Positions 1 to 64,000 of a stretch of 64,000 nt of DNA are shown here, in pieces (position 1 is the stretch's first letter; the number at the start of each line of letters is the position of its first letter). This stretch comes from Caenimonas aquaedulcis (GTDB lineage: Bacteria; Pseudomonadota; Gammaproteobacteria; Burkholderiales; Burkholderiaceae_C). The translations under genes and the position numbers were made by a program. The stretch lies in assembly GCF_015831345.1 (NCBI RefSeq), contig NZ_JADWYS010000001.1, positions 1,064,118-1,128,117 of the forward strand. The letters are read 5' to 3'. The notes under the pieces are model-generated. The model saw nothing but the letters and a program-made list of their open reading frames with translations, made no database searches and was not told the DNA's origin.

Positions 1-168
1 GCCCAGCGGATAGTTGTCCGCGACGTCGATGAAGTTCACCCCCGCCTGCGCGCAGGCGTCGAGGATGGTGAACGCATCGGGCTCGGCCGTCTGCGTGCCG
101 AAGGTCATCGTGCCCATGCACATGCGGGAGACCTTCAGGCCGGTCGAGCCCAGTCGCGTCAACTTCAT
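1..168 (-). CDS. Aldo/keto reductase, N-terminal part (runs off window edge)
   Basis: Only the first 56 codons are in the window. The translation begins MKLTRLGSTGLKVSRMCMGT and contains NFIDVADNYPLG. This is the usual start of an NAD(P)H-dependent aldo/keto reductase: the first beta strands and the FIDTADxY motif carrying the catalytic Asp and Tyr. Family members reduce aldehydes or ketones in the cytoplasm. The ATG overlaps the TGA of the upstream dehydrogenase gene (ATGA, 165-168), so it is the last visible gene of the operon starting at 3641. The substrate cannot be judged. Confidence 0.85.
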   Translation of the reverse strand, partial: MKLTRLGSTGLKVSRMCMGTMTFGTQTAEPDAFTILDACAQAGVNFIDVADNYPLG

Positions 169-1058
169 TTTTTCGAGTCCTTGGTCCAGTGTTCGATGGA
201 AGTCACGAGCTCCGTCATGTCGCGCTGCATGCCGTCGGTGGCGCCCGCGAAGTTCCAGAGCTGGCGCACGGTGTTGCCGACCCACATCGGCACGCCCAGC
301 GCCTCGCATTCTTCCACGGCCAGGCCGATGTCCTTGCACACGCTGGAAATCGGGAAGCCGAAGTCGAAGCTGCGCGGCAGCACCTGCTTCATGAACTTGT
401 CCTGCGACGCGCCGCTGCGGCCGCTGCCGGCATTGATCGCGGCCATCATGACCTGCGGGTCGAGCCCGCCCTTGACCCCGGCGACGAAGGCCTCGGACGT
501 AATGGCGAAGGCCGTCGAGCTCAGCATGTTGTTGAGCAGCTTGAGCAGCTGCGCCTGGCCCGGCTCCGGCCCGACCATGAACAGCTTGCCGAAAGCTTCG
601 AGCAAGCCCTTCACCTGTGCCACCGCCTGCTCGCGTCCCGCGACCATCACGGCCAGCGTGCCCGCCTTCGCGCCGGCGGCCCCGCCGCTCACGGGCGCAT
701 CCACCAGGTCGATGCCCCTGGCGAGCAAGCCCGCCGCGGCGGCCTTGGTCGCTCGCGAGCCCACGGTCGAAAGGTCCACCACGACCTTCACCGCCTTGCC
801 TTCCTTGATGCCCCCCTCGCCCACCATCACCTGCGTGAAGACGGCCGGGCTGGGGAGGCTGGTGAAGACGACGGGTGCGCGGTCGACGACGTCCTTGAGG
901 CTCGCGCCGGCCTTCGCGCCCGCTTCCACCATCGCGCTGACGGCGGCGGGCGCTGCGTCGTACACGATGACTTCATGACCCTTGGCGAGAAGATGCTTCG
1001 CGATGGGGTTGCCCATCACGCCGACGCCGATGAAACCGATGATTCGCTTGTCTGCCAT
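165..1058 (-). CDS. NAD(P)-dependent 3-hydroxyisobutyrate dehydrogenase-family protein
   Basis: This 297-aa protein matches the usual length of beta-hydroxyacid dehydrogenases (3-hydroxyisobutyrate dehydrogenase, tartronate semialdehyde reductase). The Rossmann motif GFIGVGVMGNPIA is near residue 10. The substrate-binding signature DAPVSGG is near residue 120, and KLLNNML near residue 172 carries the conserved catalytic Lys. Such enzymes interconvert a 3-hydroxy acid and its semialdehyde with NAD(P). A GGGAGA Shine-Dalgarno lies 6-7 nt before the ATG. It follows the CMD-like gene by 15 nt and overlaps the aldo/keto reductase gene. The exact substrate is unknown. Confidence 0.88.
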   Translation of the reverse strand: MADKRIIGFIGVGVMGNPIAKHLLAKGHEVIVYDAAPAAVSAMVEAGAKAGASLKDVVDRAPVVFTSLPSPAVFTQVMVGEGGIKEGKAVKVVVDLSTVGSRATKAAAAGLLARGIDLVDAPVSGGAAGAKAGTLAVMVAGREQAVAQVKGLLEAFGKLFMVGPEPGQAQLLKLLNNMLSSTAFAITSEAFVAGVKGGLDPQVMMAAINAGSGRSGASQDKFMKQVLPRSFDFGFPISSVCKDIGLAVEECEALGVPMWVGNTVRQLWNFAGATDGMQRDMTELVTSIEHWTKDSKK

Positions 1059-1073
1059 GTCAGTCTCCCGGGC

Positions 1074-1451
1074 TCAGATGCCCATGTCCTTGAACACCTG
1101 CCGCGCGATCTTGAAGCTCGACAGGCCCGCTGGCATGCCGCAATACACGGCGACCTGCAGGAAGCATTCCTTGATCTCGTCCTTGGTCACGCCGTTGTTG
1201 ATGGCGCCGCGCACGTGGATCGCGAGTTCTTCCGGCTTGTTGAGCGCCGCGATCATGCCGAGGTTCAGGATGCTGCGGCTGCGGCGGTCCAGGCCCGGGC
1301 GGGTCCACACCTCGCCCCAGCAGAACTCGGTGACGAGCTCCTGCATGGGCATGCTGAAGTCGTCGGCGCCCTTGAGCGATGCCTCGACATAGCTTTCGCC
1401 GACGACCGCCTTGCGCACGGCGAGGCCTTTCTCGAACTGTTCCTTGTTCAT
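1074..1451 (-). CDS. Carboxymuconolactone decarboxylase-family protein
   Basis: The 125-aa length matches PcaC-type gamma-carboxymuconolactone decarboxylases. The C-terminal half shows the CMD pattern: AIHVRGAINNGVTKDEIKEC, then LQVAVYCGMPAG. PcaC decarboxylates a lactone intermediate of protocatechuate breakdown, but many family members have other or unknown roles, and no other pca gene is present here. The gene lies 34 nt after the MmgE/PrpD gene and 15 nt before the dehydrogenase gene, inside the LacI-controlled operon. A role on a lactone or cyclic acid intermediate is a plausible inference only. Confidence 0.8.
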   Translation of the reverse strand: MNKEQFEKGLAVRKAVVGESYVEASLKGADDFSMPMQELVTEFCWGEVWTRPGLDRRSRSILNLGMIAALNKPEELAIHVRGAINNGVTKDEIKECFLQVAVYCGMPAGLSSFKIARQVFKDMGI

Positions 1452-1485
1452 GGAGATCTCCTTGGGATGATGGGAAATAAAAAAA

Positions 1486-2841
1486 TCAGGCGCGCCCGGC
1501 CGCGAGCAGCATCAGGCTGCCGGCATCCGTGCGCGAATCGAGGGACCAGAGCGCATCGATGAGCGGCTGCGCCTCGCATCCGCTGTTGCCCCAGCGGCAC
1601 AGCTCGCGCAGCTTCGCGTCGAGATCGGCGTCCGCGAGCGGCCCCTGCAAACTGCCGCGCGCCGCGGCGATGTGGCGGGACACCCGGGTGCCGTCGCGCA
1701 GATGCAGCAGGACTTGCGCGGCCTCGATCGCGTAGGCCGGATCGTCGTTGAAGCGCACGCGGGAAGACAGCGCGGACGCCGTTGCGTCCTGCATGCTCGC
1801 ATCGCTGAATTCGTCGAGCCCGGCCCGGCCGCGCGAGAGCACCATCGCGATCGCGTGCTGGCCGCTTACCTGCGCCTCGCGCCCGGAGCGCGGACGCGCG
1901 CGGTCCGTGCGTTCCCGCAGCAAGGGGTGGCCGGTGAGTTCGACGCCCTCCACCTGCTCGAGGCGCACGCCATCCTCGTGGTACAGCGCCAGGCAGGCCT
2001 CGATGACCGGGTTGAGCACCACGCCGCAGGGATAGGGCTTGTAGGTGTTGTTCGAGAGTTCCCAGCGCTCGCCGAGACCTTGCGTGAGCGAGGCGAGATC
2101 CGCGTTATCGCCCATCACGCGCAGGAAGCCACGCTGCCCCTCGAGCGGCAGCGCCGGACCTTCGAAGCCGCGTTGCGCGAGCAGCGCGGACAACAGGCCG
2201 TTGGACGCCGAATTGCCCACCCCGATGCTCTTGGCCATGCTGCCCAGGGTTTCGACCAGCCCGGAGGACTGCGCCGACGCATGGCCGAGCGCCCAGTTCA
2301 TGCGCTCCTCGTCCAGCCCGAGCAGCAGGCCACATGCAGCCGCCGCGCCGAACACGCCGCAGGTGGATGTGATGTGCCAACCGCGCTGGTAATGCCACGG
2401 CGACACCGCATTGCCGAGCCGGCATTCGATCTCCACGCCGAGCGCGAACGCGGTGAGCAGCGCCTGCCCGCTCACCGGCTGCATCTGCGCCAAGGCGAAC
2501 ACCGCCGGCGCGACCGGCGCGGTCGGATGGATGATGGTGGGCATGTGCGTGTCGTCGAAGTCGAACACGTTGCCGGCCATGGCATTGAGCGATGCGGCAT
2601 GGAGCGCGTCGGTGCCCGCGGCGCGCCCGATCACCGTGCAGTCGCCGGCGGCCCGGAAGTCCGCGAACACCGAGGCCGCCGTCGTGATCGCCGGGTCGCG
2701 GCAACCCGCCAGCGCGGTGCCGAAGAAATTCACGAGCGAGCGCTTCGCTTCGTGCCGCACGGCTTGCGGGACGTCCGCCCAGCGCAGGCCTGCGGCGAAC
2801 GTCGCGAGCGTGGCGCTGGCGCCGGTCGAAGTCGCGGCCAT
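1486..2841 (-). CDS. MmgE/PrpD family protein
   Basis: The 451-aa protein has features of the MmgE/PrpD fold (2-methylcitrate dehydratase, cis-aconitate decarboxylase relatives). These include FFGTALAGCRDP near residue 35, the FDFDDTH segment with its conserved acidic/His cluster near residue 88, and YKPYPCGVVLNPVIEA near residue 305. Family members dehydrate or isomerise tricarboxylic-type acids in the cytoplasm. I chose the ATG at 2841 because it overlaps the preceding SDR stop (TGATG) and begins MAATSTGASATLATFAAGLR. Upstream sequence in this frame is out-of-frame SDR. A second, divergent copy lies at 19051-20415 in the same regulon. Confidence 0.85.
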   Translation of the reverse strand: MAATSTGASATLATFAAGLRWADVPQAVRHEAKRSLVNFFGTALAGCRDPAITTAASVFADFRAAGDCTVIGRAAGTDALHAASLNAMAGNVFDFDDTHMPTIIHPTAPVAPAVFALAQMQPVSGQALLTAFALGVEIECRLGNAVSPWHYQRGWHITSTCGVFGAAAACGLLLGLDEERMNWALGHASAQSSGLVETLGSMAKSIGVGNSASNGLLSALLAQRGFEGPALPLEGQRGFLRVMGDNADLASLTQGLGERWELSNNTYKPYPCGVVLNPVIEACLALYHEDGVRLEQVEGVELTGHPLLRERTDRARPRSGREAQVSGQHAIAMVLSRGRAGLDEFSDASMQDATASALSSRVRFNDDPAYAIEAAQVLLHLRDGTRVSRHIAAARGSLQGPLADADLDAKLRELCRWGNSGCEAQPLIDALWSLDSRTDAGSLMLLAAGRA

Positions 2842-3641
2842 CAGCTTGCGAGCCAGCCGCCCTCGACGGGCAGCATGGCGCCGGTGATGTCGCGGCCGGC
2901 CGGCCCGCACAGGAAGACCATCAGGTCCGCCACGTGCGACGCTTCCACGAAGCGCAGGATCGGCTGCTTGCCCGCGAGGAAGAGCCGGGTCGCGTCGTCG
3001 CGGTCCAGGCCCTTTTCTTCCATGAGCGCCTGCACGCGCGTGTCGATCGAGGGCGTGAGCACCGAGCCCGGGCAGATGGCGTTGCAGGTGATGCCGGAAT
3101 TGATCGTCTCGAGCGCCACGACGCGCGTCATGCCGAGCAGCGCGGTCTTGGTGGTGACGTAATCGATGCGGTTGGGCACCGCGCGCGAGCCGTACACGGA
3201 GGACATATTGAAGATGCGTCCCCATCCGCGCTCGCGCATGCCGGGCAGCGACAGGCGGATCGTGTGGAACGCGGCGCTGATGTTGACGGCGAGCGCGTTG
3301 TCCCACGCGTCCGTCGGGAACGATTCGATGGCGGAGAAGTGGCGGGTCACGGCGTTGTTCACCAGGACGTCCACGCGGCCGTGCTCTTTCGCGATGCGCG
3401 CGAACATGCCCTCGATCGCCTTCGGGTCCGCGAGGTCGGCCTTGATGTAGGCAGCGCTCACGCCGTGCTCGCGCTCCAGCGCGGCCTGGGCGGGACGCAC
3501 CGAATCGGCGTCTTCGATGCCGTGCAGCACGAGGTTGCAGCCGGCTTTGGCGAGCCCCTGCGCCATGGCGTAGCCGATGCCCGCGGCGGAGCCCGTGACC
3601 AGTGCGGTCTTGCCCTTCAGGCTGGGAGAGGTAGGTTCCAT
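2841..3641 (-). CDS. SDR oxidoreductase, 3-hydroxybutyrate dehydrogenase-like
   Basis: This 266-aa classical short-chain dehydrogenase has the cofactor motif TGSAAGIGYAMA, LVNNA near residue 92, and a Ser-Tyr-Lys triad in NMSSVYGS and IDYVTTKTA. The C-terminal ICPGSVLTPSID and GAMLPVEGGW resemble D-3-hydroxybutyrate dehydrogenases, but the substrate is not settled. The start at 3641 (MEPTSPSLKGKTALVTG) places the Rossmann strand at the usual distance from the N terminus. An upstream in-frame extension of 29 residues looks non-coding. It is the first gene of the operon running to the window edge, with an operator-like palindrome 36 nt upstream. Confidence 0.88.
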   Translation of the reverse strand: MEPTSPSLKGKTALVTGSAAGIGYAMAQGLAKAGCNLVLHGIEDADSVRPAQAALEREHGVSAAYIKADLADPKAIEGMFARIAKEHGRVDVLVNNAVTRHFSAIESFPTDAWDNALAVNISAAFHTIRLSLPGMRERGWGRIFNMSSVYGSRAVPNRIDYVTTKTALLGMTRVVALETINSGITCNAICPGSVLTPSIDTRVQALMEEKGLDRDDATRLFLAGKQPILRFVEASHVADLMVFLCGPAGRDITGAMLPVEGGWLAS

Positions 3642-3676
3642 GGAAAAGCCGGGACACGCCCGGTGAGCAGCATGCG

Positions 3677-3690
3677 TGATAGCGGTAACA
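3677..3690. promoter_or_regulatory. Operator site 1 of LacI-type regulon
   Basis: TGATAGCGGTAACA lies 36 nt before the SDR start at 3641. It differs from the perfect palindrome at 21441 by two bases. Four similar sites lie in this cluster, and a LacI/GntR-subgroup repressor is encoded next door, so this is the probable control point of the 3641-to-window-edge operon. Confidence 0.7.
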
Positions 3691-3718
3691 TTATCGCGCG
3701 AATGGATTGGCGACGCAA

Positions 3719-3733
3719 GGGCTTGCAAAGCCC
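3719..3733 (-). terminator. Possible hairpin after the lacI-type gene
   Basis: GGGCTT-GCA-AAGCCC forms a 6-bp stem with a 3-nt loop directly after the stop codon of the repressor gene. There is no U-run after it, so it would be a weak terminator at best. Confidence 0.3.
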
Positions 3734-3734
3734 C

Positions 3735-4790
3735 CTAGGTGCTCTCGCGCTGGATCACCTCGAACCCGAGGTCCAGCAGCACCGGCGCATCGTCGCCCCG
3801 CATCCGCCCGAGCAGAGCCTCGGCACTGCGCCGGCCGATCTCCAGGCGCGGCAGGCGCAGGCAGGTCAGGCGGGGGACGGTGTGCTGAAGGATGTCCAGG
3901 TCGTCGAAGCCGGCGATGGCGATGCGGCCCGGCACCTTCCAGCCGCGGCGCTGCGCCTCGAAAAGCGCGCCGATGGCCAGCACGTCGCCCGCGAAGAAGA
4001 TCGCGTCCACGTCCGGGGCGCGCTGCATCATGTCCACCATCGCGTGCGAGCCCGAAGTGAGGCCGCCCGGGACTTCCATCATCAGGAGCGGATCCTTCGC
4101 GCGGCCCAGCGACTTGAGCCCGGCCAGGTAGCCCCGCTGGCGCTCCCGCGCGCGGCGGTTGGTGCGCGTGTCCAGGCTCACGAAGCCGATGCGCTTGAAG
4201 CCGCGCGAGGCCAGGTGCAGCGTCATGGCCTTGGCCGCATCGGCGTTGGAATAGCTCACCACCATGTCGATCGGGTCGCGGGGCACATCGCCCGTCTCGA
4301 TCACCGGTACACCGGCGCGCTCGATCATCTGCAGCGCCTTGGGCGTGTGGTCGGTGTTGTGCAGGATGAGGCCGCCCACGCGCTGCGACAGGAAGGCGCC
4401 GATGAGCGCCTCCTCTTCCTGCATGGAATAGCCGCTGTCGGCGATCAGCAGGTGCATGCCGGCCGTGCGCAGCACGTCCGCGGTGCCCTTGACCGTGTCG
4501 GCGTAGAGCGAGTTCTGGATGCTGGGGACGATCTGCCCCACGACCGTGGAACGGTTCGACGCGAGGTTGGCGGCCACGCTGTTGGGCACGTAGCCGATCT
4601 TCTGCACGGCGTCGAGCACGGCCTTGCGCGTTTCCTCCGAGAGCTTTTGCGGTTCGCGCAGCGCGCGCGACACCGTCATCAGCGACACGCCCGCGGCATG
4701 CGCGACGTCCCGCATCCGCGCCCCCTGCCCTCCCGGACGGACCTTGGCTTCGGACACCCGGCTCTTCTTGGTTTCGGTCACAGTTGCCAT
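3735..4790 (-). CDS. LacI-family transcriptional repressor (GntR/gluconate subgroup)
   Basis: This 351-aa protein has a LacI helix-turn-helix (MRDVAHAAGVSLMTVSRALR, about residues 26-45) followed by the hinge-helix segment YVPNSVAANLASNRS. A periplasmic-binding-protein-like sensor domain follows, ending with a typical AIAGFDDLDI segment. The HTH and hinge resemble the gluconate repressors GntR/IdnR, whose known operators (TGTTACCGGTAACA type) look like the palindromes found five times here. It is divergent from the lactonase gene, with site 2 (4832-4845) between them, so autoregulation is likely. An ATG at 4802 is an alternative start. The effector is unknown. Confidence 0.88.
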   Translation of the reverse strand: MATVTETKKSRVSEAKVRPGGQGARMRDVAHAAGVSLMTVSRALREPQKLSEETRKAVLDAVQKIGYVPNSVAANLASNRSTVVGQIVPSIQNSLYADTVKGTADVLRTAGMHLLIADSGYSMQEEEALIGAFLSQRVGGLILHNTDHTPKALQMIERAGVPVIETGDVPRDPIDMVVSYSNADAAKAMTLHLASRGFKRIGFVSLDTRTNRRARERQRGYLAGLKSLGRAKDPLLMMEVPGGLTSGSHAMVDMMQRAPDVDAIFFAGDVLAIGALFEAQRRGWKVPGRIAIAGFDDLDILQHTVPRLTCLRLPRLEIGRRSAEALLGRMRGDDAPVLLDLGFEVIQREST

Positions 4791-4831
4791 GCGCCAAATC
4801 ATATGCCACAAGGGCCTTTGGCAAGAAACGA

Positions 4832-4845
4832 TGATAGCGGTATCA
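4832..4845. promoter_or_regulatory. Operator site 2 of LacI-type regulon
   Basis: TGATAGCGGTATCA is a 14-bp palindrome with one mismatched pair. It sits between the divergent repressor gene (start 4790) and lactonase gene (start 4907), placed to control both. Confidence 0.75.
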
Positions 4846-4906
4846 TATGGCCAGCACGCAACACCGCTGACCGCACAGCATTTCGCACCCGGCGAGGACA
4901 CCAGCC

Positions 4907-5710
4907 ATGACAGCACCCGCAGACCCGTACCGCGTCTACGCCATCAAGTACGCCCACCACGCCCGCAGCTCCAGCGCCAACTTCATCGGCGGCGACACGC
5001 ACGACGTGCCGATGCCGCTCGACTACTTCGTCTGGGCGGTGGTCGGCAAGGACCGCACCTTCCTCGTGGACACGGGCTTCGACCAGCCCGGCGCGGACAA
5101 GCGCGGGGGACGCAAGATCTCCACCCCCATCGACCAGGGGCTCGCCGCGGTGGGCATCTCCACCGAGTCGGTGAAGGACGTGATCATCACGCACATGCAC
5201 TACGACCACGCGGGCAACCGCGACATGTTCCCCAATGCCCGCTACCACGTGCAGGACAAGGAAATGGAGTTCTGCACCGGCCGCTGCATGTGCCATCGCC
5301 CGCTCGCCGTGCACTTCGAACCGGAAGACGTGGCCAGCATGGTCAAGAAGGTCTTCAAGGGCAACGTCGCCTTCCACGACGGCGACGACGAGATCGCGCC
5401 GGGCCTGTCCGTGCACCACCTGGGCGGCCACACCGCCGGCCTGCAGGTCGTGCGCGTGTGGACGGCCAAGGGCTGGATGGTGCTCGCCTCCGACGCGTCT
5501 CACTTCTACGCCAACATCGAGCAGAAGCGGCCCTTCCCCGCCGTCTACAACGTGGCCGACATGATGGAAGGCTACCAGCGCATCTACAGCCTGGCCGACA
5601 AGCCCGAACTCGTCATCCCCGGCCACGACCCGATGGTGCTGCAGCGTTTCCCCGCCGAGACGCGCGAGCACGAGGGCTGGATCGCGCGCCTGGACGGCGA
5701 CATGCGCTGA
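4907..5710 (+). CDS. N-acyl homoserine lactonase-family metallo-beta-lactamase-fold hydrolase
   Basis: This 267-aa metallohydrolase carries HMHYDHAGN near residue 100, the two-zinc HxHxDH motif. Further metal ligands are likely in HHLGGHTAG (His near 172), LASDASHF (Asp near 192) and VIPGHDP (His near 240). It matches the AttM/AiiB-like lactonase branch, which opens lactone rings in the cytoplasm. In this setting it may act on a lactone intermediate rather than a quorum signal, but that is inference. An AGGACA Shine-Dalgarno precedes the ATG. It is the first gene of the only rightward operon in the regulon and is followed by a TctC gene and an SDR gene. Confidence 0.87.
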   Translation: MTAPADPYRVYAIKYAHHARSSSANFIGGDTHDVPMPLDYFVWAVVGKDRTFLVDTGFDQPGADKRGGRKISTPIDQGLAAVGISTESVKDVIITHMHYDHAGNRDMFPNARYHVQDKEMEFCTGRCMCHRPLAVHFEPEDVASMVKKVFKGNVAFHDGDDEIAPGLSVHHLGGHTAGLQVVRVWTAKGWMVLASDASHFYANIEQKRPFPAVYNVADMMEGYQRIYSLADKPELVIPGHDPMVLQRFPAETREHEGWIARLDGDMR

Positions 5711-5750
5711 GCGCCGCGGCCGCCCCTTCCGACTTCACAAGGACACCGAC

Positions 5751-6728
5751 ATGCAGTTTTCCCGCCGCACCCTGGCAGCCGCGATCGCGGCCGCCGCACT
5801 CGCGCCCACGCTCGCGCTCGCCCAGGCCGCATGGCCCACGCGGCCCGTGCGCATCGTGGTCCCCTACCCGCCGGGCGGCAGCGTGGACCCGGTCGCGCGC
5901 ATGATCGGCGAGAAGCTCACGGGCCTGTGGGGCCAGCAGGTCGTCATCGACAACAAGCCGGGCGCGAGCACCATCATCGGCACCGACGTCGTGGCGAAGT
6001 CCCCGCCCGACGGCTACACCTACCTGCTCACCGCCAGCACGCACGTGAGCAACCCGCTGCTCTTTCCCACCCTGCCCTACGACAGCGTGAAGGACTTCGC
6101 CCCGGTCGCGCCGCTCTACAAGGCCGAATTCGTGCTCGTCGCGAACCCGTCCGTCAAGGGCGCGACGCTGCAGGAATTCATCGCCGACGCCAAGGCGCAC
6201 CCGGGCCAGTACAGCTATGCCTCCGCCGGCGCGGGCAACGCGAACCACATGGCCGCCGAGCTCTTCGCGATGATGACGGGCACCAAGCTGCTGCACGTGC
6301 CCTACAAGGGCGGCGGGCCGTTGCTGACGGACCTGATGAGCAACCAGGTGCAGCTGTATTTTGCGGTGCCCATCACGGTGATCCCGCACTTGCAGACCGG
6401 TAAGCTCAAGGCCTTCGCCACGACGGCGGAGACGCGCCTGCCGCTCATGCCCAACGTGCCCACCTTCAAGGAAGCCGGCCTGCCGGGCTTCGGCATGCGC
6501 TCGTGGCTGGGCGTGCTCGCACCGGCCAACACGCCGAAGGACATCGTGAACAAGGTGTCCGCCGACATTGCCAAGGTGCTCGCGATGCCGGACGTGCGTG
6601 AGCGCCTGCAAAGCCAGGGCCAGATCCCCTTCATCGCCACCCCGGAGCAATTCGGCACGATCATGAAGGAAGACACCGCGGAATTCGCGCGCGTCATCAA
6701 GGCCGCCAATATCAAGATCGACCAATAG
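5751..6728 (+). CDS. TctC/Bug family periplasmic solute-binding protein
   Basis: The 325-aa precursor starts with an Arg-Arg signal peptide (MQFSRRTLAAAIAAAALAPT, cleavage near ALA-Q). The Bug receptor signature RIVVPYPPGGSVDPVAR follows, and HVPYKGGGPLLTDL lies near residue 180. Bug proteins bind carboxylates in the periplasm for TctAB transporters or sense them, but no tctA/tctB is in the window. It is closely related to the receptor at 8500-9474 (both end KAAN-x-K-x-D), suggesting duplication within the regulon. It lies 40 nt after the lactonase gene, with an AGGA Shine-Dalgarno. Confidence 0.9.
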   Translation: MQFSRRTLAAAIAAAALAPTLALAQAAWPTRPVRIVVPYPPGGSVDPVARMIGEKLTGLWGQQVVIDNKPGASTIIGTDVVAKSPPDGYTYLLTASTHVSNPLLFPTLPYDSVKDFAPVAPLYKAEFVLVANPSVKGATLQEFIADAKAHPGQYSYASAGAGNANHMAAELFAMMTGTKLLHVPYKGGGPLLTDLMSNQVQLYFAVPITVIPHLQTGKLKAFATTAETRLPLMPNVPTFKEAGLPGFGMRSWLGVLAPANTPKDIVNKVSADIAKVLAMPDVRERLQSQGQIPFIATPEQFGTIMKEDTAEFARVIKAANIKIDQ

Positions 6729-6729
6729 C

Positions 6730-7515
6730 ATGTTCGAAGGCTGGGGTGTCGTCATCACCGGCGCCGGCAGCGGCATGGGAGCCGAGGCGGCACGCCGCTT
6801 CGCGCGCGAAGGCGCGCGGGTCGTCGTATCGGACATCGACGGCGCGGCGGCCAATGCCGTGGCACTCGAAATCGCGGCACCAGGTCCACGCGATGAACCG
6901 GTCCGTGCGATCGGCGTCGCCTGCGACGTCGCATCGGCCCAGGATTGCGCGCGTCTCGTCGCCTCGGCCGAATCGTTCTTCGGCGCCCCCGTCGATGTGT
7001 TCCTCGCCAATGCCGGCGTGAGCTTCGCGGGCGACTTCCTCACCGCCGACCCCGAGGCGCTCAAGCGCATCGTGGACGTGAACGTGACGGGCAGCGTGTT
7101 CTCCGCGCAAGCGGCGCTGCGCAGCCTCGTGAAGAGCCGGCGCGCGAGCCTGATCTTCACGAGTTCGATCAGCGGGGTGACGGCCCGCGCCAAGCGCAGC
7201 GTCTACAACGCGTCCAAGCACGCGCTCGCGGGCCTCGTGAAATCGCTGGCGCTCGAATTCGGCCCGGCCGGCGTGCGCGTGAATGCGATCGCGCCGGGCT
7301 CGACCGACACCCCCTTCCTGCGCACGCACCTGGCCAAGGTGGAAGACGACGTCGACGCCGCCGTGGCGCGCATCGTGAGCGCGATGCCCACGGGGCGCCT
7401 CGTTTCACCGGAAGACTTCGCGGACGCCGCGGTGTTCCTCGCCTCGCCCGCGGCGAAATCGATCACCGGCCACACGCTGCTGCTCGACGGCGGGGCAGCG
7501 TCAGGCCGGATGTAG
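6730..7515 (+). CDS. SDR family NAD(P)-dependent oxidoreductase
   Basis: This 261-aa classical SDR has the cofactor motif TGAGSGMGAEAAR near residue 11, ANAGVS near residue 95, catalytic Ser in FTSSISGVTAR and the YNASK motif. The usual INAxxPGxxxTPF segment appears as VNAIAPGSTDTPFL. It begins one base after the stop of the TctC gene, so the two are co-expressed. It oxidises or reduces a hydroxyl or keto group; the substrate is unknown. It converges with the next gene across a gap of only two bases. Confidence 0.88.
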   Translation: MFEGWGVVITGAGSGMGAEAARRFAREGARVVVSDIDGAAANAVALEIAAPGPRDEPVRAIGVACDVASAQDCARLVASAESFFGAPVDVFLANAGVSFAGDFLTADPEALKRIVDVNVTGSVFSAQAALRSLVKSRRASLIFTSSISGVTARAKRSVYNASKHALAGLVKSLALEFGPAGVRVNAIAPGSTDTPFLRTHLAKVEDDVDAAVARIVSAMPTGRLVSPEDFADAAVFLASPAAKSITGHTLLLDGGAASGRM

Positions 7516-7517
7516 GG

Positions 7518-8498
7518 TCACTGGACCTGAAGGCCCTTGTCCTTCACGATCTTCGTCCACTTCGTCACCTCGCCGGCCACGAACTTCTTCGCGTCGGCGC
7601 GAGAGTTGCCCACGGCGTCGATGCCGTCGCGCTCGAAGAATTGCTTCATCACCGGGCGATGCATGGCCTCCAGCGTGGCGGCATGCAGGCGGTCCAGGAC
7701 GGCCGGCGGCGTGCCGGCCGGTGCGGCGAGCACGAACCAGTTGAGCGCCTCGAAGCCCGGCAGCACCTCCGCGATCGCGGGCGTATTCGGCAGCGTGGCC
7801 ATGCGCTTCGCACCGGTTGTCGCGAGCAGCTTGAGCTTGCCGGAGCGCACGTGCGGCATGGACGACGCGGGGTTGTCCACCATCACGTCGACTTGCCCGC
7901 CGATGAGGTCGGTGAAGGCCGCACCCGCGCCCTTGTAGGGCACGTTGGTGAACTTGACGTTCGCCATCGTGCTCATGAGCTCGGTCGCCAGCGCCTGGAT
8001 GCCCGTGCTCGCGCTGAGCGCAAAATTCACGGGCGCGCCGGCTTTCGCCACAGCGAGCAGGTCCTGCACGTTGTTCGCCTTGAAGTTGACGTTGGCCACG
8101 AGCACCTGCGGCGTGGAGCCGATGATGGTGACAGCCTCGAAGTCCTTCACCGGGTCGTAAGGGACCTTGGGATAGAACGCGGGCGTGGTGCCGAAAGCGG
8201 CCGACGAAATGAGCAGCGTGTAGCCGTCCGCCTGCGCGCGCGCGACCTCCATCGCACCGATCTGCCCCGTGTTGCTCGCCTTGTTGTCGACGATGACGTT
8301 GGCCTTCAGGATCTCGCCGAGCTCCTTGGCGAAAGGCCGCGCGAGCGCATCGACCCCGCCGCCAGGGGCGAAGGGCACGATGATGCGGATGGTCTTGTCG
8401 GGGAACTCGGCGCTGGCGAGGCCGGCAAGGCCGAACTGCAGGGCGAGGAATGCGGATGCGCAGCGCGCGAGGGTCTTGGTCGAAAACATCCAGTTCAT
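7518..8498 (-). CDS. TctC/Bug family periplasmic solute-binding protein
   Basis: This 326-aa precursor begins MNWMFSTKTLARCASAFLAL with a signal sequence ending near LASA-E. The Bug signature RIIVPFAPGGGVDALAR is present. It should bind an organic acid in the periplasm. I start it at 8498 because that ATG lies one base from the upstream stop (8500-8502); the six residues before it are unlikely. It follows another receptor gene directly, making a tandem receptor pair behind operator site 3. It is more divergent from the 5751 and 8500 receptors than they are from each other. No membrane components are nearby. Confidence 0.88.
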   Translation of the reverse strand: MNWMFSTKTLARCASAFLALQFGLAGLASAEFPDKTIRIIVPFAPGGGVDALARPFAKELGEILKANVIVDNKASNTGQIGAMEVARAQADGYTLLISSAAFGTTPAFYPKVPYDPVKDFEAVTIIGSTPQVLVANVNFKANNVQDLLAVAKAGAPVNFALSASTGIQALATELMSTMANVKFTNVPYKGAGAAFTDLIGGQVDVMVDNPASSMPHVRSGKLKLLATTGAKRMATLPNTPAIAEVLPGFEALNWFVLAAPAGTPPAVLDRLHAATLEAMHRPVMKQFFERDGIDAVGNSRADAKKFVAGEVTKWTKIVKDKGLQVQ

Positions 8499-8499
8499 T

Positions 8500-9474
8500 T
8501 CAGTCGAGTTTGACATTGGCCGCCTTGATGATCTTCCCGAACTTGTCCATGTCGCTCCTCATCACGGCGTCGAACTGCTCCTGCGTCGTGGTGTAGCGGT
8601 CCATGCCGGCGACGTCGAGCTTCTCCTTCATCTCGGGCAGCGCCATGATGCGGTTCACTTCCGCGCCGATCTTCGCGACGATGTCCTTCGGCGTGCCGGC
8701 AGGCGCGAGCAGGCCGTACCAGATGCGCACTTCATACCCCGGCAGGCCCGCCTCCGACATGGTCGGCACGTCGGGCAAGAGCGGCATGCGCTTCGGGCTG
8801 GAGACGGCCAGCGCCTTCAGCTTGCCGCTTCGGATGTGCGGCATCACGATGATCGGGCTGCCCATGCTGAACTGCACCTGGCCGCCGACGAGATCGGTGA
8901 TGGCCGGGCCGCCGCCCTTGTACGGCACGTGCGTGGTCTTGATGCCGGCCATCATGTTGAGCAGCTCGCCCGCCAGGTGGTTGGGGTTGCCGCTGCCGGC
9001 GGAGGAGAAGTTCAATGCGCCCGGCTTGGACTTGGCGAGCGCGATGAACTCCTTGAGGTTGTTGGCCGGCACCTGCGCGGCGTTGGTGACGAGGATCATG
9101 TCCGTCGTGCTCACGGTCGCCACGGTGACGAAGTCCTTGATCGGGTCGTAGCTCGTCGGCAGCAACTGCGGATTGGTGACGTGCGACGACGCCGTGAGCA
9201 GCAGCGTGTAGCCGTCCGCCGGCGCCTTGGCGACGTACTCGGTGCCGATCACCGTGTTGCCGCCCGGGCGGTTGTCCACGATCACCTGCTGGCCGAAGGT
9301 CTCGCCCATCTTCTGGCTGATCACGCGCGCCAGCGGGTCCACGCTGCCGCCCGGCGGGAAGGGGACGACGATGCGCATCGGCTTGGTCGGGAAGGCGCCC
9401 TGCGCGCCTGCGGCCAACGGCGCCGCGGCGATGCACGCCGCCATCAGGCAGGCGGTCAGCGAAAAGGGTTTCAT
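8500..9474 (-). CDS. TctC/Bug family periplasmic solute-binding protein
   Basis: This 324-aa precursor has the signal peptide MKPFSLTACLMAACIAAAP, cleavage near AGA-Q, then RIVVPFPPGGSVDPLAR and HVPYKGGGPAITDLV. It is a paralogue of the 5751-6728 receptor. A strong AGGAGA Shine-Dalgarno precedes the ATG, and operator-like site 3 lies 17 nt upstream of the start. It is the first gene of a two-gene receptor operon. Binding of a carboxylate is expected from the family; the ligand is unknown. Confidence 0.9.
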   Translation of the reverse strand: MKPFSLTACLMAACIAAAPLAAGAQGAFPTKPMRIVVPFPPGGSVDPLARVISQKMGETFGQQVIVDNRPGGNTVIGTEYVAKAPADGYTLLLTASSHVTNPQLLPTSYDPIKDFVTVATVSTTDMILVTNAAQVPANNLKEFIALAKSKPGALNFSSAGSGNPNHLAGELLNMMAGIKTTHVPYKGGGPAITDLVGGQVQFSMGSPIIVMPHIRSGKLKALAVSSPKRMPLLPDVPTMSEAGLPGYEVRIWYGLLAPAGTPKDIVAKIGAEVNRIMALPEMKEKLDVAGMDRYTTTQEQFDAVMRSDMDKFGKIIKAANVKLD

Positions 9475-9490
9475 GAATGTCTCCTGGATA

Positions 9491-9504
9491 TGATAGCGCT
9501 AACT
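9491..9504. promoter_or_regulatory. Operator site 3 of LacI-type regulon
   Basis: TGATAGCGCTAACT lies 17 nt before the receptor start at 9474. It matches the perfect palindrome at 21441 at 12 of 14 positions. Confidence 0.68.
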
Positions 9505-9567
9505 TGATGGACGAATTTTGCGGCGCGCGCCCGCCCCTGTCAAGGCGGACACTCCCGTCAACCGTTT

Positions 9568-10053
9568 TCAGCGGCGGATGTTGGTGGTGGACATGACGGC
9601 GCAGAGCTGGCCGCGCTGGTTGTGGAATTCGCGGCGGCTGACGACGAAAGCCATCAGGCCCGACTTGCCGGATTTGACGGACGTTTCCGTCACCGCCGCC
9701 GTCATCGTGAGCGTGTCGCCGACGATCATCGGCTCGTGGAATTCGTACGCGTCGCCGCCGTGCAGCGTCGCCTTGCCGAAGTCGAAGACGAGCGGCGAGG
9801 TGCGGCAATTGAAGAAGGCTTGCCAGATGAGCGGCCAGGGCGCGACGATGCCGCGATAGCCGCGCGCCCTGGCCGCGGCCGCGTCGTAGTGGATGGGGTC
9901 CATGTTGCCCAGCGCGAGCGCCATCCGCCGCGCGGACAGCTCTTCGATGGGCAGCGTGTCGGGCTCGCCGACGGGGCCGTGCATCGCGCGCAGGCTCGCC
10001 TCGATGGCGCCGACGTCGGGCGCGGGCGACCCGGCGGGCTGGATCTCGCTCAT
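9568..10053 (-). CDS. MaoC-like / FAS1-type hydratase-dehydratase domain protein
   Basis: This 161-aa protein has a hot-dog-fold dehydratase look: MDPIHYDAAAARARGYRGIV near residue 51 is the hydratase-2 type Asp/His motif region. APWPLIW and EFHEPMIVGDTL follow as in MaoC N-terminal-type dehydratases. It probably hydrates or dehydrates an enoyl-CoA together with the adjacent MaoC protein, as these short forms usually work as heteromers. The ATG at 10053 overlaps the preceding stop (ATGA). It is the last gene of the seven-gene operon that begins at 15358. Confidence 0.8.
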   Translation of the reverse strand: MSEIQPAGSPAPDVGAIEASLRAMHGPVGEPDTLPIEELSARRMALALGNMDPIHYDAAAARARGYRGIVAPWPLIWQAFFNCRTSPLVFDFGKATLHGGDAYEFHEPMIVGDTLTMTAAVTETSVKSGKSGLMAFVVSRREFHNQRGQLCAVMSTTNIRR

Positions 10054-10520
10054 GCGGTCTTCCCTTCGCGCAGCGGCAGTTCCGCGACGAGGCCGCCCGG
10101 CGTCGTGACCTTGCCGTCCTGGTTGACGATGCTGCATTCGATGTCGAGCATGCCCTTGCCGCCCTCCACCCACGCGCGCTTCACGCTCGCATGGATGTGC
10201 GCGAGGTCGCCCGGCATCGTGGTGGCGGTGTTGCGGTCCCAGAAGGACGCCACGCGCGCGCGGCTGCCGACCCAGTTCGTCACTTCGGTCAACATGTAGC
10301 ACGCCATGAACGGGCCGGAGAGCAGCAGGCCCGGCAGGCCCACTTCCTTCGCCGCCTTCGCGTCGTGGTGGAACTCGGAGGCGTAGTTGTCGCAGGCGGC
10401 GGCCCAGCGCACCTGGTGCCCCGCGGTCATCGGGCCCTTGGTGACGACGGGCATCTGCGCGCCTTCGGGAAATTCATCGAAGTAGCGCGCAGGCGGCTCC
10501 TTCGTGTCGACCTTGAACAT
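10050..10520 (-). CDS. MaoC family dehydratase
   Basis: This 156-aa single hot-dog protein starts MFKVDTKEPPARYFDEFPEG. The central segment ACDNYASEFHHDAKAAKEVG occupies the place of the usual D-x-N-x-x-H hydratase motif. LLSGPFMACYMLTEVTNWVG and PGDLAHIHASVKRAW follow, as in MaoC proteins of CoA-dependent catabolism. It is expected to pair with the 161-aa neighbour, like ChsH1 with the hydratase part of ChsH2 in steroid side-chain breakdown. It is separated by 3 nt from the DUF35 gene and overlaps the next gene. Confidence 0.8.
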   Translation of the reverse strand: MFKVDTKEPPARYFDEFPEGAQMPVVTKGPMTAGHQVRWAAACDNYASEFHHDAKAAKEVGLPGLLLSGPFMACYMLTEVTNWVGSRARVASFWDRNTATTMPGDLAHIHASVKRAWVEGGKGMLDIECSIVNQDGKVTTPGGLVAELPLREGKTA

Positions 10521-10523
10521 GGC

Positions 10524-10964
10524 TCAGGACTCCTTGCGCGGCTTGAAGCGCGGAATGGTGATCTCGGGCGTGACGGCGTCGAAGCTCACTTCGACAGCAT
10601 CGCCGACGCGGACCTGGTCGTTCGCAACGCCCACGATGTTGCTGAACAGGCGCGGTCCCTCCTCGAGCTGGACCATCGCGACGTTGTACGGAAGGTCCGC
10701 CTTGAAGCCCGGGTGGTAGGCCTGGTGGAATACGATGTAGGAGAACACGGTGCCGCGCCCGGACATCGCCGTCCACTCGGCTTCGTCGGACAGGCAGCGC
10801 GGGCAGAAGCGGTTGATGGGGTAGCGCACGTGCCCGCAGGGCGTGCACTTCTGCAGCTTGAGCACGCCCTCACGGCAGGCTTGCCAGAACGGCGTGTTCT
10901 CGTCGTTCAGGGTGGGCAGCGGCTTCGGGTAGCCCGTGACCGCGTCGACCATGCCTTCCATCAT
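10524..10964 (-). CDS. OB-fold Zn-ribbon (DUF35) protein, acyl-CoA-associated
   Basis: This 146-aa protein has a rubredoxin-like zinc ribbon: CTPCGHVRYPINRFCPRC near residues 40-57, two CxxC pairs. A C-terminal OB-fold follows, with RGTVFSYIVFHQAYHPGF and VGDAVEVSFD. DUF35 proteins partner thiolase-fold enzymes, and in ChsH2 the domain recruits the aldolase Ltp2. The start at 10964 overlaps the thiolase-like stop (ATGA) and has GAGGAGGGG just upstream; ATGs at 10961 and 10952 are alternatives. Its position between the thiolase-like gene and the MaoC genes supports a multi-enzyme hydratase-aldolase complex. Confidence 0.86.
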   Translation of the reverse strand: MMEGMVDAVTGYPKPLPTLNDENTPFWQACREGVLKLQKCTPCGHVRYPINRFCPRCLSDEAEWTAMSGRGTVFSYIVFHQAYHPGFKADLPYNVAMVQLEEGPRLFSNIVGVANDQVRVGDAVEVSFDAVTPEITIPRFKPRKES

Positions 10965-12109
10965 CCCCTCCTCAGCACGAGCGCATTCGCGCAGTTGAGC
11001 GCCATGCCGCGCCCGGTGACGAGCGTCACCTCGGCGCCGGCCACCTGGCGCGGTCCGCACTGGCCGCGCATCTGCTTCACGCCTTCGACGATGTGCAGCC
11101 AGCCTTCCATGAACGATTCCGACAGGTTGCCGCCCGCCGTGTTGACGGGAAGCTCGCCGCCCAGGCGGATGCGGCCGTTCTCGACGAAGGCGCCCGCCTC
11201 GCCGACGCCGCAGAAGCCGCCATGCTCCAGCCACAGCAGCACGCTGGGCGTGAAGTTGTCGTAGAGCTGCGCGACATCGATGTCTTTCGGCCCGACACCC
11301 GCCATCGCATACGCATCCTGCACCGCGCGCTTCTGGTGCGGCGCGTACCACCAGTCTTCGGTGCCCAGGTTCTGCGTGGTGTAGGCCTGGCCCATGCCCG
11401 ACAGCAGCACGCGCGGCTGCTTCAGGTCCTTCGCATGTTCTGCACTGGATACGATGACGCACACGCCGCCGTCGGAGACGAGGCAGCAGTCGAGCAGGTG
11501 CAGCGGCTCCACGATCCAGCGGGACGCCTGGTGGTCTTCCACCGTGATCGGCTTGCGCATCTGCGCCTCGGGATTGAGCGAGGCGTGGTAGCGGCACGCG
11601 ACCGCGATCTCCGCGAGCTGGCGGCTCGTCGTGCCGTACAGCGCCATGTGGCGCGATGCGGTGATCGCGCTGTTCGCGGCCGCGGAGAGGTAGCCCCAGA
11701 TCGCCGACGAATCGCCCCAGCCCTGCGCGCGGTCGAACTTGCCGCCGCCCGTGGCCGCCGCATCGCCGAACAGGCAGGCGACGTGCGTGGCCAGGCCCGC
11801 ATTGATCGCCATCACCGCCTGCTGGATCAGCGCGCCGGCGGTCGCGCCGCCCATGTACATCGAACCGGTGAAGCGCGGGTCGATGCCCATCGTCTCGCCC
11901 AGGCGCAGGTAGTTGAGCGGTCCTTCCGGGGAGGTCTGCCCGCCCAGCGACAGGAGCCCGTCGATCTGGTCCTTGCGCAGGCCGCTGTCGTCGAGCGCGC
12001 GCTTGAATGCTTCGACCGCGAGCGACACGGCGGTCGAGCCGGGCACCTTGCCCTGCGGGCTGGCCCCGACGCCGACGATCGCGCAATGGTCACGCAGCGA
12101 GGTGGTCAT
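10961..12109 (-). CDS. Thiolase-fold acyl-CoA enzyme, Ltp2-like aldolase candidate
   Basis: This 382-aa protein has a SCP2-thiolase fold: CAIVGVGASPQGKVPGST at the N terminus, LYDNFTPSVLLWLE near residue 278 and VNTAGGNLSESFMEG near residue 320. Where thiolases have the nucleophilic Cys it reads GSMYMGGATAGAL, with no Cys. The GHP His motif is replaced by LSESF. This pattern and the length are those of Ltp2-type retro-aldolases, which work with a DUF35 partner, and such a partner is the next gene. A carbon-carbon cleaving aldolase role is therefore favoured over thiolysis, as inference. It overlaps both neighbours by ATGA. Confidence 0.85.
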   Translation of the reverse strand: MTTSLRDHCAIVGVGASPQGKVPGSTAVSLAVEAFKRALDDSGLRKDQIDGLLSLGGQTSPEGPLNYLRLGETMGIDPRFTGSMYMGGATAGALIQQAVMAINAGLATHVACLFGDAAATGGGKFDRAQGWGDSSAIWGYLSAAANSAITASRHMALYGTTSRQLAEIAVACRYHASLNPEAQMRKPITVEDHQASRWIVEPLHLLDCCLVSDGGVCVIVSSAEHAKDLKQPRVLLSGMGQAYTTQNLGTEDWWYAPHQKRAVQDAYAMAGVGPKDIDVAQLYDNFTPSVLLWLEHGGFCGVGEAGAFVENGRIRLGGELPVNTAGGNLSESFMEGWLHIVEGVKQMRGQCGPRQVAGAEVTLVTGRGMALNCANALVLRRG

Positions 12110-13335
12110 TTGAGGACCTGCTCCGCTTCGAGCGCGTCGATCTCCGCATCGCCCAGCCCCAGCATGTCGCGCAGGATCTCGCGCGTGTGCTCGCCCAGCA
12201 GCGGCGCGGGCCGCGTGGGCTGCACCGGCGTGCGCGAGAAGCGGAACGGCAGGTTGTTGTAGAGCGACTCGCCCATCTCGGCGTGCGGCAGGCGCACCCA
12301 GTGGCCGCGATGTGCGAGCTGCGGGTCCACGCGTGTGACGTCGTGCGCGTCCTGCACGGCGCCCGCAGGCACACCCTTGGCCTGCAACTTCTGCATCAGC
12401 TCCTGCGCATCCTGCTTCGCGGTCCACTCGCCCAGCAGCCGATTGAGTTCCTCACGATCGCGATAACGCTGCGGCATGGTCTGCCAGCGCGCTTCCAGTG
12501 CCCACGCGGGACTGCCCATGGCATCCACGAGGGCCGACCATTGCGCGTCGTCCATCACCGTGATCGCGATCCAGCGGTCCTTGCCGGCAGCCGGATACAC
12601 GCCGTGCGGCGCCGCCCACGGGTGGTCGCTGCCGCGCCTGTCCTGCAGGCGCCCGTTGACGGTGAGGTCGAGGAAGGTCGGGCCCATCAGCGACAGCATC
12701 GGCTCCGTCTGCGCGAAGTCGATGAACTGGCCTTGCCCGGTGCGCCGGCGATGCCGCAGCGCCGCCAGCAGCGCGAACGCGGCGTGGCAGGGATTGGGCA
12801 GGTGGTCGGGGTAGTTCGTGCCGGTGCCCGCGGGGATGCGATCCGGCAAACCGCTCAGGTACTGGATGCCCGTCAGCGCGGCGATGCTGCTGCCCGTGCC
12901 GCGGAAGTCGCGCTGCGGGCCCTTGGAGCCCTGCATCGACATCGCGAGATAGATGATGTCCGGCTTCATCTTCGCGCAGTCCTCGGGGCCGAGTCCGAAC
13001 TTCTCCATCACGCCCGCCGCGAAGTTGTTCGCGACGATGTCGCTCTTCGCGATGAGCTTCCTGATCACTCCCAGCGCCTTCGGGTGCTTCATGTCGATCG
13101 TGATGCCGCGCTTGCTGGAATTGCGGTCGGCGAAGTAGCCGCTGCGATTCACGCCCGGCTTGCCGTCCTTGTAGGGACCCGCGAGGCGCAGCGAATCGAG
13201 GCGCGTGGACGTCTCGATCTTGATCACGTCGGCGCCCATGTCGCCGAAGATCTTGGTCGTGTAGCTGCCCGCGCCGATCCAGCAGAAGTCGGCGACGAGC
13301 AGCCCGGCAAGCGGGAGTTTCCGTGGCGCGTTCAT
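12106..13335 (-). CDS. Class III (CaiB/BaiF) CoA-transferase, Asp-bearing subunit
   Basis: This 409-aa protein has LAGLLVADFCWIGAGSYTTK, DMGADVIKIE and RRTGQGQFIDFAQTEP, all family III CoA-transferase landmarks. The segment NYPDHLPNPCHAAFALLAAL places an Asp at the position of the catalytic aspartate that forms acyl and CoA intermediates. These enzymes move CoA from a donor such as succinyl-CoA to an organic acid. The partner gene just upstream lacks that Asp, so a heteromer is likely (BbsEF/SmtAB-like). It resembles the C-terminal half of the 841-aa fusion at 16529-19054. Start 13335 overlaps the upstream stop. Confidence 0.88.
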   Translation of the reverse strand: MNAPRKLPLAGLLVADFCWIGAGSYTTKIFGDMGADVIKIETSTRLDSLRLAGPYKDGKPGVNRSGYFADRNSSKRGITIDMKHPKALGVIRKLIAKSDIVANNFAAGVMEKFGLGPEDCAKMKPDIIYLAMSMQGSKGPQRDFRGTGSSIAALTGIQYLSGLPDRIPAGTGTNYPDHLPNPCHAAFALLAALRHRRRTGQGQFIDFAQTEPMLSLMGPTFLDLTVNGRLQDRRGSDHPWAAPHGVYPAAGKDRWIAITVMDDAQWSALVDAMGSPAWALEARWQTMPQRYRDREELNRLLGEWTAKQDAQELMQKLQAKGVPAGAVQDAHDVTRVDPQLAHRGHWVRLPHAEMGESLYNNLPFRFSRTPVQPTRPAPLLGEHTREILRDMLGLGDAEIDALEAEQVLK

Positions 13336-14579
13336 GCCGCGACTCCCATGGAGACGAGGCGGGACACTTCGTCGCGGGCCACGCCGATCTCGTTCAAGAC
13401 TTCCACCGTGTGCTCCCCGAGCGCGGGCGCCGGGCGGCGCACCTGCCACGGCGTGCCGGACATCACATAGGGCGCGCCGGGCATCGAGGCCGCCTGCTCG
13501 AGCAGCGGATGCGTGAACGGCACGAAATGGCCGCGCGCCTGCAGCTGCGGGTTCTCCAGGAGGTCGGCCGGCGTGCTCACCGGCGCGAGCGGGATGCCGC
13601 GCTTCTGCCCTTCGCTGTACAGCCATGCCTTGGTGTGCTGCCGCGACCAGTTCATGAAAAGCTCCGCGAACACGTCGCGTGCTTCGTCGCCCTTCAGGTA
13701 CTCGAGGTCGGACCATTCGGGGCCCAGCAGGCGCTCGGCGCCCACCATGCCCTCGTCCTTGAACCACTGCATGCTGCGCGACCACGCCGGGCTGTTGCCG
13801 ATGCCGCGCGAGCCGAGGAAGATGTAGCCGTCCTTGCATTCGAAGAGACCGTAGCCCGCGAAGCGCTGGTCGCCCAGCGGACGCTGGCGGATCACGCCTT
13901 CGAGATCGTAGGTCTGCGCCGCATTCTCCAGCGCGAGCGTCACGCTCTCCTGCATGGAGATGTCCACGTGTTGGCCCTGCCCTGTCAGCTCGGCGTCGGT
14001 GACGGCCAGCATCGCGGCGACACCGCCATACATCGCAGCGCACTTGAACGCCTGGTCGCCGTGCGCCTGCGTGGGCGCCGCGTCGCGGTAGCCGCCCATG
14101 TGCAGCAGCCCGCCCATCGCGAGGCCGACGAGGTCGGTCGCCTGCATTTGCGCGTAGGGGCCGGTCTGGCCGAAGGGCGTGATGCTTGCCATGCAGATCG
14201 ACGTCCTGCGCCTGGCGAGCGTCTCGTAGCCGATGCCGCGCGCGTCCATCCATCCCGGCGCAAAGGTCTCGATCACGAGGTCGGCGGTCGCCGCCAGGTC
14301 GCGGAACAACTGCTGCCCGCTCGCCGTGTCGAGGTCCAGGCAGATGCCGCGCTTGCTCGTGTTCTGGTAGGCGAAGTTCAAGCTGCGCTCCACGCCGGCG
14401 ACGTCGCCGATGAAGGGCGGTTCGCGCCGCAGCTGCGTGCCGCCGGGTGGCTCCACCAGCACGACATCCGCGCCCATGTCCGCGAAGAGCTTGCCCGTGT
14501 AGTTGCCCATCGGGCCCGAGAGATCGAGAACGCGCAGGCCCTCCAGCGCCGCGGGTGCGGCCTTTCCAGTCGAAGTCAT
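13332..14579 (-). CDS. Class III CoA-transferase, probable non-catalytic subunit
   Basis: This 415-aa protein has LEGLRVLDLSGPMGNYTGK, FADMGADVVLVEPPGG, ERSLNFAYQNTSKRG and GQGQHVDISMQES, placing it in family III. The segment GDQAFKCAAMYGGVAAML has Ala/Cys where active subunits carry the catalytic Asp. It probably serves as the second subunit of a heteromer with the 12106-13335 product. It matches the N-terminal half of the 841-aa fusion, which likewise lacks the Asp. The start at 14579 overlaps the enoyl-CoA hydratase stop (ATGA), implying matched translation. Confidence 0.87.
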   Translation of the reverse strand: MTSTGKAAPAALEGLRVLDLSGPMGNYTGKLFADMGADVVLVEPPGGTQLRREPPFIGDVAGVERSLNFAYQNTSKRGICLDLDTASGQQLFRDLAATADLVIETFAPGWMDARGIGYETLARRRTSICMASITPFGQTGPYAQMQATDLVGLAMGGLLHMGGYRDAAPTQAHGDQAFKCAAMYGGVAAMLAVTDAELTGQGQHVDISMQESVTLALENAAQTYDLEGVIRQRPLGDQRFAGYGLFECKDGYIFLGSRGIGNSPAWSRSMQWFKDEGMVGAERLLGPEWSDLEYLKGDEARDVFAELFMNWSRQHTKAWLYSEGQKRGIPLAPVSTPADLLENPQLQARGHFVPFTHPLLEQAASMPGAPYVMSGTPWQVRRPAPALGEHTVEVLNEIGVARDEVSRLVSMGVAA

Positions 14580-15358
14580 TTCATCTTCCACACCGGGTCG
14601 CGCTTTTCCGCGAAGGCCTTGCGGCCCTCCACGCGGTCCTCGGTGTCCTTCAGGATGCCGTACATGTACTTGTCCACCTGCAACGCGTGCGTGAGCGGCA
14701 TGTCCTGCCCGCGCGTGACGAGTTGCTTGACCGCGCGCACTGCGAGCGGCGCGTTTTGCGCGATGCGCTTGCCCAGCGCGATGGCCGTGGGCATCAGCTC
14801 GGCCGCGGGGACGACCTTGCTGCACAGGCCCATGCGCAGCGCCTCATGCGCGTCGATCATGTCGCCGGTGAGCAGGAGCATCATCGCGTCGCTCTTCGAA
14901 ATCGACCGCGGCAGGCGCTGGATGCTGCCGCCCCAGGGAATGCTGCCGCGCTTGACTTCGGTCAGCCCGAACTTCGCGTTCTCGGAGGCGATGCAGATGT
15001 CGCACGCGGTGATGAGCTCGGTGCCGCCGGCCAAGGCGTAGCCGTTGACGGCCGCGATGATGGGCTTGTCGGTCTCGAGGCCCTGGAAGGCGCTGCCCGT
15101 GTCGCCGCGGCCGAGCAGCTGCTGCGCGTAGCTGTCGTTCGGGTCGGGCATGGTCTTCTTGAGGTCGGCGCCCGTGCAGAAAGCCTTGTCGCCGGCCCCG
15201 GTGAAGATGATGACGTGGATGCCGTCGTCCTTCTTCATGCGGTCGTAGAAGGCGTACAGCTCCTGGCGCATCTCCGGGTCGATGGAGTTCATCGCATGCG
15301 GGCGGTTGAACTCCACCACGCACACCTTGTCCTCCACCGTGATGTTGAGGTTGGGCAT
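14576..15358 (-). CDS. Enoyl-CoA hydratase/isomerase family protein
   Basis: This 260-aa crotonase-fold protein has VVEFNRPHAMNSIDPEMRQE, the oxyanion-hole segments FTGAGDKAFCTGADLKK and ALAGGTELITACDICIAS, and GLTEVKRGSIPWGGSIQRLP. The ECH-type Glu near the latter region (LTEVKRG) is present. It hydrates or isomerises a CoA ester. A clear AAGGAC Shine-Dalgarno precedes the ATG. It leads a seven-gene, fully coupled operon down to 9568, with the palindromic operator site 4 ending 17 nt upstream of its start. Confidence 0.9.
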   Translation of the reverse strand: MPNLNITVEDKVCVVEFNRPHAMNSIDPEMRQELYAFYDRMKKDDGIHVIIFTGAGDKAFCTGADLKKTMPDPNDSYAQQLLGRGDTGSAFQGLETDKPIIAAVNGYALAGGTELITACDICIASENAKFGLTEVKRGSIPWGGSIQRLPRSISKSDAMMLLLTGDMIDAHEALRMGLCSKVVPAAELMPTAIALGKRIAQNAPLAVRAVKQLVTRGQDMPLTHALQVDKYMYGILKDTEDRVEGRKAFAEKRDPVWKMK

Positions 15359-15373
15359 GTTCGCCGTCCTTTA

Positions 15374-15387
15374 TGTTAGCGCTAACC
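15374..15387. promoter_or_regulatory. Operator site 4 of LacI-type regulon
   Basis: TGTTAGCGCTAACC contains a perfect 12-bp palindrome GTTAGCGCTAAC (15375-15386). It lies 17 nt upstream of the enoyl-CoA hydratase start, matching the spacing of site 3. Confidence 0.7.
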
Positions 15388-15480
15388 GAGGAAGTATAGC
15401 AGCGGGAGAAACGCCGTCAATGCGGCCCGTGTTCATCCCCTGTCCCCGATGCTAACCACATGCCCCCGGACGGCGGCATT

Positions 15481-15506
15481 CGCGGGGGCGTGGCCGACCC
15501 CCCGCG
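15481..15506 (-). other. GC-rich hairpin after the amino-acid-type binding protein gene
   Basis: CGCGGGGG and CCCCCGCG can form an 8-bp stem downstream of the gene ending at 15519. No T-run follows on the minus strand. It may slow transcription into the enoyl-CoA hydratase promoter region, but is not a classical terminator. Confidence 0.3.
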
Positions 15507-15518
15507 CCCATCACCGCT

Positions 15519-16412
15519 TCAGAAAGGGACGAAGTCGGTGGGAAATTTCCAGAAGTCCTTGAGCAGGGAATTCACGGGCAGGTTGAGTGCCTTGTCGTGC
15601 GGCGGGATGGGCTTCATGAACCACTTGTCGTAGATCGGGTAGATCTCCCTGCTCAGGATGAGCCGGCGCATTTCGTCATCGACCAGCTTCTTGAACTCCG
15701 GGTCGTTCTTGGGCAGCATGATCGCCAGGGCCTCCGTGGTGAGGTACTTGCCCACGATCTTCAAGGCGGCAGGGTCCGGGCGGTTGGAAGCCAGGCCGTA
15801 GAGCAGCACGTCGTCCATCACGAAGGCGCCGGCCGCGCCCTTTTCCACCATCTCGACACCCTGCGCATGGTCCGCCGATTCGAGGATGGTGATGTTCATC
15901 AGCCGCTCCTTGTTGGCCTGGACCACGGCCTTGAGCGGCGTGGTGCCCTTGGTCGAGACGATCTTCTTGCCTTCGAAATCCTCGATGCGGGTGGCGGGGC
16001 TGTCCGCACGCACCAGCAGGCGGGCGCCGGTGATGAAGTGGGGGATGGTGAAGGCGACCTTCTCGCGCCGCTCGGCGTTGTTGGTGGTGGCGCCGCATTC
16101 CAGGTCCGCCCTGCCCTCGGCGATCGCGGCGATGCGGGTGGAAGACGTCACCATCAGGAACTCGACCTCCATCTTCTTGGCGCCCGTCTTCTTGCGGATC
16201 ACTTCGGCCAGGTTCAGGCACAGGTCCATCGCATAACCCACGGGGCGCTTGTCCGCATCCACGTAAGAAAAGGGAATTGAAGATTCGCGGTGCGCGATCA
16301 CCAGCTTGCCGCCCGCCGCGATGCGCGCGAGCACGGGCTCTGCCGCCACGGCCAGGGAACTGCACAGGAACATGCCGATGGCGGCGTACGACTTCCAGCG
16401 GGCATTGCTCAT
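15519..16412 (-). CDS. Extracellular solute-binding protein family 3 (polar amino acid type)
   Basis: This 297-aa precursor has a signal peptide (MSNARWKSYAAIGMFLCSSL, cleavage near AVA-A). The family 3 landmarks KLVIAHRESSIPFSYVD and EGRADLECGATTNNAERR follow, then SADHAQGVEMVEKGAAGAFV. It resembles glutamate/aspartate-binding GltI and should bind an amino acid or small acid in the periplasm. No ABC permease or ATPase gene adjoins it, so it is an orphan receptor. A GAGGT Shine-Dalgarno precedes the start. No palindrome of the LacI-type set lies upstream, so it may not belong to the surrounding regulon. Confidence 0.88.
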   Translation of the reverse strand: MSNARWKSYAAIGMFLCSSLAVAAEPVLARIAAGGKLVIAHRESSIPFSYVDADKRPVGYAMDLCLNLAEVIRKKTGAKKMEVEFLMVTSSTRIAAIAEGRADLECGATTNNAERREKVAFTIPHFITGARLLVRADSPATRIEDFEGKKIVSTKGTTPLKAVVQANKERLMNITILESADHAQGVEMVEKGAAGAFVMDDVLLYGLASNRPDPAALKIVGKYLTTEALAIMLPKNDPEFKKLVDDEMRRLILSREIYPIYDKWFMKPIPPHDKALNLPVNSLLKDFWKFPTDFVPF

Positions 16413-16528
16413 TTTTACCTCTATGTTGGTTAAAAAGAGCTACTCTATCGAGCGCCGTCCAAAGCGGCCAATGCCCAGCATAAGGGTCGGCATGCACAGT
16501 CCGCATGCACATCAGAAGTCGGTGATGT

Positions 16529-19054
16529 CTACGTGATGCCGAGCTTGCGTTTGTAGTCCGGGTCGACCTCGTGGATCGCCTTCACGCGCTGCAGTTCCGC
16601 CAGGCCCATCGCATCGAAAGGCTTGTTGACGGTCGGCTCGCTGCACACCACACGCGCGTCGAACAACGCGGCGATGCGCGCCTCGTCCATTCCCAGCACG
16701 TCGCGCAGGATCGCGCGTCCGTCCTCGCCGTAGCGCGGCGCCGGCTTGCGGATGTGCACGTCGCGGCTCGCGAGCTTCCACGGGCGGCTCATGATCGGGC
16801 GCACGCCCATGGGCAGCGGCAGGTTCACCCTCTCGTGGAAACCACGCGCGAGCAGGTGTTCATCGAGCAGGATGTCACGGTTGTTGAAGACCGGGCCGCA
16901 GGCGATGCCCGCGGCTTGCAGGCGATGCATCAGTGCCCGCGCGTCCTGGGGGCGCACCCATTGCGCCACCGCCGCGTCGATGCGCTCGCGCGCGTTTCGC
17001 CTGGCGTCCGCCCGCGTCCAGGACGCATCGACGGCCACGCCGTCCGCCGCCATCATGGACGCCAGCGATTGCCACTGCGCATCCGTCTCCACCGTGAGCG
17101 CCACCCAGCGATCGTCGCCCGCGCCCGGGTAGGCGTTGCTCGGCACGTGCAATTCATGCTCGTTGCCGATCCGCTGCGGCTCGGTGCCGTCGACCTGGTA
17201 CTGCAGCAAGGCCTCCGGGATCAGGGCCGCGCCCACCTGGTACATGCCCAGGTCGATCGACTGGCCCTGCCCCGTCATGCGCACGTGGCGCAGCGCACAG
17301 AACAAGGCGGCAAGGCCGGCCCAGCACGCGAGGAAATCGGGATACGACTGCCCCACCTTCCATGGTTTGTCGCCGCGATAGCCGGAATACGCGGCGATCC
17401 CCATGGTCACCTCCAGCGTGGTGCCCTGGCTCGGGAAGTTCTTCCACGGCCCGGTGCCGCCGTAGCCCGTGTTCGCGAGCGTGATGAGCTTCGGGTTGAT
17501 CTCGCGCAGCGCCTCGTCGCCCAGGCCCCAGCCCGCGAGCACGCGCGGCGTGAAGTTGTTGACCACCACGTCGCTCTTCGCGACGAGCTCGCGGAACACC
17601 TGCTTGCCCTCCGCCTGCGCCATGTCGAGCGCCATCGACTGCTTGCCGCGGTTCACCACGTTGAACATGCCGGAGCGGTTGATCGCATCCTCGCGCGTGT
17701 CGTTTTCCAGGTAGGTGGTGAGCACGCCCTTGCGCGTCGGGTCGAGCTTGAGCGGCGACTCGATCTTGATCACCTCCGCGCCCAGGTCGCTGAGGAGGGA
17801 CGCCATGTAGGGCATCGCGATCACGGTGGCCATGTCCAGCACGCGCAGGCCCTCGAGCGGTAGGCGCGCTTTGGCAGACGCAGGCAGCCTGGACGGCGCA
17901 GGGAGCGACCGCACCTGCCCGATCACTTCGGCCGTGTGCTCGCCCAGCATCGGCGCGCGGCGGCGCACGGCTGTCGGCGTGAGCGACATCTTCACGAGCT
18001 CGCCGGGATAACGAAAGCGCCCCCCGGCCGGATGCTCGACCTCCACCCAGAAGCCCCGCTGGGCGAGTTGCTCGCACGCGAGCAGGTCCGGCGCCGTCTG
18101 CACGACCCCCATCAGGAGGCGCCGCTGCGACCCGTCGACGAAGAGTTCCTTCGCCTCGCGGTCCTTCACGCACTGCGCGACGAGGTCGCGCACTTCGGCG
18201 ACGTGCTTGGACCGCTCCTTGTTGCTCGCGAACTTCGGGTCCCGGAACGCATCGTTGCGAAAGAGGTCCGCGAAAGTTTCGTTGGGCACCGTGAGGCTGG
18301 CCTGGAAGGAGAGGTAGCCTTTCTTCGTCTCGACCGGCGCGCCCGAGTACGGGTCCTGCACGGCCATGCGCCGCCCCTGGATCGCGCCCATGAAGGTGTA
18401 GTAGGTCTCGCAGGTCACGAGCTCGGAGACCAGGCATTCCTGGATCGACAGGTCCACGTGGTCGCCGATGCCGTCGCGCTCCGCCGCGGTGAAAGCGGCG
18501 AGCGCCGCATACGCGGCGTTCAGTCCTGCGCAGAAAGCGACCTGGTTCAGGCCATGCTTGAGCGGCGCGCGGTCCACGTCGCCGCTGATCTGCATGATCC
18601 CGCTCATCGCCTGGTGCACGAGGTCGCTGCCGGTGAAGTGCGCGTACGGCCCCTCCTGCCCGAAATCCGTCACCGAGGTCACGACGACGCGCGGGTTGAT
18701 CTCCAGCATCCGCTGCGGGGACAAGCCCCACGCGGCGAGCGTGCCCGGCTTGAAGCCTTCGATCACGATGTCGCTCGCCTTCACCAGCGCTTCGAGCTCC
18801 GCGAGCGCCTGCGGCGTGCCGAGGTCCAGCGCGACACCGCGCTTGTTCCAGTTGAGGTAGGCGAAGAGCAGGCTGCGCTCCGCTGCGGGCCCTTCGTGCA
18901 GCAGCGGGTGCAGCGCCCGCGCCGGATCCCCGGCGAGCGGCTCCACCTTCACGACCTCGGCGCCGAAGTCGCCCAGCAGGCGCGCGGCCATCGGTGCCGC
19001 GATGCCGGGACCCAGGTCCAGGACACGCACACCGCGCAATGCAGATTCACTCAT
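16529..19054 (-). CDS. Tandem-fused class III CoA-transferase (two CaiB/BaiF domains)
   Basis: This 841-aa protein contains two complete family III CoA-transferase domains, about residues 1-385 and 395-841. The first begins LRGVRVLDLGPGIAAPMAAR and lacks the catalytic Asp (NQVAFCAGLNAAYAAL). The second begins LEGLRVLDMATVIAMPYMAS and has it (SYPDFLACWAGLAALF). Single-domain members are about 400 aa, so this is a fusion. Its halves resemble the separate genes at 13332 and 12106 in the same order. It should transfer CoA to an organic acid. Its ATG overlaps the MmgE/PrpD stop; it is the last gene of the operon starting at 21433. Confidence 0.9.
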   Translation of the reverse strand: MSESALRGVRVLDLGPGIAAPMAARLLGDFGAEVVKVEPLAGDPARALHPLLHEGPAAERSLLFAYLNWNKRGVALDLGTPQALAELEALVKASDIVIEGFKPGTLAAWGLSPQRMLEINPRVVVTSVTDFGQEGPYAHFTGSDLVHQAMSGIMQISGDVDRAPLKHGLNQVAFCAGLNAAYAALAAFTAAERDGIGDHVDLSIQECLVSELVTCETYYTFMGAIQGRRMAVQDPYSGAPVETKKGYLSFQASLTVPNETFADLFRNDAFRDPKFASNKERSKHVAEVRDLVAQCVKDREAKELFVDGSQRRLLMGVVQTAPDLLACEQLAQRGFWVEVEHPAGGRFRYPGELVKMSLTPTAVRRRAPMLGEHTAEVIGQVRSLPAPSRLPASAKARLPLEGLRVLDMATVIAMPYMASLLSDLGAEVIKIESPLKLDPTRKGVLTTYLENDTREDAINRSGMFNVVNRGKQSMALDMAQAEGKQVFRELVAKSDVVVNNFTPRVLAGWGLGDEALREINPKLITLANTGYGGTGPWKNFPSQGTTLEVTMGIAAYSGYRGDKPWKVGQSYPDFLACWAGLAALFCALRHVRMTGQGQSIDLGMYQVGAALIPEALLQYQVDGTEPQRIGNEHELHVPSNAYPGAGDDRWVALTVETDAQWQSLASMMAADGVAVDASWTRADARRNARERIDAAVAQWVRPQDARALMHRLQAAGIACGPVFNNRDILLDEHLLARGFHERVNLPLPMGVRPIMSRPWKLASRDVHIRKPAPRYGEDGRAILRDVLGMDEARIAALFDARVVCSEPTVNKPFDAMGLAELQRVKAIHEVDPDYKRKLGIT

Positions 19055-20415
19055 GGATGGATTTCCCGACTTTCGGCGAGCGCATAAAGCGCGCGCGTGC
19101 CCGGCAGTTCATCGACCGCCATGAGCGCATTGAACAAGGGCCGCGCATCGGCGGCCAGGCCGCCGGCCTGCAGACAGCTTTCGAACTTGGCGAACAGCTC
19201 GCCGGGGAGCAGCGGACGCTCCGGCCCGCCGCGCACATAGTCCACTTCGCGGCGCAGCGTGCGGCCGTCCTGCAACTGCAGCTGGACCACGTCCACCGGC
19301 GCCTCGCCCGCGCGATCGCCGGCTTCCTCGTCGGTGGGAATCACCTCCACGGCGCGCATCAGTTCGCGCACGTCCGCGCGCTGCACCAGCGCATCGTCGA
19401 GTTCCTGCAGGCCGCAGCGGTGCGCGACGATCGCCGACGCCATCGCGAACTGCATGGAGAACTTCGCCTGCAGGCGGTCCTGCGGCGCGTCGAAACGCAG
19501 CGTCGACTTGTTGCGCCGGCTGATGGTGACGGCGATGCGCTTGACGTCGCCCGCGGGCACGACCTGCTCGGCGAGGATGTCCAGGATGCCGTCGAGCGCG
19601 CGGTGCGTCGCGAAACACACCGGGTATTTCTTGATGTTGACGCCGTCGCGCGGCAGCTTCCAGTCGCGCCCGGCCAACACCGGCGAGTCGACATCGACGC
19701 GGCCTTCCGGCGAGATGCCCCGCATCAACCCCTTGGAGCCTTCCAGCGCGTCCGGCGACGCGGTGAAGCCGCGCTGCGCGAGCCGGGCCGCCATCACGCC
19801 GGCATGCGCCGCGATGCCGGCGTGCAGGGGTTTCGTCATGCTGCCGAAATTCGCGATCACGCCGCCGCTGCGCGACGCGGCCATGCCCAGCGCATGCGCG
19901 GTGTGGCGGGCATCGAGGCCGCGAAGCGAGGCGCACGCCGCCGCGGCCGCCAGCGGCCCGAACACGCCCGTCGGATGCCAGCTGTGGTTGTGATACAGGC
20001 CGGGCTCGCGCCGCAGCAGTTCCGCCCACGTCTCATAGCCTGCCGCATAGGCCGTGGCCATCGCGCGGCCGTCGGCGTCGCAGGCATCCGCCTCGGCAAG
20101 GATCGCGGGGACGAGCACGGCGCTCAGGTGGCCCTTCTGCGCCGCATCGTCGAAGTCGAGCGCGTGCGCCGCCGTCGCGTTGAGCCACGCCGCCTCGGGC
20201 GCGCGCGCGGTGCCCTGGTCGACGAAGAGCCGGCTTTCGCCCGGCGGCGGGTCCAGCGTCTCGCGCAGGATGCGCGCGGGCTCGCTCACCCGGCCCGCCA
20301 CGAGCGTCGCGAAGCAGTCGGTAAAGGCGCTGCGGATGAAGGGCAGCGCAGCGGGGGGCACGTCGCCGAAGCGCAGCGACCCGACGAAGCCTGCGAGCTC
20401 CTTCGTCAATGCCAT
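19051..20415 (-). CDS. MmgE/PrpD family protein
   Basis: This 454-aa protein carries MmgE/PrpD landmarks: FTDCFATLVAGRVSEPAR near residue 33, HALDFDDAAQKGHLSAVLVP near residue 82, and GVNIKKYPVCFATHRALDGI near residue 265. The family includes 2-methylcitrate dehydratase and other acid dehydratases or isomerases. The start at 20415 (MALTKELAGFVGSLRFGDVP) has an AGGAGA Shine-Dalgarno; upstream sequence in this frame belongs to the TctC gene in another frame. It sits between a TctC receptor gene and the fused CoA-transferase, suggesting uptake, CoA activation and dehydration of one acid. It is divergent from the copy at 1486. Confidence 0.87.
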   Translation of the reverse strand: MALTKELAGFVGSLRFGDVPPAALPFIRSAFTDCFATLVAGRVSEPARILRETLDPPPGESRLFVDQGTARAPEAAWLNATAAHALDFDDAAQKGHLSAVLVPAILAEADACDADGRAMATAYAAGYETWAELLRREPGLYHNHSWHPTGVFGPLAAAAACASLRGLDARHTAHALGMAASRSGGVIANFGSMTKPLHAGIAAHAGVMAARLAQRGFTASPDALEGSKGLMRGISPEGRVDVDSPVLAGRDWKLPRDGVNIKKYPVCFATHRALDGILDILAEQVVPAGDVKRIAVTISRRNKSTLRFDAPQDRLQAKFSMQFAMASAIVAHRCGLQELDDALVQRADVRELMRAVEVIPTDEEAGDRAGEAPVDVVQLQLQDGRTLRREVDYVRGGPERPLLPGELFAKFESCLQAGGLAADARPLFNALMAVDELPGTRALYALAESREIHP

Positions 20416-20434
20416 GGGGATCTCCTGGGGCGCG

Positions 20435-21433
20435 TCATTCGGCCTTGATGCCCATCTCCTGGACGATGGCCGCGTTCTGCGACAACTCCTCCTGCACGAA
20501 GGCCGCGAACTGCTCCGGGCTTTGCGACATCGTCTCCAGCCCCTGCTTGAGCAGCATCTCGCGTGTGTCCGCTCCCTGCATGCCCCGCGCGATGGCCGCG
20601 TTGAGCTTCGCGACGATCTCGCGCGGCGTGCCGGCGGGCGCGGCAATGCCGAACCAGGTCGCGCGGTCGTAGCCGGCCACGCCCGCCTCGGCGATCGTCG
20701 GCGTGCCGGGCGCGGCCGCGGAACGCGACCGCGTTGTCACGCCCAGCATGCGCAGCTTCCCCGCTTCCACCAGCGGCAGCGCGGGTGCCAGGCTGGCGAA
20801 GGCGACCTGGATATCGCCCGCGACGGTCGCGTTGATCGCCTCGGCGCCGCCCTTGAAAGGCACGTGCACGATCTTCACTTTCGCGAGCCGGTTGAAGAAT
20901 TCGCCCGCCAGATGCTGCGAGTTGCCCACGCCGGGCGAGCCGTAATTGAGCGCGCCGGGCCTGGCCTGCGCGAGCGCGACGAGTTCGCGCACGTTCTTCA
21001 CAGGCAGCGCGGGGTTCACTACGAGCGCCAATGCGCCCGTTACCGCGGGAGCAACCAACGCGAGGTCATGCCGCATGTCGAAGGGCAGCTTGGCGCGCAG
21101 GGCGGGCAGGATCGTGTCTGCCGCCGAAATCACGATCAGGCTGTAGCCGTCGGGGGGTGAGTGCGCCACGCGTTCCAGCGCGATGGCGCCCGTCGCGCCG
21201 GGCATGTTCATCACGAGGACCTGCTGGCCCAGTTCCTGCGACAGCTTCGCGGCGATCATGCGCGCGACGTAGTCGGTGCCGCCGCCCGCGGGGTAGCCGA
21301 CATACAGGCGGATGGGCTTGTCGGGCCAGGCGGATTGCGCCCATGCGGCGGGTGTGCTCGCCGCCGCGAAAACGGCTCCCAGCCCTGCCATCAGGTGGCG
21401 GCGGGACAGCCGCGCGAAAGGAACTTCGGACAT
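20435..21433 (-). CDS. TctC/Bug family periplasmic solute-binding protein
   Basis: This 332-aa precursor has a twin-arginine-like signal (LSRRHLMAGLGAVFAAAS, cleavage near AWA-Q), then the Bug signature RLYVGYPAGGGTDYVAR and HVPFKGGAEAINATVAG. It should bind a carboxylate in the periplasm. It is the first gene of a three-gene operon with MmgE/PrpD and the fused CoA-transferase. The perfect operator palindrome 21441-21454 lies only 7 nt before the start codon. No tctA/tctB permease genes are nearby. Confidence 0.9.
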   Translation of the reverse strand: MSEVPFARLSRRHLMAGLGAVFAAASTPAAWAQSAWPDKPIRLYVGYPAGGGTDYVARMIAAKLSQELGQQVLVMNMPGATGAIALERVAHSPPDGYSLIVISAADTILPALRAKLPFDMRHDLALVAPAVTGALALVVNPALPVKNVRELVALAQARPGALNYGSPGVGNSQHLAGEFFNRLAKVKIVHVPFKGGAEAINATVAGDIQVAFASLAPALPLVEAGKLRMLGVTTRSRSAAAPGTPTIAEAGVAGYDRATWFGIAAPAGTPREIVAKLNAAIARGMQGADTREMLLKQGLETMSQSPEQFAAFVQEELSQNAAIVQEMGIKAE

Positions 21434-21440
21434 CGGTTTA

Positions 21441-21454
21441 TGATAGCGCTATCA
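21441..21454. promoter_or_regulatory. Operator site 5 of LacI-type regulon (perfect palindrome)
   Basis: TGATAGCGCTATCA is a perfect 14-bp palindrome in the divergent gap between the TctC gene (21433) and dienelactone hydrolase gene (21505). It is the best match to the set and could control both genes. Confidence 0.78.
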
Positions 21455-21504
21455 CCGTTGTGAGTCAACGTTCAACGCCAATGCATCGACACAAGGAAAT
21501 GACC

Positions 21505-22209
21505 ATGAGCGAAGCCGTCACCACCCAGTGGATCTCCCTCGACCCTGCCGCCCCCGCATTCCAGGGCTACCTTGCCCTGCCGCCCGCGGGCAAGGGGCCC
21601 GGGCTCGTGCTCTTCCAGGAAATCTTCGGCGTCAATTCGCACATCCAGGCGGTGGCGCGGCAGTACGCGCTCGACGGCTTCGTCGTGCTAGCGCCCGACC
21701 TGTTCTGGCGCCAGCAGCAGAAGGTGCAGCTCGGCTATGAAGGCGAGCAGCGCGAGCGCGCCATCGCGATGATGAAGCAGATGACGCCGGCGGACATGGA
21801 AGCCGACATCAAGACCTCCGTCGCGGCGCTGCGCGCGCGCCCCGAAGCGGCCGGCAAAGGTGTGGGCGCGGTGGGCTACTGCCTCGGCGGGAGGCTCGCC
21901 TATTTCAGCGCGGCGATGGGCCTCGTGGACGCCGCGGTGTCCTACTACGGCGGCGGCATCCACGACAACCTCGACCGCGCGAAGTCCGTCGTCTGCCCCA
22001 CGCAGTTCCACTACGGCGAGAAGGACACGGGCATCCCGCTGGAAGCGGTGGAGAAAGTGCGATCCGCGATGGGCGACCGCGCCGAAGTGTTCGTCTACCC
22101 CGGTGCGCAGCACGGCTTCAACTGCTGGGAACGGGCGTCCTACGACGCACCGAGCGCCGCGCTGGCGCACGGGCGCACGCTGGGCTTCCTCGCGCAACGG
22201 CTCTTCTGA
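21505..22209 (+). CDS. Dienelactone hydrolase family protein
   Basis: This 234-aa alpha/beta hydrolase has FQEIFGVNSHIQAVARQYAL near residue 32, the nucleophile elbow GYCLGGRLAYFS (Cys near 124), an Asp near YGEKDTGIP and the catalytic His in GAQHGFNCW. This Cys-Asp-His triad defines dienelactone hydrolases such as ClcD, which open lactone rings of ring-cleavage pathways in the cytoplasm. I chose 21505 because AAGGAA lies 6 nt upstream; in-frame ATGs at 21481 and 21499 are less well placed. It is divergent from the TctC operon across operator site 5, suggesting it belongs to the same regulon. Confidence 0.9.
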   Translation: MSEAVTTQWISLDPAAPAFQGYLALPPAGKGPGLVLFQEIFGVNSHIQAVARQYALDGFVVLAPDLFWRQQQKVQLGYEGEQRERAIAMMKQMTPADMEADIKTSVAALRARPEAAGKGVGAVGYCLGGRLAYFSAAMGLVDAAVSYYGGGIHDNLDRAKSVVCPTQFHYGEKDTGIPLEAVEKVRSAMGDRAEVFVYPGAQHGFNCWERASYDAPSAALAHGRTLGFLAQRLF

Positions 22210-22237
22210 CGCGGCGCGGGGTTCATAATCCCCGCCG

Positions 22238-23731
22238 ATGAACCGCGCCTTCTGGCTGGCCGCCCTGCTCCTGTGCACTCTGCCTGCATTCGCGGCCGAC
22301 CACCTGCGCATCGGCTCCAAGCGCTTCACCGAGTCGTACATCCTCGCGCAGGTGCTGGCGCAGGCCGCCGCCCCGCATCTGCAGCAGCCCCCCGAGGTCA
22401 AACAGGGACTCGGCAACACCGCCATCGTCTACGAGGCGCTGCGCTCCGGCAACATCGATCTCTACCCGGAGTACGCCGGCACCATCGCGCTCGAAATCCT
22501 CAAGAGCGACAAGCCGATGACGCTCGACGCGATGAACCGCGCTCTCGCGCCGCTGGGCTTCGGCGCGGCCATCCCCCTGGGCTTCAACGACGGTTACGCG
22601 ATCGCCGTTCGCGGTGACGACGCGCAGCGCGCGGGCATCCGCACGCTCAGCGACCTCGCGAAGCACCCCGAGCTCAAGCTCGGCCTGTCCAACGAATTCA
22701 TCGGGCGCGCCGACGGCTGGCCCGGGCTTGCCGGGAAGTACGGCCTGCCGCACAAGCCCATCGGCCTGGACCACGGCCTGGCCTACGACGCGATCGCGAA
22801 CAAGCAGATCGACGCGATGGACATCTACACCACCGACGCGAAGATCGGCCACCTGAAGCTCGCGGTGCTCAAGGACGACGCGAACTACTTCCCGCGTTAC
22901 GACGCGCTGGTGCTGTACCGGCTCGATGTGCCTGGGAAATTCCCGCAGGCATGGGCGGCGCTGACGAAGCTCGAAGGCAGCATCGACGAGAACGCCATGA
23001 TCGCGATGAATGCGCGCGCCGAGTTGCAGGGCGCCGCCTTCGACGTGATCGCACGCGACCACCTCGCGGGCAGCAAGCCGGCGGCGGACGCGAAGTCGCG
23101 CAATTTCGCGGCCAAGTTGTTCGGGCCCGATCTCGGGCGGCTCGCGGCGCAGCACCTCGGGCTCGTCGCGGTGTCGGTCGGCATCGCCGCCCTGATCGCC
23201 ATCCCCCTCGCGCTGCTGGCTTTCCCGCATCCAAGGTCGCGCGCGGTGCTGCTCGGCGCGACGGGCCTGCTGCAGACGGTGCCCTCGCTCGCGCTGCTCG
23301 CGATCCTGATCTGGCTGGTCGGCGCCATCGGGCTCGTGCCTGCCGTGATCGCGCTCACGCTCTACGCCCTGCTGCCCATCATGCGCAACACCGTCACCGG
23401 TCTCACGGAAGTGTCACCCGGCTTGCGCGACGCAGCGTCGGCCCTGGGCATGACGCAGGGCCAGCGCCTGCGCCTCGTCGAATTGCCGCTCGCATGGCCG
23501 ACGATCCTCGCGGGCATCCGCATCGCGACGACGATCGCGATCGGCACCGCGACCATCGCGGCCTTCGTCGGCGCGGGCGGTTTCGGCGAACGCATCGTCA
23601 CCGGGCTGGCCATCAACGACAGCGACCTGCTGCTCGCCGGTGCGTTGCCCGCCGCCGCGCTCGCGCTGGCGAGCGAACTTCTTTTCGAATTGGCCGCGCA
23701 GCTGTTCGCGCGGCGAGGAAGCACACCATGA
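22238..23731 (+). CDS. Fused glycine betaine/choline-type ABC binding protein and permease
   Basis: This 497-aa protein joins two parts. Residues 1-20 are a signal peptide, and about 21-285 form an OpuAC-type binding domain (LRIGSKRFTESYILAQVLAQ, IDLYPEYAGT). About 300-497 form a permease with several membrane helices and the EAA-like loop SPGLRDAASALGMTQGQRLR. It should import a quaternary amine or similar osmolyte, with the binding domain facing the periplasm. No ABC ATPase gene is adjacent, so it must borrow one encoded elsewhere. A 6-bp GC hairpin (22216-22235) sits just before the start. Its stop overlaps the next start. Confidence 0.87.
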   Translation: MNRAFWLAALLLCTLPAFAADHLRIGSKRFTESYILAQVLAQAAAPHLQQPPEVKQGLGNTAIVYEALRSGNIDLYPEYAGTIALEILKSDKPMTLDAMNRALAPLGFGAAIPLGFNDGYAIAVRGDDAQRAGIRTLSDLAKHPELKLGLSNEFIGRADGWPGLAGKYGLPHKPIGLDHGLAYDAIANKQIDAMDIYTTDAKIGHLKLAVLKDDANYFPRYDALVLYRLDVPGKFPQAWAALTKLEGSIDENAMIAMNARAELQGAAFDVIARDHLAGSKPAADAKSRNFAAKLFGPDLGRLAAQHLGLVAVSVGIAALIAIPLALLAFPHPRSRAVLLGATGLLQTVPSLALLAILIWLVGAIGLVPAVIALTLYALLPIMRNTVTGLTEVSPGLRDAASALGMTQGQRLRLVELPLAWPTILAGIRIATTIAIGTATIAAFVGAGGFGERIVTGLAINDSDLLLAGALPAAALALASELLFELAAQLFARRGSTP

Positions 23732-25119
23732 CACGATCCGACGCCATCGCCGACTCGCAGCGGCAATTCGATTCCGGCGCCTTCCGCGACATGCTTGCGC
23801 GCCGCATCGCGGTGCCCACCGAAAGCCAGAACCCGGAGCGTGCGGGCGCCCTCGCTTCGTACCTGCAGCAGGAGATCCAGCCGGCGTTCGACGCGATGGG
23901 CTTCACCTGCAGCACCCTCACCCATCCGAAGGCGCGGGCGCCCTTCCTCTTCGCCGAGCGCATCGAGAACCCGGCGTTGCCCACCGTCTTCGGCTACGGC
24001 CACGGCGATGTGATCCGCGGGCTGGAGCCGGAGTGGCGCGAGGGCCTCTCGCCCTGGACGCTGACCGAGCGCGACGGCCGCTGGTACGGTCGCGGCATCG
24101 CGGACAACAAGGGCCAGCACACGGTGAACATGCAGTCGCTCGCCAACGTGTTCAAGGCGCGCGGCAAGCTGGGCTTCAACGCGAAGTACCTCATCGAAAT
24201 GGGCGAGGAGACCGGCTCGCCCGGCCTGCGCGAGCTGTGCGAGGAACACAAGGCCCTCTTCGACGCCGACCTGCTGATCGCTTCCGACGGGCCGCGCCTA
24301 CGCGCGGAGCGCCCCACGATCTTCCTGGGTTCCCGCGGCGCGCTCAATTTCGACCTGACCATCGAGTCGCGCAAGGGCGCGCACCACTCCGGCAACTGGG
24401 GCGGCCTCATCTCCAACCCGGGCATCCAGCTCGCGCACGCGATCGCGAGCATCACTTCGCCCACCGGCCAGATCCGCATCCCCGAGTGGGTGCCGACAGA
24501 GTTGCCCGCGGCCGTGCGCCGCGCACTCGCCGATTGCGAAGTGGACGGCGGCGAGGACGGCCCGGAGATCGAGCCGTGGTGGGGCGAACCGGGCCTGTCC
24601 CCCGCCGAGCGCGTGTTCGGCTGGTGCTCGTTCGAAGTGCTGTCGTACAAGACCGGTAATCCGCAGACGCCGGTGAACGCCATCCCCGCGACGGCGTGGG
24701 CGCGCTGCCAGCTGCGCTTCGTGGTCGGCCCGGACCCGGCGCAGTTCATGCCCGCGCTGCGCCGCCACCTCGACCGTCACGGCTTCCCGATGGTGAAGAT
24801 CAGCGCGACGCGCGACGAGATGTTCGCCGCGACGCGCATCGACCCGGACGACCCGTGGGTGCAGTGGGCGGCGGCGTCGATCCAGAAGACCACGAACAAG
24901 AAACCGGCGGTGCTGCCGAACCTCGGCGGCTCGCTGCCGAACGACATCTTCACGGACGTGCTGGGCTTGAAGACGGTGTGGGTGCCGCACTCCTACCCGG
25001 GGTGTTCGCAGCATGCGCCCAACGAGCACCTGCCGCCGGAGTTGCTGCGCGAGGCGTTGGCGGTGATGACTGGGTTGTATTGGGATCTTGGGGAGGGTGG
25101 GACACCGGGGCGCTCTTGA
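23728..25119 (+). CDS. M20 family metallopeptidase/amidohydrolase
   Basis: This 463-aa protein has M20 landmarks: TVFGYGHGDVIRG near residue 90 (metal His and Asp), GRGIADNKGQH near residue 120 (bridging Asp), the Glu-Glu pair in IEMGEETGSPGL near residue 157, and YPGCSQHAPNEHLP near the end (last metal His). Family members cleave peptides or N-acyl/N-carbamoyl bonds using two zinc ions. The start overlaps the permease stop (ATGA), so it probably processes the imported substrate. The 3' end runs into palindromic repeat copy A. Confidence 0.88.
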   Translation: MTRSDAIADSQRQFDSGAFRDMLARRIAVPTESQNPERAGALASYLQQEIQPAFDAMGFTCSTLTHPKARAPFLFAERIENPALPTVFGYGHGDVIRGLEPEWREGLSPWTLTERDGRWYGRGIADNKGQHTVNMQSLANVFKARGKLGFNAKYLIEMGEETGSPGLRELCEEHKALFDADLLIASDGPRLRAERPTIFLGSRGALNFDLTIESRKGAHHSGNWGGLISNPGIQLAHAIASITSPTGQIRIPEWVPTELPAAVRRALADCEVDGGEDGPEIEPWWGEPGLSPAERVFGWCSFEVLSYKTGNPQTPVNAIPATAWARCQLRFVVGPDPAQFMPALRRHLDRHGFPMVKISATRDEMFAATRIDPDDPWVQWAAASIQKTTNKKPAVLPNLGGSLPNDIFTDVLGLKTVWVPHSYPGCSQHAPNEHLPPELLREALAVMTGLYWDLGEGGTPGRS

Positions 25120-25139
25120 TCGCCCGGTAGCTTTTTTTT

Positions 25140-25262
25140 GGACGCAGAAGTCGCAGAAGTTACCCAGAAAGAAGACAAGAAGAAGCCAGATGCATTTTGG
25201 TTCTTAAATTCAGTTGCATTTTTTCTGCGGTCTTCTGCGTAACCTCTGCGAATTCTGCGTCC
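25140..25262. repeat. Dispersed imperfect palindrome, copy A
   Basis: The outer arms begin GGACGCAGAAGTCGCAGAAG and end in its near inverse, finishing GAATTCTGCGTCC; about 30 bp per arm pair with three mismatches. The middle is A/T-rich. It lies between two convergent genes (stops at 25119 and 25284) and is related to copies at 56879 and 61324. Confidence 0.85.
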
Positions 25263-25283
25263 TTGAACCCGGCTTCAAGCGCA

Positions 25284-25508
25284 TCACTCATCCAGAAACC
25301 CACCCTTGTAAAAACTCCACGCCGTCCCGTCGTGCAGATAGAAGTACCCATCCGCACAGCCATCCTTCCCGGGAAAGTAATCGCGATACGCCTTCGGCAC
25401 CAGCCTCGCCAGCTGGTCGTCGTCGAGTTCATCGAACTGCTCCGGCGTGATCGCCTGTCCCACGCGCAGCCGCTTCGGCTTGTCCCCGAAGTCCCAGTCG
25501 CCAGTCAT
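25284..25508 (-). CDS. Small hypothetical protein
   Basis: This 74-aa acidic protein begins MTGDWDFGDKPKRLRVGQAI and is rich in aromatic residues (YRDYFPGKDGCADGYFYLHD). I do not recognise a family. Its ATG overlaps the stop of the FadR-type regulator gene (ATGA, 25505-25508), and its composition is protein-like without low-complexity runs, so it is probably a real gene co-translated with the regulator. It ends just before repeat copy A. No signal peptide or membrane segment is visible. Confidence 0.6.
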   Translation of the reverse strand: MTGDWDFGDKPKRLRVGQAITPEQFDELDDDQLARLVPKAYRDYFPGKDGCADGYFYLHDGTAWSFYKGGFLDE

Positions 25509-26299
25509 CGTACAACCCCCCTCGCTCGCTTTTTCGGCACGGCCCCCGCCTGCACCGCCTCCTGCGCCAGGCGCAGGCGCTCGCGGCTGTTCGTGAGGTG
25601 GATGCGCATTGCGGCGCGGGCGGACTCGGCGTCGCCGCGCGCGATGGCGGAATAGATCTCCTCGTGCTCGCGGTTCACGCGGCGCAGGTACTGGGGCAGG
25701 TCCTCCTGTGCAATGCGGGGTGAATTGATCCGCGCCCGCGGGATCACGCCGGCGCCCAGGTGGCTCATGATGTCCGCGAAATAGCGATTGCCTGTCGCAT
25801 TCGCGATCGCGAGGTGGAAGCGGAAGTCGGGGGAGATCGCGTCTCCCGCCCCGCCCGCGCTGGCCTCGAATGCATCCAGCGCGGCGCGCATTTCCGCGAG
25901 CTGCGCATCGCTCCTGCGCTGTGCCGCGAGCCCCGACGATTCCGTTTCGAGGCTGATGCGAAGCTCCAGCACCGCCATCACGTCGACCGCCGTCGCGACG
26001 TCCGCCGGGTCGATGCCGAAGCCCTGGCCCGCGCGCGGCTCCATCACGAAGGTGCCGATGCCGTGGCGCGTCTCGACGAGCTGCGCCGCCTGGAGGCGCG
26101 ACAGCGCCTCGCGCACCACCGTCCGGCTCACGCCGAAGGCCTGCATGATTTCCGATTCGGTCGGCAGCTTCTCGCCCGGCTTCAGCAGCCGGCCGCGGAT
26201 GCGCGCGCCGATGCTCTCCACGAGCTCGTGCGCGAGGCTGCGCGAGCGCTTGCGAACCCCGGGATTCCCCGCAGTTCGCGCCGTTGACAAGCTTCCCAT
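25505..26299 (-). CDS. FadR-subfamily GntR transcriptional regulator, probable uronate regulator
   Basis: This 264-aa protein has an N-terminal winged helix: IRGRLLKPGEKLPTESEIMQ, then GVSRTVVREALSRLQAAQLV, about residues 30-90. An FCD effector domain follows, with SPDFRFHLAIANATGNRYFA and NREHEEIYSAIARGD (metal-ligand Asp/His residues). It faces divergently away from the uronate dehydrogenase gene, and a perfect 17-bp inverted repeat (26322-26338) lies between them. It most likely represses the hexuronate cluster and itself, with a uronate or aldarate as effector; that is inferred from position. Start 26299 gives a normal N terminus. Confidence 0.88.
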   Translation of the reverse strand: MGSLSTARTAGNPGVRKRSRSLAHELVESIGARIRGRLLKPGEKLPTESEIMQAFGVSRTVVREALSRLQAAQLVETRHGIGTFVMEPRAGQGFGIDPADVATAVDVMAVLELRISLETESSGLAAQRRSDAQLAEMRAALDAFEASAGGAGDAISPDFRFHLAIANATGNRYFADIMSHLGAGVIPRARINSPRIAQEDLPQYLRRVNREHEEIYSAIARGDAESARAAMRIHLTNSRERLRLAQEAVQAGAVPKKRARGVVR

Positions 26300-26321
26300 G
26301 GGCTCATGATAATCAAACCGA

Positions 26322-26338
26322 CAGTTGTACGACAACTG
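26322..26338. promoter_or_regulatory. Operator-like inverted repeat of the uronate cluster
   Basis: CAGTTGTACGACAACTG has perfect 7-bp arms around ACG. FadR-type GntR regulators of sugar-acid genes typically bind short TTGT...ACAA palindromes of this kind. It lies in the divergent gap between the regulator (26299) and uronate dehydrogenase (26378). Confidence 0.75.
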
Positions 26339-26377
26339 GTTTTCCCGCAAATCCAACCAGAAAAGCGCAGAGACACG

Positions 26378-27190
26378 ATGAGCGAATCCACGCGACTGCA
26401 GCGCCTGCTCCTCACCGGGGCCGCGGGCGGACTCGGCCAGATGTTGCGGCAAAGCCTCAAGCCCTACGCGAAGCTGATGCGCCTGTCCGATCGCGCGCCG
26501 ATGGCCCCCGCGGGGGATGCCGAGGAAGTCATCCCCTGCGAGTTGTCGGACAAGGAAGCGGTGGACCGTCTCATAGAAGGCTGCGACGCGATCGTCCACC
26601 TCGGCGGCGTGTCGGTGGAGCGGCCCTTCGAGGAAGTGCTGGAGGCCAACATCAAGGGCGTCTTCCACATCTACGAAGGCGCGCGTCGCCACGGCGTGAA
26701 GCGCGTCGTGTTCGCGAGCTCCAACCACGTCATCGGTTTCCATCCGCAGGGCAAGCTGCTCGACGCGGATTGCGCGAAGCGTCCCGACGGCTACTACGGC
26801 CTGTCGAAGGCCTACGGCGAAGACCTCTCGCGCTTCTACTTCGACCGCTACGGCATCGAGACGGCCTGCCTGCGCATCGGCTCCTCCTTTCCCGAGCCGA
26901 AGGACAGGCGCATGCTCATCACCTGGCTCAGCTACCGGGACCTCACGGAGCTCGTGCGCTGCTGCCTCTTCGCGCCGGCGCTCGGCCACACCATCGTCTA
27001 CGGCGCGTCCGACAACCGCGACAAGTGGTGGGACAACAGCAAGGCCGCGCACCTGGGCTTCAAGCCGCAGGACAACACCGAGGCCTTCCGCGCCAGGGTT
27101 GGAGCGCTGCCCCCCCTGGACCCGGCGGACCCGGCCGCGCATTACCAGGGCGGCGGCTTCGTGAAGCTCGGCCCCTTCGAGACGCTTTGA
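26378..27190 (+). CDS. udh: NAD-dependent uronate dehydrogenase
   Basis: This 270-aa extended SDR has a glycine motif LLLTGAAGGLGQMLRQSL at residues 8-25 and the catalytic YYGLSKAYGED (Tyr-x-x-x-Lys) near residue 135. FASSNHVIGFHP and RIGSSFPEP are further signatures of uronate dehydrogenases. The enzyme oxidises D-galacturonate or D-glucuronate to the aldarolactone with NAD+. The next gene is an SMP-30 lactonase and then a TRAP transporter, which fits the oxidative hexuronate pathway. Start 26378 (MSESTRLQRLL) is preferred over 26306, which would overlap the operator. Confidence 0.87.
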   Translation: MSESTRLQRLLLTGAAGGLGQMLRQSLKPYAKLMRLSDRAPMAPAGDAEEVIPCELSDKEAVDRLIEGCDAIVHLGGVSVERPFEEVLEANIKGVFHIYEGARRHGVKRVVFASSNHVIGFHPQGKLLDADCAKRPDGYYGLSKAYGEDLSRFYFDRYGIETACLRIGSSFPEPKDRRMLITWLSYRDLTELVRCCLFAPALGHTIVYGASDNRDKWWDNSKAAHLGFKPQDNTEAFRARVGALPPLDPADPAAHYQGGGFVKLGPFETL

Positions 27191-27195
27191 GCACC

Positions 27196-28077
27196 ATGCA
27201 GGCCGAGCTCGTGCTCGATGCGCGCAACACCGTGGGGGAAAGCCCGGTGTGGATCGCGGCCGAGCAGGCGCTCTACTGGAGCGACATCCCGGCGCGCACG
27301 CTCCATCGCTGGCGGGCCGCGACCGGCGCGGTGACGCACTGGTCCGCCCCGGAGATGATCGGCTGCTTCGCGCGGCACGGCGCGGGCGGATGGCTGTGCG
27401 CGATGGAAGACGGGGTGCATCACCTGCACGCCGGCGACTCGGGCGAGTTGCACGGCACGCTCATGGCGAAGGTCCGGCATGCCCGCCCCGGCATGCGCTT
27501 CAACGACGGCCGTTGCGACAGGCAGGGCCGCTTTCGCGCGGGCACGATGCTGATAGACATGGGCGCGGCGCAGGCCGTGGGCGTGCTCCATGCCTTCGAG
27601 CGAGACCGATGCGTGCCGCTGATCGACGGCCTCATCGTTCCCAACGGCCTGGCCTTCAGCCCCGACGGCCGCACGATGTACCTGAGCGATTCGCATCCCA
27701 CGGTGCAGCGCATCTGGGCTTTCGACTACGACACCACCAGCGGCCGGCCCTCCAACCGCCGCCTGTTCGTCGACATGACGCCCCTGCCCGGCCGCCCGGA
27801 CGGCGCCGCGGTGGACGAGGACGGCTGCTACTGGATCTGCGGCAACGACGCGGGCGTGGTGCATCGCTTCACCCCGCAGGGAAAACTCGACCGCTCGCTC
27901 GAACTGCCTGTCAGGAAGCCCGCCATGTGCGCCTTCGGCGGCGCGCAGCTCGACACGCTGTACGTCACGTCGATCCGCCCGCCCGATGCGGAGGCCACCG
28001 GCCAGCCGCTCGCGGGCGGCGTCTTCGCGCTGCGCCCGGGCGTGCGCGGCTTGCCCGAACCCGAATACCAACCCTGA
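27196..28077 (+). CDS. SMP-30/gluconolactonase family lactonase
   Basis: This 293-aa six-bladed beta-propeller has the divalent-metal residues expected of SMP-30: Glu in TVGESPVW near residue 15, Asn in GMRFNDGRCDRQGRF near 101, VPNGLAFSPDG near 150 and Asp in GAAVDEDGCYWICGN near 198. It most likely opens the aldarolactone made by the uronate dehydrogenase just upstream (5 nt gap). Plain gluconolactonase activity is the alternative. Located in the cytoplasm, as no signal peptide is seen. Confidence 0.87.
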   Translation: MQAELVLDARNTVGESPVWIAAEQALYWSDIPARTLHRWRAATGAVTHWSAPEMIGCFARHGAGGWLCAMEDGVHHLHAGDSGELHGTLMAKVRHARPGMRFNDGRCDRQGRFRAGTMLIDMGAAQAVGVLHAFERDRCVPLIDGLIVPNGLAFSPDGRTMYLSDSHPTVQRIWAFDYDTTSGRPSNRRLFVDMTPLPGRPDGAAVDEDGCYWICGNDAGVVHRFTPQGKLDRSLELPVRKPAMCAFGGAQLDTLYVTSIRPPDAEATGQPLAGGVFALRPGVRGLPEPEYQP

Positions 28078-28101
28078 CCCATCCCACCACGAGAGGACGA
28101 C

Positions 28102-29076
28102 ATGACACCCGCAAACATCTTCAAGCCCACGCTGGCCGCCGCGCTGTGCGCCTTCGCCTTCGCGGCGCAGGCCACCGAATTCCGCTCTTCGGACATCCAC
28201 CCCGACGGCTATCCAACGGTGGATGCCGTCAAGTTCATGGGCGAGCGGCTCAAGGCGCTCACCAACGGCAAGCACTCGATCAAGGTGTTCAACAACAGCG
28301 CCCTGGGCAACGAGAAGGACACGATCGAGCAGACGAAGATCGGGGCCCTCGCGATGACGCGCGTGAACATCGCGCCGATGAACAACATCTGCGCGGAAAC
28401 GCAGGTGCCGACCATGCCCTTCCTCTTCCGCAGCAAGGAGCACATGCGCCACGTGCTCGACGGCCCGATCGGCGAGGAGATCCTCGCGTCGTGCGCGCCG
28501 CAAGGCTTCATCGGCCTTGCCTACTACGACAGCGGCGCGCGCTCGCTCTACACCGCCAAGAAGCCGGTGCGCACGCTCGCCGACGCGAAGGGCATGAAGA
28601 TCCGCGTGCAGCAGTCGGACTTGTGGGTGGCGCTGCTGGAAGCGATGGGCGCGAATGCGACGCCGATGCCTTACGGCGAGGTGTACACGGCGCTGAAGAC
28701 GGGCCTCGTCGACGGCGCGGAGAACAACTGGCCGTCCTACGAAAGCTCGCGCCATTTCGAAGTGGCGAAGTACTACTCGGTGACCGAGCACTCGATGGCG
28801 CCGGAGATGCTGCTCTTTTCCAAGCGGACCTGGGACACGCTGACGCCGGACGACCAGAAGGCGATCCGCCAGGCGGCAAAGGAATCCGTGCCCTTCATGC
28901 GCAAGCTGTGGGACGAGCGCGAAGAGAAGTCCCTGGCCGTGGTGAAGGCCGGCGGCGCGGAGATCATCCAGGTGGACAAGGCCTCCTTCCAGAACGCCAT
29001 GAAGCCGGTGTACGACAAGTTCATCACCGACGCCAAGCTGAAGGGGCTCGTCAAGCGCATCCAGGACACCAAGTGA
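28102..29076 (+). CDS. dctP: TRAP transporter periplasmic solute-binding protein (DctP type)
   Basis: This 324-aa precursor has a signal peptide ([20 protein letters not shown], cleavage near AQA-T). TRAP receptor features follow: [20 protein letters not shown], the carboxylate-binding Arg segment [10 protein letters not shown] near residue 170, and [15 protein letters not shown] near 205. It captures an organic acid, probably a hexuronate, for the DctQM membrane parts encoded next. A GAGAGGA Shine-Dalgarno precedes the start. Its stop overlaps the GTG of the dctQ-like gene. Confidence 0.9.
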
Positions 29077-29567
29077 GCCTGTACACGCGCATCTGCAGGA
29101 AGCTCGCGCGCGGCTGCATGTGGCTGGGCATCGCGGGCATCGTCGGCCTGATCTGCGCGGTGACCTGGCAGGTGTTCGGCCGCTACGTGCTCAACAGCAC
29201 GCCGACCTGGGCCGAGAGCCTCGCCCTGCTGCTCGTGCTGTACGTGACCATGCTCGGCGTCGCGGTCGGCGTGCGCGACTCCGGGCATATCGGGCTCGAA
29301 TCCTTCCTCGTGCTCGCGCCCGAGGGCCTGCGCCTGAAGATGGAGTACCTGATCCACGCGCTGATCCTGCTCTTCGGCGCCGCCATGGCCTACAACTGCG
29401 CGTTCCTCGCGCAGTCGGTCTGGAGCTACCGCCTGCCCACTCTGTGGATCTCAGAGGGCTGGAAGTACGTGCCCGCCGCCATCGCCGGCGTGCTCATCGT
29501 GATGTTTTCCATCGAACATTTGATCGCTCTGGCCCAGGGCCGCGAAGTGGAGCCTGCCTGGTCATGA
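29073..29567 (+). CDS. dctQ: TRAP transporter small permease (DctQ type)
   Basis: This 164-aa protein has four hydrophobic helices: about residues 13-33, 47-66, 88-108 and 128-150. The conserved QVFGRYVLN motif lies in the first third and [13 protein letters not shown] [13 protein letters not shown] follows. It forms the small membrane subunit of the TRAP importer. I use a GTG start at 29073 that overlaps the receptor stop (GTGA); no good ATG exists until residue 13 of the reading. The ATG of dctM overlaps its end. Confidence 0.85.
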
Positions 29568-30856
29568 CGATTCCCCTTTTGATCCTCGCGGGCAGCTTCT
29601 TCGGCCTGCTGATGCTGGGCGTGCCCGTCGCCTTCTCGATCGGCCTCTCGGCCCTCGCCACGCTGCTCTACGAAGGCCTGCCGCTCGCGGTGGGCTTCCA
29701 GCAGATGACCTCGGGGATGAACGTCTTCTCGTTCCTCGCCATCCCCTTCTTCATCTTCGCGGGCGAGTTGATGCTCTACGGCGGCATCGCGGACCGCATC
29801 GTCGATTTCGCCAAGAGCCTGATCGGCCACGTGCGCGGCGGCCTGGGCATGTCGAACGTCGTGGCCTGCACGCTCTTCGGCGGCGTGTCCGGCTCGCCGG
29901 TCGCGGACGTCTCGGCGATGGGCGCCGTGATGATCCCGATGATGAAAAAGGAGGGCTACCACGCGGACTACGCCGTCAACGTGACGACGCATGCGGCGCT
30001 CGTGGGCGCGCTCATGCCGACCAGCCACAACATGATCATCTACACGCTGGCCGCGGGCGGCAAGGTGTCGATCGCCGCGCTGATCCTCGCGGGGCTGATG
30101 CCGGCGCTGATCCTCACGCTGTGCAACCTGGCCGCGGCGTACCTGGTCGCGGTGCATCGCGGCTACCCGGCGGGCACGTTCCCGGGATGGTCCATCGTCG
30201 CGCGCTCCTTCGCCTCCGCGCTGCCGGGCCTCTTCGTCGTGGCGCTGATCCTCGTCGGCATCCTGAGCGGCGTGTTCACCGCGACGGAATCGGCCGCGAT
30301 CGCGGTGCTCTACGCGCTGGCGCTCACGGTGTTCCTGTACCGCTCGCTCACCCGGGAGAAGTTCATCAAGGCCGCTTCGAAGGCGGTGAAGACCACCGGC
30401 GTGATCCTGCTGCTGATCGGCATCTCGTCGACCTTCGGCTATCTCATCAGCCTGTACGGCGTGGCGGAGCTCACGGGCAAGATGCTCTCGACCATCACCA
30501 CGCAGCCCTGGCTGATCTTCCTGCTGGTGAACGTGATCCTCTTCGTGCTGGGCACCTTCCTGGACATGGCGGCGACCATCCTGCTGTGCACGCCGATCTT
30601 CCTGCCGATCTGCCAGCAGTACGGCATGAGCTCGGTGCAGTTCGGCATGGTGCTGCTGATCAACTGCGCGCTCGGCCTCAACACGCCGCCGGTGGGCACC
30701 ACGCAGTTCGTCGGCTGCGCGATCGGCGGCGTGTCCGTGGGCTACGTGATGCGCACGATCTGGCCGTTCTACGGCGCGCTGATCGCGGCGCTGCTCATCG
30801 TCACCTACGTGCCCGCGTTCTCGCTGTGGCTGCCCTCCGTGGTCCTGGGCAAGTAG
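29564..30856 (+). CDS. dctM: TRAP transporter large permease (DctM type)
   Basis: This 430-aa protein is hydrophobic throughout, with about 11-12 membrane helices, the usual DctM size. Landmarks are LMLGVPVAFSIGLSALATLL, AIPFFIFAGELMLYGG, LFGGVSGSPVADVSAMGAVM and LNTPPVGTTQFVGCAIG. It is the sodium-coupled translocation subunit working with the DctP and DctQ products in the inner membrane. Four-base overlap (ATGA) with dctQ. The hexuronate context makes a uronate the likely cargo; no aldarate dehydratase follows within the window. Confidence 0.92.
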   Translation: MTIPLLILAGSFFGLLMLGVPVAFSIGLSALATLLYEGLPLAVGFQQMTSGMNVFSFLAIPFFIFAGELMLYGGIADRIVDFAKSLIGHVRGGLGMSNVVACTLFGGVSGSPVADVSAMGAVMIPMMKKEGYHADYAVNVTTHAALVGALMPTSHNMIIYTLAAGGKVSIAALILAGLMPALILTLCNLAAAYLVAVHRGYPAGTFPGWSIVARSFASALPGLFVVALILVGILSGVFTATESAAIAVLYALALTVFLYRSLTREKFIKAASKAVKTTGVILLLIGISSTFGYLISLYGVAELTGKMLSTITTQPWLIFLLVNVILFVLGTFLDMAATILLCTPIFLPICQQYGMSSVQFGMVLLINCALGLNTPPVGTTQFVGCAIGGVSVGYVMRTIWPFYGALIAALLIVTYVPAFSLWLPSVVLGK

Positions 30857-30882
30857 CGGGGGCCCAGGCGTATCCTCGCGAA

Positions 30883-31494
30883 ATGGAAGCATCGCCGGTT
30901 CACTTCTATTTCGACTTCATCTCGCCCTACGGCTGGCTCGCGTCGATGCGCATCGAGGAAATCGCGGCGCGCCACGGGCGCCGCGTCGAATGGCATGCGA
31001 TGCTGCTCGGCGTCGCGGTGATGAAGGTGATGGGCCTGAAGCCCCTGCTCGACACACCGCTCAAGGGCGACTACGTGCGGCGCGACGTGGCGCGCCACTT
31101 CAGGCGCCTGGGCTTCGAGCCCGCGCGCGCGGCGGGCGATCCGGCGATGGATCCCCTGCCCGCGGCGCGCGCCTTCCACTGGGTCAAGCAACGACATCCC
31201 GAACTCGCAGGCGCATTCGCGCGGGCCGTGTACGACGCGTATTGGCGTGGCGGCAAGGACTTGTCGACGGCGCAGGCACTGGTGTCGATTGCATTGCCCG
31301 ATGGCATCGATGCATCGGCGTTGCGGGCGGCCATCGGCAGCGACGAGGCAAGGCAGCTCTTGCGCCAGGCGGTGGAGGCGTCCCTGGCCGCAGGCATCTT
31401 CGGCTCACCGACGGTGGTCGTGGACGGCGAAAGCTTCTGGGGTGTCGATCGGCTTGGCGATGTGGACGAGTGGTTAGGGCGGGGTGGGTGGTAG
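30883..31494 (+). CDS. DsbA-fold 2-hydroxychromene-2-carboxylate isomerase family protein
   Basis: This 203-aa kappa-GST/DsbA-like protein begins PVHFYFDFISPYGWLASMRI, where the Ser takes the place of the DsbA Cys and binds glutathione. It has GLKPLLDTPLKGDYVRRDVA and GIFGSPTVVVDGESFWGVDR at the end, as in HCCA isomerases of naphthalene breakdown. Many homologues outside aromatic pathways have unknown substrates, and no naphthalene genes are here. It lies 26 nt after dctM and may be in the same transcript. Confidence 0.85.
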   Translation: MEASPVHFYFDFISPYGWLASMRIEEIAARHGRRVEWHAMLLGVAVMKVMGLKPLLDTPLKGDYVRRDVARHFRRLGFEPARAAGDPAMDPLPAARAFHWVKQRHPELAGAFARAVYDAYWRGGKDLSTAQALVSIALPDGIDASALRAAIGSDEARQLLRQAVEASLAAGIFGSPTVVVDGESFWGVDRLGDVDEWLGRGGW

Positions 31495-31578
31495 GCGGGC
31501 GGCTGCCGCATCCGGTTCTCCTGCATTGCCCCCGGACTACTCGTAAACCCCGACCTCGCCTCTCCAGACGCCATATAT

Positions 31579-31606
31579 CATTCAATCTGCATATACGGAT
31601 TGAATG
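31579..31606. promoter_or_regulatory. Inverted repeat at the soxC start, candidate Sox operator
   Basis: CATTCAATC and GATTGAATG form perfect 9-bp arms around a 10-bp spacer. ArsR-type sulfur regulators (SoxR, BigR, SqrR) bind ATTC/GAAT palindromes, so this is a candidate site. Its right arm contains the ATG at 31604, raising doubt about that start. Confidence 0.6.
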
Positions 31607-32911
31607 CCACCCATGATTCCCGGACGGCTGCGCAAGGCGCCTGAGAACTTCCTCGCTCCGCAAGGCAGGCGCGGGTTCCTGCGGGGCGCACTCGCCGCCG
31701 CTGCGAGCGGAATGGCCGTGGCGGGCGCACGGGCGCAAGTGGCCGACGGCGACCCCAACATCCTCAACCTCCCCACGCATTCCACCGGCCTCGGCCAGCC
31801 GCTGGCCGAAGGCTACGGCAAGCCATCGCAGTTCGAGGGCAACGTGCAGCGCCGCCGCAGCCCGGGCCTCACGCAGACGACGCAGGCCTCGGTCTCTTTC
31901 GCGCCGCTGCAGTCCATGTTCGGCATCGTGACGCCCAGCGGCCTGCATTTCGAGCGGCACCACCAGGGCTGGTGGGACGTCGATCCGTCGAAGCACCGCT
32001 TCATGATCAACGGGCTGGTGAAGTCGCCCAAGGTCTTCACGATGGACGAGCTCATGCGGCTGCCCGCCGTGTCGCGCTTCCACTTCATCGAGTGCGGCGC
32101 CAATACCGGCATGGAATGGGGCAACGTCGCGGTGCCCACTTGCCAGTACACCCACGGCATGCTGTCGTGCAGCGAATTCACGGGCGTGCCGCTCGTCACC
32201 CTGCTCGAGATGGCCGGCGCGGATTTCAGCAAGGGACAGTTCGTGCTCGCCGAAGGCGCCGACGGCTCGTCGATGACGCGCACCATCCCGATGAGCATGA
32301 TCCGCTCCGGCGAGGTGCTCGTGGCTTACGGCCAGAACGGCGAAATGTTGCGCCCCGAGAACGGCTATCCGCTGCGTCTCGTCGTGCCCGGCGTGCAGGG
32401 CGTGAGCTGGGTCAAGTACCTGCGCCGCGTCGAAGTGGGCGACCAGCCCTATGCGACCAAGGACGAGACCGTCCACTACGTCGACCTCATGCCCGACGGC
32501 ATGCACCGGCAGTACACGAGCATCCAGGAATGCAAGAGCGTCGTCACCACGCCTTCGGGCGGGCAGATGCTGCTGGACAGGGGCTTCTACAGCATCACCG
32601 GCCTCGCGTGGTCGGGGCGCGGCAAGGTCAGGCGCGTCGACGTGTCCGTCGACGGCGGGCGCAACTGGCGCGCGGCGAAGCTGGAAACGCCCGTGCTGAG
32701 CAAGTGCCTCACGCGCTTTTCCTGCGACTGGGTGTGGGACGGCCAGCCCGCCATCATCCAGAGCCGCGCGGTGGACGAGACGGGTTACGTGCAGCCGAAC
32801 TACCGGCAGCTGCGCGCGGTGCGCGGCAAGGGCTCGATCTATCACAACAACGCGATCCAGTCGTGGGGCGTCGAGGCGAACGGCGAGGTGAAGAATGTCC
32901 AGGTGGGTTGA
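31604..32911 (+). CDS. soxC: Sulfite dehydrogenase molybdenum subunit SoxC
   Basis: This 435-aa precursor has a twin-arginine signal (APQGRRGFLRGALAAAASGM). A sulfite-oxidase-type molybdopterin domain follows, with the molybdenum Cys in RFHFIECGANTG (about residue 164), and a C-terminal dimerisation domain (RRVDVSVDGGRNWRAAK). With SoxD it oxidises the protein-bound sulfane sulfur in the periplasmic Sox cycle. It is the first gene of soxCDYZAXB. An ATG at 31613 is an alternative start, since the 31604 ATG lies within an inverted repeat and lacks a Shine-Dalgarno. The end overlaps soxD by 17 nt. Confidence 0.95.
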   Translation: MPPMIPGRLRKAPENFLAPQGRRGFLRGALAAAASGMAVAGARAQVADGDPNILNLPTHSTGLGQPLAEGYGKPSQFEGNVQRRRSPGLTQTTQASVSFAPLQSMFGIVTPSGLHFERHHQGWWDVDPSKHRFMINGLVKSPKVFTMDELMRLPAVSRFHFIECGANTGMEWGNVAVPTCQYTHGMLSCSEFTGVPLVTLLEMAGADFSKGQFVLAEGADGSSMTRTIPMSMIRSGEVLVAYGQNGEMLRPENGYPLRLVVPGVQGVSWVKYLRRVEVGDQPYATKDETVHYVDLMPDGMHRQYTSIQECKSVVTTPSGGQMLLDRGFYSITGLAWSGRGKVRRVDVSVDGGRNWRAAKLETPVLSKCLTRFSCDWVWDGQPAIIQSRAVDETGYVQPNYRQLRAVRGKGSIYHNNAIQSWGVEANGEVKNVQVG

Positions 32912-33929
32912 TACCGTGGCGTTGGCACTGTGCGCCTTGACCGCGGCGACGGTGAACGCCGCGGGCTTCCCCGGCATCGGCCGCGACGCGACGCCCCGGG
33001 AGGTCGCCGCGTGGGACATCGACGTGCGCGCCGATTTCAAGGGCTTGCCGCCCGGCTCGGGCAGCGTGGCGAAGGGCCAGGAAGTCTGGGAGGCGAAGTG
33101 CGCGTCCTGCCACGGCGTGTTCGGCGAGTCGAACCAGGTGTTCAACCCGCTCGTGGGCGGCACCTCGGCGGACGACGTGAAGACGGGCCGCGTGGCGAGC
33201 CTCGCGCGCCGCGACTACCCGGGCCGCACGACGATGATGAAGGTGTCGCAGGTCTCCACGCTGTGGGACTACATCAACCGCGCGATGCCGTGGACGCAGC
33301 CGAAATCGCTCACGGTCGAAGAGGTCTACGCGACCACCGCCTACCTGCTGAACCTCGCCGACGTGGTGCCCTCCGACTTCACGCTGTCGGACAAGAACAT
33401 CGGCGAGGTGCAGCAGCGCCTGCCCAACCGCAACGGGATGACGCGCGACCACGCGATGTGGCCGGGGTCTCGCACGCCCGTCGATGTCAAGGCGACTGCT
33501 TGCATGAAGAACTGCGCGGCCGAGGCCGTGGTGACATCCGCCCTGCCCGATTTCGCGCGCAACGCACACGGCAACCTCGCGCTGCAGAACCGCACGGTGG
33601 GCGCGCAACGCGGCATCGACACCGCGCGCGGCGCCGCGGCCGCCGCCTCCGCGCCCGCGCCCGCCCCGGCCCTGAACGACGGCCGCGCGGTGCAGGCCCT
33701 GCTCCAGGCCAACAGCTGCACCGCCTGCCACGCCGCGAGCAGCCGCGTGGTCGGGCCTAGCTGGGCCGAGGTCGCGGGCAAGCACGCCGGCAAGGCCGAC
33801 TACCTTGCCGCGAAGATCCGCTCCGGGGGCTCCGGCGCCTGGGGCGCCATCCCCATGCCGCCGCAAACGCTGAGCGAAGCCGACGCGCGCCGCATCGCGG
33901 GCTGGCTCGCCGCGGGAGCCGCGCCATGA
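32895..33929 (+). CDS. soxD: Diheme cytochrome c SoxD, sulfite/sulfane dehydrogenase electron acceptor
   Basis: This 344-aa precursor has a signal peptide and two heme motifs. CASCH (near residue 73) lies in an N-terminal domain resembling SoxD, and CTACH (near residue 276) in a c-type C-terminal domain. An Ala/Pro-rich linker (AAAAASAPAPAPAL) joins them. SoxD takes electrons from SoxC and passes them on. The 17-nt overlap with soxC indicates co-translation. The second heme domain resembles the small cytochrome at 60974, including GSGAWGAIPMPP, where Met is the likely sixth ligand. Confidence 0.93.
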   Translation: MSRWVDTVALALCALTAATVNAAGFPGIGRDATPREVAAWDIDVRADFKGLPPGSGSVAKGQEVWEAKCASCHGVFGESNQVFNPLVGGTSADDVKTGRVASLARRDYPGRTTMMKVSQVSTLWDYINRAMPWTQPKSLTVEEVYATTAYLLNLADVVPSDFTLSDKNIGEVQQRLPNRNGMTRDHAMWPGSRTPVDVKATACMKNCAAEAVVTSALPDFARNAHGNLALQNRTVGAQRGIDTARGAAAAASAPAPAPALNDGRAVQALLQANSCTACHAASSRVVGPSWAEVAGKHAGKADYLAAKIRSGGSGAWGAIPMPPQTLSEADARRIAGWLAAGAAP

Positions 33930-34015
33930 ATGCCGCCGGCCGCAGGAGGGATATCCCGATTCGCGGTGCAGCCCCCGTTCATTACCATTCCCCTCAATTC
34001 CCAGGAGACGCCCTC

Positions 34016-34474
34016 ATGCAAACCCGTCGCGAAACCCTCCGACAAAGCGCCGTTGTCGCCGGCCTGCTGGCCACGGCCGGCTTCTTCCCACGCGACGCCC
34101 TCGCCGCGTGGAACGGCCATGCGTTCGAGGCCAAGAGCGTGGCCGACGTCATGAAGGCCTTCGGCGCCGGCGCTCCCGCGGCCAGCAACGACGTGACGCT
34201 CACCGCGCCCGACATCGCGGAGAACGGCGCCGTCGTGCCCATGGGCGTCGCGACGACGCTGCCCAACGTGAAGCACATGCTGATCCTCGTCGAGAAGAAC
34301 CCGAGCACGCTGGTCGCAAAGTTCGACACGAGCGACGCAGTCGAGCCGAACTTCCTCACGCGCGCCAAGATGGGCCAGTCCTCCGACGTGTACGCGGTCG
34401 CGATCACGAACGACGGCAAGGCCTTCTTCGCCAAGAAGGAAGTCAAGGTCACCCTCGGCGGCTGCGGCGGCTGA
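34016..34474 (+). CDS. soxY: Sulfur carrier protein SoxY
   Basis: This 152-aa precursor has a twin-arginine signal (MQTRRETLRQSAVVAGLLAT) and ends VTLGGCGG. The C-terminal GGCGG swinging arm has the Cys that carries thiosulfate sulfur through the Sox cycle in the periplasm. I start it at 34016 because an AGGAGA Shine-Dalgarno lies upstream and the Tat motif is then N-terminal. An in-frame ATG at 33926, overlapping the soxD stop, would add 30 unusual residues. It forms a heterodimer with SoxZ, encoded 25 nt downstream. Confidence 0.95.
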   Translation: MQTRRETLRQSAVVAGLLATAGFFPRDALAAWNGHAFEAKSVADVMKAFGAGAPAASNDVTLTAPDIAENGAVVPMGVATTLPNVKHMLILVEKNPSTLVAKFDTSDAVEPNFLTRAKMGQSSDVYAVAITNDGKAFFAKKEVKVTLGGCGG

Positions 34475-34499
34475 TCACACACGACACAAGGAGTCCACC

Positions 34500-34811
34500 A
34501 TGTCAGACCCGATGCGCATCCGCGCTCAATCCCAGGGCGGCAACGCCGTCGTGCGCGTGCTGATGAGCCACGAGATGGAAACCGGCCTGCGCAAGGACGC
34601 GGCCGGCAAGACCGTGCCGGCCTGGCACATCACCGAAGTCACCGCCATGCACAACGGCAAGCAGGTGCTCGCCGCCGAATGGGGGCCCGCCGTCGCGAAG
34701 AACCCTTTCCTGCAATTCACGGTGAAGGGCGCGAAGGCCGGCGACAAGATCGCCATCTCCTGGAAAGACAACAAGGGCGACACGCGCACCGACGAAGCCG
34801 TGGTGACCTGA
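34500..34811 (+). CDS. soxZ: Sulfur oxidation protein SoxZ
   Basis: This 103-aa protein matches SoxZ in length and shows VRVLMSHEMETGLRKDAAGK, ITEVTAMHNGKQVL, WGPAVAKNPF and KAGDKIAISWKDNKGD. It has no signal peptide and is exported bound to SoxY by the Tat system. The SoxYZ dimer carries the sulfur substrate. Placed between soxY and soxA in the typical order. Confidence 0.95.
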   Translation: MSDPMRIRAQSQGGNAVVRVLMSHEMETGLRKDAAGKTVPAWHITEVTAMHNGKQVLAAEWGPAVAKNPFLQFTVKGAKAGDKIAISWKDNKGDTRTDEAVVT

Positions 34812-34833
34812 CAGCCCGAGAAACGGAGGAGAC

Positions 34834-35643
34834 ATGACCCACACAAGAACCAGGCTCGCCCTGCTCGCCGCCGCGTCGGCCTGCGCCGTCACCGCATCCT
34901 TCGCGCAGAAAAGCGCGACGGAGGCGATCGAGGAATACCGCGCGATGCTCGCCGACGGCAACCCCGCCGACCTCTTCGAGGCCAAGGGCGAGGCGCTGTG
35001 GAAGCAGAAGCGCGGCCCGAAGAACGCCTCGCTGGAAGCGTGCAACCTGGGCAAGGGCCCGGGCGTGGTCAAGGGCGCGTTCGTCGAGTTGCCGCGCTAC
35101 TTCCCCGACACGCAGCGCGTGCAGGACCTGGAGTCGCGCCTCGTCACCTGCATGGCCACGCTGCAGGGCTTCGACGAAAAGAAGATCGCCGCCACGCCCT
35201 TCGGGCGCGACGAGCAGAACAACGTGACGGCGCTCGCGACCTACGTGGCCGCGGAGTCGCGCGGCATGAAGTTCAACCTGCCGCAGTCGCATCCGCAGGA
35301 GAAGGTGATGTACGAGGTGGGCAAGCGCCTCTTCTTCATGCGCGGCGGCTCGCACGACTTCGCGTGCGCGTCCTGCCACGGCGAGGACGGCAAGCGCATC
35401 CGCCTGCAGGACCTGCCGAACCTCACGAAGAACCCCGGCGCCGGCGCCGGCTTCGGCGCATGGCCCGCGTACCGCGTGTCCAACGGTCAGATGTGGGGCA
35501 TGCAGCTGCGCCTGAACGACTGCTACCGGCAGCAGCGCTTCCCCTATCCCGGCTTCGGCAGCGACGCCACCATCGCGCTCGGCGTGTACCTGGGCGTCAA
35601 CGGCCAGGGCGGCACGACCACCGCGCCTTCCATCAAGCGCTGA
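34834..35643 (+). CDS. soxA: L-cysteine S-thiosulfotransferase heme subunit SoxA
   Basis: This 269-aa precursor has a signal peptide (cleavage near SFA-Q). The only CxxCH is CASCHGEDGKRI near residue 180, with the SoxA ligand Cys in LNDCYRQQRFPYP near 229, the residue that becomes a persulfide. It is therefore the single-heme SoxA type; an N-terminal Cys pair (EACN, LVTCMATL) stands where diheme forms have their first heme. With SoxX it attaches thiosulfate to SoxY. A strong GGAGGAG Shine-Dalgarno precedes the ATG. Confidence 0.95.
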   Translation: MTHTRTRLALLAAASACAVTASFAQKSATEAIEEYRAMLADGNPADLFEAKGEALWKQKRGPKNASLEACNLGKGPGVVKGAFVELPRYFPDTQRVQDLESRLVTCMATLQGFDEKKIAATPFGRDEQNNVTALATYVAAESRGMKFNLPQSHPQEKVMYEVGKRLFFMRGGSHDFACASCHGEDGKRIRLQDLPNLTKNPGAGAGFGAWPAYRVSNGQMWGMQLRLNDCYRQQRFPYPGFGSDATIALGVYLGVNGQGGTTTAPSIKR

Positions 35644-35659
35644 GGCGAGGAGCCCCTCC

Positions 35660-36313
35660 ATGAAGATCGACCAACGACGCATCCTCGCGGCCCTTCTCAT
35701 CGCGGGCGGCATCGCCGGCTGCTCCAGCCTGCCGGGTTCCGCGCAGCTCGACGCCATCACGGCGCAAACCGTGAAGGCGTCCTTCCGCGACGAGGGCATC
35801 GCGAAGGTGGACCGCCTGGTGCAGGACGACTCCAACCGCGAGTGCAGCGAAGCGCAGGCCGAAGGCCGCGCCATCTCCGCCGAGCGCGCGAAGGCGATCG
35901 AGGCCGCGAACATGAAGACGGTCCAATGGCCGAGCGACGGCAAGTACCTCGGCGACTGGAAGGCCGGCGAGCAGATCGCGCAGAACGGCCGCGGCCTCAC
36001 CTGGACCGACGACGCGAAGACGCCCAACGGCGGCAACTGCTACAACTGCCACCAGATCACGAAGGAGGAAATCTCCTTCGGCACGATCGGGCCGAGCCTC
36101 TACCAGTACGGCAAGCTGCGCGGCGTGACGAACCCCGCGGCCCCGGAATCCAGGGCCATCGTCGAATACACCTGGGGCAAGATCTGGAATGCGAAGGCGT
36201 ACAACGCGTGCTCCAACATGCCGCGCGCCGGCTACGCGCACATCCTGGACGAAGCGCAGGTGCGCCACATCGTCGCGTTGCTGCTGGACCCGCAGTCGCC
36301 GGTGAACCGGTGA
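35660..36313 (+). CDS. soxX: L-cysteine S-thiosulfotransferase subunit SoxX, lipoprotein-like
   Basis: This 217-aa precursor begins MKIDQRRILAALLIAGGIAG followed by Cys-Ser-Ser, a lipobox-like end that suggests anchoring to a membrane. One heme motif (GGNCYNCHQI near residue 128) and a likely Met ligand in NMPRAGYAHILDE are seen. It partners SoxA to start thiosulfate oxidation. Its stop overlaps the GTG start of soxB. The N-terminal region (residues 25-110) is longer than in minimal SoxX proteins, as in other beta-proteobacterial forms. Confidence 0.92.
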   Translation: MKIDQRRILAALLIAGGIAGCSSLPGSAQLDAITAQTVKASFRDEGIAKVDRLVQDDSNRECSEAQAEGRAISAERAKAIEAANMKTVQWPSDGKYLGDWKAGEQIAQNGRGLTWTDDAKTPNGGNCYNCHQITKEEISFGTIGPSLYQYGKLRGVTNPAAPESRAIVEYTWGKIWNAKAYNACSNMPRAGYAHILDEAQVRHIVALLLDPQSPVNR

Positions 36314-38052
36314 ACCTCGGCAAGCGGGAATTCCTCCAGACCCTCACCGCGGCGACCGTCTGCGGGATGGGCCTCGGCCGCTGGGCCGAAGCCGATGCGC
36401 AAACAGCCGGCAACGCGCTCTACGACATCCCGGCATTCGGCAACGTTTCGCTGCTGCACATGACGGATTGCCATGCGCAGCTGAAGCCCATCCACTTCCG
36501 CGAACCGGGCGTGAACCTCGGTGTCGGCGACATGAACGGGCGGCTCCCGCACCTCGTCGGCGAACAATTGCTCAAGGCCGCGAACGTGCCGCCCGGCACG
36601 GCGCAGGCCCACGCCCTCACCTGCCTGGACTTCGAGCAGGCCGCGCGGCGCTACGGCAAAGTGGGCGGCTTCGCGCACCTCGCGACGCTGGTCAAGCGCC
36701 TGAAGGCGAACCGCCCCGGAGCGCTGCTGCTAGACGGCGGCGACACCTGGCAGGGGTCGGCCACCGCGTTGTGGACGAAGGGCCAGGACATGGTCGATGC
36801 GGCCAAGCTGCTCGGCGTCGACATCATGACGGGCCACTGGGAGTTCACGCTCGGCATGGACCGCGTGAAGGAGATCGTGGAGAAGGATTTCGCGGGCCGC
36901 ATCGAATTCCTCGCGCAGAACGTGAAGACGGCCGACTTCGGCGACCCGGTGTTCAAGCCCTACACGATGCGCCGCATCAACGGCGTGCCGGTCGCGATCA
37001 TCGGGCAGGCGTTTCCGTACACGCCGATCGCGAACCCGCGCTACTTCGTGGCCGACTGGAGCTTCGGCATCCAGGACGAGAACATGCAGAAGGTGGTGGA
37101 CGAGGCACGCGCGCAAGGCGCGCAGCTCGTCGTGCTGCTGAGCCATAACGGCATGGACGTGGACCTGAAGATGGCCACGCGCGTGAGCGGCATCGACGCC
37201 ATCCTGGGCGGCCACACGCACGACGGCATGCCCGTGGCCAGCGTCGTTGCGAACCGCGGCGGCAAGACACTGGTGACGAATGCAGGATCCAACGGCAAAT
37301 TCCTCGCGGTGATGGATTTCGACGTGCAGGGCGGCAGGTTGCGCGACTGGCGCTATCGCCTGCTGCCCGTGTTCGCGAACCTGCTGCCCGCGGACAAGGA
37401 GATGGACGCGCTCGTCACGCGCGTGCGCGCGCCCTACGAGGCGAAGCTCGCCGAAAAGCTTGCGGTGACCGAAGGCACGCTGTACCGGCGCGGCAACTTC
37501 AACGGCAGCGGGGACCAGTTGCTGCTGGATGCGCTCATGGACGTGCAAGGCGCGGAAATCGGCTTCTCCCCCGGTTTCCGCTGGGGCACCTCGCTGCTCG
37601 CGGGGCAGGACATCACGCGCGAATGGCTGATGGACATGACCGCGACGACGTACTCGTACGCCACCGTGACGAACATGACGGGCGAGACGATCAAGACCAT
37701 CCTCGAGGACGTCTGCGACAACCTCTTCAACCCGGACCCTTACTACCAGCAAGGCGGCGACATGGTGCGCGTGGGCGGCCTCACCTACAGCTGCAACCCG
37801 CTCGCGAAGATGGGCAGCCGGATCGACGACATGCGCCTCGGCGGCAAGCCGATCGAAGCCGCGCGCACCTACAAGGTGGCGGGCTGGGCGCCGGTGGCGG
37901 AAGAAGCGCGCGGCGCCGGCAACGCGCCGGTGTGGGAGCTCGTCGAGCAATGGCTGAAGGCCAAGGGCGGACGCGTGGCGGCGCGCAGCCCGAACGTGCC
38001 GAAGCTCACGGGGGGATTGCCGAATCCGGGCTACCTGGGGGAAGGGGCATGA
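36310..38052 (+). CDS. soxB: Thiosulfohydrolase SoxB
   Basis: This 580-aa precursor has a signal (KREFLQTLTAATVCGMGLGR) and the 5'-nucleotidase-like dimanganese fold. Metal motifs are LLHMTDCHAQLKP, LLLDGGDTWQGS, GHWEFTLG, VVLLSHNGMD and LGGHTHDGMP. SoxB hydrolyses sulfate from the S-sulfonated SoxY arm in the periplasm. A GTG start at 36310 overlaps the soxX stop (GTGA) and gives VNLGKREFLQ; no ATG fits. Its stop overlaps the following gene. Confidence 0.95.
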   Translation: MNLGKREFLQTLTAATVCGMGLGRWAEADAQTAGNALYDIPAFGNVSLLHMTDCHAQLKPIHFREPGVNLGVGDMNGRLPHLVGEQLLKAANVPPGTAQAHALTCLDFEQAARRYGKVGGFAHLATLVKRLKANRPGALLLDGGDTWQGSATALWTKGQDMVDAAKLLGVDIMTGHWEFTLGMDRVKEIVEKDFAGRIEFLAQNVKTADFGDPVFKPYTMRRINGVPVAIIGQAFPYTPIANPRYFVADWSFGIQDENMQKVVDEARAQGAQLVVLLSHNGMDVDLKMATRVSGIDAILGGHTHDGMPVASVVANRGGKTLVTNAGSNGKFLAVMDFDVQGGRLRDWRYRLLPVFANLLPADKEMDALVTRVRAPYEAKLAEKLAVTEGTLYRRGNFNGSGDQLLLDALMDVQGAEIGFSPGFRWGTSLLAGQDITREWLMDMTATTYSYATVTNMTGETIKTILEDVCDNLFNPDPYYQQGGDMVRVGGLTYSCNPLAKMGSRIDDMRLGGKPIEAARTYKVAGWAPVAEEARGAGNAPVWELVEQWLKAKGGRVAARSPNVPKLTGGLPNPGYLGEGA

Positions 38053-38543
38053 AATTGCGCGCCTCGATGTGCGCGGCGCTGGTGGCACTCGCCGGTTCAG
38101 CCGCCGCGCAGCAGGCGACGTACACGGTGCGCAACCTCACGCCCGAAGCCGCGTTGCGCGCGGCGCAGGCCGCGCTCGCCGCGTGCGCGAAGAGCGGGCA
38201 TCAGGTCGCAGTGGCAGTGACCGATCGCGCGGCGATTCCTCTCGTCATGCTGCGCGACCGGCATGCCGGCACGCATACACCGGAGACCGCCACCAACAAG
38301 GCGTTTTCCGCGCTCAGCTTCAAGATCGACACGCTCGCCCTCGCCCGGGCCACGCAGCCCGGTGAAGCGTCGGCGGGCATCCGCAACCTGCCTCGCGTGG
38401 TGGCCGTGGGCGGCGGCAGGCTGATCGAATCCGCCGGCTCGCTGGTCGGCGCGATCGGCGTGTCGGGCGCGCCGGGCGGCGAGGCCGACGACGCCTGCGC
38501 CAAGGCTGGCATCGCCGCGATCGCGGACGAGCTGGAGTTCTAG
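38049..38543 (+). CDS. GlcG/HbpS family heme-binding-like protein
   Basis: This 164-aa precursor has a signal peptide (cleavage near AAA-Q). A GlcG/HbpS domain follows: EAALRAAQAALAACAKSGHQ, VAVTDRAAIPLVMLRDRHAG, HTPETATNKAFSAL and GAIGVSGAPGGEADDACAKA. HbpS-like proteins bind heme or corrinoids extracellularly, and the conserved region has His/Thr residues in HTPETATNK. The ATG overlaps the soxB stop, so it belongs to the sox operon. It may help heme delivery for SoxA, SoxX and SoxD; that role is inferred. Confidence 0.85.
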   Translation: MKLRASMCAALVALAGSAAAQQATYTVRNLTPEAALRAAQAALAACAKSGHQVAVAVTDRAAIPLVMLRDRHAGTHTPETATNKAFSALSFKIDTLALARATQPGEASAGIRNLPRVVAVGGGRLIESAGSLVGAIGVSGAPGGEADDACAKAGIAAIADELEF

Positions 38544-38561
38544 GTCGCGCACAAACCCGCA

Positions 38562-38602
38562 GAAATGCTAAACTCCTTGATCATAGGAGTTGAAATGCTA
38601 AA
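38562..38602 (+). promoter_or_regulatory. HipB-type operator: inverted repeat and direct repeats
   Basis: AACTCC (38571-38576) and GGAGTT (38586-38591) are perfect 6-bp arms 9 bp apart, like the TATCC-N8-GGATA operator of E. coli HipB. The 11-bp GAAATGCTAAA occurs twice, 30 bp apart (38562 and 38592). The right arm includes the Shine-Dalgarno GGAG of hipB, so binding would block expression. Confidence 0.6.
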
Positions 38603-38918
38603 TACATCTAGCATTATTGTGGAGCTGGAAGGTGCCCGCAAATCCTCCCACCTCACCCAGGCGGAACTGGCGCAGCGCTCCGGGGTGAACCGCATGACGG
38701 TGGGCCGCATCGAGGCCGGCTTCGATCCGCGCCTGTCCACCGTGCAGGAACTCGCCCGCGCGATGGGCATGGAGATCATGCTGGTCCCCCGCGACCTGCG
38801 CGCGGAAGTCGAGGGCTTCGTGCGCTCCGGCGGCAAGCTGGTGGCGCAGCCGCCCGGCGTCGGTGCGCCCCGATCGGTCGTCGACCTCATCGAGATCGGC
38901 AAGCCCGCAGGCGCATGA
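38595..38918 (+). CDS. hipB: HipB-like antitoxin, helix-turn-helix
   Basis: This 107-aa protein has a Cro/C1-type HTH (SHLTQAELAQRSGVNRMTVG, about residues 19-38) followed by RIEAGFDPRLSTVQELARAM, and a basic C-terminal tail. It should bind DNA and neutralise the HipA-like kinase encoded next (4-nt overlap). I start at 38595 because GGAG lies 6 nt upstream; an in-frame ATG at 38565 lies within the first direct repeat. Antitoxin function is inferred from the HTH plus the hipA neighbour. Confidence 0.85.
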   Translation: MLNTSSIIVELEGARKSSHLTQAELAQRSGVNRMTVGRIEAGFDPRLSTVQELARAMGMEIMLVPRDLRAEVEGFVRSGGKLVAQPPGVGAPRSVVDLIEIGKPAGA

Positions 38919-40216
38919 CCACCTCGATCCGCTACCTGCGGCTGTACCTCCACGCGCCAGGGGGCGGCAGGCAGCCGGTCGGGTACCTGTCGCAGTACGG
39001 GGACATCATGCGGGTGTCGTTCGACGAGGCGTACATCGCCGATCCGCAGCGCCTGTCCGTCTCGCTCAGTTATCGCGGCGCGACGGAGACGCAGACGCAG
39101 GCGATCCTGCGTGCGGCGCGTGACGAGCGATTGGTGCGCGCCGACGGACACTGGCCCGTCTACTTCCAGAACCTGCTCCCGGAGGGCCACAACCGCGAAC
39201 GTCTGGCGCGCGAGCGCGGGTGCGATCCCGAGGATGAATTCGAGCTGCTCGCCGCCGCCGGGCACGACCTCATGGGCGCGCTGGAGGTGGAGACCACCAC
39301 GCATGACGGGGACATCCCCGACGTCGTGCGGCACTGGCACACGGCGCTCGGCCTCGACGTGCTGGAGCCGGGCTTCGTCGAGGAGCCGGTCGAAGACGCC
39401 GCCGCCCTGCCCGGGGCGGTGACGAAGTTTTCCGCGGTGCAGGAGGGACGCAGGTATGTGGTGAAGCGGCACGGCGCGGCCGGCGAATACATCCTCAAGC
39501 TGCCCTCCACGGCGCACCCCGACCTGGTGGCCAACGAATATGCGGGATACGAACTGTGCGCGGCGCTCGGCCTGGAATGCGCGCACGCGCATGTCATCTC
39601 CAAGGCCGATGCGGACCTGCCGGGGCATGTGCCCTTCGACGAGATCCTGGCCGTGAAGCGGTTCGACCGTCACGACGGCCGGCGCATCCACATCGAGGAA
39701 TTCGCGCAGGCGCTCAACTACCCGCCGCGCCACAAGTACGGCAGGGGCATCCAGCAGGACTACGCGCGGATGCTCGCGCTGCTCAACGAGTTGTCGACGC
39801 AGCCGGCGCAGGACACGCGGGAATTCCTCAAGCGCTTCGTCGCGTTCATCCTCATGGGCAACACGGATGCGCATTTGAAAAACTGGGCGCTGGTGTACCC
39901 CGATGGGCGGGAGCCGCACCTGGCGCCGCTGTATGACCCGGTGTGCGTGAGCGCATTTTTTGGCGAGATCGGGCCGGACGTCTATGGGATCAACCGGGAG
40001 ATTGATCGGCGGCTTCGGGCGTTCGGGTGGGGAGATCTGGAGGCGCTGATCGCGAGCGCGAGGCTGCTGCGCCCTGCGGCGTTGATGCGCTTGTGCAGGG
40101 AATCCGTGAAGGAGGCGCAGGCGAAGTGGCCGGGAATTCTGGAGCGGGCGCCGGGGAATGTGAGGACGTCGGTGATGGAGAGGTTGAACGGTGGCGTGGC
40201 GTTGAGCGCAGCTTAG
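38915..40216 (+). CDS. hipA: HipA-family serine/threonine kinase toxin
   Basis: This 433-aa protein matches HipA: N-terminal subdomain with YGDIMRVSFDEAYIADPQ, the glycine-rich loop region KFSAVQEGRRYVVKRHG, ILKLPSTAHPDLVANEY, HIISKADADL-type core as AHVISKADADLPGH, and the catalytic loop MGNTDAHLKNWALVYPDG (Asp and Asn near residues 315-320). E. coli HipA phosphorylates glutamyl-tRNA synthetase and causes growth arrest. The kinase residues look intact. It overlaps hipB by 4 nt and converges with the SMI1/KNR4 gene, overlapping it by 4 nt at the stops. Confidence 0.9.
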   Translation: MTTSIRYLRLYLHAPGGGRQPVGYLSQYGDIMRVSFDEAYIADPQRLSVSLSYRGATETQTQAILRAARDERLVRADGHWPVYFQNLLPEGHNRERLARERGCDPEDEFELLAAAGHDLMGALEVETTTHDGDIPDVVRHWHTALGLDVLEPGFVEEPVEDAAALPGAVTKFSAVQEGRRYVVKRHGAAGEYILKLPSTAHPDLVANEYAGYELCAALGLECAHAHVISKADADLPGHVPFDEILAVKRFDRHDGRRIHIEEFAQALNYPPRHKYGRGIQQDYARMLALLNELSTQPAQDTREFLKRFVAFILMGNTDAHLKNWALVYPDGREPHLAPLYDPVCVSAFFGEIGPDVYGINREIDRRLRAFGWGDLEALIASARLLRPAALMRLCRESVKEAQAKWPGILERAPGNVRTSVMERLNGGVALSAA

Positions 40217-40761
40217 TCCTCGCGCACCAGCGCACCATCCTCCACCACATACTCTCCAGCGAGCACGGCCGCCACGTAGTTTCTGAACCAGTCCTCGAAG
40301 CTGGCTGCCAGGAGTTCCCTGTCGGCCATGTCGTGCCACATGGAAATGATCTGGCCGGCTTTCCCGCCTTCGTCCGGATCCAGGTCGATGCACATGTGAT
40401 CGCCTCCGCCGTTATGGGTGATCGGGATCCACCGCACGTTCCACCAGTCGCCGCGAACGCCGTCATGCGGCTCCGACTCGGCTCCCTCGAAGTCGCCGGC
40501 ATCGACCAGGTCTTTCCAGATGCTCCACTGATCCAGAATTTCCGCGGTCGAAAGGAATTCGAAACCGTCGAACAAACCTTCCGCCGTCGAGTGACCGTTG
40601 TGGATCTTCAGGCACTCGACAAACGACGATGGAAGCGTTACACCGAGCGCCTCCTCGAGCTGGGCGATTTCCTCGTTGGTCGCGGGGGGATTCAGGTCGG
40701 GCAACACATCCGGCCAGTGGACCGACAACCAGTTTTCGAAGCGATTCCAGAGTTCATTCAT
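40213..40761 (-). CDS. SMI1/KNR4 family protein
   Basis: This 182-aa protein has the SMI1/KNR4 (SUKH) pattern: PPATNEEIAQLEEALGVTLP, SFVECLKIHNGH, and MCIDLDPDEGGKAGQIISMW. Many SUKH proteins are immunity proteins for polymorphic toxins, others are cellular. No toxin gene is adjacent here. It is convergent with hipA and starts the accessory stretch of lower GC content. No signal peptide or membrane helix is visible. Confidence 0.82.
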   Translation of the reverse strand: MNELWNRFENWLSVHWPDVLPDLNPPATNEEIAQLEEALGVTLPSSFVECLKIHNGHSTAEGLFDGFEFLSTAEILDQWSIWKDLVDAGDFEGAESEPHDGVRGDWWNVRWIPITHNGGGDHMCIDLDPDEGGKAGQIISMWHDMADRELLAASFEDWFRNYVAAVLAGEYVVEDGALVRED

Positions 40762-40776
40762 TCGAACTTTCCCATT

Positions 40777-41196
40777 TCAGGTCCACCTTTCCACAGACAG
40801 TCTGGCAAATCGCCCGAAGACCCATCGGATTCCGCGGTAGTAGATCACGGACGCTATTAGGCAAACTGGAATGGCCACAGAGAGGAACGATCCCGTGAAC
40901 AGTTGGCGGATGGCCACGCCTGCCAATGGAGTGATCAGAACCGTGATGGCCGCCATAATGAAAGCTGACGCCAAGTAAACGCCGACGGCCCTCCAGGCAA
41001 ACTCGTGCTTTTCTTCGGGGCTCGGCTCCCTGTCGTGGTCTTTCGCGAAAGAGTATGCAGCGAACATGGAAGCCGCCAATGCGGAAGCGAGCACGAACCC
41101 TGCCCCGAACTCTCGCTTCAGCAATGCCTCCAAAGCGGTGCGGACGAGGTCCGAAACAACCGTGACTATCCCGAAGCGGAAAACGTACTTGTTCAA
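40777..41196 (-). CDS. Small membrane protein of unknown function
   Basis: This 139-aa protein has about four hydrophobic segments: residues 5-17, 32-50, 68-88 and 98-118. A charged loop (KDHDREPSPEEKHEFAWR) lies between the second and third. The general layout recalls the small ABZJ_00895-type membrane proteins, but I cannot confirm that. It lies 15 nt upstream of the SMI1/KNR4 gene on the same strand, so the two may be co-transcribed. Base composition is visibly lower in GC than in the flanking catabolic genes. Confidence 0.65.
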   Translation of the reverse strand: MNKYVFRFGIVTVVSDLVRTALEALLKREFGAGFVLASALAASMFAAYSFAKDHDREPSPEEKHEFAWRAVGVYLASAFIMAAITVLITPLAGVAIRQLFTGSFLSVAIPVCLIASVIYYRGIRWVFGRFARLSVERWT

Positions 41197-41340
41197 AGTT
41201 CTCTCCCCGCTCTCACGGGTCAGTGAACGGCGAAGTCTAATGTCGCTGCAACTCCGCTACCCGTACGAAATGCGATGAAGTTATGAGGAAATCCGACGCA
41301 GAGCGGCGCAAGCGCGCGGTTGCCGGCGGGTAGTCCGCGG

Positions 41341-41829
41341 TCAACCGCCCTCGTGCGCAGCCGCGACCAGGTCGAGCTCCACTGTCGCGTTCTTCGGCAA
41401 CTGGTACACGCCCACCGACGTACGCGTGTGCGCGCCGGCCGGGCCGAGGATGGAGAAAAGAAGCTCCGACGCCGCGTCCGCGACCTCGCTGTGTTGCGTG
41501 AAGGAGTCCGTGCATTGCACATAGACGTTCACCTTCAGGATCGCGCGCACGTTGTCGAGGGACCCGAGCGCGCGCTGCAGCAGCGCGAGTGCACGCATCA
41601 CGCAGATGCGTGCTGCGAGCTGTGCCTGCGAGAGGCTGACGTCCGCGCCCGCGCGGCCCGTGACGACGACGGTGTCCTCCACGCGAGGCACCTGCCCGCT
41701 GATGTAGATCGTGTGGCCGTCGCGGATCAGCGGGACGTAGTTGCCGCCGATCTTGATTTCGCCGTCGAAGGAATAGCCCAGGGCGGCGACGGCTTGGGAG
41801 AAGGATGGGTCTTTGGACACGGGGTTCAC
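41341..41829 (-). CDS. RidA family protein (Rid/YjgF)
   Basis: About 162 aa with the Rid fold: GGNYVPLIRDGHTIYISGQV, ALALLQRALGSLDNVRAILK, VNVYVQCTDSFTQHSEVADA and TSVGVYQLPKNATVELDLVA, where Arg and Glu of the active site cleft should lie. Rid proteins hydrolyse reactive enamines/imines or have related roles. The start is uncertain: no suitable ATG, so GTG at 41829 or 41820 is used (VNPVSKDPSF). It follows the DUF1272 gene by 14 nt and the pair probably forms an operon. Confidence 0.8.
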   Translation of the reverse strand: MNPVSKDPSFSQAVAALGYSFDGEIKIGGNYVPLIRDGHTIYISGQVPRVEDTVVVTGRAGADVSLSQAQLAARICVMRALALLQRALGSLDNVRAILKVNVYVQCTDSFTQHSEVADAASELLFSILGPAGAHTRTSVGVYQLPKNATVELDLVAAAHEGG

Positions 41830-41843
41830 GACGAATGCGCCGC

Positions 41844-42152
41844 CTAACGCGCCCGAGGCGGAATGGACTTGATCGCTGCGGCAAACCGCGCATGCGCCAC
41901 CGGATCGACCGGACGGTGCTTGACCTTGGTACTCGCCGGATCCTTGCCCAGGAAGTTGTCGCCCTTCCAGTTTTTCGACGGCCGCACGGGCCTGGCAACG
42001 AAGCCGCCCCCGCAGTTCGGGCATACGTTCCCCAGGACGGTGTCGACACACGTCGCGCAGAACGTGCACTCGTAACTGCAGATGCGCGCCTCCTGGGAGT
42101 CGGCCGGCAGCGCCTTGTTGCAGTTTTCGCAGGTGGGTCTGAGTTCGAGCAT
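41844..42152 (-). CDS. DUF1272 domain Zn-ribbon protein
   Basis: This 102-aa protein begins MLELRPTCENCNKALPADSQ, followed by ARICSYECTFCATCVD and CPNCGGGFVARPVRP, the Cys-rich pattern of DUF1272. Four CxxC-like pairs suggest zinc binding. Function is unknown. The C-terminal part (HPAST-like PASTKVKHRPVDPVAHA) fits the family. It is the first gene of a pair with ridA, and its upstream side borders the putative cassette region. Confidence 0.85.
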   Translation of the reverse strand: MLELRPTCENCNKALPADSQEARICSYECTFCATCVDTVLGNVCPNCGGGFVARPVRPSKNWKGDNFLGKDPASTKVKHRPVDPVAHARFAAAIKSIPPRAR

Positions 42153-42326
42153 GTGGTCAGAGTGTCAACTAAAACGATGCAAGCTCCGGGTCCGTGTCGA
42201 CTGCCTTGTTAGGCTGAGGCCATCCGATGCTTATGCCTCGTCCTTCTCTTCCTCGGCCCGGCACGATTTGCATTTCCGCAAATCTAACCGAGGCTGAGGA
42301 AAACTTCCAAAAATTGGCTCCGACTG

Positions 42327-42566
42327 TTAATCGTTCGCGTGCACCCTGAGTTCGGCCAGCCGAGAGAACATCTGAGACCGGATAACGCCGAGGCCGAAGG
42401 TCGCCTCACGACAACGAGAGCATTCGATCGGCGGCTCCTGGACGATGATGTTTTGAAGCGACTTCAGCAGACACGTGTCGGCAGACCGGGTGGCAACGGC
42501 GACCGTGAGCGCGCTGCGGCCCGCTCGCAGCCCGACAGCCCCGATCGGTTGAGGCGTGAAGCCCAT
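42327..42566 (-). CDS. Small cassette-like hypothetical protein
   Basis: A 79-aa reading frame starting MGFTPQPIGAVGLRAGRSAL with two Cys pairs (ECSRCREATFG). I do not recognise it. Its TAA stop lies inside GATTAAC, close to the integron core-site consensus, and an attC-end-like GTTAGGC (42600-42594 on the minus strand) lies 28 nt upstream of its ATG. That is the layout of a small gene cassette. It could also be spurious. Confidence 0.4.
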   Translation of the reverse strand: MGFTPQPIGAVGLRAGRSALTVAVATRSADTCLLKSLQNIIVQEPPIECSRCREATFGLGVIRSQMFSRLAELRVHAND

Positions 42567-42593
42567 GTCGTCGCAACCGTCAGTCACAGTGCG

Positions 42594-42665
42594 GCCTAAC
42601 GTTTGACATGCGGGGCGCCCGCGAGTGGGCGGACCCCGCTTGTGGAAAGGCTGCCCGGCAAGGAA
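42594..42665 (-). repeat. Degenerate attC-like palindrome
   Basis: On the minus strand a GC-rich hairpin (GCGGGG at 42611 pairing with CCCCGC near 42633) ends in GTTAGGC, a consensus attC end. The other end lacks a clear RYYYAAC box. The 3' end of the 44116-42596 gene reads through it and stops (TAG) inside the end box. Confidence 0.35.
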
Positions 42666-44116
42666 TTTAGAGCCACCTTCCAGACTTCGCCGTGTGTGGT
42701 CTTCTGGGGTTCCGTCATCTGGTCTCTTGACACCGTCCCGCATCTGTCGGCGAATACAAGATGCGTTTCAGTTGAGTAGACAGCTTGAGGCCAGAAGTGC
42801 GAGCACTTGGTACTTCCTCCTGCTTGGGAGGCTATGCGGATAGTCCATTCAAGCGAACCATCGCGGGAATACCGTGCGACAAGATTGTGAGGTGTCTCAT
42901 ACCAACTTAGAGATGTTCGAAGCACTATGAACCCATTGTCAACGGCGAACACTTGCCAGGGATATGCGTTGGTCTTTGCTGTCGGAGTAAGACTCACCAA
43001 TTTCCGTTCGGGCCAAACAATCAGCCTCGAACCGTAGCTGGCGATGCCACGCTCTCTGGCTCGACCTACAGATGACTCCCATTCGGGCTTACCTATCTCT
43101 GGACTGAAGAGTTCGCGACTTTCTTGCTCGGTATAAAGCGTTTGCTCGATCACCGGCTTTAAAAGTGGAACGTCGGCAGCAGATGCATCGATACTTGCTA
43201 CATCTGCGTTCGGCTTGACTAGTTCAACTTCTAGAAGTTGAGTGGGGTGTTCACCATCGTTCTTCCCGGTGAAATTAGTGAGCCGATCGACAATGACTGT
43301 ATGCGGTGATCTGCAATCTGAATACGGCGTCTGCGCATCTCTGGGCGAGACCTGCCCGGAACCGATTGAATTCAAAGTGTCGACGGTGGTGAGCTTTGCC
43401 AATTTCTCCCCAGTCTCTCGATTGATGAACGTCCACGAACCGTATTCGGTGGGTTCGGGCGCTGTACTCGGGTGAAGAGTGAGCGAGTAGCGCGCAGTTG
43501 GCAGTGCCAGCGGCTTGAGTGTGATGCAGGTATCGGGTAAGAAGGGAGCGCGATCCGCTCGACTTGATACGCCCACCGGAAGGGCGGTGCAGGCGGGATC
43601 GCCCTTCTCGCCAAGTTCAAGCCGAACGTATGGAGTGTTGACATCCGGCACGGCCCACACTCCCTCGTGATCTCCATCCGGATACGCCACCCGCGCTGCG
43701 ACCTCCGGGCTAGGGCGAACCTTGACCTCAATGAACTTAAGCCGACGTTCAGAGAAGAGCTTCAACAGCGAGTCCTTTCGCATTGCCGCCCCTTCATCAA
43801 GAAATCCATCAACGGCGATCGACAGCGGGAGTTTCGCCTGTTCGATATCGCACTGAGCCCGAGCCGCTTGGCGCCACTTGGTCAAGTCTTTTGGCCTTTG
43901 AATATTGTCCCAGTAGAGGTGCCCCCAGAATACTAGGACGCAGGTCACTACCGCGAGGCGCCACTTGCCTTTTAGCCACGCGATTGGCGTTAGCAGCGAC
44001 GCAATGAAGACGACAAGCAGTAGGCCTACGAATCCGTAGACGAGCAGCGTCATCAACGGAACTAACCCTTCGGCATGGCCGCGTTGTGTCGACCGTCGTG
44101 TTGATGGAGCCTTCAT
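42596..44116 (-). CDS. Hypothetical membrane-anchored protein, cassette-like
   Basis: A 506-aa protein with a short Arg/Ser-rich N terminus and two hydrophobic helices (LVYGFVGLLLVVFIASLLTP and LAVVTCVLVFWGHLYW). A long soluble domain with many Cys and aromatic residues follows, probably outside the membrane. I do not recognise it. The start at 44116 (MKAPSTRRS) lies 37 nt after the attC-like site; 44053 (MTLLVYGF) is an alternative giving 485 aa. Its GC content is clearly lower than elsewhere (29 of 60 bases in 43081-43140), indicating acquired DNA. Its C terminus is encoded by an attC-like palindrome. Confidence 0.65.
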   Translation of the reverse strand: MKAPSTRRSTQRGHAEGLVPLMTLLVYGFVGLLLVVFIASLLTPIAWLKGKWRLAVVTCVLVFWGHLYWDNIQRPKDLTKWRQAARAQCDIEQAKLPLSIAVDGFLDEGAAMRKDSLLKLFSERRLKFIEVKVRPSPEVAARVAYPDGDHEGVWAVPDVNTPYVRLELGEKGDPACTALPVGVSSRADRAPFLPDTCITLKPLALPTARYSLTLHPSTAPEPTEYGSWTFINRETGEKLAKLTTVDTLNSIGSGQVSPRDAQTPYSDCRSPHTVIVDRLTNFTGKNDGEHPTQLLEVELVKPNADVASIDASAADVPLLKPVIEQTLYTEQESRELFSPEIGKPEWESSVGRARERGIASYGSRLIVWPERKLVSLTPTAKTNAYPWQVFAVDNGFIVLRTSLSWYETPHNLVARYSRDGSLEWTIRIASQAGGSTKCSHFWPQAVYSTETHLVFADRCGTVSRDQMTEPQKTTHGEVWKVALNSLPGSLSTSGVRPLAGAPHVKR

Positions 44117-44152
44117 CAATGGCGCCTCAATGTTGCATTCGTTGAATTCGAG

Positions 44153-44266
44153 GTCTAACGTGAAGGTGATCGGCACGTTGCGGCAAGGCGTCGCGAGGTG
44201 CAGGATATCCAACGGCGCCTCGCGGCGCCTTGCCGCAACGTATCCGCATCGACCGGCAAGTTAGAT
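44153..44266 (-). repeat. Integron attC-like recombination site
   Basis: The 114-bp site runs from GTCTAAC (44153-44159, RYYYAAC) to GTTAGAT (44260-44266, GTTRRRY). Inside are 23-bp arms 44176-44198 and 44218-44240 with one mismatch. The segments between arms and ends pair imperfectly (GGTGATCGG against GGTCGATGCGG), leaving extrahelical bases as in attC hairpins. The stop codon of the ankyrin gene lies inside the end box, typical of gene cassettes. Confidence 0.65.
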
Positions 44267-44659
44267 TGCATCGCCACGGAACACCGCCTTCATTTCTTCC
44301 GAACCGTCACGCATAGCCATTTCGTAGGGCGTATGACCAAACTCCGTCGCGATGTGTGGCGAGGCTCCTGAACGCAACAGAGCTCTCGCCGCCCCCACAC
44401 TTCCCTGCGCCACTGCGGTGGCCAAGGGGGTGTATGTCATATCGCCAATTGAATCGACCTCGGCGCCCGCCTGTACGAGGAGCTCGATGCCCCGCACGTC
44501 ATCCCACGTCGCAACGACGTGGAGAGGTGTGTCTCCACCAGAGACAGTTGCGTTTACCGGAATTTCTTTTTCCGCGAACGGGTCGTCCAGATCGAAGGGC
44601 CAGTTCTTGGCCAGGTACCGCAGCAGTTCGTGGACGTCTCGCCAAACCTGGGGTGCCAT
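44261..44659 (-). CDS. Ankyrin repeat protein, cassette-like
   Basis: This 132-aa protein has about three ankyrin repeats: GGDTPLHVVATWDDVRGIEL, YTPLATAVAQGSVGAARALL and FGHTPYEMAMRDGSEEMKAV (about residues 40-130). It probably mediates protein-protein contact; the partner is unknown. GTTAGAT, an attC end box, lies 5 nt before its ATG, and its TAA lies inside the attC-like end at 44260-44266. So it fills a complete gene cassette. No signal peptide is seen. Confidence 0.78.
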   Translation of the reverse strand: MAPQVWRDVHELLRYLAKNWPFDLDDPFAEKEIPVNATVSGGDTPLHVVATWDDVRGIELLVQAGAEVDSIGDMTYTPLATAVAQGSVGAARALLRSGASPHIATEFGHTPYEMAMRDGSEEMKAVFRGDAI

Positions 44660-44671
44660 GTGCAATCTAAC

Positions 44672-44962
44672 TTGATGTAGGCAGCAAATCAGTCGGATAA
44701 CACTGGCACCAAAGCATCATCCATCCCTCCGCTTCCATTTGTAAGTATTTGATTTATAGCATCAAATATGCGGCATCTCTGCAGCCACCCAGTGCCGTGC
44801 ACGCACAATCGAGCCGTGTAACAGGTCAGCAAAGCTCACGAAAAGCACCGCTTCCACTATTGAAATCGGTTCACGCGCATTTAGGAACTACAACGTCGGC
44901 TTGTCCTACCCCCGCGAAACCGTTTATGGGCAAGGATCCATGTTCACATCACGAAAGCCCCC
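44672..44962. other. Gene-free stretch, A/T-richer
   Basis: I see no gene or strong palindrome here. It begins at the putative cassette boundary (ATCTAAC, 44665-44671). If a full integron had been present, the attI site and integrase would be expected on this side, but no integrase reading frame exists. Confidence 0.5.
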
Positions 44963-45160
44963 ATGACCGACCCCCGCAACATCGCCCACGACAAGAAGGT
45001 GGCTCAAGAGAAGAAGCACCAGAACCAGGAAGTCGCGCCCGGCGCCGACAAGACACCACAGCCCGGCAAGAAGACCCACATGGAGCACCACGCGTCGGAC
45101 ACCGCCAAAGTGCCCGACGAGGCCGCGCCAGTGCCCACAGCCGAAAAGCCGCTGGATTAA
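44963..45160 (+). CDS. Small highly charged hypothetical protein
   Basis: A 65-aa protein starting MTDPRNIAHDKKVAQEKKHQ, rich in Lys, Glu, His and Pro and without hydrophobic segments, so probably disordered. I do not recognise a family. Codon use is like the flanking genes, and the reading frame ends cleanly 28 nt before the convergent matB stop. The Shine-Dalgarno is weak. It could be a small stress-type protein; confidence that it is expressed is moderate. Confidence 0.5.
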   Translation: MTDPRNIAHDKKVAQEKKHQNQEVAPGADKTPQPGKKTHMEHHASDTAKVPDEAAPVPTAEKPLD

Positions 45161-45187
45161 GTCCCCGGTGACCCAACGCAGGGAGCG

Positions 45188-46723
45188 CTACCCAAACAGC
45201 CCCTTGTGTTGCTCGCGCAGTAGGTTCTTCTGCACCTTGCCCATGGTGTTGCGCGGCAACTCCTCCACCACGAAGCACTTCTTCGGGATCTTGAAATTCG
45301 CAAGCTGCGCCTTGAGCTTGGCGACGATCTGCTCGCCGTCGATCCGGGCGCCCGGCTTCGGGATCACCACCGCCACGCCCACCTCGCCGAAATCCGGATG
45401 CGGCACGCCGACCAGCGCGCTTTCGGCCACGCCCGGCATCTCGTTGATGTAGCCCTCGATCTCCGCCGGGTACACGTTGTAGCCGCCGCTGATGATCAGG
45501 TCCTTGCTTCTTCCCACGATGGTCACGTAGCCGCGCTTGTCGATCTTGCCGACGTCGCCCGTCTTGAACCAGCCGTCGGCCGTGAACTCTTCCTTCGTCT
45601 TCTCCGGCATGCGCCAATAGCCCGCGAACACGTTCGGGCCGCGCACTTCGATGTTGCCGATCTCACCCGGTGCCGCCTCCTTGCCGTCGTCGCCCGTCAC
45701 GCGCACGCCGACGCCCGGCAGCGGGAAGCCCACCGTGCCGCCGCGCCGCTCACCGTCCTTCTCGTGGTAGGGGTTGGACGTGAGCATGATCGTCTCGCTC
45801 ATGCCGTAACGCTCCAGGATCGCGTGGCCGGTGCGCTGCTTCCACTCGTTGTACGTCTCCACCAGCATGGGCGCGGAGCCGGAGATGAAGAGGCGCATGC
45901 TCTTGACCGCCTCGCGCGTCAGCGTGGGCTCGCCCAGCATGCGCACGTACAGCGTCGGCACGCCCATGAACACCGTGGCGCCGCGCATCTTCTCGATCGC
46001 GAGCCTCGGATCGAACTTCGCGAGCCAGATCATCTTGCTGCCATTGAGCAGCGCGCCATGCAGCGCGACGAAGAGGCCATGCACGTGGAAGATCGGCAGC
46101 GCGTGGATCAGCACGTCCCCCGGCTTCCATCCCCAGTAGTCCTTGAGCACCCGCGCATTCGACAGCAAATTGCCGTGTGAGAGCATCGCGCCCTTGCTGC
46201 GCCCCGTCGTGCCGCTGGTGTAGAGGATCGCCGCGAGGTCGCCGGCCTTCATCGCCGCCGGCGTGTGGAAGTCCAGTTGGTGCGCGGCGCGCTCCAGCAA
46301 GGAGCCGGTGCGGTCGTCGTTCAGCGTGAAGACGTGTTCCGTGCCGGCCTTGAAGGCGATCTTGCTGATCCAGCCGAAGTTCTTCGCGCTGCACACGACC
46401 ACGGCCGGCTCCGCGTTGCCGATGAAGTATTCGATCTCCGCGCTCTGGTAGGCCGTGTTGAGCGGTAGGAAGACGTAGCCCGCGCGCAGCGTGGCCAGGT
46501 AAAGCATCGCCGCCTCGACCGACTTCTCCACCTGGACCGCGATGCGCGAGCCGGCGGGAATCTTCAGCGACGCCAGCAGGTTCGCCATCATCGCGGTGGC
46601 GCGGTCGAGGTCGCGCCACGAATACGCGAGGCCCGTGTCGGTCTCGATGGCGATCTCGTCCAGGTCGCGCGGGAAGGCCGCGCGGATCGCGGCGAAGAGG
46701 TTCTCGTTGTTCTCTGTGCTCAT
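45188..46723 (-). CDS. matB: Malonyl-CoA synthetase (malonate-CoA ligase)
   Basis: This 511-aa acyl-adenylate-forming enzyme has the P-loop ILYTSGTTGRSKGAMLSHGN, ERYGMSETIMLTSNPY, the ATP-binding GWFKTGDVGKID and the C-terminal catalytic Lys in LPRNTMGKVQKN. Length and the MatA neighbour point to malonate as substrate: malonate + CoA + ATP gives malonyl-CoA. Start 46723 (MSTENNENLFAAIR) lies 4 nt from the preceding gene's stop region; it is the last gene of the malonate operon. A related methylmalonyl or short dicarboxylate activity cannot be excluded. Confidence 0.9.
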   Translation of the reverse strand: MSTENNENLFAAIRAAFPRDLDEIAIETDTGLAYSWRDLDRATAMMANLLASLKIPAGSRIAVQVEKSVEAAMLYLATLRAGYVFLPLNTAYQSAEIEYFIGNAEPAVVVCSAKNFGWISKIAFKAGTEHVFTLNDDRTGSLLERAAHQLDFHTPAAMKAGDLAAILYTSGTTGRSKGAMLSHGNLLSNARVLKDYWGWKPGDVLIHALPIFHVHGLFVALHGALLNGSKMIWLAKFDPRLAIEKMRGATVFMGVPTLYVRMLGEPTLTREAVKSMRLFISGSAPMLVETYNEWKQRTGHAILERYGMSETIMLTSNPYHEKDGERRGGTVGFPLPGVGVRVTGDDGKEAAPGEIGNIEVRGPNVFAGYWRMPEKTKEEFTADGWFKTGDVGKIDKRGYVTIVGRSKDLIISGGYNVYPAEIEGYINEMPGVAESALVGVPHPDFGEVGVAVVIPKPGARIDGEQIVAKLKAQLANFKIPKKCFVVEELPRNTMGKVQKNLLREQHKGLFG

Positions 46724-46727
46724 GGTT

Positions 46728-47486
46728 TCAGAAGCGTGCAGGTCGTTTCTCGAGGAAGGCGGCGATGCCTTCGCGGTGTTCGGCGCTGTTGGCATAGCGA
46801 TAGGCCTGGGCGAGCGTGCCCGCGCCGGCCGACACGCTGCGCAAGGTGCGCTTGTTCAGGCGCGCGGCCTGCGGGGACAGCTCCGCGATGCGCGCCGCGC
46901 TCGCTGCCGCCTCCGCGGCGACGCCCGCGTCGGGCGTGACGCGCGTGAGGAAGCCGCGCGACTTCATCTCGGCTGCGGTGAGCACCGCCGCCTCGAAAAG
47001 CATTTCGCGCACCGTGACGTCGCCCGCGGCGCGCGCGACGACTTCCGCTTCGCGCGGCGCCATCGGAAAGCCCAGCTTGGCGATCGGCGCACCGAATTTC
47101 GCGCCCTCGCCCGCGATGCGCAGGTCGCAGCAGCTCGCGATCTCCAGGCCCGCGCCGATGCAGGCGCCCGAGATCTGCGCGACGATAGGGATGTCGCAGT
47201 CGAGCATCGCTTTAAGCCCGCCCCACACCTCCCCTTCGTGGAACTGGCGCAACGCGTTCTCGTCGAAGCGGAAGTCCGGGTATTCGGAGATGTCGCCTCC
47301 GGCGCAGAAGGCGTCTCCCTCGCCGGCGAGCACCACGCAGCGGTAGTCGCTGGACAGGTGGATGCCGTCGAAGACGGTCTTCATCTCGCGCCACATCGCG
47401 CGCGACATGGCATTGAGTTTGCCCGGATGGGACAGCGTCACTCGTGCGATCGCGCCTTCGGATGTGAGAGTGATGCGTCCCGTCAT
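46728..47486 (-). CDS. Enoyl-CoA hydratase/isomerase family protein of the malonate operon
   Basis: This 252-aa crotonase-fold protein has VTLSHPGKLNAMSRAMWREM, LAGEGDAFCAGGDISEY (oxyanion hole), SGACIGAGLEIASCCDLRIA and GLEIAS. The position of the usual second Glu is occupied by KLGFPMAPRE. It lies between the TctC receptor and matB genes, which is unusual for malonate operons, so its role may be decarboxylation or side-product handling of a malonyl-type CoA ester; that is speculative. A GGAGA Shine-Dalgarno precedes the ATG. Confidence 0.85.
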   Translation of the reverse strand: MTGRITLTSEGAIARVTLSHPGKLNAMSRAMWREMKTVFDGIHLSSDYRCVVLAGEGDAFCAGGDISEYPDFRFDENALRQFHEGEVWGGLKAMLDCDIPIVAQISGACIGAGLEIASCCDLRIAGEGAKFGAPIAKLGFPMAPREAEVVARAAGDVTVREMLFEAAVLTAAEMKSRGFLTRVTPDAGVAAEAAASAARIAELSPQAARLNKRTLRSVSAGAGTLAQAYRYANSAEHREGIAAFLEKRPARF

Positions 47487-47496
47487 GTATCTCCGT

Positions 47497-48483
47497 TCAG
47501 TCCAGCTTCGCGCCGGATGCCTTGACCACCGCCGACCATCGCTTGATTTCCGCGCTGACGAAGGCGCCGTACTGCTGCTGCGTCATGGTCGGGAAATCCG
47601 CGCCGTTGTTGGCCCATATTGCCTTGAGCTCTTCCGTGTTCACCGCCTTGCGCATCTCGTCGACGATGTGCGCCTGGATGTCCGCGGGCGTGCCCTTGGG
47701 CGTCCACAGACCGTACCACGTGGTGACGTTGTAATCCGGCAAGCCCACTTCGGCGGCGCAGGGCACGTCGGGGAAGGCCGGGTTGCGCTTCGGGCCCGCG
47801 ACCATGAGCGCGCGGATGCGCCCGCCCTTGATGTGCGCGGACGACGAACCCAGGCCGTCGAACATCATGTCCACGTTGCCCGAGATGAGGTCCTGCAGCG
47901 CCGGGCCCGCGCCGCGATACGGGATGTGCGTGATGAAGGTCTTGGTCTGCTGCTTGAAGAGCTCGCCCGCGAGGTGGTGCGAGGTGCCGCTGCCGGCCGA
48001 GCCGTAGTTGTAGCGGCCCGGGTTCTTGCGCATCAGCTCCAGGAAGCTCTTGAAGTCCCTGGCATCGACGCGGCGCGGGTTCACCACCAGCACCTGCGGC
48101 ACGCTGGCCAGGAGCAGCAGGGGCGCGAAGTCCTTCTCCAGGTCGTAGTCGAGCTTGGGGTACATCGAAGGCGCGATGGTGTGGTGCACGGCACCCATGA
48201 AGAGGCCGTAGCCATCCGGCGCATAGCGCGAGGCCACGCTCGCGCCGACGGTGCCGCCCGCGCCGCCCTTGTTCTCGATGATGAGCTGCTTGCCCGTCTG
48301 CCTGGAGAACTGCGCCGAGAGCGGCCGCGCGAAGGCGTCGGTGCCGCCGCCCGCGGGAAAGGGCACGACCATGATGACGGGCTTGTTCGGCCACCCGGAT
48401 TGCGCGCGCGCCAGGGGGCTCAGGACGACGGCGCTCGCGGCGCCGGCGCGCAGCACGTCGCGCCGTGTGAAACGGTGATCCAT
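47497..48483 (-). CDS. TctC/Bug family receptor, probable malonate-binding protein
   Basis: This 328-aa precursor has a twin-arginine-like signal (MDHRFTRRDVLRAGAASAVV, cleavage near ARA-Q) and the Bug signature VPFPAGGGTDAFARPLSAQF. It contains NPGRYNYGSAGSGTSHHLAG and HIPYRGAGPALQDLISGN. It replaces the malonate carrier gene (matC) usual in such operons, so it most likely binds malonate, but it has no TctAB membrane partner here. Start 48483 has an AGGAG Shine-Dalgarno 8 nt upstream. Confidence 0.88.
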   Translation of the reverse strand: MDHRFTRRDVLRAGAASAVVLSPLARAQSGWPNKPVIMVVPFPAGGGTDAFARPLSAQFSRQTGKQLIIENKGGAGGTVGASVASRYAPDGYGLFMGAVHHTIAPSMYPKLDYDLEKDFAPLLLLASVPQVLVVNPRRVDARDFKSFLELMRKNPGRYNYGSAGSGTSHHLAGELFKQQTKTFITHIPYRGAGPALQDLISGNVDMMFDGLGSSSAHIKGGRIRALMVAGPKRNPAFPDVPCAAEVGLPDYNVTTWYGLWTPKGTPADIQAHIVDEMRKAVNTEELKAIWANNGADFPTMTQQQYGAFVSAEIKRWSAVVKASGAKLD

Positions 48484-48514
48484 GGGGTTGTCTCCTTTGT
48501 TATGGATGCCTGGG

Positions 48515-49804
48515 TCAAAAATACAGGTCTTCGATGTCGCCAGAAATCGGGATTTGTCCCTGCGCCAGCATGGTGCGGTGTTTGTCGAGGCGCCGCAGGT
48601 CATACAAATAGTTGACCATGAGGCCGTAAGACTGCTTGAGGCCCTTGGGAGACGGGTCTCCCGCCCAATTGAGCCGCTCCACGCGCGCGCCGTTGCCCAG
48701 GTGGAAGCGCGCCACCGCATCCAGCGGCTTGCCGTCGTTCGTCTCCTTGCCCAGGTACTGCGCAGCCCAGCCCAGCAATGCGGTGCGCACGGGCGATTTC
48801 GGGCCGAGTTCGAGCGGGTTGTCCAGCGCTTCGAGCAATTTCGCGGGCGCGGCCTTCTGCATCCAGGCCCGCAGGCCGGGGATCGGCGACAGCGTCGCGA
48901 AGGTCTTGAGCCGCGGGAATTCAGCCTTCAGGGTTTCCACGACGCGCTTGATCAGCGAATCGCCGAAGCTCACGCCGCGCAGGCCCGTCTGCGTGTTGCT
49001 GATGGAATAGAAGATCGCCGTCGTCGCCTTCGCGAGGTCGCTGGGCGCCGCGCCTTCGTCCAGCAGCGGCGTGATGCTGGACGCCATGCTGTCCATCAGC
49101 GCAACTTCCACGAAGATCAGCGGCTCGTCCGGGAGGCTCGGGTGGAAGAAGCCATAGCAGCGCCTGTCGCTGTCCAGCCGGTTCTTCACGTCGGCCCAGC
49201 TGCGGATGTCGTGCACCGCCTCGTACTTGATCAACTTTTCCACGAGCGACGCGGGCGAGTCCCAGCTGATGCGCCGCAGGTCGAGGAAAGCGACGTCGAA
49301 CCAGGTGGAGAACATGTACTCCATCTCGACGTCCAGCGCGCGCAGGCGCCGGTCGGACTTGAGCTGGGGCTGCATCTCCGCGCGCATGTCCACGAGGAAG
49401 CGGATGCCGCCGGGCGCGGCGCTGAACCGTTGCAGCAGGCGGCGGCGCGGCGACACGGTCGCGCGGCGGAACAGCACTTCGGCCGCCGCTTCGTCGGGCG
49501 TGCCCACGGCCGCCGCGTACTGCGCCTGCGCGCGCTTGACCTGCTCGGGGTCGGCGGTGAACTGCTCGCTCATGAGCAGCCACATGTCCTGCCGCTGGGC
49601 CGGCGAGGCCTGCGCATACCACCGCATCACGCCTTCGGCCTGGCGACCGCCCTCCACTTCGCTCACCGACGCCTCGATGACGGCCTGCAGCTCCGTCAAC
49701 GTGCGGCGCAACACGCGCGGCGACAGCGCCTCGGCATGCCGGCGCAACGTGGCCTTCAGGCGCTCGCGCGTGGAGCGGGGTTCGGCGTGCTCGAGGATGC
49801 TCAT
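48515..49804 (-). CDS. matA: Malonyl-CoA decarboxylase
   Basis: This 429-aa protein matches malonyl-CoA decarboxylases: an N-terminal helical domain (residues about 1-130), then a GNAT-like catalytic domain with WDSPASLVEKLIKYEAVHDI, RRCYGFFHPSLPDEPLIFVE (the His-Ser area), SISNTQTGLRGVSFG and ATLSPIPGLRAWM. DPSPKGLKQSYGLMVNYLYD lies near the end. It converts malonyl-CoA to acetyl-CoA and CO2. The ATG overlaps the matR stop (ATGA). With MatB it forms the malonate-to-acetyl-CoA route. Confidence 0.93.
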   Translation of the reverse strand: MSILEHAEPRSTRERLKATLRRHAEALSPRVLRRTLTELQAVIEASVSEVEGGRQAEGVMRWYAQASPAQRQDMWLLMSEQFTADPEQVKRAQAQYAAAVGTPDEAAAEVLFRRATVSPRRRLLQRFSAAPGGIRFLVDMRAEMQPQLKSDRRLRALDVEMEYMFSTWFDVAFLDLRRISWDSPASLVEKLIKYEAVHDIRSWADVKNRLDSDRRCYGFFHPSLPDEPLIFVEVALMDSMASSITPLLDEGAAPSDLAKATTAIFYSISNTQTGLRGVSFGDSLIKRVVETLKAEFPRLKTFATLSPIPGLRAWMQKAAPAKLLEALDNPLELGPKSPVRTALLGWAAQYLGKETNDGKPLDAVARFHLGNGARVERLNWAGDPSPKGLKQSYGLMVNYLYDLRRLDKHRTMLAQGQIPISGDIEDLYF

Positions 49805-50469
49805 GGCGCGAGCCTTGATTTCTGGTTGCGGGCCAGTTCGCGCAACGCGCCGCGCTGGCGGGTCAGGTGGGTGCGCATCGCGGCTTCCGCGCCTTCCGGG
49901 TCGCGGGCCTTGAGCGCGGCGAAGACGGCCATGTGCTCCGACAGGCTCTGGTCGAGCCGCCCCGGCGCATGGAGCTGCTGCAGGCGCGCGAGCTTGACGA
50001 TCTTGCGCAGGTCCCCGATCACCTGCGCAAGCCAGGGGTTGCCGGCCAGCGCGATGATCGCCTCGTGAATGGTGAAGTTCGCGGCGTAGTAGTCGTTGAT
50101 GCGCCTGGCCTTCGCGTGGCGCTGCAGCTTGTCGTGCAGGGCTTCCAGCGCTTCGAGGTCGGCGTCCGTCGCCTGCGCGGCGGCTTCGCGCGCGCACTCG
50201 CCTTCCAGCAGGGCGATCACGGGAAAGATCTGGTCCAGGTCCTGCTCCGTCACCTCGTTCACGAAGCAGCCGCGCCGCGGCTCGTGGCGCACCAGGCCCT
50301 CGGCCGTGAGAACCTTCAGCGCCTCTCGCAATGGCGTGCGGGAGATCTCCATCTGCTCCGCCAGGTGCACCTCATCCAGGAAGCTGCCCGGCAGCAGCTC
50401 CCCCGCAAAGATGCGGTCGCGCAGCTGCGCGGCGACTTCGGCGTGGAGGGAGTTCTGGACGAGGCGCAT
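49801..50469 (-). CDS. matR: GntR/FCD-family transcriptional regulator of malonate operon
   Basis: This 222-aa regulator has a winged helix (RDRIFAGELLPGSFLDEVHL, ISRTPLREALKVLTAEGLVR) and an FCD domain with NDYYAANFTIHEAIIALAGN and the His-containing SEHMAVFAALKARDPEGAEA. It heads the operon matR-matA-tctC-ech-matB and should respond to malonate, by analogy with Rhizobium MatR. Start 50469 (MRLVQNSLHAEVA) is chosen because the upstream in-frame ATGs fall within a long palindrome (50472-50499), which is probably its own operator. Confidence 0.87.
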   Translation of the reverse strand: MRLVQNSLHAEVAAQLRDRIFAGELLPGSFLDEVHLAEQMEISRTPLREALKVLTAEGLVRHEPRRGCFVNEVTEQDLDQIFPVIALLEGECAREAAAQATDADLEALEALHDKLQRHAKARRINDYYAANFTIHEAIIALAGNPWLAQVIGDLRKIVKLARLQQLHAPGRLDQSLSEHMAVFAALKARDPEGAEAAMRTHLTRQRGALRELARNQKSRLAP

Positions 50470-50471
50470 GG

Positions 50472-50499
50472 ATAATTTTCTGTAATTACAGATAATTAT
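50472..50499. promoter_or_regulatory. Long palindrome before matR, probable MatR operator
   Basis: A 28-bp palindrome with one mismatched pair: ATAATT at 50472 and AATTAT at 50494 flank the perfect 14-bp core TCTGTAATTACAGA (50479-50492). It ends 3 nt before the matR start codon, so regulator binding would block its own transcript. Confidence 0.75.
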
Positions 50500-50548
50500 A
50501 GACATCGCCAAGCCGCGCGCAAGCCCTTTTCGCGGGCCGCGCCGTCTA

Positions 50549-50562
50549 GTTAGCAGGCTAAC
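50549..50562. promoter_or_regulatory. Inverted repeat GTTAGC-AG-GCTAAC
   Basis: The 6-bp arms equal those of operator site 4 of the LacI-type regulon, but with 2 bp between them. It lies in the divergent gap between matR and the DUF1028 gene. It may belong to another LacI-family regulator or be chance. Confidence 0.35.
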
Positions 50563-50691
50563 GATTTCCCGGCCTTTCCCCCATGCGCGGCTGGCTCGTT
50601 TCGTGCTAAAACCAGCGCATCACCAAGCGCGCCACCGAGCGCGCTCCCTGCCGGGCTCCCGCCCGGCGCGGCGGCACACGAAAGCATTCTC

Positions 50692-51407
50692 ATGACCTGG
50701 TCGATCATCGCGCGCGACGCCTCGGGCGCACTGGGCATCGCGATTGCCAGCCGCTTCTTCGCGGTGGGCGCGCTGTGCCCGCACATCCGCAGCGGCGTGG
50801 GCGCGGTCGCGACGCAGGCCCTCGTCAATCCGATGTACGGTCCGCAGGTGCTCGATGCACTCGAAGAGGGCCTCACGCCCCAACAGGCGATCGAGCGCGT
50901 CACTGCCGCCGACGAAGGCCGCGACCTGCGCCAGGTGCACGTCGTCGATGCGCAAGGCCGCACGGCGCAGTACACCGGCAAGACCTGCGTGGAATGGTGC
51001 GGGCACACGCAAGGAGACGGTTTCTCGGTCGCGGGCAACATGCTCGCAGGCGCCGCGGTGATCGCTGACACGGCGCAGGCGTTCCGCGAGAACGACGCCC
51101 TGCCCTTCGCGGAACGGCTCATCGCCGCGCTCGCGGCCGGGGAAGGCGCGGGCGGCGACAAGCGCGGCAAGCAGGCGGCCGCCGTGCTCATCTACACGAC
51201 GGAGTCCTATTGCGCGCTGGACCTGCGCGTGGACGACCACGAGGAGCCGATGCAGGAGCTGCGCCGGCTCTACGACAAGAGCCTGGAACGCTTCCAGCCC
51301 TTCACCGCCTGCCTGCCCTCGCTCGCGCGCCCCGCGGGCATCACGGATCGCGCGGTGATCGAGGCCGAAGTCGAACGCTTCCACGCACGCCGCAGCGGCG
51401 CCATCCA

Positions 51408-51411
<4 letters not shown>
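50692..51411 (+). CDS. DUF1028 family protein
   Basis: This 239-aa protein has the DUF1028 start [20 protein letters not shown] with [20 protein letters not shown] and [20 protein letters not shown]. The family has an Ntn-hydrolase-like fold (N-terminal Thr after Met removal) and is often next to peptide transporter genes, as here, so it may hydrolyse an imported peptide or amide. Its activity is not established. Its stop overlaps the start of the ABC ATPase gene (ATGA). No clear Shine-Dalgarno was seen. Confidence 0.85.
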
Positions 51412-52423
<1,012 letters not shown>

Positions 52424-52427
<4 letters not shown>

Positions 52428-53488
52428 CGGCCCTGCTGCGCGCCGACAACCTGGTGAAGCACTTCCCCGTGCAAAAGCGCATGTTCGGCAAGGCGACCGA
52501 GGTGGTGCATGCGGTCGATGGCGTGAGCTTCGAGCTCAACGCCGGCGAAACGATGGCGCTGGTCGGTGAATCCGGCTGCGGCAAATCCACGGTGGGCCGG
52601 CTCGTGCTGCGCCTGCTGGAGCCGACGTCGGGCAAGGTCTGGTTCGCGGGCGAAGACCTCACGGCCCTGCCGCCGCAGGAGATGCGCGCGAAGCGGCGCG
52701 AGCTGCAGATGATCTTCCAGGACCCGTACTCGTCGCTCAACCCGCGCATGACGGTGGAGCAGACGCTGGTCGAGCCCTTGCGCCTGCATGGGCTGTCGCC
52801 GGGGAAGCATCACGAGCGCGCGGCGGAGTTGATGGACCTCGTCGGGCTCGCGCCGCAATACCTGCAGCGCTTCCCGCATGAATTCTCCGGCGGGCAGCGC
52901 CAGCGCATCGGCATCGCGCGTGCGCTCGCGGTGCAGCCCCGGCTCGTCGTCTGCGACGAACCCGTCTCGGCGCTGGACGTGTCCATCCAGGCGCAGATCG
53001 TCAACCTGCTGCAGGATTTGCAGCGGCGGCTCGGCCTCGCCTATGTCTTCATCGCGCACGACCTGGCGGTGGTCAAGCACATCGCCTCGCATGTGGCGGT
53101 GATGTACCTCGGGCACATTGTCGAGTATGCGGACAAGCGCAGCCTGTTCGCGAGCCCGCGGCATCCGTACACGCAGGCGCTGTTGTCGGCGATTCCCTTG
53201 CCGGAGCCCGACGCGAAGCGCGAACGCGTGCTGCTGCAGGGAGACGTGCCCAATCCGATCCACCCGCCTTCGGGCTGCCGGTTTCGCACACGCTGCCCGT
53301 ACGTGCGGGAGCGGTGCGCGCAGGAGGTGCCGGTGCTGCGCAGCGAGGGGAGCCATTCGGTGGCTTGTCATTTCTGGGAAGAGATTGCGCCGCCCGCGCG
53401 CGCGAACGAGGCGCGGGCGGTGAACGAACGGCTGGTACGGCTGCAATCCGCATTCCGTACGACAGGGTTGGAGACAGAGACGGTTTGA
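52424..53488 (+). CDS. Peptide/nickel-type ABC transporter ATP-binding protein (DppF-like)
   Basis: This 354-aa ATPase has Walker [14 protein letters not shown] near residue 50, [15 protein letters not shown] near 160, Walker [13 protein letters not shown] and [13 protein letters not shown]. The C-terminal [14 protein letters not shown] again holds four Cys. It pairs with the DppD-like subunit to drive uptake of a peptide, opine or similar substrate. A 25-residue C-terminal tail ([20 protein letters not shown]) is longer than usual. ATGA overlap with the preceding gene. Confidence 0.93.
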
Positions 53489-53516
53489 TCGACGTGAAGC
53501 TTGAAAGGAAAACATC

Positions 53517-55016
53517 ATGAACAGCAGATTGGTGATGACGCTGGTGCTGGCGGCCGCCGCATCCGGCGCGCAGGCGCAGACCTTGCGCATCGGCCTCGCC
53601 GAGGACCCGGACGTGCTCGACCCTTCGCTCGCGCGAAGCTTCGTCGGGCGCATCGTGTTCTCGTCGCTGTGCGACAAGCTCGTGGACATCGACGAGAAGC
53701 TCAACATCGTCCCGCAACTCGCGACCTCCTGGCAGTGGTCGCCCGACAACAAGGCGCTGACGATGAAGCTACGCCCGGGCGTCACCTTCCATGACGGCGA
53801 GAAGTTCGACGCCGCGGCGGTGAAGTACAACATCGAGCGCCATAAAACCATCGCGGGCTCCAACCGCCGCGGCGAACTGCTGCCGGTCTCCACCGTGGAC
53901 GTGGTGGACGACATGACGGTGCGCCTGAACCTCACCGCGCCCTTCTCGCCCCTGCTCACCGTGCTGGCCGACCGCGCCGGCATGATGGTCTCGCCCAAGG
54001 CGGCGCAGGCGAACCCGGCCAACTTCGGCAGCAAGCCGGTGTGCTCGGGCCCCTTCAAGTTCGTGGAGCGCATTGCCCAGGACAAGATCACGCTGGAGCG
54101 CTACGCCAACTACTGGAACAAGGCCGAAATCCATTTCGACAAGGTGACCTTCCAGCCGATCGTGGACGCGACGGTGCGCCTCGCAAACCTGCGCTCAGGC
54201 CAGCTCGACTTCATCGAGCGCGTGGCTCCCGCCGACGTCGCCTCGATCAAGAAGGACCCTAAGCTGTCCATTGCACGCATCACCGAGCTGGGGTACCAGG
54301 GCATCACGATCAACACGGGCAAGAGCGACCTCGCGCAGAAGAACCCGCTGGGCAAGGACCCGCGCGTGCGCGAAGCCTTCGAGCTCTCGCTCGACCGCGC
54401 CGGCATCGTGAAGGTCGCGATGGATGGCGAGGCGGAAGTGGGCAACCAGTGGGTGCCGCCGAGCAACAGTTTCTACGCGCGCAACGTGCCGGTGCCCAAG
54501 CGCGACGTCGCGCGCGCCAAGCAGTTGCTCAAGGAAGCGGGCGTGACCAACCCGACGTTCACCTTGATGACGCCGACGACGTCCGACGCGCAGCGCCTCG
54601 CGCAGGTGGTGCAGGCGATGGCGAAGGAAGCGGGCTTTGACGTGAAGATCCAGGCGACGGAGTTCGCGACCTCGCTGAACCTCGCGGACAAGGGCCAGTT
54701 CGATGCGTACATCCTCGCGTGGAGCGGGCGCGCCGATCCGGACGGCAACCTCTTCAGCTTCTACGGCTGCAAGCAGCCGCTGAACTACAGCGGCGAGTGC
54801 CGCGCCAACTGGGACGACCTGCTCAACCGCTCGCGCACCTCGCTCGCCCCGGCCGAACGCATCAAGGTGTTCGCGACGATGGCGGCCGAAGCGGCGAAGG
54901 AGCGCCCGATCATCTACCTGTACCACCGCAACTGGCTGTGGGCATACAACAAGAAGGTGACGGGCCTGCGCACGGTGCCCGACGGGCTGATCCGCGTCCA
55001 GGGCCTGAAGATGTAA
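53517..55016 (+). CDS. ABC transporter periplasmic binding protein, family 5 (peptide type)
   Basis: This 499-aa precursor has a signal peptide (MNSRLVMTLVLAAAASGAQA, cleavage before QTLRIGL). Family 5 features follow: LAEDPDVLDPSLARSFVGRI, PGVTFHDGEKFDAAAVKYNI near residue 85, NPVPKRD-like VPVPKRDVARAKQLLKEAG, and WSGRADPDGNLFSFYGC. It binds the substrate in the periplasm for the ABC importer whose other genes flank it. An AAAGGA Shine-Dalgarno precedes the ATG. Substrate could be a dipeptide, glutathione-like compound or opine. Confidence 0.92.
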   Translation: MNSRLVMTLVLAAAASGAQAQTLRIGLAEDPDVLDPSLARSFVGRIVFSSLCDKLVDIDEKLNIVPQLATSWQWSPDNKALTMKLRPGVTFHDGEKFDAAAVKYNIERHKTIAGSNRRGELLPVSTVDVVDDMTVRLNLTAPFSPLLTVLADRAGMMVSPKAAQANPANFGSKPVCSGPFKFVERIAQDKITLERYANYWNKAEIHFDKVTFQPIVDATVRLANLRSGQLDFIERVAPADVASIKKDPKLSIARITELGYQGITINTGKSDLAQKNPLGKDPRVREAFELSLDRAGIVKVAMDGEAEVGNQWVPPSNSFYARNVPVPKRDVARAKQLLKEAGVTNPTFTLMTPTTSDAQRLAQVVQAMAKEAGFDVKIQATEFATSLNLADKGQFDAYILAWSGRADPDGNLFSFYGCKQPLNYSGECRANWDDLLNRSRTSLAPAERIKVFATMAAEAAKERPIIYLYHRNWLWAYNKKVTGLRTVPDGLIRVQGLKM

Positions 55017-55032
55017 GCCGGTCCACGCTCGC

Positions 55033-55974
55033 ATGTCCAAGTATTTCCTGCGGCGCCTGGCCGCCATCATCCCCACGATCTTCTTCGTGTCGGTGATCAT
55101 CTTCGGGCTGCAGCAGCTGCTGCCCGGGGATGCGGCGCAGATCCTCGCCGGGGAAGACCAGGACCCGCAGGTCGTCGCCTACCTGCGCCAGAAGATGCAC
55201 CTGGACCAGCCCTTCCCCGTGCGCTATGCCTACTGGATCTCCGGTGTGGCGCATGGCGACCTGGGCGAATCGCTGCGCATCCAGGAGCCGGTGCTGGGCC
55301 TCATCCTGCAGAAGCTGCCGGTGACGCTGGAGCTCGCGGCCATCGCGATGCTGATCGCCCTCGTGATCGGCATTCCGGCGGGCATCGTGTCGGCGGTCGG
55401 CAAGGACACCGCGTGGGACTACGCGGCGAACGTCGTGGCGTTGTGGGGCTTGTCCACGCCCAATTTCTGGCTGGGCATCCTGATGATCCTGCTGTTCTCC
55501 GTGCAGCTCGGGTGGCTGCCCGCGTCGGGCTACGTGAGCCCCTTCGAGGATTTGCGCGGCAACCTCGCCGCGATGATCATGCCGGCCTTCGTGCTGGGCA
55601 ACGCCATCGCCGCGGTGCTGATGCGGCACACGCGCAGCGCGATGCTGCAGGTGCTCAACGCCGACTACGTGCGCACGGCGCGCGCCAAGGGCCTGGACGA
55701 GCGCACCGTGGTGCTCAAGCATGCGCTGCGCAACGCGCTGACCCCCATCATCACGCTCGGCGCGCTGGAGTTCGGCACGCTCCTCTCGGGCGCGGTGCTC
55801 ACCGAGCAGGTGTTTTCGATCCCCGGCTTCGGCAAGCTGATCGTCGACGCGGTGTTCAACCGCGACTACGCGGTGGTGCAAGGCGTCGTGCTCTTCACCT
55901 CCACCGTGTACATCGTGCTGAACCTGCTGGCGGATCTGGCGTATTTCCTCGTCAACCCGCGGCTGAGAGGCTGA
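55033..55974 (+). CDS. ABC transporter permease (DppB-like)
   Basis: This 313-aa membrane protein has six hydrophobic helices, starting RRLAAIIPTIFFVSVIIFGL. The EAA loop is YVRTARAKGLDERTVVLKHA near residue 210. It forms the first half of the membrane channel. It lies 16 nt after the binding protein gene and 4 nt before the second permease gene. Confidence 0.93.
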   Translation: MSKYFLRRLAAIIPTIFFVSVIIFGLQQLLPGDAAQILAGEDQDPQVVAYLRQKMHLDQPFPVRYAYWISGVAHGDLGESLRIQEPVLGLILQKLPVTLELAAIAMLIALVIGIPAGIVSAVGKDTAWDYAANVVALWGLSTPNFWLGILMILLFSVQLGWLPASGYVSPFEDLRGNLAAMIMPAFVLGNAIAAVLMRHTRSAMLQVLNADYVRTARAKGLDERTVVLKHALRNALTPIITLGALEFGTLLSGAVLTEQVFSIPGFGKLIVDAVFNRDYAVVQGVVLFTSTVYIVLNLLADLAYFLVNPRLRG

Positions 55975-55978
55975 TGCG

Positions 55979-56854
55979 ATGAGCGCCGTCCTCGACCCGG
56001 TGGTGATGGAACGCGGGCCTACGCCCGCACGCCGCGCATGGCGGCGCCTGCTGCGGCGGCGCGGGGCGATGCTGGGCCTGGGCTTCGTGGTCTTCTTCGT
56101 GCTGCTCGCGCTGCTCGCGCCGTGGATCGCGCCGCACGACCCGATGGCGACGAGCTGGAGCGCCGTGCGCAAGGCGCCGAGCGCCGAATACTGGTTCGGC
56201 ACCGACGAGATCGGCCGGGACGTGCTTTCGCGCGTGGTGTGGGGTGCGCGCGCGTCGCTCTCGGCGGGCTTGGTGTCCGTGTGCATCTCGATGGCGCTGG
56301 GCGTCCCGATCGGCTTGCTCGCGGCGTACGTGGGCGGCTGGACGGACGGCCTGATCTCGCGCTTCACCGACTCCATGCTCGCGGTGCCCTTCCTCATCCT
56401 GGCCATCGCGCTCGCCGCGTTCCTCGGCCCGAGCCTCACCAACGCGATGATCGCGATCGGCGTGTCGGCCACGCCGATCTTCATCCGTCTCACGCGCGCA
56501 CAGGTGCTGGCAGTGAAGGTGGAGGACTACATCGAAGCCGCGCGCGCCGTGGGCAATCCGCACTGGCGCATCGCATTGCGGCACATCCTGCCCAATGTGT
56601 TGCCGCCGCTGATCGTGCAGTCGACGCTGGCGATCGCGGCCGCGGTGATCGCGGAAGCGAGCCTGTCATTCCTGGGCCTGGGCCAGCAGCCTCCCGCGCC
56701 CAGCTGGGGCAGCATGCTCAACACCGCGAAGAACTTCGTGGACGACGCGCCGTGGATGGCGGTGTGGCCAGGGGTGTCGATCTTCCTGCTCGTGCTGTCG
56801 TTCAACCTGCTGGGCGACGGACTGCGGGACGCACTGGATCCGAAGCACAAGTGA
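55979..56854 (+). CDS. ABC transporter permease (DppC-like)
   Basis: This 291-aa membrane protein has an N-terminal basic segment (ARRAWRRLLRRRGAMLGLGF), six helices and the EAA loop YIEAARAVGNPHWRIALRHI near residue 185. FGTDEIGRDVLSRVVWGARA near residue 72 is the typical periplasmic loop of the DppC family. It completes the importer. An alternative start at MERGPTP is possible. Its 3' end is followed by repeat copy B. Confidence 0.92.
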   Translation: MSAVLDPVVMERGPTPARRAWRRLLRRRGAMLGLGFVVFFVLLALLAPWIAPHDPMATSWSAVRKAPSAEYWFGTDEIGRDVLSRVVWGARASLSAGLVSVCISMALGVPIGLLAAYVGGWTDGLISRFTDSMLAVPFLILAIALAAFLGPSLTNAMIAIGVSATPIFIRLTRAQVLAVKVEDYIEAARAVGNPHWRIALRHILPNVLPPLIVQSTLAIAAAVIAEASLSFLGLGQQPPAPSWGSMLNTAKNFVDDAPWMAVWPGVSIFLLVLSFNLLGDGLRDALDPKHK

Positions 56855-56878
56855 AAAATCGGGCGCTCCAGATGTCTC

Positions 56879-57015
56879 TTTGAACGCAGAGGACGCAAAG
56901 GTCTCGCAGAGGACGCGGAGAATTCATCAAGAAAATTCAAAGGAAATTCTTCTCTTAAATTCCTTCGGTATTCCTCTGCGCCCTCTGCGAATCCTCTGCG
57001 TCCTCTGCGTTCAAA
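56879..57015. repeat. Dispersed imperfect palindrome, copy B
   Basis: The outer arms begin TTTGAACGCAGAGGACGCAA and end in the near inverse, finishing CTCTGCGTTCAAA. It carries several ACGCAGAGG units. It lies between the convergent permease (ends 56854) and lgt (ends 57035) genes, as copies A and C do between theirs. Confidence 0.85.
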
Positions 57016-57034
57016 AATCCGGTGAACGCCGCTA

Positions 57035-57859
57035 TCACGCCACGCGCGCGGGCCGTCGTCCAAACCACACCCACAAGCCGGCGCCGATGACGATCATCGG
57101 CACGCACAGCCACTGGCCCATCGACAGCCCCGTGGACTGCTGCAGCCACACCAGGTGCGCATCCGGCTCCCGGAAGAATTCCGCGATGAAGCGGAACACG
57201 CCGTAGCCGAACAGGAAGGCCGCGGCCACCTGCCCCTGCCGGCGCTCCTTGCGCGCGTAGATCCACAGCAGGATGAACAGCAGCAAGCCCTCCATCAGGA
57301 ACTGGTAGACCTGCGAGGGATGGCGCGGGATCAGCGAGCCGCTCTGGGGGAACACCATCGCCCAGGGCAGCGACGGATCCGCCGCGCGGCCCCATAGTTC
57401 GCCATTGATGAAGTTGCCCACGCGCCCGGCCGCGAGGCCCGGCGGCACGCAGGGCGCGACCAGGTCCATCACCTGCCAGAACGGCTTGCCACGCGAATGG
57501 GCGAACCAGACCTGCGACAGGATCACGCCGAGCATGCCGCCATGAAAGCTCATGCCGCCCTGCCACACGTAGAAGATTTCCAGCGGATGCGAGGCGTAGT
57601 AGCCCGGTTTGTAGAACAGGCAGTAGCCCAGCCGACCGCCGAGCACCACGCCGAGCACGCCGAGGAAAAGCATGTCCTCGATGTCCTTGCGCGTCCAGGC
57701 GCCGGGGCCGCGGACGGAGACGAAAGGCTCGTGGTGCAGGCGCCGCATCGCGAGCAGCATGAAGAGCCCGAAAGCGGCCAGGTAAGTGAGGCCGTACCAG
57801 TGGATGGCGATGGGGCCGAGCTGCAGGGCGACGGGGTTGATCTGTGGGTACTGGAGCAT
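57035..57859 (-). CDS. lgt: Prolipoprotein diacylglyceryl transferase
   Basis: This 274-aa inner-membrane enzyme has about seven helices and the Lgt landmarks [37 protein letters not shown] (essential His) and [14 protein letters not shown] (the Lgt signature with essential Arg and Asn). It transfers diacylglycerol from phosphatidylglycerol to the lipobox Cys of prolipoproteins. The start at 57859 ([20 protein letters not shown]) gives the standard N terminus; a further 14 upstream residues are unlikely. Housekeeping gene unrelated to its neighbours. Confidence 0.96.
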
Positions 57860-57911
57860 GCGCCGTATTGTGCTGCAAGGCCCGCGCGGCCCGCAGCTCA
57901 ACCATGCGGCC

Positions 57912-58838
57912 TCAGGCCGGGTGACGCGAGCCCGTGCGTGCTTTCGCGAACTCGACGAAGCGTTCCAGCGCGGGGTTCGCGCCGTCCGGCCACACGAGGC
58001 TGGTCTCGCAGCCCGGCACCTGCTGCGCGTTGCGTCCGCTCACCTGCCGATACGCCACGCCGCTGCGCTGGAACTGCCGCACGCTGTCCGGCACCCAGGC
58101 GATGCCCAGCCCGGCGGAAACGAGGTTCACGATGGTCTGCATCTGGATCGCCTCCTGCGTGACCTGCGGCGTGCGGCCTCCGGCGTGGTACATGCCGAAG
58201 ACGGCGTCGTGCAGAGACGGCACGATGCGCCGCGGAAAGATCACCAGCGGCTCGCGCAGCAGCGCGTCGAACGGCATCGCGCGCGCCTTCGCCAGCAAGT
58301 GCGCCTCCGGCAGCGCGACCACGAGCGGCTCGCGCGCGATGCGCAGGTGCTGCAGGCCTGCCGGAACGAAGCCGGGCGAATGGAGCATGAAGCCGGCGTC
58401 CACGTCGCCGCGCTCGATGAGCTGGAGTTGCACGTCCCCCGTCGCCTCGATCAGTTCGAACTCCACCTGCGGATGCTCCGCGCGGAAACCACGCACCCAT
58501 TGCGGCAGGAGGCCGAAGCCCACGGTGGAGACGAAGGCCAGCCGCAGCCGCCCCACTTCCCCATGCGCGGCGGCGCGCGCATGGCCGGGAAGCGCCGACG
58601 CGCGCGCCAGCAGGTCGCGCGCGCCGTCGATCAGCGCCTGGCCGGCCGCCGTGAGCCGCACGCTGCGCTTAGTGCGGTCGAACAGGCGCACGCCGAGCTG
58701 CTGCTCGAGATTGGCAATCGCCTGGGTCAGCGGGGGCTGGGTCATGTGCAGGCGCAGCGCGGCGCGGCCGAAGTGCAGCTCTTCCGCCACGGCCAGGAAC
58801 TGCCGCCACAACCGAAGCTCGATCACAGGCTCACTCAT
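57912..58838 (-). CDS. LysR-family transcriptional regulator
   Basis: This 308-aa protein has a LysR helix-turn-helix ([40 protein letters not shown]) and a substrate-binding effector domain with [18 protein letters not shown] and [15 protein letters not shown]. It is divergent from ilvD, so it may control it or itself. Start 58838 ([11 protein letters not shown]) is an ATG; a GTG 9 nt upstream is also possible. The gap contains TATTAATA (58849-58856), an A/T-rich spot that may be part of a promoter. Confidence 0.88.
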
Positions 58839-58934
58839 ATGCCGCACATATTAATACAGCACGAACAAGGGATTGGAAAGAATCACGGGCCCGGCGCATA
58901 CTGGCGCCCAACGACCCGACCCGAGAGAGACACC

Positions 58935-60629
58935 ATGGACACCAAGACCATCCAGATCAACCGCCGCAGCAAGAACATCACCGAAGGCAAGTCGCGCGCG
59001 CCCAACCGCTCGATGTACTACGCCATGGGCTACCAGGAGGGCGACTTCAAGAAGCCGATGGTCGGCGTGGCGAACGGCCACAGCACGATCACGCCCTGCA
59101 ATAGCGGCCTGCAGAAGCTCGCCGACGCGGCCGTGGCGGGCATCGAGGAAGCGGGCGGCAACGCGCAGATCTTCGGCACGCCCACCATCTCGGACGGCAT
59201 GGCGATGGGCACGGAGGGCATGAAGTACTCCCTCGTGAGCCGCGAAGTGATCTCCGACTGCGTCGAGACCTGCGTGCAGGGCCAGTGGATGGACGGCGTG
59301 CTGGTGGTCGGCGGCTGCGACAAGAACATGCCCGGCGGCCTCATGGGCATGCTGCGCGCGAACGTGCCTGCGATCTACGTGTACGGCGGCACCATCCTGC
59401 CCGGCCACTACAAGGGCCAGGACCTGAACATCGTGAGCGTATTCGAGGCCGTGGGCCAGAACGCCGCGGGCAACATGAGCGATGAAGACCTGCGCGAGAT
59501 CGAGATGCGGGCCATTCCGGGGACGGGCTCCTGCGGCGGCATGTACACCGCGAACACGATGTCGTCGGCCTTCGAGGCGCTGGGCATCTCCCTGCCCTAT
59601 TCCTCCACCATGGCGAACCCGCACGACGAGAAGACGAATTCGGCGAAGGAATCGGCGAAGGTGCTGGTCGAGGCGATCAGGAAGGACATCAAGCCGCGCG
59701 ACATCGTCACGCGCAAGGCGATCGAGAACGCCGTCGCCGTCATCATGGCCACCGGCGGTTCCACCAATGCGGTGCTGCACTTCCTGGCGATCGCGCACGC
59801 GGCCGAAGTGGAATGGACCATCGACGACTTCGAGCGCGTGCGCCAGAAGACGCCGGTGCTATGCGACCTCAAGCCCAGCGGCAAGTACCTCGCGGTGGAC
59901 CTTCACAAGGCCGGCGGCATCCCGCAGGTCATGAAGATCCTGCTGAAGGCCGGCCTGCTGCACGGCGACTGCATCACCATCACCGGCCAGACGATCGCCG
60001 AAGTGCTGAAGGACGTGCCGGACGAACCTCGCGCCGACCAGGACGTGATCCGCCCGATCAACAAGCCGATGTACGAACACGGCCACCTGGCGATCCTCAA
60101 GGGCAACCTGTCGCCGGAAGGCGCGGTCGCGAAGATCACGGGATTGAAGAACCCCGTCATCACCGGCCCCGCGCGCGTGTTCGACGACGAGCAGTCGGCG
60201 CTCAAGGCGATCCTCGACGGCAAGATCGTCGCGGGCGACGTGATGGTGCTGCGCTACCTCGGCCCCAAGGGCGGTCCGGGCATGCCGGAGATGCTGGCGC
60301 CGACCGGCGCGCTGATCGGCGCGGGCCTGGGCGAGAGCGTGGGCCTGATCACCGACGGCCGCTTCTCGGGCGGCACCTGGGGCATGGTCGTGGGCCACGT
60401 GGCACCGGAAGCCGCGGCGGGCGGGACGATCGCCTTCGTGAACGAAGGCGACTCGATCACCATCGACGCGCACCAGCTGAAGCTGGAGCTGAACGTGCCG
60501 GATGCCGAGATCGCCAAGCGCCGCGCGGCTTGGACGGCGCCGGCGCCGCGTTACACACGTGGCGTGCAGGCGAAGTTCGCGTTCAACGCGGCGAGCGCCA
60601 GCAAGGGCGCCGTGCTGGACAACTACTGA
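58935..60629 (+). CDS. ilvD: Dihydroxy-acid dehydratase
   Basis: This 564-aa enzyme shows the IlvD Cys ligands: [11 protein letters not shown] near residue 56, [16 protein letters not shown] near 124 and [15 protein letters not shown] near 197. PYSSTMANP and [20 protein letters not shown] near 475 complete the signature. It dehydrates 2,3-dihydroxy-3-methyl acids in valine, leucine and isoleucine synthesis using an iron-sulfur cluster. A related sugar-acid dehydratase role is less likely given the branched-chain-type sequence. GAGAGA lies before the ATG. Confidence 0.93.
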
Positions 60630-60636
60630 GCCGGGC

Positions 60637-60879
60637 TTACTTGCGCTTCTTGGGCAGCATGCCCAGGCTGGCGCGGCTCTTGTCGATGCGCGCCTGCTTG
60701 CGGGCGTTCTCTTTCTCGACCGCCTTTTTCTTGGTGTAGCCGGACCAGTCCGCCCACGCCCACCACGCGACGGCGAGGCCGAAGGGCGAGAGCACGACCC
60801 ACCAGTCCCACAGGGCAACGGGGCCGATCTCCATGTACTTCATGATGAGCAACAGGATGCCGAGGCCGAGGAAAAGCAT
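60637..60879 (-). CDS. Small Trp-rich membrane protein (TIGR04438 type)
   Basis: This 80-aa protein has a hydrophobic N-terminal helix ([20 protein letters not shown]) and a Trp-rich stretch [20 protein letters not shown], then a basic tail ([20 protein letters not shown]). It matches the small Trp-rich protein family TIGR04438 common in Burkholderiales. Function unknown, inner membrane location likely. It is convergent with ilvD, ending 7 nt from its stop. Confidence 0.85.
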
Positions 60880-60973
60880 GGGGTATCTCCGAACGAAAGG
60901 GGGTGCCGCACAGGGGTCAACGGCGCTCACTACAATGGCGTTGAAGACTGTAACCCAACTCGAAGGACCGACA

Positions 60974-61276
60974 ATGAAACGTGCCCTGTTCGCCCTCGCC
61001 GCCGCCGCGGCGTGCGTTCCCGCGATGGCCGACCTGGCCCTCGCGACCAGCAAGAACTGCATGGCCTGCCACGCCGTCGACAAGAAGCTCGTAGGCCCCG
61101 CCTACAAGGACGTCGCCGCCAAGTACGCCGGCCAGAAGGACGCCGCGGACAAGCTGGCCGTGAAGATCCAGAAAGGCGGCTCCGGCGTCTGGGGCCCCGT
61201 GCCCATGCCCGCGAACACGCAGGTGAATGAGGCGGAAGCCAAGAAGCTCGCCGCCTGGGTGCTGACGCAGAAGTAA
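60974..61276 (+). CDS. Small class I cytochrome c (c551/c552 type)
   Basis: This 100-aa precursor has a signal peptide ([19 protein letters not shown]) and one heme motif, NCMACH, near residue 29. [11 protein letters not shown] carries the likely Met sixth ligand. It is a soluble periplasmic electron carrier. It resembles the second heme domain of SoxD in the window, so it may accept electrons from SoxCD or SoxAX; that link is inferred. AAGGA precedes the ATG, and a strong terminator follows. Confidence 0.93.
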
Positions 61277-61294
61277 CTCCGGTTCGACACGACG

Positions 61295-61322
61295 AAAGGC
61301 CCGCGACATGCGGGCCTTTTTT
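61295..61322 (+). terminator. Rho-independent terminator of the cytochrome gene
   Basis: AAAGGCCCGC-GACAT-GCGGGCCTTT forms a 10-bp stem with a 5-nt loop, followed by a T-run to 61322. It lies 18 nt after the stop codon. Confidence 0.92.
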
Positions 61323-61323
61323 A

Positions 61324-61437
61324 TGGACGCAGAATTCGCGGAAGTGACGCAGAAGGAAGACAAGAAGAATTCAAAACAAATTCCTGTGGTTCTTTTCTGG
61401 GCTTCCTTCTGCGTCACCTCTGCGAATTCTGCGTCCA
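61324..61437. repeat. Dispersed imperfect palindrome, copy C
   Basis: The arms begin TGGACGCAGAATTCGCGGAA and end in the near inverse (CTGCGTCCA); the outer 34 bp of the two arms differ at two positions. It lies between the cytochrome terminator and the convergent acs stop at 61447. A small reading frame across it (61308-61511) is repeat-derived. Confidence 0.87.
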
Positions 61438-61446
61438 AAGAAATCC

Positions 61447-63435
<1,989 letters not shown>

Positions 63436-63577
63436 GGTTCTTGTCTCCGCGATCAGTTGGACTGGCCGGTAATGTCAGGCATACCACTTACATCGCACTG
63501 ACGCGCACCGGACCGGGGGGCACGCGCCAATTTACTCCCAACCGGCGGGCCCTGCCGGATATCTACAATCGCGCACG

Positions 63578-64000
63578 ATGCTCGATACACCACCCCCCCA
63601 CACCCCGAAGGTCGCCTCCCCGTTGCGGCCCCTGCCCGGCCTCATCTTCGCGAGCCGCTGGCTGCAGCTGCCGCTCTACCTCGGCCTGATCGCCGCGCAG
63701 GCCGTCTACGTCTTCCACTTCTGGGTGGAACTGGTCCACCTGCTGGAGGCCGCGTTCGGCAGCCAGGACGCGCTGCAGAAGCTGATCACCAGCATCGGCT
63801 ACAAGCAGACGGTGGCGATCACCTCGCTGAACGAGACGGTGATCATGCTGGTGGTGCTCGCGCTCATCGACGTGGTGATGATCTCCAACCTGCTGATCAT
63901 GGTCATCGTGGGCGGCTACGAGACCTTCGTGAGCCGCATGAACCTCGAGGGCCACCCCGACCAGCCGGAGTGGCTGAGCCACGTGAATGCGTCGGTGCTG
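63578..64000 (+). CDS. UPF0114/TIGR00645 family membrane protein, N-terminal part
   Basis: The first 141 codons are in the window and the gene runs off the edge without a stop. It begins [20 protein letters not shown], then [20 protein letters not shown] and three membrane helices, with [20 protein letters not shown] and [20 protein letters not shown], typical of UPF0114 (YqhA-like). Function is unknown; it is an inner-membrane protein. It is divergent from acs. Confidence 0.85.

Follow-up and report, generated by a model that had tools for sequence, protein, structure and literature searches.

A GntR-subgroup LacI repressor and its palindromic operators probably define a dispersed catabolic regulon in Caenimonas aquaedulcis

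As judged from sequence comparison, a single LacI-family repressor of the GntR subgroup very likely runs a regulon defined by its operators, with the window (the whole stretch of 64,000 nucleotides analysed here) as its core. The regulation is of a known kind, and the regulon is apparently undescribed. A preliminary description had reported five 14-mer palindromes at operon starts. All five were present, each just upstream of a gene start:

3677..3690: operator TGATAGCGGTAACA, between the LacI stop and the SDR1 start, 36 nt before the latter
4832..4845: operator TGATAGCGGTATCA, between the divergent lacI and MBL genes, 62 nt before the MBL-fold gene and 42 nt before the LacI start at 4790 (117 nt if the start is 4715, as set by the gene caller)
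9491..9504: operator TGATAGCGCTAACT, before Bug3-Bug2, 17 nt before the Bug-receptor gene
15374..15387: operator TGTTAGCGCTAACC, before the ECH-CaiB-CaiB-thiolase-DUF35-MaoC-MaoC operon, 16 nt before the enoyl-CoA-hydratase gene
21441..21454: operator TGATAGCGCTATCA, between the divergent Bug4 and DLH genes, 8 nt before the Bug4 start at 21433 (50 nt with the gene caller's start) and 51 nt before the dienelactone-hydrolase-like gene on the opposite strand

With up to three mismatches allowed, palindrome matches numbered 13 compared to a shuffle mean of 6.3, an excess that is only mildly unusual (reached in 3 of 100 shuffles). A first matrix placed five window sites at 19 bits or more, where 60 Markov-1 simulations averaged 0.017, a score that is partly circular because this matrix includes the window sites. 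When the matrix was trained on 51 sites from relatives, with the window sites excluded, the five scored 26.8, 24.6, 24.2, 23.8 and 21.6 bits, and no other 14-mer in the window exceeded 6.2. Predicted promoters overlapped or directly preceded four of the five operators; none was predicted at the SDR1 operator at 3677. The operators at 4832 and 21441 overlapped the -10 of promoters predicted at 4818-4846 (+) and 21468-21440 (-), respectively, and those at 9491 and 15374 lay 10 nt and 5 nt behind the -10 of promoters predicted at 9543-9515 (-) and 15420-15393 (-). Three of the four scanned regions spanned just 220-260 nt around the operator, so this nearness is partly built in.

By our count, the five sites have 22 genes under them within the window, against the roughly 19 proposed earlier:

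165..1058, minus: HIBADH-like beta-hydroxyacid dehydrogenase, nearest 2-hydroxy-3-oxopropionate-reductase models, below cut-off
1074..1451, minus: CMD, carboxymuconolactone-decarboxylase family
1486..2841, minus: PrpD1, MmgE/PrpD family; nearest solved structure iminodisuccinate epimerase
2841..3641, minus: SDR1, short-chain dehydrogenase, 3-hydroxybutyrate-dehydrogenase-like, below cut-offs
3735..4790, minus: LacI-family repressor, GntR subgroup, 351 aa (Pfam LacI and Peripla_BP)
4907..5710, plus: MBL-fold hydrolase, lactonase-like (below cut-offs)
5751..6728, plus: Bug1 (TctC) solute receptor
6730..7515, plus: SDR2
7518..8498, minus: Bug2 (TctC) solute receptor
8500..9474, minus: Bug3 (TctC) solute receptor
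9568..10053, minus: MaoC-C (FAS1_DH_region), putative hydratase subunit
10050..10520, minus: MaoC-N partner, putatively MaoC-like by its place and size beside MaoC-C; zero Pfam or NCBIfam matches; hypothetical in SRS16
10524..10961, minus: DUF35/ChsH2-type Zn-ribbon OB-fold protein, CxxC-x10-CxxC
10961..12109, minus: thiolase-fold protein lacking the usual nucleophilic Cys, with a YDNF motif (Y283)
12106..13335, minus: CaiB1, class III CoA-transferase
13332..14579, minus: CaiB2, class III CoA-transferase
14576..15358, minus: ECH, enoyl-CoA hydratase/isomerase
15519..16412, minus: family-3 ABC solute-binding protein, last in the Bug4 operon; membership less certain
16529..19054, minus: double CaiB CoA-transferase
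19051..20415, minus: PrpD2, MmgE/PrpD family
20435..21433, minus: Bug4 solute receptor, named by likeness to other Bug receptors
21505..22209, plus: DLH, dienelactone-hydrolase-like, named by reading the sequence; 69-71% orthologs beside an operator

Both PrpD proteins carry the MmgE_PrpD_N and _C domains that place them in the MmgE/PrpD family. The SDR1 operon seems to extend left of the window into a putative aldo/keto reductase (L019:17176-18168, named by reading the sequence). The extent of 21 kb given earlier had to be revised, as the sites cover 17.8 kb, the operons occupy 165 to 22209 of the window, and further parts of the regulon lie beyond it. Nor do the palindromes surround the repressor: only those at 3677 and 4832 flank lacI.

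An exact-pattern scan of the 4.5-Mb genome returned 10 distinct sites, all upstream of a predicted gene start (one touching it), and the reversed-pattern control returned none. Nine of the 10 stand at the cluster (six) or at remote operons with orthologs in relatives' islands (three), and one is undecided; the motif is rare before unrelated genes, in keeping with the preliminary description. The sixth cluster site falls outside the window, 1.85 kb beyond its left end. A gene for an IlvD/Edd-family dehydratase is found 0.8 kb from this site, not downstream of it. The remote loci with operators are at 3.13 and 4.27 Mb, and for most of the genes compared there, relatives' LacI islands contain orthologs of 53-88% identity. 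Acyl-CoA ligase, CaiB3 and Bug6 showed 87.5%, 86% and 83% identity to the SRS16 plasmid island; ALDH (69%), a hydrolase (79%), LivK (72%), LivH (80%), LivM (65%) and a small protein (53%) matched the LacI island of a MAG, where the counterparts stand near two sites. The BVMO-like monooxygenase and hydrolase under C1:4274766 (4.27 Mb) had no relative at E<=1e-40 in 26 LacI-island stretches, and for the genes adjoining the C1:18489 site (19.5 bits) the islands offered no close ortholog. A search of this genome at E<=1e-60 did not recover the acyl-CoA dehydrogenase that relatives carry in their islands. Because of the extra left site and the remote operator loci with orthologs in relatives' LacI islands, the regulon seems to be dispersed in this genome, with roughly 36 genes. 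The picture of one compact block thus gave way to at least three loci here and to sites spread over up to ~55 kb in relatives; some genomes keep the same regulon as a single island, and another has it dispersed.

The repressor belongs to the LacI family by its PF00356 (63.4 bits, cut-off 27) and PF13377 (98.2 bits, cut-off 26.5) matches. Its best NCBIfam models were those of GntR and IdnR, all below cut-off (313 against 400, 227 against 500 and 215 against 433 bits); the likeness to these repressors noted earlier stands, and assignment to either equivalog does not. The likeness to the GntR/IdnR gluconate-idonate repressors extends to an operator of equal length with a central CG, and TGTTACCGGTAACA, given in the preliminary description, is what we take to be the GntR-type operator. 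No gluconate or idonate gene was found under a site among 30 Pfam-scanned proteins, so the protein does not qualify as a GntR/IdnR equivalog on this count either. The scan covered 20 proteins of the window cluster, nine of the remote loci (including VOC, which is not under a site) and the IlvD/Edd-family protein of L019; Bug4, DLH, AKR, Bug5-7, LivH and LivM lay outside it. In Ravcheev et al. 2014 (PMC4052901), GntR and IdnR are placed in gamma-Proteobacteria. The recognition helix of the window LacI has residues L-M in GVSLMTVSR, whereas the K-M relatives have K in place of L, and the operator core is AGCGCT here compared to ACCGGT with the K-M relatives. Recognition helix and operator agree across LacI paralogs.

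Relatives with an orthologous LacI (71-88% identity) had operators at the same operons. The LacI-SDR1 operator was present in all 10 relatives with a readable junction, with diverged flanks, which bears out the expectation that the motif is kept in orthologous clusters with the repressor. The MBL-LacI intergenic site was present in 10 of 11 relatives; in Xenophilus, MBL is not beside LacI and no site lies upstream of LacI. The 9491-type site before Bug3-Bug2 recurred in the same place in G454 of the same genus, and the 15374-type site before the ECH operon in Verticiella (L032), where the TGATAGCGCTATCA 14-mer stands between DLH and PrpD2. All eight exact sites of Xenophilus fell within 54.8 kb around LacI, and all six of Verticiella within 21.5 kb. 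Among 59 genomes of the same genus, G434 and G411 (LacI 83-84%) and G454 (84%; picked up through its sites) have 5, 3 and 3 exact sites, respectively. Two Paraburkholderia genomes have sites at the LacI cluster, with genome-wide counts not above the reversed-pattern control (per strand 1/3 versus 1/4 and 2/2 versus 3/1). As negative controls, nine stretches (148 kb) with PrpD1 homologs but without an orthologous LacI contained no operators, the best site reaching 13.7 bits with the first matrix and 11.3 bits with the relatives' matrix. The central-CG palindromes upstream of the repressor's own gene and its neighbours, conserved with the repressor, give the cluster the pattern of a LacI-family local regulon. 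Short palindromes may be repeats, and the 14-mers might be a dispersed repeat or another protein's sites with no relation to LacI. We find this barely credible: sites were absent where LacI was absent, and of 66 distinct sites of 19 bits or more in 30 loci, none fell inside a called gene and 62 were no more than 300 nt from a start codon.

The motif is not exclusive to one repressor: judging by the sequences, other GntR-subgroup LacI proteins use near-identical operators, and elsewhere in the genus palindromes like these serve different LacI proteins. A further 19 of the 59 genomes, for which no close ortholog is known, each carry 1-4 exact sites, and at least nine of these have one or more sites beside a different LacI. 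Since same-class operators flank other LacI paralogs in related genomes, sequence alone cannot prove which repressor binds. The palindromes could then be operators shared by several GntR-subgroup LacI proteins, forming a merged network rather than the regulon of one repressor. TGATAGCGCTATCA stands before a 46% paralog (L127), the near-identical GGATAGCGCTATCC and TGTTAGCGCTAACA lie beside other LacI paralogs, and Xenophilus has a second LacI (44%) at the island edge near a site. We nevertheless consider a merged network quite unlikely here. This genome has five LacI-domain genes, only one other of which matched the window LacI at E<=1e-50 (35%); upstream of it are other palindromes, TGACAACGTTATCA and TGACAACGTTACCA (12.5 and 6.2 bits), and no GntR-type site. 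A third LacI (4.10 Mb) likewise lacks a GntR-type site; those at 1.95 and 4.36 Mb were outside the comparison.

With one repressor as the preferred reading, we infer that the window LacI binds these operators and represses rather than activates. Without inducer, a LacI dimer would bind TGWTAGCGCTAWCA-type palindromes at promoters and block its own gene (autoregulation being predicted from the 4832 operator between lacI and MBL), together with six predicted operons in the window, a Bug gene a short way beyond its left end and the loci at 3.13 and 4.27 Mb. A pathway metabolite would bind the periplasmic-binding-protein-like domain, and LacI would be released.

The proposal of a coherent catabolic gene set under one LacI and its operators was supported, and the enzymes present point to a substituted dicarboxylic acid that is processed as CoA esters. 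In the presumed order, Bug and ABC receptors would import an acid, class III CoA-transferases and the acyl-CoA ligase would activate it to CoA esters, and PrpD, MaoC/ECH and the thiolase-fold/DUF35 pair would carry out isomerisation, hydration and C-C cleavage. The leading candidate for the substrate, held with less than even confidence, is a substituted succinate or other branched dicarboxylic acid.

BbsEF are CaiB-type, and the Bbs operon is under two-component control in place of the LacI here. The Bbs operon shares with this cluster a CoA-transferase pair, an enoyl-CoA hydratase, SDRs and a thiolase with a Zn-finger partner, and with relatives' islands an acyl-CoA dehydrogenase; the MaoC pair and PrpD are extra here. 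The benzylsuccinate beta-oxidation pathway itself (PMC10818641) fitted poorly: DUF35 scored 44 of 250 bits (BbsA) and the thiolase 108 of 750 bits (BbsB), both below cut-off, and GGATAGALIQQA replaces the Cys loop needed for thiolysis (alignment judged by eye). The Ltp2-ChsH2 and Sal-Shy steroid side-chain aldolases have in common with this cluster a thiolase fold, DUF35 and MaoC partners. The catalytic-base Tyr of the YDxF/Y motif is present (Y283 aligns with Y294 of 6ok1, read by eye), in YDNF here compared to YDHF or YDCY in the Ltp2/Sal aldolases, and the general-acid residues are absent, with Phe333 at the place of Ltp2 Tyr344 and Asn285 at that of Sal Cys304 (active-site residues from PMC12329534).

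The itaconate/methylsuccinate cluster of Cupriavidus and Pseudomonas shares an MmgE/PrpD isomerase, an itaconate CoA-transferase and a hydratase; its acyl-CoA dehydrogenase was matched only in relatives of this island. The itaconate CoA-transferase is CaiB-type. Unlike that cluster (gene content from PMC12290011), no citramalyl-CoA lyase gene was recognised under a site here, and the thiolase-fold/DUF35 pair, two PrpD copies and many more genes are present. Tentatively, the island may be a horizontally spread, LacI-controlled unit for an undescribed aerobic route, in which PrpD isomerises, paired CoA-transferases activate and MaoC/ECH hydrates a substituted succinate or similar branched dicarboxylic acid, and the Cys-less thiolase-fold protein with DUF35 (a third active-site type: YDNF, no second acid Tyr/Cys) makes a retro-aldol-type cleavage, replacing thiolysis and a CitE-type lyase.

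For a GntR relative, one would expect a sugar-acid or lactone (aldonate-like) substrate, and the LacI is nearest GntR. The MBL lactonase, SDR and HIBADH-like reductase would then be the core and the CoA genes later additions. Two Paraburkholderia stretches keep MBL-LacI-SDR1-PrpD1-HIBADH, with the CoA-transferase/thiolase operon not seen there; the nearest HIBADH models and the IlvD/Edd-family gene near, though not downstream of, the sixth site also fit. We think this reading unlikely, as the matches are under curated cut-offs, no gluconate kinase, permease or dehydratase occurred among the scanned proteins under sites, and the ECH-CaiB-thiolase-DUF35 operon has been retained not only here but also in Verticiella, Xenophilus, SRS16, one MAG and two genomes of the same genus. 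An aromatic substrate, with relatives' Rieske oxygenase modules making the entry step and this genome keeping the lower pathway only, appears comparably doubtful. In the MAG, SRS16, KK3 and Xenophilus (there just 16.5 bits), operons preceded by sites include Rieske genes, their alpha subunit being nearest salicylate 5-hydroxylase and terephthalate dioxygenase and, below cut-off, AndAc. However, no Rieske gene is under a site here, the sole match at E<=1e-40 (47%, 1.39 Mb) having no listed site, and the Verticiella and Paraburkholderia stretches gave no Rieske match at E<=1e-40.

The LacI switch appears genuine and is found again in other bacteria of soil and water; it provides a testable regulator-operator pair and a parts list of ~36 genes here, with further modules in relatives. 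A single operator motif ties together Bug receptors, CoA-transferases, PrpD proteins and oxygenase modules that could not otherwise be linked to one pathway, and makes the substrate search a simple induction test. The genes of such islands, one of which sits on a 560-kb plasmid that a Variovorax from linuron-contaminated soil carries, are annotated by family only.

All five palindromes of the preliminary description were found at exactly the positions claimed (3677, 4832, 9491, 15374 and 21441), the first two of them flanking a GntR-subgroup LacI repressor gene. Scored with a weight matrix built on sites of relatives only, these operators reached 26.8, 24.6, 24.2, 23.8 and 21.6 bits (in descending order), against 6.2 bits for the runner-up 14-mer of the 64-kb window. 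This matrix was trained on 51 distinct sites of relatives out of 66 distinct sites in total, and the 51 had themselves originally been detected using a first matrix; since the first matrix holds own-genome sites, the window site count made with it is partly circular. Allowing up to three mismatches, the pattern gave 13 matches in the window vs. a shuffle mean of 6.3, which is only mildly unusual. The sites lay upstream of operon starts, as had been described, at 8 to 62 nt before the gene start with lacI starting at 4790 and Bug4 at 21433; gene calls came from a simple codon-usage script with approximate starts and some genes missed, and these distances inherit that error. The predicted operons were:

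lacI alone (3735..4790, minus strand)
SDR1-PrpD1-CMD-HIBADH, apparently with a further, aldo/keto-reductase-like gene beyond the window's left edge
MBL-Bug1-SDR2
Bug3-Bug2
ECH-CaiB2-CaiB1-thiolase-DUF35-MaoC-MaoC
Bug4-PrpD2-double CaiB-ABC receptor
DLH

Gene families were assigned by Pfam and NCBIfam, with Bug4, DLH and the aldo/keto reductase named from likeness or reading; neither database gave a match for MaoC-N. The earlier estimate of about 19 genes was low, the gene count in the window being 22. One sigma-70-like promoter per region was predicted in the four regions scanned (10/12 positions; shuffle means 0.0 to 0.2), three of which span only 220–260 nt around the operator, so that nearness is partly built in. 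The operators at 4832 and 21441 overlapped the predicted –10 element, and those at 15374 and 9491 started 5 nt and 10 nt behind it, roughly at the expected transcription start; this layout fits steric repression. Promoter prediction gave none for the operator at 3677.

The window occupies C1:1064118-1128117 of a 4.52-Mb genome, in which the exact pattern DGWTAVCGCTAWCH occurred at 10 distinct sites compared to 0 for the reversed-pattern control, and was uncommon before unrelated genes. Six of the 10 were inside the cluster, including C1:1062264, which is 1.85 kb beyond the window's left edge and stands before a further Bug gene. The others, with one near match, were:

C1:4267345 and C1:4274766, exact sites before acyl-CoA ligase-CaiB3 and before Bug5-Baeyer-Villiger-like monooxygenase-hydrolase-Bug6
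C1:3134317, exact site, with its one-mismatch partner at 3132758, before an operon for a small protein, a hydrolase and a Liv transporter, and before an aldehyde-dehydrogenase gene
C1:18489 (L022:7990), exact but weaker site (19.5 bits), between PEP-mutase/isocitrate-lyase-like and aldehyde-dehydrogenase-like genes

The loci at 3.13 and 4.27 Mb were included in the regulon mainly because LacI clusters (islands) of relatives carry orthologs of their genes. The remote ligase, CaiB3 and Bug6 were 87.5%, 86% and 83% identical to their island orthologs, and the MAG island matched the aldehyde dehydrogenase (69%), hydrolase (79%), LivK (72%), LivH (80%), LivM (65%) and small protein (53%). A search of 26 island stretches at E ≤ 1e-40 gave no relative of the monooxygenase and hydrolase under C1:4274766, so the operator is the sole ground for their membership. 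C1:18489 was dropped as a firm member, its genes being without close orthologs in the islands. By our own count 14 genes outside the window stand under sites, C1:18489 left out; with the 22 window genes, the predicted regulon would comprise about 36 genes in this genome. The single 21-kb block first proposed was rejected, given the remote members. At the Liv-type transporter (L020:11574-14971) a receptor and two permease genes were called, with no ATPase gene called beside them; the orthologous MAG locus L109 does have one. Left of the window, the sixth operator precedes Bug7. Next to this operator (L019:13608-16147) are genes for an IlvD/Edd-family dehydratase and for a regulator that reads as GntR-type.

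A search for related loci yielded 14, seven of them with LacI at 71–87% identity; further orthologs were found on the Variovorax SRS16 plasmid (85%, the eighth) and in three same-genus genomes (83–85%). The LacI-SDR1 operator was retained, at 21.4 bits or more with the first matrix, in 10/10 relatives with the junction on the contig (L031–L036, L075, L118, L119, L123; the L037 contig ends short of it). A MBL-LacI site of 16.5 to 22.7 bits was present in 10 of 11 (L031, L032, L034–L037, L075, L118, L119, L123), the exception being Xenophilus (L033), which has a different gene in the MBL-LacI position and no site there. Sequence flanking the conserved 14-mer has diverged among relatives. At lower LacI identity the sole site of G420 (54–55%) was of TGGTACCGGTATCA type and the three of Sphingobium (51%) were of GGTTACCGGTATCC type; in G438 (57%) the contig begins inside the LacI gene.

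Exact sites were confined to 54.8 kb of one contig in Xenophilus azovorans (8/8 in the genome) and to 21.5 kb in Verticiella sediminum (6/6). The SRS16 plasmid held 8 in 54 kb, Variovorax KK3 5 and the MAG 4, each of the latter two over two contigs. Paraburkholderia BL9I2N2 and LB400 had 3 and 2 sites, not above reversed-pattern controls, of which 1 and 2 were at the LacI cluster. The islands retain window genes at roughly 56–90% identity and add, under the same operator, a Rieske oxygenase, three thiamine-diphosphate enzymes, a TauD-like oxygenase, an acyl-CoA dehydrogenase, an HMG-CoA-lyase-like protein and Liv transporters. An aldehyde-dehydrogenase gene of the SRS16 island (L098:30839-32148) lies in two frames and looks broken. 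A second LacI gene (44% identical) sits at the X. azovorans island edge (L102:4436-5419), transcribed divergently to a gene that bears this type of operator.

The negative-control set comprised nine stretches (148 kb) with a PrpD1 homolog and without orthologous LacI: the seven top-scoring of 20 other genomes matching PrpD1, with no LacI match at E ≤ 1e-60, and two Paraburkholderia plasmids, judged on the plasmid sequences alone. Only SRS16 had LacI above 60% identity in the plasmid search; genes of the P. phymatum plasmid came from the codon-usage caller, the record being unannotated. The top site of these stretches reached 13.7 bits with the first matrix and 11.3 bits with the relatives' matrix; three of the nine (L156, L077, L078) also kept MBL and SDR1. 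The operator sites track the repressor, not the enzymes. A conserved LacI regulon, bigger and more dispersed than the preliminary description had it, is a well-supported prediction. The regulatory kind is already known; no description of this regulon was found in the open-licence papers searched.

Within the genus, 23 of 59 genomes had at least one exact site: 10 here, 5 in G434, 3 each in G411 and G454, and 1 to 4 in 19 others. A close LacI was present in the four named genomes, and in at least nine of the 19 (G408, G410, G416, G423, G425, G435, G438, G440, G456) a site adjoins a different LacI gene. In the loci read, an AGCGCT-like core accompanied the recognition-helix residues L-M, M-I and A-I, and a core of ACCGGT or ATCGGT accompanied K-M, P-M and P-I; such sites were lacking at many of the LacI genes compared. 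The pairing, which concerns the two residues before TVSR, seems to hold in L113, L116, L057, L062, L063, L066, L050 and L049. This pairing across paralogs indicates that the motif marks a LacI subgroup, not a single repressor. The GntR/IdnR equivalog was rejected for LacI, scores being under the cut-offs. Of this genome's five LacI genes, the two examined besides the window's own gave no rival of that subgroup. A 35% paralog at 4.08 Mb has near-palindromes TGACAACGTTACCA and TGACAACGTTATCA upstream (L128:6668 and 6727), 59 nt apart, toward a Bug gene, and with it probably forms a second LacI regulon; the third LacI gene had no such site upstream.

The thiolase-fold protein has a nucleophile loop without cysteine, on which ground an ordinary thiolase was rejected, and carries Y283-D-N-F and Phe333, the latter at the position of Ltp2 Tyr344. 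Sal has YDCY and Ltp2 YDHF, each with an acid residue (PMC12329534), compared to YDNF here. From these residues we infer that the protein would more probably perform retro-aldol-type cleavage than thiolysis. A steroid or bile-acid pathway was rejected, the likeness being at fold level only among the proteins examined. The ibuprofen-type ipf pathway was provisionally dropped. The nearest match of PrpD1 was iminodisuccinate epimerase (E 1.8e-50), and the closest annotated homologs gave no readable substrate. Elsewhere in the MmgE/PrpD family, methylsuccinate isomerase activity has been shown for a protein that acts with a CoA-transferase and a dehydrogenase (PMC12290011), and the paired transferases, hydratase, SDRs and thiolase-DUF35 here recall benzylsuccinate beta-oxidation (PMC10818641). 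A substituted dicarboxylic acid is a tentative hypothesis for the substrate class, possible and on balance somewhat doubtful. Judged from translations alone, positions 31712-38052 elsewhere in the window resemble a cluster of sulfur-oxidation (sox) genes.
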